Assembly (NCBI RefSeq): GCF_964275005.1
Contig: NC_092693.1
Coordinates: 17,985,706-18,049,705, forward strand
Reading direction: 5' to 3'
Length of the DNA stretch: 64,000 nt
Source: Diadema setosum
Lineage: Eukaryota > Echinodermata > Echinoidea > Diadematoida > Diadematidae
The position numbers and the translations under genes were made by a program. Shown in pieces: positions 1-64,000 of this stretch (position 1 is its first letter; each line of letters begins with the position of its first letter). The notes under the pieces were generated by a model that ran no database searches, was not told where the DNA came from, and saw only the letters and a list, made by a program, of their open reading frames with translations.

Positions 1-575
1 TCTGTGAGTTTTGACCTTGTGATGACCTTCAAATCCCCAAGGAACATCTACCATCCAAGTTTAGTCATAGACGTAGGAATCAAGAGTTATGAGTCATAAT
101 TGAAACGTACCATAAAAACATAACATTGGGCCCTTAAAGTTTGTTGACCCCTGTCTGTGACCTTTGACCTTGTAGTGACCTACAACTCCCCAAGGGACAT
201 CTACCATCCAAGTTTGGTCACAAACAGACATAGGTATCAAAAGTTATGAGCCATATAATCGAAACGCACCGTAAATTGGGCACTAAAGTTCATTGACCCT
301 TCCCTGTGACATTTGACCTTGAGGTGACATTCATGTTTGGTAAAATGTGAAACTTTGTATAACCATTCTTCCCTCCAAGTTTGATTAAGATTGATGTCCT
401 CAGTAGAGAGTTATTCAAGTTTTTGTAGCGTTAAGGACGCTGGCAGACCATCGCTGGACGGAAGGACGACGGACAGACGGACGGACCAAGTACGGACGAC
501 GGACGGACGGACGGACGGACAGATGCCGCAGGCGATCCCTTAGTCTTCCTGCACCTCCAGTGGGCTGGAAAAAAA
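1..575. repeat. GGTCA-rich dispersed repeat with GGAC tail, copy 1
   Basis: The stretch repeats phrases such as TTTGACCTTG and CATCCAAGTTTGGTCA twice and ends in a GGAC/ACGG microsatellite followed by GCCGCAGGCGATCCCTT. The same order of blocks recurs at 61790-62195, and its tail again near 62838-62952, so this is a dispersed element, probably non-autonomous. No reading frame is supported. The left end lies outside the window. Confidence 0.8.
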
Positions 576-1225
576 TGACTCATCAAAAGATCGAAGCGAG
601 ATCATGGTAATTTCTATCTCAGCCTGCTTGTGTGGAGAAATACTCCCACAGCAAGCATGAATAGCTCACCAGCTCAACGGTTCCTGGGTCACAGAGCAAA
701 TAAAAATGTCCCGATAGCTGCGAATAGCTGCTGCAATTGAGCCACGAGTGAGTCATCACTGACATTGTAGAGCAGAAGCGCGCAAACCAGTAACGACAGG
801 CGAGATACTACAATCGCAACGCTAAAGATTTTTAGTCCCTACAGATAGGCAACATTGTCAAGATCCACCCAAGGAAGAAACACACAGTATAGCAAAAAGG
901 GAGGAGTCGAGCGAGTCAATTAGATCATACAGTTGTACATCATTGAAACAGAAAGTGGAGTCCACTTATACGGAGAAGCCACTGACATCTTAAATCAATG
1001 CAAGAAGAGTTTCATACAAATGTTGATATCGCGATCCCCTCACAGTTAGATCCCGCACCACCCGCAAACACAACAAAAGAATCAAGCGAAAAAATCACAA
1101 GACTAGACATGAGTGTAAACACAACCCCAGAGCATACAAATGCTCAACCGCCTGTTCTTCACCGAAGTAGGAGAAACAAAAGACCTCCTTTACATTTCAA
1201 AGATTTCATAAAACAAAGTATACTA
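576..1225. other. No gene recognised; weak pol-like fragment
   Basis: Mostly unassigned. A short open frame from 998 on the plus strand contains a basic, proline-rich patch (RRNKRPPLHFKDF) of the kind found at the C-terminus of LTR-retrotransposon pol proteins. That resemblance is weak and there is no other LTR feature nearby. Confidence 0.25.
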
Positions 1226-1235
1226 TTAATCATGA

Positions 1236-1302
1236 GCAGTATGCTGGTGTGCATGTCCAGACATACGCGGATGATGTGATGCTGTATGTTTTTGCAGATC
1301 CT
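1236..1302 (+). pseudogene. Reverse transcriptase fragment with YADD (LINE remnant, part 1)
   Basis: In one plus-strand frame the codons read TYADDVMLYVFADP. YADD is the catalytic palm motif of reverse transcriptases, and a following hydrophobic LY is typical of CR1/L2-type non-LTR retrotransposons. The frame is then cut by foldback elements at 1308-2340 and resumes at about 2345, so these are pieces of one dead LINE. Confidence 0.6.
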
Positions 1303-1307
1303 AAAGC

Positions 1308-1585
1308 CCGCCGCACACTACACGATTTTGCCCCGATTCACCGGTCTTAAGACCTTAAGACTAGAAGTGTGACGTCACAGTCTTGCCATTTTCTAGTCGT
1401 ACGACTGGGTCTTAGCGCCAGTCGTAGAGATTTGACATGTTGAATTTCTATGACTGGACGTAGGCTTTCAGCCATTTACAATGCAGTAAAATGCAAGCGC
1501 ACACAGTGCGCACTGCGCACGCTTTACAGTCGGGTCGTATAGTGTGCGGTGTCCGGTCGTACGACTGGTCTTAAGACCCAGCTTG
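1308..1585. mobile_element. Foldback MITE with CCGCACACTA ends
   Basis: The left end CCGCACACTACACGA is matched in inverted form by the right end near 1535-1552 (TCGTATAGTGTGCGG). The interior has paired GTCTTAAGAC and GTCGTACGAC blocks that also fold back. It has no coding capacity and interrupts the LINE remnant. Confidence 0.7.
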
Positions 1586-2340
1586 GCTTAAAGGGAAGGT
1601 AAACCCCAAGAGCAATGTGGATTGAGTGAAAGCAGCAGCATTAGTAGAACACATCAGTGAAAGTTTGAGGAAAATCGGACAATCAATGCAAAAGTTATGA
1701 ATTTTTAAAGTTTTGATGTTGGAACCGCTGGATGAGGAGACTACTAGAGGTTATGACGTATGAGTGGACAACAATACCAAGAAAATATAAAGAATATTCT
1801 GCAAGAATCCATTTTTCATGAAAATTACAAATTCCATCAACTTGATATTGACATATGTTAAGGGTAGCAATTATTCCCACTGCTTTCTGAAAGCGGTTGG
1901 TCCATTGCTCTTTCATAATTCTAGAAGAGTGAATTTTTGTTGAATTTCCTTTATATTTTCTTTGTATGGTAAAACAGTCTATCTTTGAGTTAGCCCATTG
2001 TCTGTAATATCGTTTGGAGGTAAAACAAGCTATCTTTTACATAAACCATATTACCTTCTTAACTGAGATTTTTTAAATCATCGCTGTCAGATGGTAAAAT
2101 GGTCTATCTTCGAGTTAGACCAGTTTACATAGTGTTTGTGGTCTTTCTAGAAGATAGACCATTTTACCATCTTATGATGTGTAGCGGGAGTGTATACATG
2201 TGCTGTGGTTAAAGAGTCTCTCTGCACAAAAATCTCATTTATTTTATAATTAAAACCCCAAATAAGCACAAAATTCTTCAGTTATCAGTGTTTAATATGC
2301 TTCTTCTTGTCCCATTGCTAAAAATGCATTATACCCATCT
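1577..2340. repeat. TTAA-type repeat with internal hairpins
   Basis: Starts at a TTAA with AAAGGGAAGGTAAACC, resembling the ends of TTAA-flanked MITEs. Between 2090 and 2166 a hairpin pairs TGGTAAAATGGTCTATCTT with its inverted copy, and a related block lies at about 1965-2050. The right terminus is unclear. It separates the YADD part of the LINE from the rest. Confidence 0.5.
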
Positions 2341-2344
2341 CCTA

Positions 2345-2955
2345 AAAAAGCTCAAACCTCTTGCATTGAACATCTGCAGAGGTGGATGGAAGACAATATG
2401 CTGAAGCTCAACTGTGACAAGACAGAGTTCTGGGTAATTTTTAGTCCACAATCCCGTTATTGTTTGGAGAATGTCATGCTTACGATCTCAGACATTTCTA
2501 TGATATCAGAGCTAAGCTGTCAGCAACAAGTCTACAATGTATATAGTTTGACTCTGCACTTTAAGATGGACAAGCATGTTTTGGATCTCTGTCATGGACT
2601 GCATTACCATCTGTCAAACATAGCTCGCATTAGACCATTTATTGACAAGAAAGCATGTGAGGATGCCCTCAGAACCATCTTTGCATCCAGACTGGATTAC
2701 GCCAACTCGCTGCTTTATGGCATCAATTCCTAGCAGGTCGCCAGCACCCTCAGAGGATACAGAATCGTGCGGCAAAACTCATCTTCATAACTGTACTGCC
2801 GTAGGCATGATCGTGTCACCCCTTTGCTGATTGGCTACCAGTCGCACAGCTCATTGTTTTCAAGATCTTGACAATCCTATTGTGTAAAAGTGGTCTCCAA
2901 GGGAAAGCTCCGGCCTACTTATCTCAGATCTGTAATCATTCCATACTGTTCTGCT
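2345..2955 (+). pseudogene. CR1/L2-like reverse transcriptase remnant, part 2
   Basis: The frame reads through the post-YADD thumb region: a WMEDNMLKLNCDKTEF block, then LSNIARIRPFI, then SRLDYANSLLYGI, all hallmarks of CR1/L2/Rex-type LINE reverse transcriptases. After about 2733 the frame shifts but similarity continues (NRAAKLI, VFKILTILL, KAPAYLSQI). Frameshifts and stops make it non-functional. It is broken at about 2957 by a MITE and a second foldback element and resumes near 3680. Confidence 0.85.
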
Positions 2956-2956
2956 C

Positions 2957-3114
2957 GACCTGGGGCCCATTTCATAAAACTTGTCATCAGTGACAACTGC
3001 CACATTTCTACGACATATTTGCTCTCAGCCAATCAGATGCAAGGATTTCAGTAGCTTGTCACATCTATGACAACTTGTCACTGATGACAAGTTTTATAAA
3101 ACGGGCCCCTGGTG
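2957..3114. mobile_element. Foldback MITE with GGGGCCC ends
   Basis: Arms GGGGCCCATTTCATAAAACTTGTCATCAGTG and its inverted match around 3078-3112 flank a short loop. The same GGGCCCC...TTTCATAAA ends occur in MITEs at 42956-43075 and 60711-61404, defining a family. Inserted in the LINE remnant. Confidence 0.85.
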
Positions 3115-3119
3115 TATAT

Positions 3120-3660
3120 CTATACACAGCCCAGTCGCTGTATAAATAGTGACAAGGCTGTACCGTCACGACCCACAACACAAAGAGAGCTCAGCAATCG
3201 CATTGTAATCGCTTTGAGTTTTGATACTTTAGATCATTTTTTGTCACCTCAAACTCATCTAATGTAAATCTTCATTAATGAGACTTTATATCTATGCTAT
3301 CAATATTGACATACACATTTTACAACTTAATGAAAATTATGATGTATGCAGCATGTGCAAACTGCACTTCTGATAATCGGCAGTTCACGCGATCTGAGTG
3401 CACTTTTAAACATCAAGCTGTCGACCATGCTGCTACCAAAGATCACATGCATGCAATATAGATCGCTGCCCTTCCAGCCACGCATGCGCATGCATAATTT
3501 GCTGAGTGGTCAATGCGCCATTTTGAATTCTGCAACGATGAATCCTGACAGTCAATGGATTATCATGAGGGCTCTCTATGGACTTATGTACCTTCTGTAA
3601 TATAAGCATGCACTTTACATGAGTAACATACAAATGTCTGTAAGCAATGTATAAATTGAT
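3120..3660. repeat. Diverged copy of the foldback repeat at 17.2 kb
   Basis: The block from 3125 (ACACAGCCCAGTCGCTGTA) through GAGTTTTGATACTTTAGATCATTTTT and CACCTCAAACTCATC to 3340 matches one arm of the inverted repeat at 17185-17750. The remainder to 3660 is unassigned. It sits inside the LINE remnant. Confidence 0.65.
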
Positions 3661-3666
3661 ATAAGT

Positions 3667-4005
3667 TTGGTAGATGTGTTGTGGTTTCCCACTTTGATGG
3701 TGAGGCTTCGACTGTCTGACGCTGGTCGGGCTAGACCTGGTGCAGATAGCACCTTACTCCATGTACCCAAAACCAACAGTATAGAGCGGGGGACAATTTG
3801 CTTTTGTGACGGCGCTGCACTGCGATTGTGGAATGATCTACCTCGGTTCGTCCGCATTTCCCCATCCCTTGATGTCTTCAAGAAGAATCTTAAGACTTTC
3901 CTTTTTAATGCTAATCTGTGACTAAATTTTGTTGTGAAGTACTGTGAAACCAGTCATTGACTGTGTAAGGGCACTTTATAAATGATCTGATTGTATTGTA
4001 TTGTA
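3667..4005 (+). pseudogene. LINE reverse transcriptase C-terminus and 3' tail, part 3
   Basis: The open frame 3667-3921 ends in ALRLWNDLPRFVR and SLDVFKKNLKTFLF, the standard C-terminal signature of CR1/L2-like LINE proteins. It is followed by GCACTTTATAAATGATCTGATTG and a short ATTGTATTGTATTGTA repeat, the usual 3' end of such elements. With 1236-1302 and 2345-2955 it reconstitutes the order of one dead LINE. Confidence 0.85.
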
Positions 4006-4389
4006 AACTAACAAAAGTTAACTAAATGAATAGGATATTTCAGTTTTGATGGAGAATTCACTACAATGTTGGTCACTCAAAGGCCAAAGCACTGAAACCA
4101 AAACTTGCTCTTGCTCATATTATTCTTTTTCTTTCCCACAACTGTCTGTACTGTACATGTACTTGTATATCACATAGCATATCTTTTATTCTTCGTAAAG
4201 TTCAGGACTGAGTTCACATTGTTACAGAAAACATTTACCTCCCACCCACAACCACATAAAGACAATGAGCTTCAGCCAGTGACATGCATCACTGCTATTT
4301 CACTGTTTAATTACATATTCTCTACATTTTGCAGCAAAGGATAGTTCCCCATCGGAATAGCGTTCAATTCCGATCGGAAAATATACCAC
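4006..4389. other. Unassigned spacer
   Basis: AT-rich sequence with no supported exon, repeat border or palindrome. The short open frame here has low-complexity composition and no recognisable motif. Confidence 0.5.
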
Positions 4390-4725
4390 CGAAATCTTCG
4401 ACTTATTTGCAGGATAGCCAGCTAATCTGCAAAATAGGGCACGTGCTAATCCTAACGCGTCTTCATCAGCTCGAGCTTAAACATCAGCGCCGCATGCATT
4501 ACGCACCACGCAGGAATGTAGTAAGTCGGGTCGGAGTGTGTTCGCACCGGTACTGTTTGTTTAAGTGCGCATGCACCAGCATCAAGCATATAAACCTGAC
4601 AGTGCTGAAGCTTGAGCTGGTGAAGACGCGATTGCACATTTCAGCTGACTTAGGGCTTATTTCTCTGATCCCCATAAGTGGGCTATTCTTCAAGCTCGAG
4701 CTGATGAAGACCACACAGCTATGAA
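4390..4725. repeat. Inverted repeat with GCGTCTTCATCAGCTCGAGCT arms
   Basis: The block CGTCTTCATCAGCTCGAGC (about 4459) is inverted at 4612-4636 and appears a third time near 4695-4718. Open frames appear on both strands merely because the arms mirror each other. It is probably a foldback element. Confidence 0.6.
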
Positions 4726-5545
4726 AAGGGAGTGGTTGGAATACAGTAGAGTGTTTAACCCTATTCTAACTGGACTTTTACTCCTCCCCCCCCCCCCCCA
4801 CCCCCATCTCGGCCGCCGATGACGCGATAGCCACAAAATTTTGCCCGAACATAGAGCCAGATGTCAACTACAAAATTATATGGTCATACAATAGAAAATA
4901 TTGATTTTCTATTTTCTTAAATTACGAAAATTTATGCATGAAATCATATTTTCACCTGCAAGTTCATTATAAAGACTGAAGGATTGCTCATTTTTTTGTG
5001 TGTCAGAAAGACACAATTTTCATGAACCAAAATAGCACAATCAAAATCTTTTTTTTTTTTTTTTTTGGGGGGGGGGTCGATTTTTGTTTTATGTATTTCA
5101 TCGTTTGCTTGTTTTTTGCCTTCTTTTTCATTGTTTTTTTTTTGCCAAAATTTGTTTCTGTTGCAAGCACTTTTTGAAGCTCATCTACATTAGAAATGAT
5201 CGATTTCAATGATTAAAAGTTGAAATAATCTAATTTATACAAATTTAACAAAAAACAAAACAAAACATGAAACTTAGCTTGCATAATTGATTTGCACGCA
5301 ATATCATGAATTTCAGCTGTTTTGGGGTTGACATGCATATGTAAAGTGTTCTTCAGAACGGTAGACTTAAATGAAAAAAGTCATGAAACAATGTGGCAAA
5401 ATCTTTGGGCATTGCTGAATCATGGCGTGAAATGTCAAGTCAAGATAGGGGTAAGAGACTTGTTGCTTCATATCACAGTTTCAATCAGTTATTGTATGTC
5501 ATAAACAGCCAAAAGAGTCAGAGAAAAAGAAAAAAATATCTCTGG
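4726..5545. other. Low-complexity spacer with poly-C and poly-T/poly-G runs
   Basis: Contains a C run at 4786-4803 and a T run followed by a G run at 5049-5077. Otherwise AT-rich with no gene or element border seen. Confidence 0.5.
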
Positions 5546-5547
5546 TT

Positions 5548-5914
5548 TAAAGGGGATGACTACTAACTGAACAGTGGGAATCAGTGGGAATGCTTGGGGA
5601 TGATGTTCCAATCCTTGTGGGATTCACTTAAGAGTACATTATATATCTATTGTTGTGTGAAAATTATTTGCTTCAGGATGGTCTCATATTCAAGTAATGT
5701 GCTGTTTAATGTTTCGTGATCGCCCTGTCACTGCACAGGCATGCTTACCTGGAAACATTAAACTGCACATTACTTGAATATGAGATCATCCTAGAAAGCA
5801 AATTATTTTCACACAATAGATATATAAGGTACTCTTAAATGAATCCCACAAGGATTGGAAAAATCATGCCCAAGTATTCCCACTGATCAGTTACTAGCAA
5901 TCCCCTTTAATGCT
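5548..5914. mobile_element. Foldback MITE flanked by TTAA
   Basis: Two arms of about 170 bp pair almost end to end: TTAAAGGGGATGACTACTAACTGA at the left is inverted at the right (CAGTTACTAGCAATCCCCTTTAA). The short loop is near 5725-5740. The TTAA at both edges is the target used by piggyBac-type transposases, so mobilisation by such an enzyme is plausible. No coding frame. Confidence 0.85.
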
Positions 5915-6789
5915 GTTTCTTTGCATCGTAACCTTTACTTTTTATTGTCAGTTCTTCATAAAGTACAATAAAGAATTCTCTTTCATTCTATCCCTTTGTT
6001 TGCCATATATAAATGCTTCTTTCAAATGCAAAATTGTTTGTAAAAACTTTATTGCTAAATATCTGACCAATTCTTAAATTAGCAACACATTGTTTTATGA
6101 TTATAGTTTCTGTTTCTCTCTTAAAGTGCCATGTTTTGTATATTTCTTTCTGATTTTGTGCTGGTTGAATGAATCAAACCACTTTCATGTCATGTAATCT
6201 TTCTCCAATACAAAATACACAGGGACATACATTCAGAGATGCCAATTTTGTTAGAAGACAATAATATTTGCATCACAATTCATTGGGATAAATCACTCTT
6301 AAAGCATGTGGCTCAGCTTGGTGAGAACAGTCAATGAAATAAATTACCCAAGCTATAAAAGGTCAGATTCCTGGCTAATCTCGAATTCTACTGTGACATT
6401 TTTTTCCCGGAAAAGAATGACACGCCTTCTCTGGTCTAGTGAACAAAGATTTACTGAAAGCTATCACGTACTCCACACATTATAGACACTCTGCATATGA
6501 TATTTCTATACAATTTTTAACATGATTATGAAAACTTGAGACTCCCAGTGACTCTTATTTGCACTGATTCATCTTCACAAGTTTGAGTTGCCACGTGAGA
6601 TGGACGGTTCAGGAGCACTCCTGAAGTGCTCTAAATTCTATATTAATGGTATTCAACATTTAAAGCCAATCTTGAGTTTTTTTATATTTTCCAAAAGAGC
6701 GAGTCTTTTTCTTCAATATACTAAAGCTTGGGATCATAAAATGAATAGGAAATTGTATTTTCAGCTGTTTTTCTCAAACACTTTTTGGT
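5915..6789. other. Unassigned AT-rich spacer
   Basis: No exon, repeat or palindrome I can support. The open frame from 6588 has no recognisable motif. Confidence 0.4.
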
Positions 6790-7055
6790 AGAATAGTGTG
6801 ATATAGGTGTGTCTTATAGAGTCCCCTTTTCATTTCTTAAAAACCCTGTCCATGCTTTACACTTGCAACCCTATTAACTTTGGAAAGAATAAATGTTACT
6901 GCTTTGAAAGTTAGCAGTAACCATCTACAGAATGTGTGGATAGAGAATGCTCAGTTTCAGCTTAATCTCTTAATCCCTTCACTGTTGTTGCTCCAGTGGT
7001 TTACATCCTGTTTTTGTTCCATTCATCACACAGCTAGCACAGCCTGATAAAGATT
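6790..7055 (-). repeat. Dispersed repeat, inverted relative to 21352-21620
   Basis: Read on the minus strand, GATGAATGG, ACAAAAACAGGATGTAAACCA and GAAATGAAAAGGGGAC line up in order with the plus strand at 21352-21620. This is one dispersed family, with the second copy inside the MITE at about 21.1-21.8 kb. Confidence 0.75.
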
Positions 7056-7684
7056 AACCCCTTCCTTCCACAATTCTCTGAGTGCCTTAAATGCCCCCAA
7101 ACAAGATTCTTGTTGCCCATGGACAGAGAATGGACGGGTTGGTAATCCACCTGTGTGAAGGCAGTTAAGCGGTACATGTATCTCCCTTCAAAGGTAAACT
7201 ACATGTGCCACAGAACAATGGAATATTGATCAGATGTGAGGTATGAAAAGAGCATGCACTAATGGGCTCACATAATCTTTTGTTCTACACAAAACCAGGC
7301 ACCTGAATGGGGTGACAGGGGTTAGCGAACACAGATATCTACTTTGCCTGTGGTCTCAGCAACAAGTGATTCTCAGTATGAACAGATCTCGACTCAGAGG
7401 GGAATTAATCAAAGGGTTTCAGGCATGCTCCTGGGTCCAATATGTTGCATATAAATGGGGGCATTAACCTGTTGAGGATCGACAGTTTGATTTTACTACA
7501 ACACCCATTTCCCATTGACGCTTTCCCTAAGTACACTAGGGACTTGTCCTCAACGGGTTAACTTGAATTTGAAAAAAAAAAAGAATACCTATGTGCTTCC
7601 TTTTGATTTGGATTCTTGGGATGAGTAAACTTCAACAAGCAACCATCAACTCTCCCTTTCTATTTCTTTGAGTGTTTGCTTTTC
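7056..7684. other. Spacer before the duplication
   Basis: No gene identified. It lies just left of the point where similarity to 36.49 kb becomes clear. The fourth exon type of the gene family (first transmembrane exon), expected on the minus strand somewhere left of 7.78 kb for paralog L, was not found here. Confidence 0.4.
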
Positions 7685-7777
7685 ATCCCCAATGAAAGTT
7701 TGCACCTTCAAAAGGTTGTTAACTCTTTCTTACATAGTTACAGAGAGTAACAGTATACTTATCACTGGTTAACTTAC

Positions 7778-7833
7778 ACCTTTCCGCAGTAAGGGCATAT
7801 GGGCATACTTGGGGCCTGGTGCTCAGGGCTCAA
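7778..7833 (-). CDS. PIP4P/TMEM55-like paralog L, second C-x2-C exon
   Basis: A 56-nt exon on the minus strand between the acceptor ...TTCAACAG and the donor GTAAGT. It starts in phase 0 and encodes LSPEHQAPSMPICPYCGK plus two bases. With the upstream exon it gives CPHC, 17 residues, CPYC, which matches the spacing of the paired C-x2-C zinc-ribbon in PIP4P proteins. The paralog M exon (36570-36622) has the same borders and keeps both cysteines but differs at about ten residues and one codon in length, whereas the adjoining intron is nearly identical. Membership in the family is inferred from cysteine spacing, phase and gene order. Confidence 0.65.
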
Positions 7834-8172
7834 CTGTTGAAGTAAGAATGACAGAAAAAGAGTGTTCAGTTTTTACTTATCTACAAAATGTCTACTGCCC
7901 AAATTGTAATAACCCAATATATCTCACTTTAATGAGCAACATGTGCGAAGAATACTGTTATCTATTTCTTGAACACTGCTGCCCCCCACAATCCAAAATG
8001 AAACATAAAATGTCACATTGGGTCTCTTTGTCTTTGATCTTCTCTATTTCAAAAGGGATGATAAGAATCACAGTAACCACAGGAAATCAGAGATTTGTCA
8101 TATCAAAACAGAAGATTCCTGACCTACTTTTGATTAAATTTTGTTCAAAAGAGGCAATTTTTTTTTTATTTG

Positions 8173-8777
8173 GATTTGATTTGATTTGATTTATTCTCTG
8201 TACGCCATTTTTTTTCAAATACATAAACTTTCTGTAATTTCATTAACAAAGTACAAAATAACGGTAGCATACTTTCAACAATTATCATCCTTTTCATCAA
8301 TTATACATTTCATCTGTAATATAATTACATGAGTAACATCTCAATAATTTGTATACAGAACGATTGCCAAGAATAAGCACAATGCTTGACTGTTTGGCAA
8401 CCGATAACAAATAACATTACAATGAAGAAACACAAGAGGGTCCAACATGATGCTCGTGGAATAATGGTTAGAGAGAGAGAGAGAGAGAGATAAGAATGGA
8501 AGGGGAGGAGACGATAAAAAACCTCCCGATACTATATAGTCTCGCCAGATCAGCTTGACATACCTACGTGTATGTACCTAGACACATACATACATGCACA
8601 TACTGTCTTTATACAAATAAGCTACAGTGATGTATTTACATAATAAGTGTTACTTTTGTCATGTAAAAGTTACATTGAATGAGAAAGAGAAGGAGAAGAA
8701 GACAAAAAGCAATCATCTATATACACAGCATAAGTTTCTACGTGCCCTTTCAGGGCATGATGTTATAGTGAACCATA
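8173..8777 (-). mobile_element. LINE 3' end inserted in copy 1
   Basis: Absent from copy 2, where ...TTATTTGATCATAATTAG is continuous near 38651. The insert is flanked by ATTTG (8168-8172 and 8778-8782). It begins with (GATTT)n, which read on the minus strand is an AAATC-repeat 3' tail after AATAAA, as in the LINE fragment ending near 40770. No intact frame. It contains a GA microsatellite at 8470-8490. Confidence 0.75.
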
Positions 8778-9040
8778 ATTTGATCATGATAAGTGACCAA
8801 CACCCTCCACGCCATTCTGAGCCAATTAAGTTGCACATGATCAAATCAATGTAATATGTTTGCAGGGTTGTCCGCAATCACATTACACAAAGGTTTGTGA
8901 CACCATCATTAGTAACTTTCAGGCCACCGAGGTATCCAAAAATACTAAAATGGAACAAAAAGACGCCACGAGATAAAATCTAAAACAGTTTTGCTTCTAG
9001 CTAGTGACTTTATGGCTATAGGTGTAGCAATAACCTTATA

Positions 9041-10199
9041 CAGTACTCTCCGCATAATCGGGTAGGCTCTGACAGAGCGTTTCTTACCAGATTAAGCGGA
9101 GTACCCGATTAACAGAAGAACACGTCTCATTCACATTTGACAGACACAATGGCCCGAATTCACGAAGGCGGTACAAATGAAACCATGGACAAAAACCATG
9201 GAGCGCCAAGTGTCGCACGGAATATTTCGTTACGAAATTGGTGATTTCGTCGACAAAATGACCGTTTCGTTAACGAAATTATCATTTCGTGGACGAAATG
9301 TTCATTTAGTTACAAAATGTTGTCATGTCGTCACAAAATAATCATTTCATTGACGAAATGACTGATTTCGTAACGAAATATTCCATACGACACTTGGCGC
9401 TCCATGGTTTTTGTCCATGGTTTAAACCATGGTTTCATTTGTACCACCTTCGTGAATTCGGGCCAATGTGTATGTACATGCATTGTACACTGCACCAAAC
9501 TCCTACACTGTATGCTAAACGAGCGTGCTTGCACGGCACGTTATACATACCTTACACTTGCTCAGTCACGAGCAATAATACACACTCTTTTTATGGACAA
9601 ATATGTCTTCAAAAAAAATTGTCGTTTGACTATGGACTCCTAGCTAAGAGGCAGGCGTTTTCTGAAATGAACATGTCTCTTTGCGTGCACTAGTCACCTA
9701 CCAAGTAGAACGTCGGGTTACTAACTTTTCGAGAAGTGACTGGGGAAAAGCAAAATTATGGAGCTGCATGGTGCATGGCCTGATTTTCGTTGCAAACTTC
9801 TCGTATTGTGAATGTTGTTGCGGAGCAAGTGTGTTCAACTCCTATCTGCCTATGCAATTGTGAGTGCCAGCTGCATATAATGTTCGTTTGCGTGTGGCAA
9901 GTCGGTACTGGTACATGTGTTTTCATGTTTTATCATTCCCAAATGATCGGTCTTCTTTGCAAATTAAGCACAGAATGCCATTAGCCGTGGAAAATTTGAC
10001 ACTCATGATTTCTTAAAGTGTTATATCTGTGATAAAATGTGGGTAGAAATTAGATTAGAAGAAAATTATTCACCCATTTATGCGGAGTGGCAACCCGTTT
10101 ATCAGGTAATTTTAATGTGCACTGGAACTGATTTTGACATTACTACCCAATTAAACGGAGTACCCGTTTAAGCGATACACGATTACGCGGAGAGTACTG
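9041..10199. mobile_element. pogo/Tigger-like DNA element, non-autonomous
   Basis: Ends are CAGTACTCTCCGCATAATCG and, inverted, CAGTACTCTCCGCGTAATCG. TA sits at both borders (9039-9040 and 10200-10201). Copy 2 lacks the element (around 38890-38900), confirming insertion. The TIR beginning CAGT plus a TA duplication is characteristic of pogo-type Tc1/mariner relatives. A second pair of inner blocks (ACCCGATTAA, ACCCGTTTAA) repeats the TIR motif. No transposase frame survives. It carries a nested foldback element at 9150-9465. It lies in the intron between exons 7778-7833 and 10440-10561. Confidence 0.85.
9150..9465. mobile_element. Nested foldback MITE with GGCCCGAATTCACGAA ends
   Basis: Arms of about 100 bp are inverted copies (GGCCCGAATTCACGAAGG / CCTTCGTGAATTCGGGCC), including paired CCATGGTTT blocks. 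The loop is a series of ATTTCGT..ACGAAAT units that are themselves palindromic. It lies within the pogo-like element. A divergent relative is at 63711-63925. Confidence 0.85.
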
Positions 10200-10439
10200 T
10201 ACTACCAGTAAAAGTGAGCATTTTGCAGATCTACATCACATCATGATAATATTTCAGGTTCTACACGCCAAATATACATTATGGGATCCTTCAACTAAGA
10301 CAAGAACAACAAAAACAACAACCAAAGCTGGTATGATAAACAAGGAGTGTTCGGAATGCTCTCCTGTAATTGTGAAATCACCACAATACACAACAGTAAA
10401 CAATGAGCGCAACCTGTAGCGAGGTGCACGTCTACTCAC

Positions 10440-10561
10440 AGGGAACTGCCCGTTGCAGTGGGGGCACACATAGTTCCTGGAGCGGGAAGACCTCGTCGGT
10501 GTTGTTGTGGTTGGGATATCCTGGGGGACCATCGCAGATTGCATGTTGATGATGCTGACTG
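10440..10561 (-). CDS. PIP4P/TMEM55-like paralog L, first C-x2-C exon
   Basis: A minus-strand exon of 122 nt between acceptor TTCTTGCAG and donor GTGAGT. It encodes SIINMQSAMVPQDIP, a Ser/Thr/Arg-rich linker, then NYVCPHCNGQFP, ending in phase 0. In PIP4P (TMEM55) proteins a similar IIN..-linker-C-x2-C block precedes the second C-x2-C. The paralog M exon at 39071-39189 shares splice sites, phase and both cysteines but has about 13 amino-acid replacements against three silent changes. The open frame continues upstream of the acceptor, so a longer exon is possible. Upstream exons were not recognised. Confidence 0.7.
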
Positions 10562-10673
10562 CTGCAAGAATGAGGAATTCAATAAGCTGGTGTTGGTAGC
10601 AGTTATAACACAACTAGAAGAAGAACAGTGTTAATGATGATAATGCTAATAATAACTGATGTTCATAAGATCA

Positions 10674-10733
10674 TCATTGTTATTATTATTATCATCTACA
10701 GTAGTAGTACAAGTAGTACAAGTAGTAGAAGTA

Positions 10734-10814
<81 letters not shown>

Positions 10815-10905
10815 ATAATAATAATAAGAAGAAGAAGAAGATGAAGAAGAAGGAGAAGAAGATGAAGAAGAAGAAGAAAAAGAATAAGAAGAATAACAAC
10901 TAGAA
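10674..10905. repeat. Compound microsatellite (AGT)n-(AAT)n-(AAG)n
   Basis: About 40 AGT units run from 10699 to 10815, then AAT and AAG/ATG units. Copy 2 has a shorter version at 39346-39505, so the tract expanded or contracted after duplication. The poly-Ser, poly-Val and poly-Leu open frames here are artefacts of the repeat. Confidence 0.95.
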
Positions 10906-11029
10906 AAGCACTCTGAGAGCGCAGACCTCCGCCAAGTATGCAGCTCATTTCCACCACTGATCTTGTTCTTCCATAGAGATATCAGTGATTTCCACCCATA
11001 GGTACTTATAGCGGAGGTAAAAATAGTGA

Positions 11030-12010
11030 TAAGACTAACTATGAATGTTCAAATTGTATTCTGGTTGACTTTACCTCAAACAACACTTAAAATGAATGAT
11101 GCACGCCTTGCTATTAAGGGCCGAGAAAAGTTTGCAAGTCTTACACTACCGCAGTCACTCAGATAAAATGTGCTGGAGCGATTGGCAACATTTATGTGAT
11201 GCACAGATGAATGTTGGTGATGGAGCCGTTTTAAAATGTTTTTTTTTTTCATTCAGTTGCTTCCTGGTGTACAGTGTTTAGACTCTACCATCAAACTTAG
11301 TTTATATCTGTAAACTGTACAATCATAGCATATATAGCTGGCATGTAGGCTTGTAGACATGGCAAGCTGGGTTCTCATTTCATTATTCACATCATACATG
11401 TAGTAAGTGTTTCAAGGAATAACAAGGAGTGGGTTACACTGTATCTGCTGAAACTAAAAGTGTTTATACAGATAGACTGTAATGCTTTGTTTTGTTAAAC
11501 TGCACTTTTTCCTCTTCTTTTTTGCTGGCAATCTGCCCAACTGTCTGGGAACAAAACACATTTGTGTGAAAAAAAAAAAACCACTGCAGAGACATGAAAG
11601 AAGAGTGGCAACTACATGTACACCAGAGCAGTTTACCCTCTGACCTTTGACCCATCTCATCAAACAAGAAGGTGTGATAAAAGACACGCCATCACAAAAC
11701 CTGCGTACTAAGACCCTGAACTGGCCCGCTGACTAAAAACACAATCAACAATGCATTTCTGAACTAGAAAAGATTTCATTTGTTTAACGCCACCTCGATC
11801 ATCAGAACATCCGAAAACACGGAGCCGTATCCGTCTTTTCAGAAAGGGAAACTAAATTCACACTTATTAATTATCTATGATGTTTTCCAACCTGTTCCAT
11901 AACCTTCAAGATATTTATGAGATACCAGGGGTACTATGATTTAAATGGCATCTCCTTCAGTCTTATTTACAATATATACATGAAGGATCTGGTAATCTCC
12001 TCTACTGACA
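11030..12010. other. Conserved non-coding part of the duplication
   Basis: Aligns with 39540-40245 and 42419-42630 of copy 2. It is interrupted in copy 2 by a LINE piece and a solo LTR, for which 11742-11775 is the empty site. The block 11090-11250 is especially similar between copies but has no consistent exon structure. Confidence 0.7.
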
Positions 12011-12690
12011 TGGATGTTGCTGGGAAGTCAGTTCAGGCGAGTCTTGACAAAGGCAGAGGACCAAATGAGTTAAAAGGGCATTTTTTTTTTTTTTTTTAAA
12101 TCTAAAACACATGTATTTTGGAAGAGGTTCATATGGCGGGTAAATCTCTAGGTGTAGGCGTAAGCTCACAAGGGTACAATCAAATTCTTATCGTGAACTT
12201 AACAAATGTGCTTCCAATATAGAACATGTAGGTTGTGCCAAAATGAAAATAATCTTTTAAACCAGCAGTTATCATCTATTTGAATTGAAGATATACTTAA
12301 GAAACTAATTGCTGATGACATGCTTTCTATAATAATAAAGATCTATAACTCTATACAATTCTACAGCTACCATGTTTACCAAATGAGAATGCAACAATCC
12401 TTTCTAACAACATCAGTGTAAATCATTCCATGAATGATAAAGAAGAGCATCATATATCTACCAATCCTACAATCCCAGAAATGGGAATGAGTGGGAGAAA
12501 ATATTGCACATCTAGGAATTCCTATTCGTCTCCTACACTATGGTATTATTAAGTGTTCACATACATAGAAGAATTGAGGGTCAGAAGAAGTTTATTTTCC
12601 TGACAAAATAGGAATATATAGATCAATAAACAAGAGTAATTGGTATAGTAGGCCCTATGGGTCATGTGAATGAGCAAAATGAACCAATAC
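12011..12690. other. Unassigned spacer downstream of the GPI fragment
   Basis: No match to copy 2. The next glucose-6-phosphate isomerase exon, expected here on the minus strand if the gene continued, was not found. A T run is at 12081-12098. Confidence 0.45.
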
Positions 12691-12694
12691 CAAC

Positions 12695-12823
12695 CTTGTG
12701 AAGGAGAATTAGCTCCATCTTGTTCGCCCCCATGCCAGCCTTCTCCAGCTCCGCCCTCGCCTCTTCTGGACTCTTCCCCAGCATCAGGGCCTCGGTCTGG
12801 GCCAGGAAGTTGGCCAGGAGAAT
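12695..12823 (-). pseudogene. GPI: Glucose-6-phosphate isomerase, exon fragment 3
   Basis: This 129-nt minus-strand exon, bounded by CTGCAG and GTTGGT, encodes [17 protein letters not shown] then an acidic helix ending LLHK. In GPI this follows the substrate-binding region and precedes the conserved C-terminal block. GPI interconverts glucose-6-phosphate and fructose-6-phosphate in glycolysis. The frame is intact and in phase with the upstream exon at 14271-14347. The remaining C-terminal exons are not seen anywhere to the left, and the upstream exon at 15220-15379 is broken, so the locus is probably a pseudogene fragment. Confidence 0.85.
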
Positions 12824-12829
12824 CTGCAG

Positions 12830-14265
12830 AGAACGACATCATAATAGGTTGATAAAATTATGTGCAAAAGTGATGACTTGAGAGATTGTGTTTGTGTTAA
12901 GGTGTGGAATAATTGCTGTGTAACTGTACAGTGTTACATTTTTTGTTATTGTTTTTGTTTCATGTGTGTGTGTGTGTTTGTGTGAGTGTTCACAAATGTT
13001 TGAATGGGTGTGTGAGCGGAGTGTATGGGTTTATCTTTACGTGTGTATGATGTGTATGTGTCGGTGTGTCGATATGCATGTGCATACTGACAATCATAAT
13101 TATCAATTCATAATTTTTTTTTAAACAATTGCCTTCCTACTTGCATTTTGATATGAAGGTACGTAATTATCATGTTTACGCTAGAATTGTTTTCATTATT
13201 GTTAAACATTACATATCTACATACATTTTTTTTTCATAATTGTTAAAACATTGCGTATCTACACACACATTTTTTTTCATAATTGTTCTACATCAATCAA
13301 TCAATCAGTCAATCAATCAATCAATCAGCAGAAGAAGGAGCAGCATGAAGGATTTAACTTTGACGGAAATGCCATCAAGTCCTGGAGACTACATTGCTGT
13401 GGTTTGGTGCTGCATACTAGTATTTTAATTGTTATATTCAGTATTCATCACATGTTCCATACTGTTCTTGCTGTTTTTGAAATTAAATGGAACAATGTCA
13501 TTGGCATTTTGCTCGAGAAAAAAAGGATGCAAATTAACATTTCACATACAAAAAAACCCAACTTATATTTTTTCAGGTTAGATTAGATTGTAATTGTGTT
13601 AATGAGCTTCATCTTATAAAGAATATCAAATTTATCAACCTTACCACTATATGAATTTAGGTTGTGTGTTATGTGTGAAACAAAAGAGGATAAGATTACG
13701 GAATTCAGACATCTTCTGCCTACTGTAAAAGTAGAAATTTTCGTGCACTTCGCGCAACCAGACGCTAGCGCAAAAAGAAAAAGCACGCAAATGATTTTGC
13801 ATGCCATATGTTCCAGTAGTTAATGTCTTGATTCTGTGGAATTAAAAACACACGAAATCCATCTTACCTGGCCGAACGCAAAAAATTACTCACACAAAAA
13901 TATCCACTTTTACAGAACTTCCGTATCAAAATATGGGGTTACGGCTTTCTCTTAAACAGAAGTGGAGATAGAAGATTAGCAGAAAGTGTGATGACAGGAA
14001 AGGGAAAAAGCCAGGTAGGGTCGTAGTGTTTCATATGGCAGACTGACAAATCCTCTTTCAAAAGGGCATCTATCAAGTCCTTCAACTTGAAATGAAAACT
14101 TCGCCCCTCTACTTAACTCCACATGCGAAGGTTGCACATGCCACAACTCTCACTGCAGGCACAAAGTTGTGGATTCACAACCATGGAGTTATAAGGACTT
14201 GCTCCATCAGACTCTTACTTGAACATGCATTTTGAGAATGGTTGCAAAATGGAGCTCATTTTCTC
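12830..14265. other. GPI-fragment intron with microsatellites
   Basis: Holds TG-rich sequence at 12960-13075 and an AATC microsatellite at 13291-13329. A short direct repeat (ATTGTTAAACATT...TATCTACA...CATTTTTTTTCATAATTG) lies around 13195-13285. No exon seen. Confidence 0.5.
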
Positions 14266-14270
14266 TTTAC

Positions 14271-14347
14271 CTCATAGTGCAGCCCTTCCTGGATGGGATT
14301 ATGGGTCTTGACAGGGGCGATGAAGTCGGCCGGAATCAGACCGGCAC
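14271..14347 (-). pseudogene. GPI: Glucose-6-phosphate isomerase, exon fragment 2
   Basis: A 77-nt minus-strand exon between CTTCCCAG and GTAAAG encoding AGLIPADFIAPVKTHNPIQ then EGLHYE. This matches the GPI stretch just after the HAFYQLIHQG block. It joins the upstream exon in phase (split Gly codon) and ends in phase 0 before ILLANF. It is intact by itself. Confidence 0.88.
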
Positions 14348-14359
14348 CTGGGAAGGGGG

Positions 14360-15200
14360 AAAAGATTGCAGAGAAGTCAGCAACTTCTTCCCCACTTGTA
14401 TACAGCAATTGCCTTTGGCTTACATCAAATAATAAAAAGCTTGTTGCAGTTAGAGATTCAGACGCACATAATCTATGTATTAATATCATGAGTTGCTATG
14501 CATTCACAATGAAAAAAAAAAAAATCAAGTTATTTTTACACACAGTCCTCTCAAGAATCTTGTATAATTGAGAAGTGACTATGCTTAGCACATGCTAAGT
14601 GCATACACATCTACAAAGCGCTTTCACTTAAATTTAGCATCTGTTACAGTCAACCTTTATAAACAGCTCATGATTACCTGTACTTGAGCAGCCTCTCCCA
14701 TGTACTTACTGCTATATTTTGATGAGTTATGATGCATTCATACTTGAGGGCAAATCATGATGTTCAGAACAATCCAGGAATTCTGAGTAATGTGGATTTC
14801 CTTATCCATCAAATCCAAGAACTACGTTTCTGTATTTTGGCTGTATCATTTTATTAGTGTTTCATATTAGGCATAGCACAATTTTTTCTTTTGCTTGAGC
14901 CCTCTCTTGTCCATATATAATCATATGTTTCTGTTCCAGAAATTCAATAGTCTCTAAATTGATATATATGTTTCTTAGACTGGCAACATATTTTAGAAGT
15001 ATTCACTATTCAAATTTCCTTTCAAAATAGGCAAAAACATGCACACTTATTTCTGATTCTGTGCAGTTTCAATGAATTTGGACAGTTCCAAGAATTCTTT
15101 CACCAATATGAAATATGCATTGAAATTCAGCAGGGCTAATTTCATGGTAACAATTTGATGATTTCAGCATCAAAATGATCTCAAGACTTGATCTGTTATA
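14360..15200. other. GPI-fragment intron
   Basis: AT-rich; no exon or repeat border recognised. Confidence 0.5.
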
Positions 15201-15219
15201 GAAAGGAGTAAGGTTGTAC

Positions 15220-15379
15220 CCTGGTGTATGAGTTTTTAGAAGGCATGATGGCCGTAGTACCAGGCTCCCCCCACCCCCCCCCCCCCCCCAGACGATGGGG
15301 CCCGTTTTGTAGTCAACTCGGCGGCCCAGCTGTGTGACATACTTGCAACTGGATTCCATGTCTTCCTGCTGGAAGTAGG
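15220..15379 (-). pseudogene. GPI: Glucose-6-phosphate isomerase, disrupted exon 1
   Basis: On the minus strand, after acceptor GCTTTGCAG, the exon reads [18 protein letters not shown] then [12 protein letters not shown], clear GPI. At about 15273-15290 it carries an insertion of T plus 16 G before the expected TGGGGGGAGCC (WGEPGT). One base is then missing at the Asn-Gly position, and the codon for Tyr in HAFYQLIHQG is TAA. The donor CAGG|GTAC and phase are still those needed for the next exon. The active-site Glu of GEPGT and His of HAF are recognisable, but three lesions make translation impossible. A sequencing error in the G run cannot explain the TAA. Confidence 0.88.
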
Positions 15380-15384
15380 CTGCA

Positions 15385-16205
15385 AAGCGTGTTGGCATAC
15401 AGTGTAAGAAGAATGGAGAAAAATGAATGAGACCAAGATGGTGAAAAGAGGTCAGTTGTAGTCTGTCTGTAGACAAACAGTAAAACACAAAGTGTACATT
15501 CTACTAGACCAAATGTCTTTCTTAAAGACTAATGGGAGATTTAATTGGGGAAATTATATGAAAAAGGCCAAGTAAGAGTAGAGGGAAATTTCTCCTGAAA
15601 CATATTATCAATATGATTTATTACACTATATTTGCGTCATTAAGAAATCACGGGTAAAAACTGATTTATTCACTTCAGCAATTTTTGCCCCGGAACAGCT
15701 GTCTTTTTCAAGCCATTAATCAATATGTCACACAAGGAATCAAACCCTATACAAGTACAGCAGTACACTGATGCCATCATTCATAAAGCACATAGTCATA
15801 CTAATTAGTATCACACATTACCTAGACACATGCACGTTATGTGAACTTTTTTGCTTGTTAGCTCATGAAACCCGAAAGTGGCCCCCCTCCCCCCCCCCCC
15901 CCCCCCCACTTTTGAAAGCGCTCCACCGGCCCTGAAGTGATTGTGGGAAATGCAGTGAAACTGGCCTAAAACAGAAGTTTCACAGCCTCCTACTACCTAG
16001 GCATCTGTGACGTCTTTGTCAACATAGCGTAGTGTTGGCGAGTATGGGGTTCTAACATGAGTTGATACATGAAAGCAAGTAAAAGTCTAGAAAGATTTTG
16101 TAATTTTATTTTTTGTTCCATGTAAGATAGATTAAAAAAGTAAGAATATACAAAAATTATAACAAACAATGTCCACATGCTTCACTTCATCTGTTAGTGT
16201 TTAGG
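15385..16205. other. Unassigned spacer with poly-C run
   Basis: Contains a C-rich run at 15883-15908. No upstream GPI exon (the THAMLPYDQY region expected next) was found. Confidence 0.5.
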
Positions 16206-16212
16206 AAGACAC

Positions 16213-16850
16213 ATAGGGTGTTATTCTGAAAATCTTTTAAGTTTCTTCCTAAGTCAGAAACTTAGGGAGTGCCTAGGGAGGACAGAACTGGTATTCTAAA
16301 ATTTCTTCCCAGGAACTTCCTAATGCAAATTAGTCCATCTTTATCCCCGCCCACATCCTTTCTTAAGCCATTACAAAATGCTGTATACATCAAAACCAAC
16401 TAATGACAATCATATATTATTATGATGTAGGGTTTTACAAAAATAAATACATGTGTGTGCAGCATGTCCCCTTTCTCATGCCCATTTCGCACATCAAAGT
16501 ACAATCATGTACATGTTGCGTGCAATGAATGACAAGTGCCTATCACTGTGTTTTGCAGCTTACTATATCTTAACAACGTACTTAGGACAGGGGTAGGGTT
16601 TTCCTACATATCTTCCTAAAATTCTTTCTTAGTGCATTCTAGGAAACCAACTTCTTCCCAAGTCAGAAATTGGCATATCTCATCCTCAGTAGCATATCTT
16701 CCTTATAGTTTCTTCCTAAGTTTAGGAAAAAAGTTAGGAAGACACTTAGGAAGAAAGTTAGGAAGATTTTTCAGAATACCACCAAGGAAAAAATCCTGAC
16801 TTAGGTCCTAAGTCAAAGTATATAGGATTTCAGAATACCACTCCATAGTC
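16213..16850. mobile_element. Foldback element with TATTCTGAAA ends, copy 1
   Basis: The left end TTATTCTGAAAATCTTTTAAGTTTCTTCCTAAG is inverted at the right as repeated CTTAGGAAGAAAGTTAGG...TTTTTCAGAATACCAC. Many TTCCTAAGT/ACTTAGGAA units make up the arms. A close relative is at 46590-47420. The middle (AACCAACTAATGACAATCATATATTAT) is shared by both. Confidence 0.8.
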
Positions 16851-17184
16851 CAAGCACCTCGCTGAAATATGCCTGTAGACAGATCATGGAGAATTCACGC
16901 TTTGAACCACTGCCTGCAGTTGCCGCTCTGAAAATTAGAAACTACTACTACCGCTCCAGTGTAACGGTTGTACATGAACAACACGAGAGAGATTTTTGCA
17001 GCAAACTGCAGCTGCAAACCGCTCCAGTTAGTATGAACGGTGCGCTCACGTTGCACGACTCACGTCACTCCATCCATTGCAATGACACTCAATCACTGGT
17101 ACTACGGTCTGGAGTTTCTAAGTGTTGTGGCCTTTTTTACTTTGCAGCTTGTGATATAAGCACAGTTAATGAGTGAACTATACA
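16851..17184. other. Unassigned region with a 96-codon open frame
   Basis: The frame 16886-17176 on the plus strand has no recognisable motif and no splice context. It borders a foldback repeat and is probably not a gene. Confidence 0.3.
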
Positions 17185-17750
17185 CAGCCCATGCCGTCGC
17201 TGTAACGCGACAGGGCTGTTACCAGGATGGTGCACAACAACAAAGCGAACATGCCGAGGTCGATCGCGTTGAGTTTTGATACTTGACATCATTTTTGTCT
17301 CCTCAAACTCACTAGAGATAATCTCCATTAATTAGACTTCATGTCTAGTCCATGTTATCAATACTCATAACCCATAATATTATATTGGCATTTAATTTAC
17401 AGTAATACAAATTGTAAAGTTGTATAGAATCTATTGACGGAAAATGACGATTGTCTATAGTATAGATCTATGCAGCGTGCGATCATGTGCACTCCCGCAG
17501 CATATTATAATCTTCATTTTTGTTTTTCGGTAAGTTGTAAATTGTGTACGTCAATATCAATAACATAGTCATAGACATGAAGTCCAAGTTTGAGGTGACA
17601 AAAAAGATGTTAATTAACGTAGGCCTAAGTAAATTTATAAAAACTCAACGCAATCAGCATGTTCGCTTTGTGTTCGCTTACCAGCACGCAGCAGTGCAGT
17701 GCACCATGCACCATCCAGGTTAACCGCAGCAGCGACCCCATACGGACAAA
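17185..17750. mobile_element. Large inverted repeat (foldback element)
   Basis: The left arm at about 17195-17390 (GGATGGTGCAC, AAAGCGAACATG, GCGTTGAGTTTT, CCTCAAACT, GACTTCATGTCTA, ATGTTATCAATA) is inverted at about 17540-17745. The 150-bp interior is unique. One arm is also present, diverged, at 3125-3340. Confidence 0.85.
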
Positions 17751-19040
17751 TACGTAGGGTTGGACCTACTACTAATCGACCGCCTAATGTTTATTTGCTT
17801 GATAAGAATATTTAACACTGAAATTCACGTAAAAAACTTGACCTACGTGATTGAGAAAATCCAGCTCTATTGTTGTTCCCTTTTCGATTTGAAGTTTCAG
17901 TGCAAAAATATCGCCGAGGAACTTGCGTGGCCTCGTTTCAGCTCCCCGCGGTAAATCGCGTTTTTAGGATCGACCGCTGATTTTGCATTGACAATGCACG
18001 TAAACCGAGTTGTATTGAACACCGTGTTGTACGAAGCTTTTTAGAAGCCTTTTAGAAACTTCCATAGACATTACATGGTGCTGTCATTACGATTCGGTGA
18101 AAATATTCATTCGAAATTTTGTCCTTGATTAAAACCATTAATGAACAGTGAATTATCGCGTTTTCCCACACCATCCTAATCTACATTCAAAGCCAATCCA
18201 TTTTTATGTGCTTTGCGCGCAGAGAAGTGCGTACTAAGTGTTCAGTGCGCGAATTATACGCGGTCGGTTTCAATAAGGGTGGTCGATATGTAGTAGGGCT
18301 ACCATACCATGTTACAGCGCCCCGCGACGGGGTTACATCCAGGTACGTCCAGCACTGTCACGTTTTTACAGCGACTGGGCAGTATATAGTTAAAGCACAG
18401 TCTGCCTGCACTGCACGGGATACTCACTCATATGATGGATCTATGTGTTATATACAACCAAGGGCAAGGCACCTAGCGTTAGAGTTCTATACTAGTTACG
18501 TTCACATAGATCGAGAATTCGGGAATTTAACAGCATGGATTACAGTATGTGGGACTGAGTGGCGACTGATTCGCTTTAGCCTAACGTTAAAAGTTTATAA
18601 ATTTATACCTGCCTTTGGAATCCAGAGGGAGCAGAGGACGTCGAGTGGAGGGTTACCCCCTGGTTCATTTCACTCTTTCAAATAAATTCCTTATCCATTT
18701 ACGCTTATTTCATAGACGAAACTCCGAGCGGTGTAGGATTTATAATTATTTCTCGGCCTGTTATGCTTGACGACCTTTTTTAGCTGAGCGAGGGCGCCAC
18801 CACGGAACGATAGAAAGCAATAGAAAGTGTGTACATTAATGTACTCAGAATTACGGAACTTTCAACCAATCAACACCACGAGCGGCCAGCTAGCCAGACG
18901 GGTGCCGAGCAGTGGTGCCGAGTGGTACAGGTATTCGCCAGTATCTCGGGAACAAGCACTCAAGATATACATTCACGCACGCATTCTCATTCCGTAATCA
19001 CCCTATGAATGCATTGTGTCTTAATAATTTCTGCCCTGTA
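17751..19040. other. Less AT-rich unique region with a 159-codon open frame
   Basis: The plus-strand frame 18206-18685 is among the longest in the window outside repeats, starting MCFARREVRTKC. I recognise no domain, signal peptide or splice sites. Local CpG is higher than in the surroundings. It could be an unrecognised element border, a first exon/promoter region, or chance. Confidence 0.2.
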
Positions 19041-19755
19041 CGAGTCCAGTTAAATGTCAATGTGTGTTGGGGTGTTTCACGAAGAATTTAAGTTGTATCT
19101 TAAATTTTCATGGTAGGCGGTGTGTAACTTCAATTAACGTTATAACTTTCATTAGGAATTAAAATTTCGGAGACTTTTCTTTTTTTAATACAGGCATAAA
19201 TTAACAAAATAACATAAGGTCCAAAGGTGTTTTTTTCTGCCAATTTATTTGATAACAATTTGAAATGGATTTTGAGAATATTAGATAAAACTGAGAAGAG
19301 AAACCAGCAGCATACAATAATTTAGGTCGATCTTAACTTTTCATTTTGACTTCAATAAACAATATTCTTCGTGTAACAACCCCCTCCCCCCCCCCCCCAC
19401 CACCATCTTGACTACTAGGACAACAAAGTTTTTCATTGCCACGATGATTAATACTGGTTGATGAGTTATGTTTACTGGAAATGTCTAGCAGAGAAGATAA
19501 GTAGCCAAACTATTGTCTGTTAGAAAATATTAGGAGCATTCACAAAAATCAATTGTCTTTTCATGCTTATTGTTTCATGTCTAGTAGTAGTATTCTAATC
19601 TATTTTCATATTGTAGCATGCATCCTCACTGTGTAAAATTTACACAATTTGGGTTGTGTATCGACCTTACACAATAGTGTTGTAGTTCATATAGTACACA
19701 GGGGTTGTGTTAAGTAGTGTGAGATTATTTTACACAACTTCACACATCTAATCTG
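19041..19755. other. Spacer with poly-C and TTACACAA repeats
   Basis: A C run lies at 19385-19400. Around 19630-19745 several TTGTGT/ACACAA blocks fold back weakly (TGTAAAATTTACACAA). No gene seen. Confidence 0.45.
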
Positions 19756-21121
19756 CAGTGTACTGTCAACAGATTTGACTAAAATTCCATTTTTGCAATA
19801 GTTGTCTAAGAAGAGGGAAATGTAATCATCCCTTTTCTTTCTGTTAATCAATGCCAAAGCTGCCTCAAGATAAAATTCCTGGATTTCTGATTTCATTGTT
19901 TTAGTCTGCCTGTAAAGAATATATTATAATTCCACCTTTCATGTCTAGTTCAAGATATTCAAAGTTAGTTACTGGAACTTTAACTTTTCGTAGAAGACCA
20001 TGGATGTCTTGTGAAAGTGAACTAGTACCATTAATTTAATGACTCGGATAACAACAGCATAAATTCACCAAGGGACCATTTACATGAATTAACTGCTAGT
20101 AATGAGGCTAGGATGTCTTTGGACATCAAAGACGGAGAGGTTTTTAGAACCATATTTTTCCAAACTTTCTGTTGATTGATACACTGTACTTTGATACTAT
20201 GTGGATATTAGGAGATTATACTTGTAGACCGCAAGGTCAGAACGGCCACAATCTACACACCAGCACACACAATGACAACATACAACTACTAAAAAGCTCC
20301 AACGAACTGACCTCCAAACGTATGCAGCAGTTGTAAAAACACCATTTTCTTAATCATCTCTTCATTCCAAGCAATTCATCAATAATAACAAGTTTGAGTG
20401 CCTTTTATTTTTCAATATAAAATCATTTCAATTGTTAAATGATAGTACCGCCAATGCAATTTCAAAACATATAAATAAGGAAATAAAATATCAAATTGAG
20501 CAAAGCAAATTGTACAGCCTTCAGTAAAACCGTGCAAATGTCTACATGCACACTGAAGAGCTGCTTACACATAACATTACGCCTAATATAGATGGTCGTC
20601 AAGTATGTACAATTACAGTAACAATCCATGATCAATGACACATTTAGAAAAAAAATATAAAAATTACGCTGATTAGTGATTTCAGTTAGATTGTTCATTG
20701 CATGTGCTTTACAAAAGCCAAAGTGCCTTCTGTTTTACACCTAATTCATATACTGCGTTTTACCCTATTTTTGCATATGTATCTGTAAACCTGCTTTAAT
20801 GATACAAATACCTTCTTTTTTCATAGACATTTGTGTAAATGCTCGTAGCTACGGAATAAGAGTACACACAAAGTAAGTGATAACAATGACTACACACATG
20901 TGATTATCTCAAATGAGAGGGATGATTTAGATTCTGATCGACTCACCTACATATCTTCATAAGACTCAAGATACAACTCATATGTTATAACAATCCACAT
21001 TTGATAGGAACATGTTACTGTCAACGAGTGTGTTACATCAGAGAAACTGTTTAGAGCAATGACCAGTAACAGATAATGTTGTACATGAACGTATAATCAA
21101 TTACATATCCATGCAATCTTC

Positions 21122-21842
21122 CAATTGTGACCTTGCACCACAAAACCAACACAAAGTCGCCACAAATGGATTTTTAGTTAAGATCAGAGTCTGAAAGAGC
21201 AGACTCTCAGCTTTAGAATTGTGTATGATTCAATTAAAATGGGCTCTCCTAACTTATCTAAATCTTGAAAAGAAAACACATATATACTCTGGAAAAGTGT
21301 GAACTGAGAAAAGAGGTTCTGAAATACAGGGTCTATTCAAGGGTCTATTTAATCTTGACCAAGCCGGGCTATGTATAGTTGTGCGACGAATGGGGCAAAA
21401 CAGGATGTAAACCACCGTCTATAGCAACAACAACGAAGGGATTATCAGATTGAGCTGAAATTGAGCATGCTCCTATCAACACATTCCGTCCTTAATTAAT
21501 GCCAACCTTCAAAGCAGTGGTATTATCGTGTCAAAAGTTAGTAGAGTTAAAAGCGAAAAGTGAATATAAAGGATTCTCGAGAAATGAAAGGGGACCTCTA
21601 AGACATACCTGATCACACATCTCTACCAAAAAAAAAAAAGGATTGTTGAAAAACTGTGAAAACCCACTTTCCAAGCATTCATCTTATTATCACAAACTCA
21701 CCAATAATGTAGAAGAAAAGCTCTTTCAGAAAATACGAAAAGCTCAAAATTGACTTGGTTGAACCGTTTTACTTTTTTTAGTTCTCACATAAAATCAAGG
21801 GGTGCGACTTTTTCTTCGTTTTGTGATGCATGGTCATTTGTA
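21122..21842. mobile_element. MITE present only in copy 1
   Basis: Copy 2 runs straight through at about 52955. The insert begins CAATTGTGACCTTGCACCACAAAAC and ends with the inverted match GTTTTGTGATGCATGGTCATTTG. It includes the block shared with 6790-7055. No reading frame. Confidence 0.7.
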
Positions 21843-22133
21843 AATAATTAATTTTGCTAATGCAGCAGGATGTAGCAAAGTCTAAATCAAGAATCTGTGA
21901 ACTGTTTATCTTCTTAAGAGCTGAGTGACTCTGGGGCCTACCCTAAAATCTTCACTTTGGTTTGACTCCTTGAATTATATTCGTCTATGTAAGAAGTGCT
22001 TGAGAATCTATTAATGAAAACCAAAAAGATACTGTGACGGAGCTTTTACTGATACACCCACATTGAAAATGTAACAAAGAAACAAGAATGACACAAAAAT
22101 TAAAAAATGAAATCATTTATATTCACAAGTACA

Positions 22134-23400
22134 CAGTGGCGTATCTAGGGGGGGTCAAGGGGGGCACGTGCCCCGGGCGCCACTCCTTGGGGGCGCAAAA
22201 AAAAACGAAAAAAAAAACGAAGAAGAAGAAGAAAAAAAGGAAAAAAAAACGAAGAAGAAGAAGAAAAAAAAAGAAAAAAGAAAAGGAGAAGAAGAAGAAG
22301 AAGAAGAAGAAAAAAAAACTCGCCCGGAAGGGGGGGAGGGAGAATGGTGGGGGGGGGGGGCAGAAAACCAAATCAAACAAGATCAAAACAAAACATGATG
22401 ATGACGCGGACAAAATGACAATGTTTATTGTGTTCACACAAAAATTCCATGTTCTGTGAGCTGAAATACAAAAATTTTCGGCTCGCTCGCTGCGCTCGCT
22501 CGCCAAACTTTATATAAAAAAGAAGGTAGAACAAAACGTGATGATGACAAAATGACAGTGTCTATTGTGTTCACACATGTCATTTTATATTTAGCAGGCA
22601 AAATGTTTCACGGAGCAGCGGCTGCAATTTCGGTCTGAAGCGATCGCCAATTGGATCAAAAGAAGGCGCCAACCATTTCGAACATACGGGGGGGGGGGGC
22701 GCAAAAAACCCCGAATCAAACGAGATAACAACAAAACGTAATGATGACGCGGAAATATACAAATTTCGCCTCACTCGCTCGTACTAATTTAGAGTATTTT
22801 TTTCAAGTCCTCATTTTGTTGGTATAAATCGTTATCTATAAGGCCGTCACTATATCTTGATTAGAATTGTAAGATTTAATAAGCTAAAAATGACAAGAGT
22901 TTCATGATTTGCAAGCTGAAATACAAAAATTTTCGGCTCGCTCGCTGCGCTCGCTCGCCAAAATTTATATAAAAAAAGATAAGAACAATACGTGATGATG
23001 ACGAGGACATATACAAATTTCAGCTCACTCGCGCACTAATTTAGAGTATTTTTTAAAGTCCTCAGTTTTTTGGCATAAATCGTTATCTATAAGGCCGTCA
23101 CTATATATCTTGATTAGAATTGTAAGATTTGGTAAGCAAAAAATGACAAGAATTCCATGTTTTGTAAGCTGAAATAAAAAAATTTTCAGCTCGCTCGCTG
23201 CGCTCGCTCGCCAAAATCTATCAAAATTCATTACATTTAAATCACCCTCAAAAGATCCCTTTTAAGTGCTTGAAAAAGCATCATGTGGACTTTGTTTAAA
23301 GTCCCTACCGGGATGGTGTTGGGGTTGAACACTTTTTCAGAAATTAGGGGCGCAATTTTCGTGCTTGCCCCGGGCGCCGTTTTCCCTAGATACGCCACTG
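22134..23400. mobile_element. hAT-like non-autonomous element, insertion 1
   Basis: Terminal inverted repeats CAGTGGCGTATCTAGGG / CCCTAGATACGCCACTG extend inward through GTGCCCCGGGCGCC. The 8-bp target duplication CAAGTACA is at 22126-22133 and 23401-23408. Eight-base duplications and a CAG start are hAT hallmarks. The interior is AAG/AAAC-rich low complexity, then tandem sub-units each containing GGCTCGCTCGCTGCGCTCGCTCGCC. No transposase. Copy 2 of the duplication lacks it. It lies just downstream of the paralog M stop. Confidence 0.93.
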
Positions 23401-23992
23401 CAAGTACAATATATATCTGTACAAAAGCTTCATTCACAGTCCATCATTCTTTCCCTGACCGCACCCTCTCTCCCTTGCTCTCTTGATTACATATGCATTA
23501 CAGCAAAGAAGTATGACCCATAAAAATGGATTTGACTGGTATGGCACGTGCAGATAATCAAATTTATTCTAAATTCAAAATCTTATTCTTGTCTTGCGCA
23601 GCACAAGGTATACCATCGAGCAAAGCAACTTTAATACAACTTACAACACGGGCTACAGCACTTGGCTTGGTATACGTACATTCCGCCAAAAATCACAGTT
23701 TCCTTGCACTAACTTGAGACCGATATGCATGGTTCATATTACACCTCACACGAGCTATAATATGGCTTAAACTTCAGGTAAATGTACACGCTTGTCAGAG
23801 ATCAATGCAATGTTTTCTTTGTCCTAATCAATATTTTCCGAGTAAGTCGACATGTTATTACTCATTTTCATTTACCAAAGATCACAGGCACATATAGATG
23901 ACTCGCTCAAATGGGATCAATGTAATTTAAGAAGGAAGTCTCATAATGTTTGATTTTTTTTTTTTCAGTTTTCACTCAACCACTCGTCGTCC

Positions 23993-24096
23993 CTACAAAT
24001 GAGTACCTGAGGTAAATTCGTTCTCGACTGCGCTGACCTTCATCCTGCCGTAATAGCATGATGCCACAAAATTCGAGAAAGCCACGATAAAGGCAC
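23993..24096 (-). CDS. PIP4P/TMEM55-like paralog M, terminal exon
   Basis: On the minus strand, acceptor TTAATCTAG is followed by GT GCC..., completing the Gly codon begun by the 55-nt exon at 28553-28607. It encodes AFIVAFSNFVASCYYGRMK, a hydrophobic membrane segment, then VSAVENEFTSGTHL and TAG. PIP4P proteins end in a second transmembrane helix followed by a CYWG-type motif and a short polar tail, as here. Paralog R has the equivalent exon at 53630-53727 with a 9-nt insertion and a different tail. An AATAAA-like signal lies further downstream on this strand near 23565. Confidence 0.75.
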
Positions 24097-24189
24097 CTAG
24101 ATTAATGAAACAGAGAGAACAAGGATATTTTATACTCTGCTGTTTCTTACTGGTATATCAAGACTCAAAAATCAAGAACAGAACTGGCC

Positions 24190-24387
24190 TTGATTTTAAA
24201 TTGCTCACAGACAGATTCACAGATACAGACACAAATACACACAGACTGAGACACGAGGACACAGACAGAGTCACTGACATAGAGAGTCCCAGAACATGCA
24301 TAGATACAGAACTCACACACAGTCACAGATACAGACATAGACACACACTAATGTGGCCTGGACACAGACACAGTCATAGACATACAG
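24190..24387. repeat. CACAGA-type degenerate microsatellite
   Basis: Irregular repeats of CACAGACA/CAGATACAGA, matched in copy 2 at 53845-54085 and continuing after the nested elements at 26695-26870. The tract was split by the foldback insertions between. Confidence 0.85.
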
Positions 24388-24735
24388 ACTTATACTGTAC
24401 AGTACCGGTTGAGGTGAGGATTCAGGTTTATAACATTTTTCGTAAGATACTGAGGAACTTGAATATTCAACGTTTATGTGATGAAAATTGGCCTTGAAAT
24501 GGCTAAGATATAAAAAAGCAATCCTAATAAAATCGACAGGCCACAACTTTTATTAGGCTCTCTTTGTTTTTCCTCGTTTTTAGATATCTCAGTCATTTCA
24601 AAACTGATTTTCATCAAATAAACTTTTGGTTCGCCCTTAGAATGTTCTTTAACATTCATAGAGTGATTTCCAAATATCTCGCAAAACGTTACAAGCAGAA
24701 TCTTCACCTCAACCAGCACTGTACAGTCCCTTTAA
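24388..24735. mobile_element. Foldback MITE with ACTGTACAGT ends
   Basis: Left ACTGTACAGTACCGGTTGAGG and right CCTCAACCAGCACTGTACAGT are inverted, with the arms continuing (GAATCTTCACC, AACGT, AATATCTC). It splits the CACAGA tract. Copy 2 lacks it. Confidence 0.8.
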
Positions 24736-24764
24736 ACATGGACAGTCATAGAGACAGTAATACC

Positions 24765-26692
24765 CCCATTCCACAGAGATTTCTTCTCATCGGTCACCGT
24801 CGGAAGCAAAGTTTGATGTTTCCGGCCACCCATCAAAATGTATCCAGTCGCAGTCTGATGAATCCAGCGTGTGTTGGTTGACTATCGAGTCAGTCTCAGA
24901 CCTGTCGTGCGTGATCCTCACTGGACGATCTTACCTCACTGGATCACCCCGGTGTGTCTGACACTGACCTGATGGTCGACCATCACAAGTCGGATTCATC
25001 AGACTACCATCCGACACACTTCGGTGGGTGGCCTGAAGCAAGAAACTCTGCTTCAGACGAGTGACCAATGAGAAAAAAACATTCTAAAGGCCCGGTCCCA
25101 CTGCACTTACGGATGCAAAGAGTATGTAAAGCGTACAAAAAATCTTGCCATCCGTTGGAAAACGCTACGAATCCGCTGTGTACCCATCGCATACGTGTTT
25201 CATCCGCTCTATCCATCGATCATCCGTCCACTGTGATTTCAAGGCCCGGTCCCACTGGCCGACGGACACAAAGCGTATGCAGAGAGGACACAGCGGACGA
25301 GCAAAATTTCGGGGATGGCTTCATCCGCTTTCATCCGCTCCAGAAATTGACAAAATTGGCGAAAATTGGCGGTAACAGAACGGAAATAGAACGGACGTGG
25401 GTAGTATGTAGCGGGGATGTTAAACGGATGTTCATCGGAAGCCTAGCGGATGAAAGCGGATGGAAGGGGATGACAGCTCCGACGGGGTTACCGGAGATAA
25501 TTGCGAAACGGACGCATAGCAGAAAAAGCGGATGCAGAGTGGATGCAGAGCGGATGCAGAGCGGATGCAGAGGGGATGCTTTCGAAATGCTTTATATACG
25601 AGATGCATACGCTTACATCCTTTCTATTAACGTGCTATTAACGATGTAAAGACGTTCCACGTACCATATCTTTCCTCCCTCTTTCCGTTTTTAGCTGCAG
25701 CGGATGTGAGTTGCGAGGATGCCCAGAGGATGCAGAGAGGATGCAGCGGACGCTTAAGGGATGCCGCACGGACATACAACGTTTGTTGCTCGTATGTCGC
25801 GGATTTACATCGTACACAGCGGAAAGTTCATCCGTTCTAAAAGTTTTAAGCAGCTTAAAACTTTTTGCGCGGATGAAATCACAGTGGACGGATGCTCGAT
25901 GGATAGAGCGGATGAAACACGTATGCGATGGGTACACAGCGGATTCGTAGCGTTTTCCAACGGATGGCAAGATTTTTTTGTACGCTTTACATCCTCTTTG
26001 CATCCGTAAGTGCAGTGGGACCGGGCCTTCATCCGCGCAAAAAGTTTTAAGCTGCTTAAAACTTTTAGAACGGATGAACTTTCCGTTGTGTACGATGTAA
26101 ATCCGCGACATACGAGCAACAAACGTTGTATGTCCGTGCGGGATCCCTTAAACGTCCGCTGCATCCTCTCTACATCCTCTGGGCATCCTCGCAACTCACA
26201 TCCGCTGCAGCTAAAAACGGAAAGAGGGAGGAAAGATATGGTACGTGGATCGTCTTTACATCGTTAATAGCACGTTAATAGTGAGGATGTAAGCGTATGC
26301 ATCTCTTATATAAAGCATTTCGAAAGCATCCCCCTGCATCCGCTCTGCATCCGCTCTGCATCCACTCTGCATCCGCTTTTTCTGCTTTGCGTCCGTTTCG
26401 CAATTATCTCCGGTAACCCCTTCGGAGCTGTCATCCCCTTCCATCCGCTTTCATCCGCTTTCATCCGCTAGGCTTCCGATGAACATCCGTTTAACATCCC
26501 CGCTACATACTACCCACGTCCGTTCTATTTCCGTTCTGTTACCGCCAATTTTCGCCAATTTTGTCAATTTCTGGAGCGGATGAAAGCGGATAAAACCATC
26601 CCCGAAATTTTGCTCGTCCGCTGTGTCCTTTCTGCATACGCTTTGTGTCCGTCGGCCAGTGGGACCGGGCCTTTTGGAATGGGAGTATAAGT
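24765..26692. mobile_element. Outer foldback MITE (CCCCATTCCA ends) hosting a nested element
   Basis: CCCCCATTCCACAGAG at the left is inverted at the right as TTGGAATGGGAGTAT. The left part (24765-25087) itself folds: GGATTCATCAGACT, GTGTGTC and ATTGGTCACTCG-type blocks are inverted between 24780-24870 and 25000-25070. The rest is the GGCCCGGTCCCAC complex inserted near its right end. Confidence 0.7.
25088..26676. mobile_element. Composite GGCCCGGTCCCAC foldback element
   Basis: Two interleaved inverted repeats: arm A 25088-25233 is inverted at about 25870-26030, and arm B 25234-25870 is inverted at about 26030-26676. Both families start AAGGCCCGGTCCCACTG. Arm B carries tandem GGATGCAGAGC and GGATGAAAGC units. 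A single B-type arm also occurs at 59930-60355. Open frames on both strands are mirror images and not genes. Confidence 0.88.
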
Positions 26693-27499
26693 CATAGACA
26701 CACATAGGCCTTACACAGACTAAGACACGGACCGCAACTACAGACACAGACACACAGACAGAGGCATTAACACACAGACACGGGCATGATACAGACAAAC
26801 ATGCAGTCAAAGACACAGATACTAGTAAGTCACATATAGATATATACACAGACAATTACAGTCAAAAGGCATGCACACACATCCACATATCTTTCTTGCT
26901 TGCTGTTCTTTCTCCCCCATTTGCACACATTTATATAAGCAAATTTTGATGCAACTGTACATATTCAAGATAATCATCAAATAAAACAGAACACATACAG
27001 AACATAGAACTGCATTAACGTATAACCCCTCATGTGATCACACATTACACAATATCTTGCCATGCTTTTTAATCAGCCTTCAGATCATTCCTCCAAAATT
27101 GACCCTATATGTGACGCCAAGCTCAAAATCCACAAAAAGTATGCTAAAATGATTTCCACTTTTCTACATAAAGAGTAAGCTCTAAGCATTGAAATGATAA
27201 TAATGTAACTTGTTGTTATTTTGGACCATCCCTAGCCATTCAAAAAGTGAAAATGGAGAAAACACTAGGGCCACTCAGGTATGTTATGCAGAAGCATCAG
27301 TGAAAACACAATTGAAGCAGTATCTGTTCAAAAAATATATATTGTCCAGGAAAACCAATATCTCAATTTTGGTTTTAAGACCAGGCGTCCACTAGGGCGC
27401 GGACTAGACGCAGACAAGACCCGGAAAGCAAATTTGGTATTCCGCACTCGTTCGGCAACCTCTCCGCACGTTCCTGAAAGTGTCCGTTCACTGTCCTAA
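26693..27499. other. CACAGA tract remnant and unassigned spacer
   Basis: 26693-26870 continues the CACAGA tract. 27365-27490 resembles one end of another element (GGCGTCCACTAGGGCGCGGAC). The rest is AT-rich with no exon. Confidence 0.5.
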
Positions 27500-28110
27500 A
27501 CATGTCCGGGGTGAATTAAATCTCTGAATTTCAAGCCTAAACATGCATAATTCTCCCTTGTGTGAGTCCCACACCCTCTCCCTGAATATATATTTGTCTT
27601 GCTTTGATAAGGAAAAAATGAATATTTCATTAGTATACTCGAGGGTGCATTAGATATCTGAATTTCCAGCCTAAACATGCAAAATTCTCCCCCGTGCCCT
27701 CCCACATCCTCTCCCCGACACAATTTCCCGAATATGTATTTGTTTTGCTTCTTTGACAGAAAAAAAAAAATCGAAAATTTCACAAATAGGGTGCATCAGA
27801 TCTCCGAATTTTAAGTCTGAAAATGCAAAAATCTCCCCGTGTGAAAGGGGGTATCCCCACCCCCTCCCCCGTCTGTTTCCTTGAACACTTCTTTTTTTTT
27901 TCCTGATTTTTTTATTTAAAAAAAAAGTGAATATCTTACCAATAGTGTGCACTATTCCATCTCTGTATTTCAAGTCTGAAAATGCAAAAATCTCCCTCGT
28001 GTGGGAGGATACCCCTGCCCTTGCTCTGTCGCTCCAGTCCCTCACAGATACATTGTATCTTCAAAGTGTTGCCCCTCCCCCCCCCCCCCCCGTTTTGCAC
28101 CATTTCATAA
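27500..28110. repeat. Four tandem units of about 150 bp
   Basis: Each unit holds GAATTTCAAG(C/T)CT(A/G)AA.ATGCAAAAATCTCCC and a CCCTCCCC block, then a T-rich stretch. Units start near 27510, 27650, 27790 and 27945. Copy 2 has the flanking units at 54095-54243 and 56785-57030, split by the 2.5-kb foldback element. Confidence 0.85.
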
Positions 28111-28552
28111 TTATATAATTTGCTTGCAACATATCGAAAGAGCCTACTAAGAAACGTACGTGGTTGATGCGATTTGACTGGATGATGAGTTGTTTTGGAG
28201 TATTTTATGTGCAATCCAAAGGGAGAACTCGGCCGCCGATCAAAGCGAGGCTAAATTGTCCCTGAGTCTGAGTTAGCCTGTCCCCAATCAAGTAAAAGGT
28301 CTCAGAATTCAACTCCGTCGAACCTTTTTGGTTCATATTTCCCATTTTTGTCGCTACCCACCGAATATCTTCTTATTAAAACATTATTCCACACAACTTA
28401 GGCATACATGTACACTTTGGAGTGAAATTTGACAATTCTGCAGGCGTACTGGGAATATGCTTTACCTTTAAGTCTATACTGCAGTAAGTCTATTTCAATC
28501 TTTTTGTACAGAAGGGCCAAACCCAAATCTTGCACATCTCTCCAAAACTTAC

Positions 28553-28607
28553 CTGCCCAGAAAACGGAGATACCTCCCAAGAGTTGGCCTGGGAGATATG
28601 TTCCAAC
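28553..28607 (-). CDS. PIP4P/TMEM55-like paralog M, 55-nt exon
   Basis: Between acceptor TATCATTTAG and donor GTAAGT on the minus strand, 55 nt encode VGTYLPGQLLGGISVFWA plus one base. The preceding exon (34232-34334) ends ...GIGVN in phase 0, giving GIGVN-VGT, comparable with the GVGLT-VGT at the end of the first transmembrane helix in PIP4P. The leftover G joins the terminal exon in phase. The paralog R exon (57747-57801) has identical length and borders but 14 of 55 bases differ, 13 of them replacing amino acids, while introns on both sides differ by about 5%. Confidence 0.72.
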
Positions 28608-28754
28608 CTAAATGATAAATAACAGACACAAATGTAAATGTAAGTGCTAGAAACTAATGTACAAGCAGTGACACCATTTTGCATTCAAACACAAGTAAAG
28701 TTGAGGATTAAGGATTGAGAAAGAAATCCAACAACATAAACATAAAATGAACTA

Positions 28755-31700
28755 GAACTATTACTGAATGTGACTAATATCCCACCTTAAAGGCACATGG
28801 CAACACACTGTTCAACAATGACAAAAGATGATAAATTCAGCACATCTACTATACCGGTTACATGTGGCAAATTTGGTGCCAAATTCTTAATGAAAAGTTA
28901 GCGCTCAATCCAAGTTATTTCTGTGAGCTTTATATATATTGAAAAATAAAAGTGTTGTTGCCATGGCAACACATTGTTCATCATTGCTAAAAGATGTGCT
29001 TTGCACATCTGAAACTTAAATTGATCAAATGTGATAAACCAGTCAAATGCTCAAAAACTAAAGGAGTCGGCTAAATCCACTGGTAATTTGTATGATTTCC
29101 ATTCAAAAAATGCTGTTACTGATTGGCATCACATTGTCCAACAATGACAAAATATGAAGTCTGCACATGCTACAATGATGACAAGTGCCAAATTTCGAGC
29201 CAAATGCTAAAAAACTGAGGAAAGTTGGCTCAATCCACAATATTTTTGCATGCTTTATACTGAAAAAAAAATGCTGTTACCACAGCAAAACATTGTTCAT
29301 CATTGCTAAAATATGTTTTGCACATCTGAAATTAATATCATGTAAAATCTGCCATATCTCACGTCAAATGCATAAAAACTGTGGGAGTTGACTAAATCCA
29401 CTGTAATTTGCATGACCTTCTTTCAAAAAATGTTCTTACCACGGCAACACTTAAAACAGAAGTCTGCACATCTATATGCTACAGGGAACACATGTGCCAA
29501 ATTTCATGTCAAATGCTGACAAAACGGAAAAATTAGCAAAATCTACAATATTTTTATATGATTTTCATTAAAAAGAAATTGCTGTTACCATGGCACATAT
29601 TGTTCAAGGTAATGAATAGAGATAAAGTTTGCACATACTACATCGGTCACATGTGACAAATTTCACGTCAAACGTTAAAAGAAATGAGGGAATGAATCAA
29701 ATCCACACTACGTTTGTATGATTTTCATTGAAAAATGTTACCATGGCAACACATGGTTCGACAATGACAAAAGGTAAGGTCTGGACATCTACATATTGTA
29801 GCGGTCACATGAGCCAAATTTCAGGTCAAATGCTCAAAAACTGATGGAGTAATCCACATATTTTTGTATGATTTGTATAAAAACCGCTGTTGCCATGGCA
29901 ACCGATTTCTTAACTCTAAAGACACTAGAACTACACTGAATGTGATAAATATCCCCACCTAAACCTGAGGGAGTTAGTCACTACGCAGTATTTTTGTAAG
30001 GTTTCTTTTAACTTAAATATGGTTGCCATGGCCATGCATTGCTAAACACTGACAAAAGACGTGTTTTGCTCACCTTAAAACTACAGGTTTGGTAATACAT
30101 GTACGTGTCAAATGTTCAGACACTGGGGGAGTTAACGTAGACCGCCATATCTTTGTGATTTTTATTTTGAAATATTGTTATCATGGAAGCACAGTGTGAC
30201 GACAATAAAAGATGATGTGTGCATAATGTTATTTCGTAGGGGTCACGCATGCCAAATTTCAAGTCAAATGTTAAAAAACTGAGATAGTTAAATCCAGAAT
30301 TATGATTTAAACCAAAATATGCTGTTATCATAGCAAAAAATTGTTCAACAATTTAATGAAAGATAGATTTTGCACATCTATGCACTATTCGGGTAACATG
30401 TGTCAAATTTTAAGCAAAATGCTGAAATATAATACTATACGATATTTTTGTATCATGGTCATACGTATTGAAAAAATGATATTACCATTGCAACTCATCA
30501 TTCATGTCATTATTGCTGAAAATGTGTTTTATACATAAAAAATGTATATTGGTCAAATGTACCAAAGCTCATGTCATATGCTCAAAAACTGAGGGAGTTA
30601 GCTAAATCCAATGGTAATTTCCATGATTTTCATGAAAAATGTTGTTACCATGACAACACATTATCCAAAAATGACAAAATATGAAGTCTGCACATCTACA
30701 AGCTAGAGCAATTACATGTGCGAAATCCAAGCTTAATTCTAAAAGAAATTTGGGGAATTAGGCAAAATTTACACTTTTTCTGTATGATTTTCATCAAAAC
30801 TTCATGTTACAATTAATGGCAAAACATTGCTCAACAATGAAAAGAAATGAGATTTTCAACATTTGCATACTTTAGTGGCCACATGTGGCAATGAGGGAAT
30901 GTACAAAATTCTCAATATTTTTGTATGATTTTCCTTTAAAAATTGTTGTTACCATGGCAACACATTGTTCTAAAATGACATGAGATAAAGTCTGCACATG
31001 AACACATTGTAGCGGTCGCATGTACCAAATATCATGTAAAATGCTCTAAAACTGAGGGAGTTAGGTCACTCCACATAATTATTTTTGTATGATTTGTAAA
31101 AAACTGCAGTTACCATGGCAACTGATCTCTAAATACTCATGAAAAAAAGGTGTCTGGCACAACTGCACATTACATTGATGGCATGTGCCAAATTTAGGCT
31201 GAATTGCTTTAAAACCGAGAGAGTAGTTTAATTCACAACAGTTTGTGTGATCTTTATGAAATTTCCCATTGCCATGACAATGCATTATGCGATCCTGACA
31301 AGGAAGGTGTTTTCTACATTTCTACATGACAGCGGTCACACATGCCAAATTTGGGGTCAGTTGCTGAAAAACTGAGGGAGTTAGGTAAATTTTCATGTGA
31401 ATTGCATTAAAACGGAGAGCAGTTCGATCCACATTTTGTGATTTTTACGAAATTTTTACTAATAAAAAGGTGTGTTGCACATCTACCTATGATAGGGGTC
31501 ACACATGCCAAATTTTAGGTCAATTGCTCAAAAAAATCAGAGAGTATTTTGAGACACATTTTGCACGATTTTAATGAAAATTTGTCGTTACCATATTTAC
31601 GCATTACTCAACACAGATGAAAAAAAGTGTGTCTTACACATCTACCTGTGATAGTGGTCACACATGGCAAATTTTACAATTACCTAAAAAAAAAAAAAAA

Positions 31701-31793
31701 AAAAAATGAGAGAGTAGTTCTAGCCACAAGATTTTGCAAACGACCGACTGCATGACCGACCGCCTGACCTCAGAGTGATTCCTATATATTATA
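28755..31793. repeat. Divergent tandem array, monomer about 155 bp, copy 1
   Basis: About 19 monomers with the order: GTTACCATGGCAACACATTGTTC, ACAATGACAAAAG, TCTGCACATCTAC, GTCACATGTGCCAAATTTCA, GTCAAATGCTCAAAAACTGAGG, GAGTTAG, TAAATCCAC, ATATTTTTGTATGATTTTCAT. Spacing between successive CCATGG cores is mostly 140-170 bp. Perfect GTT(A/G)CCATGGCAAC occurs at 28957, 29737, 29889, 30948 and 31109. The same higher-order sequence of variant monomers recurs in 61405-63710. No coding potential. Confidence 0.95.
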
Positions 31794-32515
31794 ACATAGG
31801 CTGTAGAATCTCTGCAATCTGATTGGTCAATTGTTATGCATTGATTTTTACTGATCCACACTGAGCCATGCGTCCGGTAAAATCCCAACGCATAGGCATG
31901 CGTCCAATAAAATCCCAACGCATGGCTCAAGTCTTTTACTGTGTTGTAGGTGTACCGGAAGCATGATGGAGAAAATGGTTGTATTTCATGAATTTACGGG
32001 CCCATTTTATAACACAAATGATGCACAGGCCTATTCCGTGGATCAGTGAGAATTAAATGCTCTCGTTTAATTTTAGAACGGTCTAAAACCCACGAGCGCA
32101 AAGTTTCCAAAGATGCAATAATATTTGTGATGTATTAGATGATGTTGCTCTAACTGTTGATTTTAATTTAATATTGAAGAAATATAATCATGCAGCTTTT
32201 CTTGGTATTCAAATCCATTGACATTAAATAGAATTAGCATTTTGATTATGTAAAACTTAAGGTTTCAAAGAGTGTTGGCATCTTACACAAACTAAAAACT
32301 TGCTTACCCAGATCTGCTCTCGTTACTTTGTTTAATTCGTTAATATTACCCAGATTCAGCTTTCCTGTCGTCTGGAACTCCAAATAACATTAGGTCATGT
32401 TAAAACCTTAAGATTGTTCAAAAATTCCCTCAAAAGATCGTTATAACTGAATTATTGAATTTTTCATGAAAAGTTGATCTCCCTTATTCAATTTGTACTT
32501 AAATATTGTGGTATT

Positions 32516-32551
<36 letters not shown>

Positions 32552-32672
32552 CTTTTTCCCGTGTTTCCTCATTAGTTTGATTTGTTATAATATATGCCAG
32601 TAAAATTAATAATGAATGAACGAACTGAACTTCAATGCAGCGCATGAAAGTTCAAGAAGCAAAAAAATCTTT
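31794..32672. other. Spacer between duplication copies
   Basis: Contains a short direct repeat (GCATGCGTCC..TAAAATCCCAACGCAT, 31865-31925) and a GT microsatellite at 32518-32546. No exon identified. Confidence 0.5.
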
Positions 32673-33977
32673 TTATGCCTCCGCCACGAAGTGGTGCCGG
32701 AGGCATTATGTTTTCGGGTTGTTCGTCCGTACGTACGTCCGTACGTCCGTACGTACGTCCGTACGTCCGTCCGTCCGCTTTCGTTTACGCGATAACTTGA
32801 GTAATATTTACTGGAATTTTACCAAACTTGGTCCAAGTATGAAGTATGATGGGGCAATTATTTGATTAGATTTTGGGTGAAATCGGCTAAAGGTCAAAGG
32901 TCAAGGTCAAATCATGAAATTGTATCCGTTTACGCGATAACTCAAGACTGGGTGGAGCAAATTTCACCAAACTTTGTTGGAGGATGATGTATGATGGGAC
33001 AATTACTTGATTAGTTTTTTCAGTGAAATCGGACAGAGGTCAAAGGTCAAAGATCAAGGTCAAATCCTAAAATTTATCTGTTTACGTGATAACTCAAAAC
33101 TGGATGAAGCAGCTTTCACCAAACTTGGTCCAAGGATGATGTATGATGGGACAATTAGTTGAGTAGATTTTAGTGACATTGGCAAGAGGTCAAAGGTCAA
33201 AAGGTCAAGGTCAATTGCTACAAATGTTGCAATTTCCCCCATATCTATGCAATGCCCGAAGGTATTTTCTTGAAACTTGGTTTGGACATGTACTACTGCG
33301 TAAAGATTCTCCAGAGAGAGTTTCATGTCATAAGGTCAAAGGTCAAAAGGTCAAAGGTTAGGTGAAAATGTTGCAATATTACTTTTCTCGCAAATGGTTC
33401 GATGTATCTTCGTGGAACTTGGTACATATGCATATACTGTCTGGCAGGGATTATCTAGGGAATTTAGGGGTCATGGGTCAATAGTCATGGGTCAAAGGTC
33501 AAGGTCAACTCCTCAAAATTTTACTATTTCCCTCATATACTAGTATATGCAATGCTTGCATTATTAGTTTCAAAACTTAATACATGCATTACCTAATGGA
33601 GATTCTGCGGGAAATTTCCAGCCAAAAGGTCAAAGGTTAAGGGTCAAAGGCCAGGTTTCAATGCCCCCCCCCCCAAAAAAAAAAATATATATATATATAT
33701 ATATATTTTGTACCGTCATCACACTCTTTCTTCGTACCTTGGAAATTACTCAATGCATAAACTTCCCCAAAATTCCCCAAATATGTGTACCTGCACTCTT
33801 AGAAAATTATAGCAAACCCAGTTCAAAACATTTCCGACAAACCTGTCATTTCAATATTTTGCCAGTTATGTGAAACTATCGTGGATCACACATTGTGAAG
33901 ACATTGTACTATACGCCTATTGGGAGAATCATGCATTATGGCGGAGGGATCAGTCGCCATAGCGACATTTCTAGTTG
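32673..33977. mobile_element. CTCCGCC-ended repeat with nuclear-receptor-like DR1 motifs
   Basis: Starts ATGCCTCCGCCACGAAGTGG with a CCGTACGT microsatellite and ends ATTATGGCGGAGGGATCAGTCGCC. It is made of imperfect units of about 150 bp, each with CACCAAACTTGGTCC, GATGATGTATGATGGGACAATTA and a run of AGGTCA half-sites (near 32885, 33035, 33185, 33330, 33490 and 33625). Non-autonomous repeat; no frame. Confidence 0.85.
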
Positions 33978-34231
33978 AATCTGAAACGGACAAGTTGCAT
34001 TTCTGTAAACTACTCTCTCTTCAGCTTCATCTCAGCTATTAAGAGCCCTATGAAATCAACTCGCCCTTTCAATGAAGAGTCCCTTCACAAAAAGCTATAA
34101 ATTTTGTTTGGCTAGTTCGTGCAAAGGCTTGTCTACTACATTCACATTTAAGGAGGAGTTTAAACCACTTTGAATGCACAAGAAGGAGTGTCTGTAGAAT
34201 TTAAACCACATGATCAGGATGCCAAACTTAC

Positions 34232-34334
34232 ATTGACTCCAATGCCAACAACCAGAAAGATGATTCCTGTTACAGCATGCACGTTGCGACGGTTTTTGAC
34301 GAAGCTGGGTCCATCCGCGTACTTATGTACAGAT
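34232..34334 (-). CDS. PIP4P/TMEM55-like paralog M, first transmembrane exon
   Basis: A 103-nt minus-strand exon between CTCACCAG and GTAAGT. After one base completing the previous codon it encodes SVHKYADGPSFVKNRR then NVHAVTGIIFLVVGIGVN, that is, a basic patch followed by a membrane helix, ending in phase 0. PIP4P proteins have an RRR patch, then a helix of the type TIGMICIFIGVGL, directly after the second C-x2-C. Joined to 36570-36622 it gives CHYCRK-ASVHKY. It lies left of the recognisable start of copy 2, so no paralogous copy is present for comparison. Confidence 0.72.
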
Positions 34335-34439
34335 CTGGTGAGGAATATATAATTGATAGAATAATGTACTATGGACTGGTCTTACGTCAAAACACAGAGA
34401 CAAAATTCCCCACAGAATAGGATACAAAAATGAAAAAAG

Positions 34440-34865
34440 GGATAAGAATTATGGAAGATATGACCGTTTGAAATTTCCCTTTTTTTTTTCTTGACCAGTC
34501 CTTATGAATATGCAATTGAACGGGCTGATGATGTCATTCCCTGACAATTTTTATGTATGTTATATATGAAACTCGGAAAAATTGTGATTTTTAGCTGATA
34601 CAAGTAAAAGCATGTTCTCATACCAAGATATATCAGAGTTAACATGTGTTCTTTATCTTTTGTGTGGTTTAAGACAAGCTTTATATCTATGCAGCTGAAA
34701 TATGAGATATTTATCATTTCTGTATAATGAAATCAATAGGAAATTGTGAGAGCATGACATCGTCAACTTGCTGATTTGAATATTCACAAAAACTGGTCAA
34801 GAAGTCTTTTCCGAAAAAACGGGAAATTTCAAAATGTCATATCTTCTGTTTTTCTTCTCCGATGT
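34440..34865. mobile_element. Foldback repeat with GGAAATTTC and TTGACCAGT arms
   Basis: GAAATTTCCCTT...CTTGACCAGTCCTTATGAATATGCAA (34468-34515) is inverted at 34772-34840 (TTGAATATTCACAAAAACTGGTCAAGAAG...GGGAAATTTC). The right arm is also found at 43228-43330. Confidence 0.7.
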
Positions 34866-35010
34866 TTGTAATTTTTGTATAATTCTGTAGGGAATATTTT
34901 TCTCTTTCTTTTGAAGTTATTTTTTTTTTTGGATGGGTTTTCTTTTTGAAACTTTCTCAAGACATTTTAAGTAAGGTTTGTAAAGGGGTCAGTCACGACT
35001 CAGTCATGAT

Positions 35011-35195
35011 GTACATTTTCTAGTTGGTAATGATTACATTAACATTACTATCTGATTTGTATTTCTTTAATTTCATAGAGTTGATATCGATTGATATGAC
35101 TTAAACTATTTTTTTTAACCTTTTTCTTTCGAAAATTTGGCAATATGGACTTTCAGGTCGACAACGAAATGGGCATGGATGAGATCGACAAACTT
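35011..35195 (+). repeat. Inverted duplication, left arm
   Basis: Matches the reverse complement of 36095-36268: GTACATTTTCTAGTTGGTAATGATT, ACTATCTGATTTGTATTTC, then CTTTCGAAAATTTGGCAATATGG, then an exon-like block GACAACGAAATGGGCATGGA. About 900 bp of non-matching sequence separates the arms. Confidence 0.85.
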
Positions 35196-36066
35196 AAAAT
35201 TATTATATACCTTAGGTTAAACTATGAAATCAAAATCTTATTGACTTCTGAACTATTGTCTAATAGCAATCTCAGAAAATGTCTCATTAATTGGGAATTG
35301 CCTGTTATGATAGTAGATTACATGACTTGGTATTCACATTAGTTGTGGTTAGATTATGACAGATTATATATTGTCATTATGATCATCAGAAATGATGGTA
35401 AGAGAACTGTGTATAGCCTCTAATTTCTCATTTGAAGTCAGATTTCTCATAGTTATTTTCTTTAACACAAATGTTTAAGCAGATGTTTGCTGATTAAAAA
35501 AAAAAAATTATTAAAGTTCCGATTTTACTTGAATCATATGAGTTAATATATCAATTTACGAGACACCAAAAAGGGCACTTTTGGTTCATATTTCGTACTC
35601 AGCACATGCCCTCCTGGAAGTCTACAGAAGACGCCAAAGTTAAAATAATGCCTCATTTGTTTCTTTTTTAATCAAAGATGGCTTCATCCAAATTCCAATT
35701 CTTTGAGTGAATGAACTACAAACTAGTGAATATTTCAGTGTTTTAGCATGAGAACTTGTGTTAACTCTTAGAGGCATAATTTCCCATTTGCAGATGAAAC
35801 AAAAACCAAGAAATAGTGCTTCAAAATAGTTTTAAAATGTGAGTTAGGGACAGAAACAACCAAAGTATGTTTGAATATACAAAATGTGAACAATAGTTAT
35901 GATAAAAGTGTTTCCAGACTAAACCGTCTAAAGTTATGGTTTAAAAGTGATAGCTCCTTGTATTTTAGGCTTTATTGCAAAAAAAAAAGAAATATGGTAG
36001 GATTTTTTAGTGATACAACTGACCTACACACTATACATCAAAAGTGATATCTTGAACATTTTTAAA
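35196..36066. other. Loop between the inverted arms
   Basis: AT-rich with no supported exon. On the minus strand an AATAAA sits near 35968, downstream of the exon-like block at 36067-36138. Confidence 0.45.
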
Positions 36067-36138
36067 TCACTGCTCCCAAAGGTGAACAGGATCTTTAAGT
36101 TTGTCGACTTCATACGTGCCCATTTCGTTGTCAATGAC
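36067..36138 (-). other. Exon-like block in the right arm, unknown
   Basis: After an acceptor-like TTGGCAATATGGGCTTGCAG the minus strand reads VIDNEMGTYEVDKLKD then PVHLWEQ and TGA. The inverted copy at about 35146-35190 keeps DNEMG and E-(V/I)-DKLK with conservative changes. It may be a terminal exon of an unknown gene or a decayed exon inside the paralog M intron. It does not fit the family's phase in this frame. No family recognised. Confidence 0.25.
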
Positions 36139-36569
36139 CTGCAAGCCCATATTGCCAAATTTTCGAAAGAAATATTAATTAAATGAATATCAATTCAGTG
36201 AAATAAAAGAAATAGACAAACAATCAGATAGTGATGTTACTAAAATCATTACCAACAAGAAAATGTGCATAATAATATGACAAAATTACATACCTGGCTT
36301 AAAATATTTTGAGAAAGCTTTAAGAAAATTTGAGGAGATCAAAAGAGATATAAAATAATCCATGCTATATGTTGTAATTCTAGTCTTTGACGTCGATTTT
36401 GTCTTCGATGTGGTGACCAATGTCATCATCAAGCATAATCACCTTTGATTTCTCATCTTAAAGCCATTTTTATTCCCTATGCAAGTTTGCACCTTCAAAA
36501 GGTTGTTACACTTTCTTACATAATTACAGAGAGTAACAGTAGGCCCATACTCATCACTGGTTAACTTAC

Positions 36570-36622
36570 GCTTTTCTGCAGTAGTGGCATTTGATGATCC
36601 GGGCATGGTGTGCAGGGATCAA
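36570..36622 (-). CDS. PIP4P/TMEM55-like paralog M, second C-x2-C exon
   Basis: A 53-nt minus-strand exon between CTCAACAG and GTAAGT encoding LIPAHHARIIKCHYCRK plus GC. Phase 0 at the start matches the 39071-39189 exon, and the trailing GC plus A of 34334 forms Ala, so all three splice together. It provides the second C-x2-C of the ribbon. The paralog L exon at 7778-7833 differs at most non-cysteine positions. Confidence 0.72.
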
Positions 36623-36927
36623 CTGTTGAGTTTAGAATGACAAAGAAAGTGCTCAGCTTTTATTTACCTACAGAATGTCTACTGCTCAAATCGTGATAAC
36701 CCATATATCTCACTTTAATGAGCAATATGTGCAACTACTGAATTCTGTTATCTATTTCTTGAACACTGTATGCCCCCCCCCCCATCCATAAAGAACATAA
36801 AATGTCACATGAAGTCTCTTTTAATTGTCTTTGATCTTTTCTATTTTGAAAAGAGACCATAAGCATCACTGTAACCACAGGAAATCAGTGATTTCATATT
36901 AAAAACAGAAGATTCCTGACCTACATT

Positions 36928-38610
36928 CAGTGGCGTATCTAAGGGGGGGGGGCAAGGGGGCACGTGCCCCGGGCGCCACTCCTTGGGGGCGCAAAAAAAA
37001 AAAAACGAAAAAAAAAAAAGGAAAAAAAAACGAAGAAGAAGGAAAAAAAAAAGGGAAAAAACGAAGAAGAAGAAGAAGAAGAAAAAAAAAAAAACTCGCC
37101 CGGAAGGGGGGAGGGAGAATGGTGGGGGGGGGGGGGCAGAAAACCAAATCAAACAAGATAAAAACAAAACATGATGATGACGCGGACAAAATGACAATGT
37201 TTATTGTGTTCACACAAAAATTCCATGTTCTGTGAGATGAAATACAAAAATTTTTGGCTCGCTCGCTGCGCTCGCTCGCCAAAATCTATATAAAAAAGAA
37301 GGTAAGAACAAAACGTGATGATGACAAAATGACAGTGTTTATTGTGTTCACACATGTCATTTTATATTTAGCAGGCAAAAATGTTTCACGGAGCAGCGGC
37401 TGCAATTTCGTTCTGAAGCGATCGCCAATTGGATCAAAAGAAGGCGCCAACGGTTTCGAACATACGGGGGGGGGGCGCAAAAAACCCCGAATTAAACAAG
37501 ATAACAACAAAACGTAATGATGACGCGGAAATATACAAATTTCGGCTCACTCGCTCGCACTAACTTAGAGTATTTTTTCAAGTCCTCATTTTGTTGGTAT
37601 AAATCGTTATCTATAATGCCGTCACTATCTTGATTACAATTGTAAGATTTAATAAGCAAAAAATGACAAGAGTTTCATGATTTGTAAACTGAAATACAAA
37701 AATTTTCGGCTCGCTTGCTGCGCTCGCTCGCCAAAATTTGTATAAAAAAAAAGAGAAGATAAGACCAAAACGTGACGATGACGCGGACAAAATGATAATG
37801 TCTATTGTGTTCACTCATGTCATTTTATATTTAGCAGGAAAACTGTTACACGGAGCAGCGACTGCAATTTCATTCGTTCTGAAGCGATCGCCGATTGGAT
37901 CAAAAGAGGACGCTAACGGTTTCGAACATACGGGGGAGGGGGGCGCAAAAAAATCAAAAAAGATAAGAAAAAAAACGTAATGACGCAGAAATATACAAAT
38001 TTCGGCTCACTCGCTCGTACTAATTTAGAGTATTTTTTCAAGTCCTCAGTTTTTTGGTATAAATCGTTATCTATAAGGTCGTCACTATAATTGTGAGATT
38101 TAATAAGCAAAAAATTACAAGAATTCCATGTTTTGTAAGCTGAAATACAACAATTTTCGGCTCGCTCGCTGCGCTCGCTCGCCAAAATTTATATAAAAAA
38201 GATAAGAACAATACGTGATGATGACGAGGACATATACAAATTTCAGCTCACTCGCGCGCACTAATTTAGAGTTTTTTAAAGTCCTCAGTTTTTTGGTATA
38301 TATCGTTATCTATAAGGCCGTCAATAGAATTGTAAGATTTGGCAAGCAAAAAATGACAAGAATTCCATGTTTTGTAAGCTGAAATACAAAAATTTTCGGC
38401 TCGCTCGCTGCGCTCGCTCGCCAAAATCTATCAAAATTCATTACATTTAAATCACTCTCAAAAGATCCCTTTTAAGTGCTTAAAAAAGCATCATGTGGAC
38501 TTTGTTTAAAGTCCCTACCGGGATGGTGTTGGGGTTGAACACTTTTTCAGAAATTAGGGGCGCAATTTTCGTGCTTGCCCCGGGCGCCGTTTTCCCTAGA
38601 TACGCCACTG
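36928..38610. mobile_element. hAT-like non-autonomous element, insertion 2
   Basis: Same family as 22134-23400: CAGTGGCGTATCTA...TAGATACGCCACTG ends and internal GCTCGCTCGCTGCGCTCGCTCGCC repeats. The 8-bp duplication CCTACATT is at 36920-36927 and 38611-38618. Copy 1 at about 8130-8145 shows the empty target (CCTACTTTTGATT). It is about 416 bp longer than insertion 1, apparently through an extra internal unit (AGCAGGCAAAATGTTTCACGGAGCAG...CGAACATACGGGG), present twice here and once there. It lies in the intron of paralog M. Confidence 0.94.
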
Positions 38611-39070
38611 CCTACATTTGACTGAATTTTGTTCAAAAGTGGCATTTTTTTTATTTGATCATAATTAGTGTCCAACAGCCTCCATGCCATTCTGACCCTT
38701 GCACATGATCAAATTAATGTACGTGTTTGCAGGTTAATTGTCAGCAATCACATTACACAAAGGTTTGGGAAGCCATCATTAGTAACTCTCAAGCCACTGA
38801 GGTATCAAAAAATATTAAAATAAAACAAAAAGACGACACGAGATAAAATCTAAAACAATTTTGCTCTTAGACAGTGGCTTTATGGCTATAAGATGCAGTG
38901 TTACCAGTAAAAGTGAGCATTCCTTGGATCTACATTACGTCGTGATAATATTTCAGGTTCTACACACCAAAGATGCATTATGGGATCCTTCAACTAAAGC
39001 AAGAACAATAAAAACAACAACCATAGCAGGCAGGATTAAACAAGGAGTGCTTGGAATGTTTTCTACTTAC

Positions 39071-39189
39071 AGGGAACCGCATGTTGCAGTGGGTGCACAC
39101 AATCCTGAAGCCGGATATCGTTGTCGGCATCGTTGTGGTTGGGGTATCCTGGGGGACCATTGCAGACTTCAGGTTGATGATGCTGCTTG
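39071..39189 (-). CDS. PIP4P/TMEM55-like paralog M, first C-x2-C exon
   Basis: A 119-nt minus-strand exon between TTATTGCAG and GTAAGT. It encodes SSIINLKSAMVPQDTP, a Thr-rich linker, then RIVCTHCNMRFP, phase 0 at the end. It continues in phase to 36570-36622, 34232-34334, 28553-28607 and 23993-24096, giving a C-terminal half of roughly 145 residues with two C-x2-C pairs and two membrane helices. The 5' partner exon should end with one base of a split codon; none was recognised to the right. The family role (lysosomal PtdIns(4,5)P2 4-phosphatase) is inferred; the catalytic part is not visible. Confidence 0.72.
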
Positions 39190-39345
39190 CTGCAATAATG
39201 AGGGATTGAATAAGTTGGTGTTGGTAGCAGTCACTTAGTGCTGGTGATAGTTCCAGTTATGATACAAGAAGAAGAACAGTGTTAATGATAATAATGCTAA
39301 TCATAACAATAATGTTACTAATATCATTATTGTTATTATTATCAT

Positions 39346-39365
39346 CTACCGTAGTAGTAGAAGTA

Positions 39366-39404
<39 letters not shown>

Positions 39405-39530
39405 ATATCAATAATAGTAAGAAAAAGAAGAAGATGATCATGAAGAAGAAGAAGATGATGATGAAGTAGAAGAAGAAGAAGAAGAAGAAGAAGAAGAAGA
39501 AAGAAAAAGAAGATGATGAAGAACAACAAC
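39346..39530. repeat. Compound microsatellite, copy 2 counterpart
   Basis: AGT units (39351-39402), then AAG/ATG units to about 39520. Equivalent to 10674-10905 but with far fewer AGT units. Confidence 0.95.
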
Positions 39531-40245
39531 AACACAACAAGAATAGTGATAATAGTTCAAATTGTATTCTGGCTGACTTTACCTCAAACACCACTTAAAA
39601 TGAACGATGCACGCCTTGCTATCAAGGGCTGAGAAAAGTTTCCAAGTCTTACACTACCGCAGTCACTCTGATAAAATGTACTGGAGCGATTGGCTACACT
39701 TATGTGACGCAGAGATGAATGTTGTTGACGGAGCTGTTTTTTTATTTTTTATATTTTCATTCAGTTGCTTCCTGGTGTACAGTGTTTGGATTCTACCATC
39801 ACACTGTACATCTGTAAACTGTGCAATCATAGTATACCTGGCATGTAGGCTTGTGGACATGGTAAGCTGGATTCTCATTTCATTATTCACATCATATATG
39901 TAATAAGTGTTTCAAAGTAACAAGGAGTGGGTTACGCTGTATCTGCTGAAACTATATACCACGGTAGATTGACTGTAATGCTTTGTTTTGTGAAACTGTC
40001 ACTTTTTCCTCTTTTTGTCTTTTGTGCTGGCAATCTGCCCACCTGCATGGGAACAAAACACTTTTGTGTGAAAAAAAAAAGCCCACTGTAGAAAGATGAC
40101 AGATTAGTGCCAAGTACACCAGTGCAGTTTACCCCCTGACCTTTGAGACATCTAATCAAGTAAGTGGGTGTAATAGAATACACAACATCACAAGATCTCA
40201 TTTACTTTGACCCTGAACTGGCGTGCTGACTAAAAACACAATCAA

Positions 40246-41213
40246 TCCAACGATTCAAACTTCTAGATGTTGTTAGGTTACATAAGTTCTCAGTTCTTAC
40301 ATTTATGTACGATCTCTGCAATGGAACTATTCCTCACCCTCTGTATGACTATTGCCAAGTTCTGCATCATGTTTACAGGACAAGAACAAATGAAAAAAGA
40401 ATGTTGTACGTACCAAAATTTAGAACCACACAGGGACAATTTTCGATTTCTTACTTAGGACCAAAACTTTGGAACACTCTGTAATTTTCCCTTTTCTCCC
40501 TTTTCCCCCTACCCTTCCCTATCTCTCTCTCTCTCTCTCTCTCTATCTCTATCCCTATTCTATCCAGAGTAGCTAAGCATAGAGTTTCCATACCGTCAAG
40601 CCTCGGCTTATTTTGGAGACCCTTCTGTTTAAGTTCCCTACAAGCTGTTTGTATTTGTCTTGTACAATTGTACTAAAAACTATGTGTCGATATACTGCTT
40701 GTCATGACTGACGTGTACATAATCATATCTGATGTAACGGAATTAAGCAGAAATAAATCAAATCAAATTGCCACGAGAAATGCGTGAACAAAGCTAAAGA
40801 TCTACATTTCGTAAATGTCTTGCAGATTTCCTACTCTAATAGATATTATACTGTATCAAGTATTATTAGTTTTCTATGTTAGAAAATGAATGATGTATAA
40901 ATATTCACAGTCATTTCAACTAACCATGTAAAATTTTTTCTTTTGTATTTAGCTTTTAGTATGAAGATCAAGGTGGCCAATCTCGACTAGCACTTGTGCT
41001 AACTTTTGGTTTCCTTGTTAACAACAGCAACTTTGTAGAATTATGCTACATATATCATATTTAACTCTCAAATATCATCATTTAATCATGTTATTGTAAA
41101 GGAGTAACATAAGTTTTTTTTCACATATGTATGTAGATACAATTATGTTATGATTCTTATATGTACATGTTCAAAATGTTGTTGCCAATAAAACTTTAAA
41201 TTTCAAACTTCAA
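40246..41213 (+). mobile_element. Truncated LINE insertion(s) in copy 2
   Basis: Flanked by ACAATCAA (40238-40245, 41214-41221). Copy 1 has a single site at about 11746. Frame 40299-40484 reads FMYDLCNGTIPHPLYDYC, later TTQGQFSISYLGPKLWNTL and stop: the GPKLWN C-terminal signature of a LINE reverse transcriptase. A CT microsatellite is at 40523-40545. An AATAAATCAAATCAAAT tail near 40755 and a second polyadenylation-like tail (AATAAAACTTTAAATTTCAAAC) near 41188 suggest two 5'-truncated pieces. Confidence 0.82.
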
Positions 41214-41245
41214 ACAATCAACAATGCATTTCTGCACTAGGAGAG

Positions 41246-42418
41246 TGTCACCCTGTTCCCTAAGCTCATTCTGGCAAGGCAAACTCATTTGCATTTTATT
41301 CCCTTTTCTGAAACTCACTCTGGCAAGGCATACTCATTTGCATTCTCTCTTGTTCAGCCTAGTGCTGTAGTAGGTCTCCGCGCTTGGCCAAATCTAACAA
41401 AGCCTCAGTCAGGTGTTTTAGCTAGCTGTGCTGGGGCTGTGTACAGTTATATAGGCATAGGAATGCGGTAATTAAATTGTTTTTCCAGTTGCTAGGTTAT
41501 TTGGCAGGGTAGGAGATAATTGGTTAAGTTTTTTGGGGTGTGTGCAGTCTTGGGTTTAGGAGAGAGTTGTGTGAGGGAAAATCGGTGCACTCCATATTGA
41601 ACCTTTGAGTTGAGAGGTTGAGCTCTTCATCCTCACAGTGGTGTGACTGGATGTGTGTGGATTCTGGGTGTGAGAAAGCCACGACTTGGATCCCCCCACT
41701 AGCAAGTAATTGTCAGACTTGCAATTTCGGGACTTCCTTTTGGCTGCCACAGCACACCAAAGCACATCTCCAAACTCAAGACCACAGAGATTTCCTCATC
41801 CCGTTCCTCGCCTTACTACAAACTTAGCTGGGCTAAGTAAGCTCCATGTCTTCTTCGTAGACGCCGGCCATTGGCGTTACCTCCTCGAACTCCACGCTTT
41901 CGGCAAATTGGTCTCGAACGACCTCGATTATCTCCGACAACGACCTCGTCATTGATTACCACTCGTCGACGAACTCTGTATCAACATGAGTACTCACGCG
42001 TGATCTCCCTCATCGCGGAGCTTTATACTTCCACCCCCATGCAAAGTCGGTATCATTTTATTGGTGCACCTTAGGGTTTTTTGGACAAATTAACCAAAAT
42101 ATATTGTAAGAATTCCGAATACTGAAACTGTTGCAAAACCACAAAACCATCAACTTCATAATAAAATATGTTTGTAAACCAAAACAGTACATTTGACTGT
42201 GATTATTGCATTTGTAATACAGGTATTTGAATTTGTGATGGGAAAAGGTAGATTATATTAAAGCTCAGGTCAACTGACTGTTTGCAACCTATTCAAAGTT
42301 TGAGTGGTTTGATTCTTCGAAGTTCGGTTTCTGTTTCGTACTTAAGTATATAATTAGATATTGAACAAATTCTACTTAATTGCTTAGTCGATAATTAATT
42401 GGCAACAATTAAGTGACA
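41246..42418. mobile_element. Solo LTR of an LTR retrotransposon
   Basis: Begins TGTCAC and ends GTGACA, with the 5-bp target duplication GAGAG at 41241-41245 and 42419-42423. Copy 1 (around 11765) has the uninterrupted site AAAAG. Length 1173 bp, TG...CA ends and no internal genes fit a solo LTR left by LTR-LTR recombination. An AATAAA lies near 42161. Short open frames inside are not recognisable. Confidence 0.8.
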
Positions 42419-42659
42419 GAGAGATTTCATTTGTTTAACGCCACCTCGATCATCAGCACGTCCGAAAACATGGAGCCGTATATCCCATCTTTTCAGAAAA
42501 GGAAACTAAATTTACACTTATCAATTATTATCGATAATTTTTGTCAACCACTTCATAACCTTCAAGATATTTATGAGATATTCTAATTTCAGTGGCATCT
42601 ACTTCAGTCTTTACATACAATATGTGACCAGTCACTTAAAAAATGAACCACACTCCTGT

Positions 42660-43790
42660 AATGCCAAGTGAAGTCAAAGAAATCACTTATTTTATCTTTC
42701 TCTGATGAAGCTAGGGTTATAATATGTTTAAACTACATGGGATTGTACAGAAGTAGAGTGCCTGTATGTGATAATAGGGAAAAGGGAAGAAGGACCAGAC
42801 ATATTCAGCTAATGCTATGGTTGGCACCGAGGTTGGTACAGGTACAGGTCCTCTTGCTTGCCAGACTACAGCCTAAATACAGGGATGATACTGAGATCGA
42901 ATGTACAAGATGAAGAAAAATGCAAGTTATGCTTATTCGGCAGGTAAACACCAGGACCCTGTTTTATGAAGAGTTATGATTTATCATATAGTTGATTTCT
43001 ATCATAAGTCTATATGGCAGCCTGTGTGTTAAGAAAATTATAATCGATTTTATCTTTTGATAAAACGGGGCCCAGACTGTGTATAATGCTGACACGGTGT
43101 ACCTATTCGAGTATGTGGCGTCCAGCTGTCCCTGATCAGCATCTCAACATTTACGCAGGATTTTCATTCCTGATGAGTTAGCAATACTCGGAGTCGGAGT
43201 TGAAGGGGAGGGGAGGGGGCATTTTCATAATGACTGGTCAAGAAGTGTTTCCCGAAAAATTGTCGAATTTCAGAATGTCATGACTTCCTTATTTGCACCG
43301 TTCTGCAGGGAATATTTGTCTTTCTAATGAAATTGAACAAATTTTGGAGTTGTTGTTGTTGTTGTTGTTGTTGATGGTTTTATTCATACACTAGTTAAAA
43401 TACTTGCACTCACAGTCGTTATAAAAAGGCTGTTTTTAAGCAAGTACGTATGATATACAGAAAACATGCAGTGGTACAATCAGCGTATATGATAATACAC
43501 AATAATCATTACAATGAAAAAAAAAGAAGGATGAGATGAAAAATGCACAACACCTTTTGGCAAAGTTAAATACAAAAGCAATAAATCGCAGAGAGAAAAT
43601 TTTCTCGGAAATAGAAAATCAAAACAAAACTTATTACTAAAAGTAAAAGAAATTCAAATCAAGTAAGAAGACAGAACCGATATCCTTCAGAAATAGTGCT
43701 TACCTGGTACATGTCCTCGTGGTTTCCGATAATTGGTTGAATAATTAATGAATAGTGCTACTTTTACAGAAATTGGTTTTGGGCTTTGGT
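42660..43790. other. Spacer with GGGCCC MITE remnant and TTG microsatellite
   Basis: 42956-43075 pairs CCTGTTTTATGAAGAGTTATGAT with ATAAAACGGGGCCC (family of 2957-3114). 43228-43330 matches the foldback arm at 34790. A TTG microsatellite runs at 43350-43375, followed by a probable minus-strand LINE 3' region. No gene. Confidence 0.5.
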
Positions 43791-44660
43791 AACCATACTA
43801 TTTCATTTAAAAGTACAACTTGTATTTTAATGAAATGAAAAATATTTTCTTTGTCTCGAAATAAAGTCTTGGAGAAAGGGTGGTGCCGAGCATGGCCTCA
43901 AAGCGAAGAAGAATGTTAGACATCCCATTGCAATGCTTTAGAACCTAAACACGTGTTTGCATGGATTACAAAAAGATGTAACTCCTTCTATAACACCTCC
44001 CTGCTTCTTCTCCAGCACTCAATGACCCCCCCCCCCCCACCCCGATATAAATTTCACATCGTCTTTCATTCACTACACTTCCCAGCAGTCCCAGTATATA
44101 CACTGTCTCATGTAAAACTGTAAGACATATAATATACACGTCTATGTTGAAAGAATAATTTGTTTCTGTGGCCTGGGCTACATGGCACAAATGTCTCGAT
44201 ACAACAGCAATCTCACGTTATGTGCATAATTTCTGCAGCCCTTGCAGAACAGAGAAGTCAAGTGCTCTAGCACATCAGCAAAACAAAACACTTATGCACT
44301 AGAAACAAAGACTCGATGAAGATGGATACTGCAATTGCAACACAAGTGAAATGATAACGGATACACATGTGGTAATGGGAGTCGAAACTAAAATGATAAT
44401 TATCTGTTACACATAGCACTTTTCAAATATATCAATTTGTTTTGCCAACACAATTCTCGTACACAAGGGTTTGAAATGTATAATGCGTCCTGTCAGCTAT
44501 AAGACTATTGCATTTCACGGCATGTTCTGATCAAGCTACAATTGCATGTTTTGATTGAAAAAACAAAAAACAAAACCCCAACAGAACGATGTAAGCCCAT
44601 GAAAAAGAGACACAGCTTTCGGTCAGGAAAGACCCCTCAAATGAACACACAAACATAAAA
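43790..44660. repeat. Dispersed duplicate of 50690-51540
   Basis: GTCTTGGAGA...GAATGTTA.GACATCCCATTG, CTATAACACCTCCCTGCTTCTTCT and CTACAATTGCATGTTTTGATTG match 50745-51415 in order. It is direct, about 7 kb apart, and independent of the 29-kb duplication. Minus-strand open frames shared by both are likely incidental. Confidence 0.88.
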
Positions 44661-45985
44661 ACAAGAGAATGATACAAATAGAAAAGCCTCTGATGTATTA
44701 TTTTATATTAACTTAATAAGTCAGAAAATCAGGTAGGAGGTTATTCAAGGCTTTGTATCTGAAAACAACAAGGTCTTTTTTTTTTCACTTTGGCACTGAG
44801 GTAGTCAGTATACAACCTCCCATACAAATCTCGTGGATTTCTTCTTTAAATGCAAAAGTATCAAGGTGTCTATTTCTATGTACTGGTCTACTTGTACACC
44901 TGTATATTCCAATCTATGTGTATGCCAAACTGCAACGTCTTAGAAATTTATCATCAGCACACATAACATAGACTGCATGTAGTGTACATAGATCTGTTAG
45001 TATTCTTGCCAAAATGTCTGAACTTGTATAATACAACAGACATGAATGACGTAATGTACTGTGTGGTAAGGATGCCGAAAAGTACCAACTTAGATTCCTA
45101 CCAATATGTAGTACTCTTTTGTACATTTGACTTGGTTCCTATCGACTTAGTATCGAGGTACGCTTTACCACATCCTTTGTATCTTTGAATGATGAATTAT
45201 TCAACTAAAACCTATGTTCTAATAACAATAATAATGAATTATTGAACTCAAAACCTATACTATGTTCTGTATGTATTGCAATCTTTATACTGCCTCTAGA
45301 CCCTCTAGACATGATCTAGATTCTATATGATAGTTTGAATAAATGGTTCAGTCTATATGTGACTTTCTGTATTCATATATCTATGAAGAGTCTGTATGAA
45401 TTCCATATCTACCAAAGAGAGTGAGTAGTTGTAATTACAGAAATCTATTCCGTAGTCAAAAGCAGTCCGCAAACGTCAAAAATATCTCAAAAGACCTTAA
45501 GTCTCTATTCGATGATTTTCCCTAATCAATTATAAGAATCCCTGGATCCCACACACGCACCTCAGCACGCATTCATCATCTGTCCCTCCTTGGACGCATG
45601 CTACAATCAACATGAAAATAAATAACACATGAAACAATAAAATATAATGTCAATATACTCCTAATATTTTCTAACAGTCCGCAGTTTGGGCTAATATATT
45701 ATCTCTTCTTTATCAGATATTTCCAATAAACTTGACTCATCTACCAGTGTTAATCACTCATCCTGGCAATCAATAACATCGTTGTCCTTAACAAGACAGA
45801 TACATTATATAACTAATATTTCACTTGGATGAACTCTACCGACCAGAGATAATGAATTCAGACACACTCACGGTGAGTAAGGAGTGGGGGTCTCTTGAAG
45901 AAATGCAGACAAATGTGTGAGTGAATTTAGCGTAAGTGCTTCCTCGAGAAGAGATTCTGGCGAAAGTGAAAAATAAGCGTCCAGC
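44661..45985. other. Unassigned AT-rich spacer
   Basis: No exon or repeat border found. Open frames at 44753-45188 on both strands have no motifs. Confidence 0.4.
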
Positions 45986-45986
45986 C

Positions 45987-46157
45987 GGTTATACTAGGGA
46001 GCTTTAGATTTTAGACGCGCGGACGTTCAAAGAGAGAAAAAAAAAAACAGGATCTGAGCGTGCGCAGTAGCGCGGATCAAGTTACTGCGCACGCTCAGAT
46101 CATGTTTTTTTCTCTTTGAACGTCCGCGCGTCTAAAATCTAAAGCTCCCTACTATCG
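45987..46157. mobile_element. Near-perfect 170-bp foldback MITE
   Basis: TAGGGAGCTTTAGATTTTAG continues through ACGCGCGGACGTTCAAAGAGA and TGAGCGTGCGCAGTA, and the right half is its reverse complement, leaving a loop of only a few bases. TA borders fit a TA target. Very high arm identity implies recent activity. No copy-1 counterpart. Confidence 0.9.
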
Positions 46158-46589
46158 CGGCCAGGCCCCGACCGCTGATTGGTTTAAAGTGCCGTAATAC
46201 GCATTTCTATTATTCCCTACGTGAGCCCTCTACGGCCAAGTTCTTCTTCTTCTTCTTCTTCTTCTTCTCGTTAAGTCTGCCTTCTTCAATAAGCTGAAGA
46301 TTCTTGCAGACTGTGTTCTTTACATTACAACACAGTTTATTTACAGATATTTACAAGCACATAACAAATATGAAGAACAAAGACTAGCCACTGTGGTCTA
46401 CCATTAGTCGGTTTTGGAATGCTCCCACAGATGGCGCTGTAACAATTTCCGAGGGCAGGGAATGCCAGCGCCTTACTGTTCTCGGAAAGAACGAATGACG
46501 ATGCGATTCAGTTCTCGAGTGTGGTATCTGATAGGAATGCTATAGTTCAAGGTCGTGAAGACAACTGCCAGGATTACCTTACAGGGGAA
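46158..46589. other. Spacer with TTC microsatellite
   Basis: (TTC)n at 46240-46268. No gene recognised. Confidence 0.5.
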
Positions 46590-47420
46590 CCGGGAAACAA
46601 ATCTTTAAGTTTTTTTCCCAAGTCAGAAAGTTAGGAAGTGCCTAGGAAAGATAAAAGTGGCATTCTGAAATTCCTTCCCAGGAACTTCTTAATGCAAAAT
46701 AAGTCATTCATATTCCTGCCCACTGTTCTTTATTAAGCCAATACGAAATGCCGTATCATAAGGAACCAACAAATGACAATCACATATCATTATGAAGTAG
46801 GATGAAATACACGTGTGCGCGGCATGTCCCATTTTTCATGCCCGTTGCGCGCGTATATGGGCGCAGTGAATGACAAGCGCCTATCACATTTTTCTGTACA
46901 ATTCTGTACACTTTTCTTTTTTCTTTTCATCAATGAATCGTACTTCACTCTATTTTCTTCTTTTTTTTACGGTTATTTTGTATGTATTCAAAATTATTTG
47001 CAACGCTGTATTATTCAACTAATAATGTGATATATGTTTTTGCATTGGACTCCGATACACATAGTATGGGTTGTTGAGTAAAATAAACTTTCAAACTTTC
47101 AAACTATTAAACTTTCAAACGATGGTTTGCAGCTTACTATAATATCGTAACAACGTACTTAGGACAGGGGTGGGTCTTTCCTAAATATCTTCCTAAAATT
47201 CTTTCCTAAGTGTATTCTAGAATACCAACTTCTTCCTAAGTCTAAGAAATTTGCATATCTTCCTAGAATTCATCCTCGTTTGCATATTTTCTTAAGTTTC
47301 TTCCTAAGTTTAGGAAAAAACGTCAGGAAGAAACTTGGGAAGAAACTTAGGAAGGACTTCAGAATACCACCCCTAGGATTCATCCTCATTTGCATATTTT
47401 CCTAAATTTCTACCTAAGTA
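46590..47420. mobile_element. Foldback element with TTCCTAAGT units, copy 2, carrying a LINE tail
   Basis: Same family as 16213-16850. At about 46888-47116 it contains an insert ending AGTAAAATAAACTTTCAAACTTTCAAAC, a LINE-type 3' tail with an 8-mer repeat, absent from the other copy. Confidence 0.75.
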
Positions 47421-48070
47421 GGCCTACAGATTTGTAAAACTTACAAAATACGATATGACTAAGGAGTATTCAACTCATATATGAAACCAATTCCTGTTTT
47501 CCATTAAAATGTTATCCTTTATTGTCCAGTTTATAAATTTCATAATTACACACATTTATTACGTTAAAAACATGTAAATGTATTATGTTTAAGTTCTAAG
47601 TATTGTTTTGCTCTATGTATCTATAGCATGTATTTATGTTATTATTCAGACAGGTACTGTCCAAAGTCGACTCTAATCTGTAAAAGCCACAGAAAAGAGG
47701 GAAGATAATTCAGTGTGAAAGTGACAAAGATTTAATGTGTCATTCTATGAATCACAGGAATTTATTGAATTCACATGCATTTTATGTAATGTACAAAATA
47801 TGAAATGAAGAAATAAAAAGTATTTTTTTCTCCAAGAATTCTGTATGTCTTCACATTAGCAAATATCAATGTGTTGCAGTGTGCCATTGTTATGTTAAAA
47901 ACTTTATTGCAAACTGCAAACATGGAGGCATTTTGTAAAATCCTATTGGAATATCTCTAGAATTCAGGATGACATTTGGAGTAAGGTTATTCAAACCAAA
48001 TATTGTGGTGTACATTGTGGGAGATTGTTGTTGAAATGTCATCTCAATGATCATTCAAAGGTTATGCCTA
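47421..48070. other. Unassigned spacer
   Basis: AT-rich; no supported gene or element. Confidence 0.4.
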
Positions 48071-49043
48071 CAGTGTAATGTCAAAAGATTTGACTTAAAT
48101 TCTTTTCATGCACATATATATGTCTATAAGGCGAGGAAAACGTAATTATCCCTTCACTTTCGGGATAATTAATGCCTAAGCTGCCTGTAGTTTCCTAAAA
48201 AAAAGATAAAGTTGCTGAATTTGTAAATTCATCGTTTTAGTCTGCCTGTAACAAATCTATAATGCTTCCACCTTTAGTCTCCAGTTCAAAATATTTAAGG
48301 TTAGTTACTGGAACTTTAATTTCTCATAGAAGACAAAGGATGCCTTGTGAAAGAGAACTAATACCATCATGTAATGACTAAGATAACACCATAAATTCAC
48401 AAGGAACCAATTACGTGAATTAACTGCTAGCAATGAGGCTAAGATGTCTTTGGCCGTCAAAGACGGAGAGGTTTTTAAAACCGTAATCTTTTAAGCCTTC
48501 TGTTGATTGGTACACTGTACTCTGATACTATATGGAGATTGGGAGACTATAGATTACATGGCTGGAATGGCCACAATCTACACACCAGCACACACAATGA
48601 CAAATGTGCAACTATAATTCTACTAAAAAACTCCAACAAACTGACCTCCACACATATGCACAATATGTAGTTGAAAACACACCACTTTCTCATGTATCTC
48701 TTCATTCTGAGCAGTTCATTAATGATGACAAGTTTGAGTGCCTTTCATTTTTCAATACGATCATTTTAATTGTTAAGTAATAGTACCAACAATGTGATGG
48801 TAAAACATAAAATTGAGCAAAAGAATATTTAAATTGAGAAAAAAATTGTACTGCCCTCAGTAAAGCCATGCAAATCAAATATCTACATGCATACAGAAAA
48901 GCTGCTTACACATAATTACGCCTAATATCACAGATGATTGTCACGTATGTACAATTCCTACAGTAAGAATCTATGATCAATGACCCCGAGTTTAAAAAAT
49001 TGTACAAATTCTACACTGATTTTAACAATAACACTGATTAGTA

Positions 49044-49576
49044 CACTGTAAAAACATCGGTTTTAGATTTAACACCACGGGTGTTAAATCTAATACCGAT
49101 CAAACTTCAATAAAGGACCACACCCACAGGTGTTAAAAATGCACTGTGATGGTGTTGAAAAGTGTTCACCTGACACTTCGTGGTGTTAATTTGACACTGT
49201 ACCTGGTGTTATTTTGACACTGTACTGGTGTTAATTCAAAAATGACACCACATGGTGTTGATTTGATATTTGCTGGTGTTAATAACAATGGTTTAACACC
49301 CGTCCAGCTTCAATAAGGGACCACACCAACTGGTGTTACTTTGGTGTAAATTTATTTTCACATTTTTTTCAAAAATCTAGTATTTTAATGTAAAATTCTT
49401 GATCGTCTTGTTTAAATTAAAAACCAACAAGAAGTGCAGTTACTAAGAAACTCTTCAAAAACACAGTTTAAAATTTGGAAATGACACCCGTAGGTGTTAA
49501 TTTGACACCATAAATGAGCACCGAAAATTTAACACCAGCTCGGTGTTCACTATTTAACACCGGACTTTTTGCAGTG
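49044..49576. mobile_element. CACTGTAAAAA MITE, copy 1 of 3
   Basis: Ends CACTGTAAAAACATCGG and CCGGACTTTTTGCAGTG, TA at both borders. The empty site is visible in segmental copy 1 at about 20676 (GATTAGTGATTTCAG). The interior is full of GGTGTTAA/TTAACACC units that fold into short hairpins. No frame. Confidence 0.93.
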
Positions 49577-49664
49577 TAATTTCAGTTTGATTGTTCTCAG
49601 CGACATTTGCAGGTGCTTTGCAAAAGCCAAAGTGTCTTTTTTACACTTAATGTATTCTGCATTT

Positions 49665-50307
49665 TACCCTAGAGACAAAAGTTCTAAAAAAATGGAAAGA
49701 TGAAGCATCTTGATGACAGATTAAGTGGAGAAAGCAAAATACTTTTCATGCTTGTATACTTCCCACAATTTTTTTTTGCATGCACCTTGCATATGAAGTT
49801 GTATTATATGATTTGACATCGAAATTTATGGAAATGTAGGGACACTTATTGGTATACATCATGACAGCAGAGCCTACTCTTTTATTCACTGATCGACTGC
49901 ATTCAATTTATAGACTCTCAGAAGAATTTTTAAAAAGGGAAAAAACGTTGCACTGTATGTTATCGCATCGATATGGTTATTTCTACGATTTCATCACCTC
50001 ATACGCATGAACACAAACTTCTAGATCATGTGACATTTTCCTGCTGACCCTCGAAGCCGAGCAAAAAAGGGTTACATGGAATGTGTGTGATAGAGCAATT
50101 AAAGCTTCTATGAGAGATACACATTGATACTAGCATACTTGTACCAGGGAGGTGTTATACAAGAAGTAGTAAGCAATTCTCCCTTGAGGTCATGCACGAA
50201 GCCACCACAATACAGTACATTGTTGCTTTGTCAAAAGAGTGCTTCGGCAACTGCGAGTGGCACTCTCACAGCAGAAAAGACCTTCCCTGCTGCAGTTCGT
50301 TCTTTGT

Positions 50308-50340
<33 letters not shown>

Positions 50341-52610
50341 ATTGTGTGGGTGTTGGTAACAAAGAATATTGTGTGTTGAATTGGAGAAGGGAGTGAAAAT
50401 GCAGTGTTAAAATTACACTTTTACCTGAAAAAAAAAATAGGAAAAAACAAAACACGCTGGAAAACGCTTCTGCAGAGTACAATGTACTTTAAAGGATAAA
50501 TGCGAGAGTAAAAGGTAGAAAACTTACATGTGCAAAGTGAAATCTAGGGAAAATATGTTTTTTAGAGGATTCAATTTTAATTACACTTTGATATGAACAT
50601 TATGAGGAGAACAGAATTACCAGTGTATAATCTTGAATTCTTTTCAAAACTGTTTTACACAAATTCTAGTATTTCAGTTGAAATTTTCTGGTGACATACA
50701 CCTTGTATTTAAATAAAATGTGAAATCTTTTGTCTCAAAATGATGTCTTGGAGATAGAGTGGCGCCGAGCATAACTTCAGAGGAAAGAGGAATGTTAAGA
50801 CATCCCATTGTAATGCTTCAGAACCTAAATATGTTTCTATAACACCTCCCTGCTTCTTCTCTAGCACTCAATGACCCTCCACCACCCCCAACATAAATTT
50901 CACATCGTCTTTTACTCACTACACTTCCCAGCATTCTCAGTATATACACTGTCTCATGTAAACTGTAAGGCATATAATATACACGTCTATGTTGAAAGAA
51001 TAATTTGTTTCTGTGGCCTGAGCTACATGGCACAATAATGTCTCGATACAACAGCAATCTCATGTTATATGCATAATTTCTGCAGCCCTCGCAGAACACA
51101 GAAGTCAAGTGTTCTAGCATGTCAGCAAAACAAATCACTAATGCACTAGAAACACAGACTCAACGAAGATGGATAGCTGCAATTGCAGCACAAGTGAAAT
51201 GATAACGGATACACATGTGGTAATGGGAGTCGAACTCAAATGATATTAGTCTAATTTTCTCTTACACATAGCACTTTTCCAATATATCAATTTGTTCTGC
51301 TAACACAATTCTCTTACACAAGGGTTTGAAATGTATAATGTGTCTTGTCAGCTATAAGACTATTGCATTTCACAGCATGTTCTGATCAAGCTACAATTGC
51401 ATGTTTTGATTGAAAAAACAAACAAACAGCAGAACGATGTAAGCCCATGATAAAAAGACACAGCTTTCTGTCAGAAATGACTCCTCAATTAAATGAACAC
51501 ACAAACATAAAAACAAGAGAATTATTCAAACAGAAAATCCTCTGATGCATTCTGCACAGAGACATAGTATTCATCACACCCGAAAAATCTTTTGACACCA
51601 ATTCTAATTCATTGTTCTCCAGTGAAGCTCCTCATATTATCTGAAACGGTCCCAAACCGTACCTTTGATCGATTACAATTACTGCAGCATACCATTCATA
51701 CCCTCGTACATCAATTCACAACATCTTCAGCACTGCCGCACACTAACCCATTTCTTTCTACTGGTCTGACATGTCTGTCGGACCAGTAGGTTCCCACTTT
51801 TTCCATTTTCTACAGGTCCATTCCTGAGAAAGTTACTGGTCCGACAGTGATTTTTACTGATTCTGGACCGTCGGACCAGTGCCAGTGTGCAGCGTTGTCT
51901 GTCTGGGGTTCCTCCCAGTTCGACATCCGGGGCACCTGATTTAACTACTAAGTGGAGAACACTAGGCAATCAAAAGTTGAAACAGTATGTATCCTCTTAT
52001 TCATCATACCAAAAAGCCCCCCCCCCCCCATCTTCATTTTTTTTTCAAGGAAACATTGGAGCAAGCTACAGAACACCACCCAGAAATTCCTGAAGATCGA
52101 CAATGCCTATCACCAGTGAGGAGAAAAGAGTGAAGGAGAGAGAGAACTTCAGAAAAGATCACTCAGCAATGCATTCCAACTGGAGTCTCCTCTGTCTCCT
52201 CTATAGAACCACCTTAAGAGTGCTACAAAGATCTAGATTAAATTTGAGACCATGTGATGGCGCAGCGTGGTTTGGCCGATTATGAAAATAAATGGAAAAT
52301 GTTATGATAGTTATGATATGTTAATAGATAACTGTTAAGACACAAGGATACACAATGATATGAGTATGGACAATTATTTACTAAACAAGACATTTAATGA
52401 CACATACAGTCATCTCAATCTAATTGCGACCACTAATAAAAACATAAAATTCACTAATGACATTGCTTTTGATTAAAAAAAAGAGTTTAATCATCTTAGA
52501 ATAAATGGCTTGTATAACAATGTACCTTTAGTAGTGGAATTGACAATTAAGAAAACTGCTATGCATGTATGCATGGCAGATACACAACACACTGATGTAC
52601 TTACTCTGCC
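49665..52610. other. Copy-2-specific segment
   Basis: Absent between 20757 and 20780 of copy 1. It includes a GT microsatellite (50308-50345), the repeat 50690-51540, a GGACCAGT/ACTGGTCC inverted repeat at about 51765-51885 and a C run at 52017-52029. No gene supported. Whether it was inserted here or lost from copy 1 is open. Confidence 0.6.
50690..51540. repeat. Dispersed duplicate of 43790-44660
   Basis: See the partner at 43790. Identity is roughly 90% with small indels. Confidence 0.88.
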
Positions 52611-53629
52611 TTTTTTCCATATATGTATCTGTACCTGCCTTGTTAATATTAATACTTTTTTCTTTATAGATATCTGTATAAATGCTCGTAGCTACGGTAT
52701 AAAAGTACACACAAAGTAAATGATAACAATACTACACAATCACTTCACGTGATTATCGCAAATGAGAGGAATAATTTAGATTCTGACTCACCTACATATT
52801 TTTATGAGACTTAAGACACAGCTCATTTTACAATCAACATTTGACATGTGAAAGTCAACAAGTGTGTTCCGTCAGAGAAACTGTTTTGAAACAATGAACA
52901 GTATAGCAGATATTGTTGTACATGAAAGTATAAACAATTACATATCCATGCAATCTTCTATAATCTTGCTATACTTGTAGCAGAAAGTAGCAAAGTCTAG
53001 GTCAGGATTTTGTGAACTGTTTATTTTCCTAAGATCTGATCGAGTGACTCTGGAGCCTACCCTAAAAACTCTTGATTACAAATGATTATGTACATACACT
53101 GTATATGCATTACAGCAAAGGAATATAACCCAATATACAAATGGATTTGAGTGAAATGACACATGCAGCTCGTTGAATAATTCTAAATCTAAAATCCTAT
53201 TCTTGTCTTGCACAGTACAGTGCATGTATATCATCCTGCACAGCAACTTAGATACAACTTACCACACAGGCTACAGGGCATGGCATGGTATGTACATTCT
53301 GACAAAATGCACAATTTCCTTGCACAAACTTGAGACTGGCTGCAAGGGTTATACAATCACACCTTACTTGAGCTAGTGTGGCTTAAACTTCAGGCACTAC
53401 GCTATACGTACACGCTTGTCAGAGACCAATGTAATGTTTTCTTTGTTTTAATCAATATTTTCCAAGTACACTGTAAGTCGACTTGTTATTACTCTTTTCC
53501 ATTCACCAAAGATCACAGCCACATATAGAGGACTCACTCAAATCGGATCAATGTTATTTAGGAAGGAAGTCTCATAATGTTTGATATTCTTTTTGCAGTT
53601 TTCACTCAACCACTCGACATCCCTACAAA

Positions 53630-53727
53630 TTAATAGAGTACGTTCTCGACTGAGCTGACCTTCTTAAAGCTCATGCAGCCGTAGTAGCATGATGCCACAA
53701 AATTCAGGAAAGCCACGATGAAGGCAC
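53630..53727 (-). CDS. PIP4P/TMEM55-like paralog R, terminal exon
   Basis: Equivalent of 23993-24096: acceptor TCAATCTAG, then GT GCC and AFIVAFLNFVASCYYGCM, SFKKVSSVENVLY, TAA. The membrane segment and CYYG are kept. Three codons are inserted after GCM and the tail is shorter. It splices in phase to the 57747-57801 exon, 4 kb upstream on this strand. Further upstream exons of paralog R would lie beyond 57.8 kb; none was recognised before the window end. Confidence 0.72.
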
Positions 53728-53844
53728 CTAGATTGATGAAACAGAGAGAACAAGGATATTTTATACTCTGCAGTTTCTTACTGGTACCGTATATCAAGAC
53801 TCAAAAATCAAGAACAGAACTGGCAGTTATTTCAAACTGCTCAC

Positions 53845-54090
53845 AGACAGATTCACAGATACAGACACAAATACACAGAAACTGTGACACAGGCACAGAC
53901 AGAGTCACTGACATACAGAGTCCCAGAACAGGCATAGATACAGACACACTCACAGTCACAGATACACATAAACATGATGCAGACACAGATAAGTCACAGA
54001 CAGACATACACAAACATAACCACAGACACAGACATGCATAGATACAGACTCACACACAGTCACATGCAGATACAGACATTGACACACACC
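53845..54090. repeat. CACAGA-type microsatellite, copy 2
   Basis: Uninterrupted counterpart of the tract at 24190-24387. Confidence 0.85.
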
Positions 54091-54243
54091 CCCCGTATTC
54101 CCCTCCCACATCCTCCTCCAACACACTTTCCTGAATATATATTTGTCTTGCTTCTTTGACAGAAAAAAAAATGAAAATTTCACCAATAGGGTGCATCAGA
54201 TCTCTGAATTTCAAGTCTGAAAATACAAAAATCTCCCTCGTGT

Positions 54244-56784
54244 CCCAGAAGGAAAAACCAGTTACAACCATTTGGAAATTTCAACTGGTTCTAGTTACAT
54301 GCAACTGGTTCCAGTCGACTTTAACTGGTCTTTAATGCATATCAAGTGGACAATCGGTACGAGTACATGGGATTTTACCGGAACCAGTCCCCACAACCAG
54401 TTGATAACTGGTCTGTACCCATGTTTCCAGTTGCACCATTTACACCAGTACAAACCAGTAAACAATTCTAACTAATATCTATACTGGTTTAACTGGTCTT
54501 CACTGGTTGCAACTGGTACCAGTTACAACCAGTTGGAAATTTCAACTGGTTCCAGTTGATTTTAACTGGAAACAGTTATCTGCAACTGGTTCCAGTTGAC
54601 TCTGTAACTGGTCTCTAATGCATATCAAGTGGACAATCAGTACGAGTACATAGTACTTGATAGGAACCAGTTCCCACAACCAGTTGATAACTGGTCTGTG
54701 CCCATGTTTCCAGTTGCACCAGTTGCATCAGTATACAAACCAGTAAACATTTTTAACTGGTCTCTACTGGTTTAACTGGTCTTCACTGGTTGCAACTGGT
54801 ACCAGTTGAAACCAGTTGATATGTTGATGTCATACTGGTAGTACAAGTTTATACCACTTGAAGTTGCACTGGTTACCAGTTGATACCACTTGATCAAAAT
54901 CGTATTATGTGTACAAGTTGATACCAGTTGAGGTCTTGCTGGTACCAGCTGATTCTAGTCCAAGTCTCACTGGGTACCATTCAGTTAATACCAGTTGAAA
55001 CAATTGAGTGGAATAAACCAGCACACTAGTAACCTAAAAAGATATTATACTGTGGCAGCTGAATCCAGCTGAAAAAAAGTGGATAAACTGCATGGCCAAT
55101 TGTACACCAGTCTGAACATTATATATATTCAATTTTCATGCAGTTGACTAAAAAAAAAATTGAAATTAAACAAAATTAATAAACTGTCACACCCACACTT
55201 ACAAGTTGCCTCTAGAACATTTCAAAGCTGGGAAATTTCATACCAGCTGGTATTACTAATAAACATTCAAAGCAAAGAAAAAACAAACAAACAAACAAAG
55301 CATTGAAACATTCTTTGAAATAAAAAACGGATCCTTGTGGTAAAAGTGAATTCAGTTGGCATAAACTGAAGTCAGTTGACATTCCAACTAGCAAACTACC
55401 CACGTACTATGTGTAGATTATGTATGTACGTTTTCTTGTGTGTGTGTGTGTGTGTGTGTGTGTGGATGGGTGTGTGTGTACACTGTAAAAACTTCGGTGT
55501 TAGATTTAACACCATGGGTGTTAAATCTAACACCGATCAAACTTCAATAGAGGACCACACCCACAGGTGTAGAAAATGTACTGTGACGGTGTTAAAAAGT
55601 GATCGCCTGGCACTTCGTGGTGTTAATTTGACACTGTGCCTGGTGATATTTTTGACTCTGCGCTAGAGTTAATTCAATAATGACACCGCATGGTGTTGAT
55701 TTGATATTGGTGGTGTTATTTTCAATGGTATAACACCCGTCCAGCTTCAATAGGGGACCACACCAACTGGTGTTACTGTGGTGTAAATGTATTTACAAAT
55801 TTTTTTTTTTCAAAAATCAAGTACTTTATCGGAAAATTCTTTATCGTCTTGTTGAAGTTCAAAATTAACAAGAAGTGCAGTAACTAAGAAACTATTCAAA
55901 AAACAATTTTAAATTTTGAAATGACACCCGGAGGTGTTAACCTAACACCATGAATGAGCACCGGAAATTTAGCACCAGCTCGGTGTTTCATATTTAACAC
56001 CGGACTTTTTGCAGTGTAAGTGTATGTGGCAATTTGTGTGTAAACAGTTTGTTGACACTTGAAAGCCATGTACCTGACTGGGCTTGCTTGGTAATTACCA
56101 GTTTATTCCAGAGTAAAACCCATTAACCATAATACCAGTTGATTCCAGTTGGTTTCTACTGGTTTCTACTGGTCATGCATATTCATAAGCTATTCAAATT
56201 CTCTTGGAATGGAAATAGATAAAATATAGTTAAAATTGTTTCTATGACTATAATAAACTTTCAACTGTGTTAAAAATTTCATTCAATATTATCGTTGTGT
56301 TATTCACAATTTCAATTTGTGTTATGAGGACGCATTTTCATTTTTTAATATTAAAAGTGTAGTTACTTGGTAATCACGTCTTAAGGCATTATAACAAAAT
56401 GGCCCTATATAAGTGAATGTGATGTAGTACCAACTAGGCAGTGTTGTTATTATACATCTGCAGGTTTAGGCTCTAAGACTAGCTGTAGGATTATGATTGT
56501 GAATGGTTATTTGAATATTGATGTCTTCACATACATGTACATCCTATGTGTGTTCTGGTATATGTTCAAACATCAACATACCTCGAGAAACTATTAATTT
56601 TGTCAACGCCGGGATCCCAGCTAATTCCAGTTGACTGGAAACCAGTTGAAAGGTAACTGGTTTTGTATACTGGTCCAGTTAAAAAGGTAACTGGTTTTGT
56701 ATATTGGTCCACTGGTAACTGGTAACTGGTAACTGGTTGATTTGAACTGGTTCAACTGGTCCAGTTGTAGCTGGCATTTCCTTC
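54244..56784. mobile_element. 2.5-kb foldback element composed of AACTGG/CCAGTT motifs
   Basis: Inserted between units of the 150-bp tandem; copy 1 is uninterrupted near 27842. Outer ends CCAGAAGGAAAAACCAG and, inverted, GGAAGGAAATGCCAG. Possible CGTG-type flank duplication. Nearly every 10-15 bp holds AACTGGT or ACCAGTT. Three units of about 261-283 bp repeat from 54257, 54518 and 54801. It hosts a CACTG MITE (55481-56016) and a GT microsatellite (55436-55464). 56019-56620 has few motifs. No gene. Confidence 0.82.
55481..56016. mobile_element. CACTGTAAAAA MITE, copy 2 of 3
   Basis: TIRs CACTGTAAAAA / TTTTTGCAGTG, TA borders (55479-55480, 56017-56018), 536 bp. Nested in the AACTGG foldback element. 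Confidence 0.93.
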
Positions 56785-57141
56785 CGTGGTGGAAGGGGGG
56801 TATCCCCCTCCCGAGCCCTCCCCTGCCTTTTTCCTTGAATACTACTCTATTTCTTCTTACATTTTTGATAAAAACAAAAGTGAATAATCTTACCAAAATG
56901 TGCACTATATCTCTGTATTTCAAGCCTGAAAATGCAAAAATCTCCCTCTTGTGGGAGGATACCGCTCCCCTTTCTCGGTCGCTCCTGTGGGCCCTCACAG
57001 ATATCTTCAAAGTCCCCCCCCCCCCCCCCTCATTTTGCACCATTTCATATTTGCTTGCAATATATCAAAAGAGCTTACAAAGAAACTTACATGTACCTGG
57101 TTGATGCGATTTGCCTGGATGACGAGTTGTTTTGGAGTATT

Positions 57142-57410
57142 TTGAGATCAAAGATACATAGAATAATAAAAGTCGGTATACCGACTTTTATTCCAGAAAG
57201 ATCCAGGCTAACTCAGTCTCGGGGACAACTCTGCCCTATTTCAGACAATTTACACGCAGTTCGTGATCACCAGATAGAGGCACACGTTCGTTTTGTATGC
57301 GTGCCGAAGAGGTTCTCTGACGCACACATTGTATTAACATAGCCATGATAGCTGCAACTAGCCAGAACACGAAGCGCTCCCATAGTACAACACTGTGCAA
57401 TTCAAAGGGA
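57142..57410. other. Copy-2-specific insert with a perfect palindrome
   Basis: Absent in copy 1 at about 28207. Contains the 28-bp perfect palindrome at 57165-57192 (half AATAAAAGTCGGTA). The remainder is unique and non-repetitive. Confidence 0.7.
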
Positions 57411-57746
57411 CAACTCGGCCGTCAGTCAAAGCGAGGCCGAGTTGTCCCCGAGTCCGAGTTAAATGTAGCTTGACCCCGATCAAGTAAGGTCTGAGAATAC
57501 AACTCCGTCGAACCTTTTTGGTTAATATTTCCCATTTTCGTCATTACCCAATAAATATCTTTATATTCCAGCACTATTCCACACAATTCTTAGGCAAACA
57601 TGTACACTTTGGAGTGAAATTTGACAATTCTGCAGGCGTACTGGGAGTATGCTTTACCCTTAAGTCTATACTGCAGTATAAGCCTATTTCAGTCTTTTTG
57701 CACAGAAGGGCCAAACCCAAATCTTGCACATCTCTCCAAAACTTAC

Positions 57747-57801
57747 CTGTCCTGACAACGTAAATACCTTCCAAGTGTGAGGCTAGGCGCTCTGTTCCAA
57801 C
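57747..57801 (-). CDS. PIP4P/TMEM55-like paralog R, 55-nt exon
   Basis: Acceptor TATCATTTAG, donor GTAAGT, phase 0 to 1 as in 28553-28607. Encodes VGTERLASHLEGIYVVRT plus G. Same length as paralog M, VGT and the final split Gly kept, but 11 of 18 residues replaced and only one clearly silent change. The replacement of hydrophobic residues by charged ones would weaken the membrane segment, so decay is a possible alternative to selection. Confidence 0.68.
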
Positions 57802-57862
57802 CTAAATGATAAGGACAGACAAAAATGTAAATGTAAGTGCAAGAAACTACAGTATAACGTAC

Positions 57863-58760
57863 AATCAGTCAGCAAAGTCGTCAGAGAAGTGGTAGGGACC
57901 ATCGTTGAAGAATACGTTGACGAGCTCCTCAGGTGATTGTCAGGTGCCCCACCACTGAACAAGGCTGGAAACAACTTGCAGAAGATTGGTATCAGAGGTG
58001 GAACTTTCCTCACACCGTAGGAGACATAGATGGGAAGCACGTGGCCTGCAAAGCTCCAGCCAACTCAGGGTCCACTTATTACAACTACAAGGGCTTCTTC
58101 AGTATCATCCTCTTTGCCATGGTTGATGCTGACTACAAGTTCATCTACATCGATGCTTCAGGCAACGGTTCGCTTCAGATGCCCAGATATACAACGCAAG
58201 TGACCTCAAGGATGGGCTGGATCGCAACCTCATCATGGGTTTTCCTGGTCCAGACCCCCTTCCCAATGACACACAATATGATGTGCCCTACTTCATCGTT
58301 GGTGATGACGCGTTCTCCCTCAGAAGCTACCTCATGAAGCCGTTCAGTTCAAGATACCTCACCCGTGAAGAGAGGATCTTCAACTACAGGCTGTCCAGGG
58401 CAAGACGGGTGGTGGAGAACGCCTTCGGTATCCTGGCTAACAGGTTCCAGATACTTCTCACCACCATGCAGCATGACCCAGAGACTGTGAGGAGCATCGT
58501 GGAAGCTTGCTGCATCCTACACAATCTCATGCGCACCCGCTACCCAGTATTGCAGAACAGACTTGTCGACCGTCAACAAGGGAATGGGGACATGGATCCT
58601 GGTGAATGGAGGCAAGGACTTAACCTGATGGACACTGTGGATGTACAAGGCCACAACAGAGCTTCACGTGAAGCGAAGAAGCAGCGCAACCTCCTGAGAC
58701 ACTGGTGCAACTCCGCAGCTGGATCAGTGGAGTGGCAAGACAGGATGATAGATGATTAGA
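57863..58760 (+). pseudogene. PIF/Harbinger-type transposase, 5'-truncated and frameshifted
   Basis: A DDE_Tnp_4-type (HARBI1-like) catalytic domain: VSKVVREVV, CPTTEQGW, NFPHTVGDIDGKHVACKAP (first Asp), YYNYKGFFSIIL, VDADYKFI, VPYFIVGDDAF (second Asp), then FNYRLSRARRVVENAFGIL (Glu), CCILHNLMR. It reads in three frames: one shift near 57931 after a stop-creating indel, another near 58165 where GGTTCGCTTCAGATGCC lost a base relative to a GS.SDAQIYN block. The N-terminal helix-turn-helix part is missing at the duplication breakpoint. It is followed by AATAAA-type signals near 58900-58960. Inactive; these enzymes make 3-bp target duplications and need a separate Myb-like partner. Confidence 0.92.
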
Positions 58761-58764
58761 ATGG

Positions 58765-59095
58765 ATGCTTCCTTGAGACTGTTGCATAAGACTGATAAGA
58801 TTGTGCCATAAGAACACAGCGTTACAATGTTGTTGTATATACTTGTAGCTGTTTATTGTTGAATGTATATGTTGTGGGGTCCTACAATGAATAGGGCATT
58901 AATAAACAGCTTTGTTTAATTCAAAATGTGTTGATGGCTGAATAAATTGTATTGATAATAAAGGTTCATAATATGTGTGGCAGCTGGGATGGTGGACCAT
59001 ACAGTCCCAGTATAGTTACACTGCCAGCGTAGGTTTCCCTATCCCACAATTTTCCAGAAGTCCAAAAGTCCTTTATTCCCCAGATAATAGTAAAG
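58765..59095. other. Transposon-derived 3' region
   Basis: Follows the transposase stop. GGTGGACCATA.....TTACACTGCCAG with CCCTATCCCACAATT at 58990-59055 is repeated, diverged, at 59440-59505, bracketing the inverted tail repeat. Confidence 0.5.
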
Positions 59096-59350
59096 TACAA
59101 CATCAATTCAATCATAGTTTATTTCCAGTCAACGAAAATCAAAACGTAGTACAAAGTATACATGTCATGAAATGATATTGTTCAAACATTTGCAAAAGAT
59201 TGATGTAGTATACGAGATAAATTATATAACAACATAAGAGGAACAATTGTTTGAACAATATCATTTCATGACATGTATACTTTGTACTATGTTTTGATTT
59301 TCGTTGATTGGAAATAAACTATGACTGAATTGAATTGAATTGAATTGAAC
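59096..59350. repeat. Inverted pair of LINE 3' tails
   Basis: TTCAATTCAATCATAGTTTATTTCC with GTATACATGTCATGAAATGATATTG is inverted at 59243-59349, ending AAATAAACTATGACTGAATTGAATTGAATTGAA. Both arms are near identical. They look like two head-to-head insertions of the same LINE end or a foldback duplication. Confidence 0.85.
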
Positions 59351-59547
59351 ATCACTTGTGTAAACGGCCCTTTTTGCCCATCAATAAAAAATAAATAAAA
59401 ACCAAACTGTGGCCAACTGATCCCAGGCCAGACTATGTTGGTGGACCATAGCATGCTGTCATGGTTGCACTGTTAGTCAGAATTCCCTGTGCCCAATTAT
59501 TCACAGATAGTATATGACTTAACTGTTTTGATAAAGAAGGTAACGAA

Positions 59548-59581
<34 letters not shown>

Positions 59582-59929
59582 AACAACAACAACATTATAA
59601 TCTTTGGCCACATAACTATATCAGGGATTTTTTCCAAAATTTGAGTTAAATTCAACGTTCATAACGTTAAGTTTTACTCAAATTAGCGTTTCAAGTGTTC
59701 AAAACAAGTGTTTCAAAGACTTTACCAACACTTTATTAAGGAAAAAATGCAAAGTTTTAACCTTTTTTAAAAGTTTTTACCAACACTTTATTAAGTAAAC
59801 AAAAATAGGCAAATTTTTGACCATGCCTTACAAAGTCTAGATGTAGAGATGTATCAGTGTATCAGTGTAGCCTTCTTCGTAGTACAGATGTACCGATGTA
59901 GCCACCAGCACGTCTGACTGCGTGCGTGC
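59351..59929. other. Spacer with CAA microsatellite
   Basis: (CAA)n at 59551-59595. TTACCAACACTTTATTAAG is repeated at 59722 and 59778. No gene. Confidence 0.5.
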
Positions 59930-60355
59930 TGCATCCACGGAGCAGACGCAGTTCATACTCCTCTCATGCGCAGTGAACGGTTTGCATCCGATATATATCC
60001 GCTCGGCATCCCCTTTGTTTCCGTTAGGCGTACGTGATGCATCCGCTTCATCCGCTCTGCATCCGCTCCGCTCCGCTATCCGTCCGCTTCGCAATTATCC
60101 CCGGTAACCCCTTCGGAGCTGTCATCCACTTCCATCCGCTTTCATCCGCTAGGCTTTCGATGAACATCCGTTTAACATCCCCGCTACATACGACCCAAGT
60201 CCGTTCTTTTCCGTTCTGTTTTCGCAAATTTTCGCCAATTTTGTCAATTTCTGGAGCGGATGAAAGCGGATGGAGCCACCCCCGAAATTTTGCTCGTCCG
60301 CAGTGTCCTTTCTGCATACGCTTTGTATCCGTCGGCCAGTGGGACCGGGCCTTAC
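59930..60355. mobile_element. Single arm of the GGCCCGGTCCCAC foldback element
   Basis: Matches arm B of 25234-26676 (26331-26675): CATCCGCTCTGCATCCGCT, GTAACCCCTTCGGAGCTGTCATC, GGCCAGTGGGACCGGGCCTT. The mirror arm is missing. Open frames on both strands are not genes. Confidence 0.85.
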
Positions 60356-60710
60356 GCTTTGACCCATTTCCACGAGTCCGAAGAAGTCCGATCCAGTGTA
60401 GTCAGTGGTCCGATCACAGTTTGATCGGCTCATGATTGGGCTGATGATGACAGCTTTAGCAAACTAATTCTTTTGTGACATCATACACAGTATGATATCT
60501 GTAAATAAACTGTAAAATAAACTGTAAAATATCTGTAAATAAACTGTATTATAATGTAAATAGCACAGTCTGCAAGAATCTTCAGCCTATTGAAGGAGGC
60601 AGACTTAATCAGAAGAAAAAGAAGTACTAAGAAGCTCATAAGCCCGCACCCTGGAATCACTACACCCTGCGTGATGCGCATCATTGCTAAAATTATGTGT
60701 TGGGCACATC

Positions 60711-61404
60711 TGGGCCCCGTTTCATAAAAAGTTGATATACACTGTAAAAACATCGGTGTTAGATTTAACACCATGGGTGTTAACTCTAACACCGATCAAT
60801 CTTCAATAGAGGACCACACCCACAGGTGTAGAAAATGTATTGTGACGGTGTTAAAAAGTGTTCACCTGGCACTTCGTGGTGTTAATTTGACACTGTAGCT
60901 GGTGATATTTTTGACACTGCGCTAGAGCTAATTCATTAATGACACCGCATGGTGTTGATTTGTATTGGTGGTGTTAATTTCAATGGTATAACACCTGTCC
61001 AGCTTCAATAGGACACCACACCAACTGGTGTTACTGTGGTGTAAATTTGTTTACACATTTTTTCGAAAATCAAGTACTTTATCGGAAAATTCTTCATCGT
61101 CTTGTTGAAGTTCAGAATTAACAAGAAATTCAGTAACTAAGAAACTATCAAAAAAAAAAAACAATTTTATATTTTGAAATGGCACCCAGAGGTGTTAATC
61201 TAACACCATGAATGAGCACCGGAAATTTAACACCAGCTCGGTGTTTCACATTTAACACCGGACTTTTTGCAGTGTAGCAACTCTTGCTGGAATGGTAATT
61301 GTCATGACAATGACAAGAATCCGGCTTCCTGATTTGCTGTTGCTATTGGAAGTTGCCATTCCAGCAAGAGTTGCCATCCTAACATTTTTTATGAAATGGG
61401 GCCC
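60711..61404. mobile_element. GGGCCCC MITE with nested CACTG element
   Basis: GGGCCCCGTTTCATAAAAAGTTG and TAGCAACTCTTGCTGGAATGG are inverted at 61353-61403 (CCATTCCAGCAAGAGTTGCCA...ATGAAATGGGGCCC). Copy 1 shows the empty site at about 29325 (CACATCTGAAATTAA). The CACTG element occupies 60740-61274 in its left arm. Confidence 0.9.
60740..61274. mobile_element. CACTGTAAAAA MITE, copy 3 of 3
   Basis: TIRs and TA borders (60738-60739, 61275-61276) as in the other two, 535 bp. Closest to copy 2 of 3 (shared GCGCTAGAG block). Confidence 0.93.
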
Positions 61405-63710
61405 TGAAATCAATATTAGGGAAATCTGCCATATCTCAAGTCGAATGCCTGAAAACTGTGGGAGTTGGCTAAATCCACTGTAATTTCCATGCCCTTTATT
61501 CAAAAAATGCTCATACCATGGCAACATTAAAAAAAAAGAAGTCTGCACATCTACATGCTAAAGAGATCACGTTTGCCAAATTTCATGTCAAATGCTTAAG
61601 AATAGGGACAAATCTACAATATCTTTACAAGATTTTCATTAAAAAAATGCTATTACCATGGCACACAGTGTTCAGTGTAATGAAAAGAGATGAAATTTGC
61701 ACATACTATAGCTGTCACATTTCAAGTCAAATGTAAAAAACAAGGCAAGTGCCAAAATGTGTCCCGCCCATTCGCATAGAAGAAATTAATGTTTTTCTAA
61801 CTCCAGAAGTTCATTGACCCCGTCTATGGCCTTTGACCTTGTGGTGACCTTCAACTTCTCAAAAGACATTTACCATCCAAGTTTGGTCACAAACGGACAT
61901 AGGGATCAAAAGTTATGAGCCATAATGGAACTGCGCCGTAAAAACTTGACAATGGGACATAAAGTTCATTGACCCCTGCCTCTGACCTTTGACCCTGAGA
62001 TGACATTCATGTTTGGTAAAATGAGTAACTTTGTATAACCACTCTTCCCTCCATGTTTGATTGAAATTAAAGTCCTCAGTAGAGAGTTATTCAAGTTTTT
62101 GTACAATGGACGACGGATGGACGGACAGACGGCGCAGGCGATCCCTTTAGTATCCCCTCACCTCCGATGGGCTCGACAAAAATGAGGAAATGAGCGAAAG
62201 CCACAATATGTTTGTGTGATTTTCATTCAAAAAAAATGTTGTTACCATGGCAACACATAGTTCGCCAATGAAAAAAGGTGAAGTCTGGACATACAGTGTA
62301 CATACTGTAGCGGTCACATGTGCCAAATTTCAGGTCAAATGCTCAAAAACTCAGGGAGTTACAGCGGTGTAGGTCAATCCACATGTTTTTGTATGATTTG
62401 TATAGAACTTGCTTTTGCCATGGCAACTAATTTCTTAACTCTTAAGAAACTAGAACTATCAATGAATGTGACTGATATCCCAACCTAAACCTGAGGGAGT
62501 TAGCTCACTCCATAATATCTTTGTATGGTCTGGGTTTTTTTGTTTTTTTTTAACTTTAATGTGGTTGCCATTGCCATGCATTGTTCAACACTGACAAAAG
62601 ATGTGTTTTGCTCACCTTAAAACTACAGGTTTGTCTCCCCTCACCTCCAATGGGCTCGACAAAAATATGCGAATGAGCGAAATCCACAATATGTTTGCAT
62701 GATTTTCATTGAAAAAAAATACTGTTATCATGGCAACACAGTGTGACGACAATGAAAGATGATGTTTGCACAACGTTATTTCGAAGTTGTCACGCATATT
62801 AAATTTCAAGTCAAATGTTAAAAAATGAGATAGTTATCTACAGAGTTATTCAAGTTTTTGTACGATGGACGACGAATGGACGGACAGACGCCGCAGGCGA
62901 TCCCTTTAGTCTCCCCTCACCTCCGATGGGCTCGACAAAAATGAGGAAATGAGCGAAATCCACAATATTTTTGTGTGATTTTCCTTTAAAAATTGCTGTT
63001 ACCATGGCAACACATTGTTTGCAAATGACATATGATGAAGTCTGCACATACACATATTGTAGCAGTCACATGTACCAAATTTCAGGCCAAATGCTCTAAA
63101 ACTGAGGGAGTTAATAGGCCACTCCATGTATTTTTGTATGATTTGTAAAAAAAAACAACAAACAAACAAACAAACAAACAAACTGCAGTTGCCATGGCGA
63201 CTGATCTCTAAACACTCGTGAAAAGAGGCGTCTTGCACAACTGCACATTACATTGATGGCATGTGCCAAATTTCAGCTGAATTGCTGTAAAATTGAAAGA
63301 GTAGTTTGATCCTCAACATTTTATGACTTTTATGAAAATCTGCCATTGCCATAACAACGCATTTACGAGATACTGAGGATAACAGTGTCTTGCACATCTA
63401 CCTATGGTAGCAGTCACACATGCCAAATTTTAGGGCAATTGTTAAAAAAATGAGAGATGAGTTAAAGTCACAACATTTTGCATGATTTTATGAAAATTTG
63501 CCATGACCACGGTAACACATTAGTCAATACAGACGAAAAAGGTGTCTTGCACATCTACCTATAATAGCAGTCATACTTGCCAAATTCTAGGTCAATTGCT
63601 CAAAAAATGAGACAGTAGGTTCAAGCCACAAGTTTTGCAACTGACCGACTGACCAACCAACTGCCTGGTCACCCGACCTCAGAGTGATTCCTATATACCC
63701 CTATACACAC
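61405..63710. repeat. Divergent tandem array, monomer about 155 bp, copy 2
   Basis: Corresponds to 29330-31793, including rare variant monomers (TTTCTTAACTCT...AACTAGAACTA at 62430, cf. 29905). Perfect GTTACCATGGCAAC at 62241 and 62998, one-mismatch versions at 62413 and 63189. Pieces of the GGTCA-rich repeat are embedded at about 61742-62195, 62628-62690 and 62838-62955. An AAAC microsatellite is at 63153-63182. Similar sequence resumes at 63940-64000 after the foldback element, to the window end. Confidence 0.93.
61790..62195. repeat. GGTCA-rich repeat, copy 2, inside the array
   Basis: TTGACCCC...GCCTTTGACCTTGTGGTGACCTTC, CATCCAAGTTTGGTCACAAACGGACATAG, GGACAGACGGCGCAGGCGATCCC match 1-575 in order. 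Confidence 0.88.
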
Positions 63711-63925
63711 TATGGCCCAAATTCATGAAGGTGGTTTAAATCTATACCATGGTTTATGTAAAATTTCAATGAGTAAATACGATTGACAAATTGGGTACAC
63801 CAATGAACGTCCAACAACAAACGCGAATTAATACACGCATGTCAAATGTACGTCTATTTCACACTTATAAATTTGTACCATGTTCTAAGTTTAACTTAAA
63901 CCACCATTATGAATTCTGGTCTATA
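63711..63925. mobile_element. Foldback MITE related to 9150-9465
   Basis: GGCCCAAATTCATGAAGGTGG with TACCATGGTT at the left is inverted at the right as TTTAACTTAAACCACCATTATGAATTCTGGTC. It has a different, shorter loop. Located where the duplication ends. Confidence 0.75.
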
Positions 63926-64000
63926 TTGTATACAGTAGGTGGGGTAAACAAAGAAGTGTCTTGCACAACTACACATTACATTGATGGCATGTGCCAAATT

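Follow-up and report, generated by a model that had tools for sequence, protein, structure and literature searches.

Tandem N-terminally truncated PIP4P/TMEM55 copies in Diadema setosum and the divergence of their exons and introns

Organization of the array

A tandem array in the Diadema setosum genome consists of one intact PIP4P/TMEM55 gene (the parent) and three N-terminally truncated copies (the daughters L, M and R), "headless" TMEM55 copies that still read as genes. The window analyzed here is a stretch of 64,000 nt of contig NC_092693.1; coordinates are window positions, and those that are negative or exceed 64,000 lie outside it. The parent, an intact gene of eight exons encoding 274 aa, lies 31-54 kb past the right edge of the window. 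Each daughter retains only the last five exons of the parent, which encode the membrane-proximal RING3 and a pair of membrane helices; the Cx5R motif and the adaptor platform formed by RING1-RING2 are missing. The features are as follows.

-960..-864, -2141..-2099 and -3386..-3313 (left of the window): copy L, the other three exons
7778..7833, minus strand: copy L, exon C2 (second C-x2-C of RING3), AG/GT, in frame, identical to D. setosum NCBI protein P0001
10440..10561, minus strand: copy L, exon C1 (first C-x2-C of RING3; start methionine of P0001)
23993..24096, minus strand: copy M, last exon with stop (TM2 and tail)
28553..28607, minus strand: copy M, 55-nt exon (end of TM1, loop, start of TM2)
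34232..34334, minus strand: copy M, TM1 exon; the joined M protein matches PF09788
36570..36622, minus strand: copy M, exon C2
39071..39189, minus strand: copy M, exon C1, with one extra base at its start relative to parent C1
53630..53727, minus strand: copy R, last exon with stop
57747..57801, minus strand: copy R, 55-nt exon
65650-65752, 80385-80437 and 81275-81375 (right of the window): copy R, the other three exons
~95500-117887 (right of the window): parent, eight exons

The window alone hides the truncation of all three copies, together with the parent, the first three exons of R and the last three of L.

The sequence contains all the exons and splice sites of the original prediction, with the phases and the four cysteines as described. 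In the daughters, all 15 acceptors and all 12 donors are intact and the frames are open; a broken frame or splice site was found in none of the three daughters. Their internal exons differ in length by 18 and 3 (C1), 3 (C2), 6 (TM1) and 12 (55-nt exon) bases, all multiples of three, a property shared by a fraction of only 0.13-0.21 of intron indels. Because splice signals are intact, frames open and length differences multiples of three, the daughters do not look like decaying genes. The predicted daughter proteins measure 120-134 aa from the methionine of a common AMVPQD/AMVPQDT. An annotated protein was found for L alone, in searches restricted by length range and shared words.

Relationship to the PIP4P/TMEM55 family

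The earlier assignment to a PIP4P/TMEM55-like family is borne out by a profile search, in which the joined M protein matched PF09788 (Tmemb_55A) at 74.8 bits (cut-off 30; model positions 129-248), and by the parent gene adjoining in the array. For the L fragment (58 aa), PF09788 was not among the best 25 of 33 families, while the R fragment (50 aa) reached 17.5, under the cut-off. The assignment had at first looked wrong, when human PIP4P2 showed no convincing homology in the window; the match of M overturned this suspicion. A PDB sequence search with M returned nothing relevant.

The daughters share with PIP4P1/PIP4P2 (TMEM55B/TMEM55A) the C-terminal half, including IIN...AM, C-x2-C...C-x2-C and two membrane helices, whereas the whole part preceding the CKRIINL junction, with the N-terminus, RING1, RING2 and Cx5R, is missing from them and their RING3 and linker sequences are strongly altered. 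The parent is a complete member of the family. Exon translations and hydropathy show the two RING3 C-x2-C pairs and both helices in the parent, R, M and L, and the AlphaFold2 model of P0001 places helices at 63-89 and 96-121 (mean pLDDT 73.6). In the C-terminal half, identity to Lytechinus is 87% for the parent and 47-59% for the daughters.

No convincing N-terminal exons were found within the window, and over 194 kb RING1-RING2 exons were detected only in the parent (tblastn with Lytechinus P0089, E up to 0.05). A genome profile search yielded two hits, each of them an N-terminal parent exon, but it missed the short C-terminal exons of the array and its sensitivity is thus limited. The Cx5R motif is absent from the daughters, since it falls within their missing part. 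In human TMEM55B, mutation of Cx5R is reported to leave lysosome clustering intact, and the same report describes dimerization of TMEM55B and its recruitment of JIP4 to lysosomes (PMC5691037). Adaptors are described as bound by RING1-RING2, with RING3 predicted to be membrane-proximal (PMC12393467). A literature search combining PIP4P/TMEM55 with sea urchin, echinoderm or gene duplication showed no TMEM55/PIP4P term among the matches listed.

Divergence of exons and introns

In HSPs covering both exons and introns, with exon limits taken from the first-named copy of each pair, exons differed more than introns between daughters: 79/401 versus 356/3464 for R/M (ratio 1.92), 63/389 versus 351/3409 for R/L (1.57) and 62/319 versus 367/3073 for M/L (1.63; TM1 not covered). 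Within the same alignments this excess gave p values from 8e-4 to 2e-7, and block resampling gave p <= 0.0015 for the daughter pairs. Between daughters and parent the excess was only 1.1-1.2 times. Forced alignment of 120-nt flanks gave no exon excess (0.91, 1.08, 0.93), although these flanks contain stretches unalignable by eye, which we judged to inflate flank divergence. The last exon of M/R likewise showed no excess (10/96 versus 88/737). Within the window, 60 exon differences were observed against 44.3 expected from intron rates matched for base context (p = 0.014). Hence the proposal that exons outpace introns holds between the truncated copies, but "much faster" is too strong. The intron divergence of about 5% given earlier is not typical: values were 12.9% (503/3904) for L/M and 11.3% (196/1740) for M/R, and 5% or less occurs only in some stretches of about 50 bases adjoining an exon.

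The count for the 55-nt exon of M/R was exact (14 of 55 bases, 11 residues replaced, one silent change), and this exon, the best of four, supports positive selection (LRT p = 0.012). In the other pairs the densities of its silent and replacement changes are alike (3/10.7 versus 10/31.3 in R/L; 2/10.3 versus 7/31.7 in M/L). For C1 of L/M, the previous tally of about 19 replacement and three silent changes becomes 17.7 and 5.3 over 89 and 28 sites. The C2 exon does differ at 9 of 17 aligned residues in L/M, as had been noted for most of its non-cysteine positions, but silent changes (4-5 in about 11 sites) are denser there than replacements (10 in about 40).

Differences are distributed unevenly along the protein. 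Between L and M, helix residues differ less than others (10/42 versus 42/80, p = 0.0036) with helix limits from Lytechinus, which replaced limits drawn post hoc (p = 6e-6). Positions conserved in other deuterostomes are not spared by L/M differences (27/61 versus 25/61), which shows no residual purifying selection, while M/R shows a weak trend at canonical-conserved positions (6/25 versus 11/22, p = 0.06). Canonical residues are kept at 33/61 positions in L, 39/68 in M and 18/25 in the tested part of R.

Codon and site models

Mean dN/dS among the daughters is 0.79-1.07 by counting and 1.01 by maximum likelihood. For those exons of which the window has two copies, pairwise omega was 1.02 (p = 0.94), which by itself would have pointed to relaxed drift; the picture changed once the parent and the missing exons were added. 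A comparison of M1a and M2a supports a fast codon class (p = 3e-4), a value retained at the pooled intron-measured multinucleotide rate. The p value was 0.014 at a multinucleotide rate of 0.05, 0.06 once codons near gaps were dropped and 0.3 when the rate was fitted freely in exons, and across treatments it ranged from 3e-4 to 0.5. The multinucleotide rate was 0.0075 in introns (upper bounds 0.015-0.05 per daughter pair) versus 0.108 fitted in exons, and triplets with several differences occur in the codon frame only a little more often than in the two alternative frames. Diversifying selection, as first proposed, is therefore plausible but unproven: the 55-nt exon of M/R and the fast site class speak for it, whereas the mean dN/dS near 1 and the gap-trimmed and free multinucleotide fits do not.

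Silent divergence by NG86 is 0.23-0.36, versus 0.11-0.14 in introns, and exceeds intron distance in all six pairs. The silent distance of M/L (0.356) is near the parent distances, though the introns of M/L are as close as those of R/L. Twofold sites are also high (16/115), and fourfold sites in unchanged codons, summed over daughter pairs (13/113), match introns (1102/9931). Relative to introns, branches estimated from codons are longer by a factor of 2.1 with a single omega (c = 1 rejected at 8e-6), of 1.9 in the M2a fit (p = 1.6e-4) and of 1.4 when multinucleotide rates are left free (p = 0.09).

Proposed history and alternative explanations

We infer that the last five exons of the parent were copied downstream, as anatomy and distances suggest, and that this copy then gained one base at the start of C1, losing its in-frame join to parent exon 3. 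The shifted copy would have been duplicated twice more in tandem, the shared base being seen in all three daughters. The open frames point to retention of the daughters for small membrane proteins, each with a RING3 zinc knuckle and a two-helix hairpin. Without the RING1-RING2 partners of the parent, soluble and loop segments may have been freed of their old constraint, and some codons were probably driven to change while the membrane helices and four cysteines were held; the two-rate pattern is observed, and positive selection is supported without being secure. The daughters may most likely act in the endolysosomal membrane, pairing or competing with the full-length protein and so tuning dynein-adaptor recruitment. 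We give this whole explanation, namely partial duplication, kept frames, selected codons and an endolysosomal role, a probability of about 0.45. The absence of frameshifting indels (about six expected) is true only within the codon alignment, which imposes it, whereas a DNA alignment free of codon constraint places 4, 7 and 13 non-triplet gaps in the exons of R/M, R/L and M/L, cancelling within exons. The frame argument is accordingly drawn from net exon lengths, which lowered the probability from 0.50 and slightly raised our estimates for relaxed constraint and for decay. Compensating indels may thus feed the codon-aligned excess.

Relaxed constraint alone is a substantial possibility, though below even odds. 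The daughters would drift near dN/dS = 1 except at helices and cysteines, with the excess arising from clustered multi-base changes, compensating indels, base context and gap alignment. The mean dN/dS, the loss of M2a significance under free multinucleotide rates, the excess reduced by base context, the forced flanks and the cancelling gaps all agree with this; but drift alone predicts exons equal to introns, introns show a much lower multinucleotide rate than that fitted in exons, and M2a remains significant at the pooled intron rate and at 0.05. Decay into pseudogenes, suggested by truncation, a mean dN/dS near 1, lost canonical residues and stop-free exons that are only weakly unexpected under neutrality (P = 0.15), appears very unlikely given intact splice sites and open frames, length differences in threes, conserved helices and the annotation of L as a protein.

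If gene conversion had homogenized the introns while conversion of exons was selected against, exons would keep an older divergence, silent sites included. The NG86 distances, the roughly twofold codon branch lengths and the M/L silent distance fit such a history, but the fourfold sites in unchanged codons, which match introns, make it improbable. The array could also be one gene with four alternative 3' cassettes spliced onto parent exons 1-3, as same strand and order, parent 5' exons at the array head and intact C1 acceptors in 4/4 copies might suggest. However, with the additional base that R, M and L all have in C1, a junction with exon 3 runs out of frame into stops in 3/3; in-frame splicing to that exon is therefore precluded, and cassettes out of phase with it were rejected for the described exon edges, which leaves this arrangement hardly credible.

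Nothing in the analysis speaks for the arms race suggested originally. The accompanying suggestion of neofunctionalization fares better: since the daughters lack the adaptor-binding half, a new function, or else interference with the parent, is no less natural a reading. A more specific form of the preferred reading is doubtful: that the three headless paralogs are expressed endolysosomal proteins whose cytosolic zinc knuckle and luminal loop both undergo recurrent diversifying selection, and that they serve as decoys or as modifiers of lysosome positioning in some conflict (over pathogen-vacuole, gamete or skeletogenic traffic) in which TMEM55 genes are not known to have a part.

Comparison with other diversified families

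SpTrf/185-333 is a diversified immune family of sea urchins, secreted and present in many copies. Like it, the array has tandem echinoid copies with exon diversity, but it encodes a different protein. Accelerated segment switch in exons (ASSET) is described for snake-venom multigene families (PMC2474615; PMC2711939), in which, as in the daughters, introns are more alike than exons and short exon segments change while the fold stays. Exon divergence in the daughters surpasses that of introns, an ASSET-like trait (1.57-1.92 times within shared HSPs, the forced flanks being contrary). In contrast to the venom families, the array does not encode secreted toxins, its excess is only about 1.6-1.9 times, its mean dN/dS is about 1 and it comprises only four genes.

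Should the daughters prove to be expressed and under selection for change, they would represent an instance of exons evolving as in venom genes within a lysosomal housekeeping family, and a natural split of the membrane/RING3 half of TMEM55 from its adaptor platform, letting the role of that half be asked on its own. If they are merely relaxed, the array, a parent and three truncated copies with alignable introns, is still a clean system for separating positive selection from multinucleotide and alignment artefacts. As a genome query, P0001 gave 13 listed matches, eight with E < 0.01, all inside the array; two listed matches lay outside it (E 0.83 and 5.7).

Structure and origin of the gene array

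The window, C9:17985706-18049705, lies in the genome of Diadema setosum, a long-spined sea urchin. The array comprises an intact PIP4P/TMEM55 gene (the parent) and, downstream of it, three truncated copies that each repeat the parent's last five exons (the daughters R, M and L). All four genes lie on the minus strand.

Genes of the array (window numbering, extended past both ends)
~117,887 to 95,500, minus strand: parent gene, 8 exons, 274-residue PIP4P/TMEM55 protein
81,375 to 53,630, minus strand: copy R, last five exons of the parent
39,189 to 23,993, minus strand: copy M, last five exons of the parent
10,561 to -3,386, minus strand: copy L, last five exons of the parent

The parent protein shows 83% identity to that of Lytechinus. 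In the daughters, whose exons are in order C1, C2 (the C-x2-C pairs of RING3), TM1, the 55-nt exon and the last exon, all acceptors (15/15) are AG and all donors (12/12) are GT, and frames of 135 (R), 143 (M) and 129 (L) codons are open to the stop. Once its exons are joined and read from MQSAM, copy L gives a protein identical to P0001 of Diadema setosum (NCBI). Across 194 kb, at E up to 0.05, the first 144 residues of the parent (RING1, RING2 and Cx5R) had no matching exon next to any daughter. The PF09788 profile likewise detected N-terminal exons in the parent only, though it also missed the short C-terminal exons of the array. In a search of the 912.7 Mb genome with P0001, eight of 13 matches had E <0.01 and all eight fell within the array; diverged copies elsewhere could be missed, because this search omits some array exons.

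Exon 3 of the parent ends two bases into a codon, the third base coming from the parent C1, and C1 of R, M and L starts with one extra base relative to the parent. Joining parent exon 3 to a daughter C1 thus shifts the frame and reaches stops in all three cases, which excludes the daughters as alternative 3' ends of the parent at the described exon edges and identifies them as separate units. Since the extra base is common to all three, the unit was probably truncated before it was copied in tandem, an order with which the intron distances agree (0.110-0.136 between daughters, 0.19-0.22 to the parent). The anatomy of the array is real and its origin orderly, probably by partial duplication.

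The methionine of AMVPQD is kept in R, M and L, and P0001 starts four residues upstream of it. By eye, the base after this methionine codon is G in all three daughters and T in the parent (Val for Phe), which places G at +4 of the AMVPQD ATG in each daughter. The start context of the daughters may have improved following truncation.

Divergence of exons and introns

The original prediction was that exons diverge much faster than introns. One comparison used HSPs spanning exon and intron alike, with TM1 absent from M/L and with daughter pairs sharing branches. Differences at exon and other sites were 79/401 and 356/3464 for R/M (1.92 times, p=1.6e-7), 63/389 and 351/3409 for R/L (1.57 times, p=8e-4), and 62/319 and 367/3073 for M/L (1.63 times, p=3e-4); the parent-daughter ratios in shared HSPs (1.18, 1.08 and 1.09) were not significant. 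When codon-aligned exons were compared with separately aligned introns by block resampling, the daughter ratios were 1.66-2.38 (p 0.0015 to 5e-5), or 1.66-2.06 with near-gap columns removed, and those of parent pairs were 1.27-1.43 and 1.14-1.25, respectively. However, forced alignment of 120-nt flanks gave contrary ratios, namely 0.91, 1.08 and 0.93 in the daughter pairs and 0.62-0.71 in pairs with the parent, and matching of base context within the window alone softened the excess (60 exon differences vs 44.3 expected, p=0.014). Free DNA alignment of the exons lowered mismatch to 0.188, 0.140 and 0.166 via cancelling gaps. The exon excess is real but moderate; the predicted direction holds for the daughters, and 'much faster' overstates the magnitude.

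Selection and integrity of reading frames

By counting, the daughters have dN of 0.24-0.28 and dS of 0.23-0.36, with intron K of 0.11-0.136. Taken together, the three daughter pairs show differences at 13/113 fourfold sites within unchanged codons (5/37, 2/35, 6/41), similar to introns (1102/9931), but twofold sites are high (16/115). By ML, the daughters had omega 1.01 and the parent branch 0.64, a difference that is not significant (p=0.27). With branch lengths fixed at intron values, omega rose to 1.9, yet a much better fit came from free or scaled lengths (c=2.1, p=8e-6). Omega was lower in helix codons (0.64) than in the others (1.02; p=0.017), where it was not significantly above 1 (p=0.90).

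A three-class site model was preferred over the neutral one (p=3.3e-4), with omega 3.9 in 24% of codons. The p value was 0.004 on 117 gap-free columns, 0.06 on the 80 columns more than two codons from gaps, and 0.3 with freely fitted multinucleotide rates (0.53 on the 80 columns); at the pooled intron-measured multinucleotide rate it was 3.4e-4, and at an upper intron bound 0.014. The 55-nt exon alone gave omega 6-10 for M/R (p=0.012, the best among four exons tried), a pattern absent from R/L and M/L. Positive selection on some codons is likely, although sensitive to treatment; the predicted diversifying selection is plausible, and the arms race proposed with it is unsupported.

Length differences between daughter internal exons (18 and 3 bases in C1, 3 in C2, 6 in TM1, 12 in the 55-nt exon) are all multiples of three, against only 0.13-0.21 of intron indels. 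Codon alignment gave no frameshifts against 6.0-6.2 expected, a zero built into such an alignment; under free DNA alignment the three daughter pairs contained 4, 7 and 13 gaps of non-triplet length, cancelling within exons, and the last exons of M and R, aligned as nucleotides, show one 5-base gap close to the tail. The absence of stops is weakly informative (P=0.15). Helix residues changed less than others in L/M (10/42 vs 42/80, p=0.0036) and M/R (5/23 vs 12/24, p=0.07). Residues conserved across seven deuterostome relatives are retained at only 33/61 positions in L and 39/68 in M.

Possible role of the daughters

According to PMC12393467, human TMEM55B binds adaptors via RING1-RING2, and a RING3 is predicted to adjoin the membrane. 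PMC5691037 describes the dimerisation of TMEM55B and its bringing of JIP4 to lysosomes; its authors conclude that TMEM55B does not qualify as a bona fide 4-phosphatase. The daughters have RING3 and the helices but lack the adaptor platform. In an AlphaFold2 model of P0001 (mean pLDDT 73.6, pTM 0.50), the hairpin is good and RING3 poor. On the simplest reading, a daughter would partner or compete with the parent in the membrane.

Other elements in the window

12690-15400, minus strand: three exon-like pieces of PF00342 (glucose-6-phosphate isomerase), limits by eye; E 2e-7, 0.021, 6.4e-7
22134-23401 (L/M spacer) and 36928-38611 (M C1-C2 intron): interspersed repeat with tandem subunits, 88-98% alike
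25241-26673: palindromic element of ~1.4 kb whose arm pieces are 97-99% complementary
49042-49579, 55479-56019 and 60738-61276: ~540-bp repeat, three copies, 86-92% alike
57990-58760, plus strand: transposase remnant, DDE_Tnp_4 (PF13359) matches across two frames

The PF00342 pieces lie upstream of C1 of copy L and have no counterpart in M among the blocks listed. They are probably a gene fragment, because the piece near 15.3 kb, judged by eye, enters a poly-G tract and loses its frame. The transposase remnant is presumably Harbinger-like. The interspersed repeat is probably younger than the surrounding duplications, given the similarity of its copies. Part of the palindromic element recurs near 60.04-60.35 kb.
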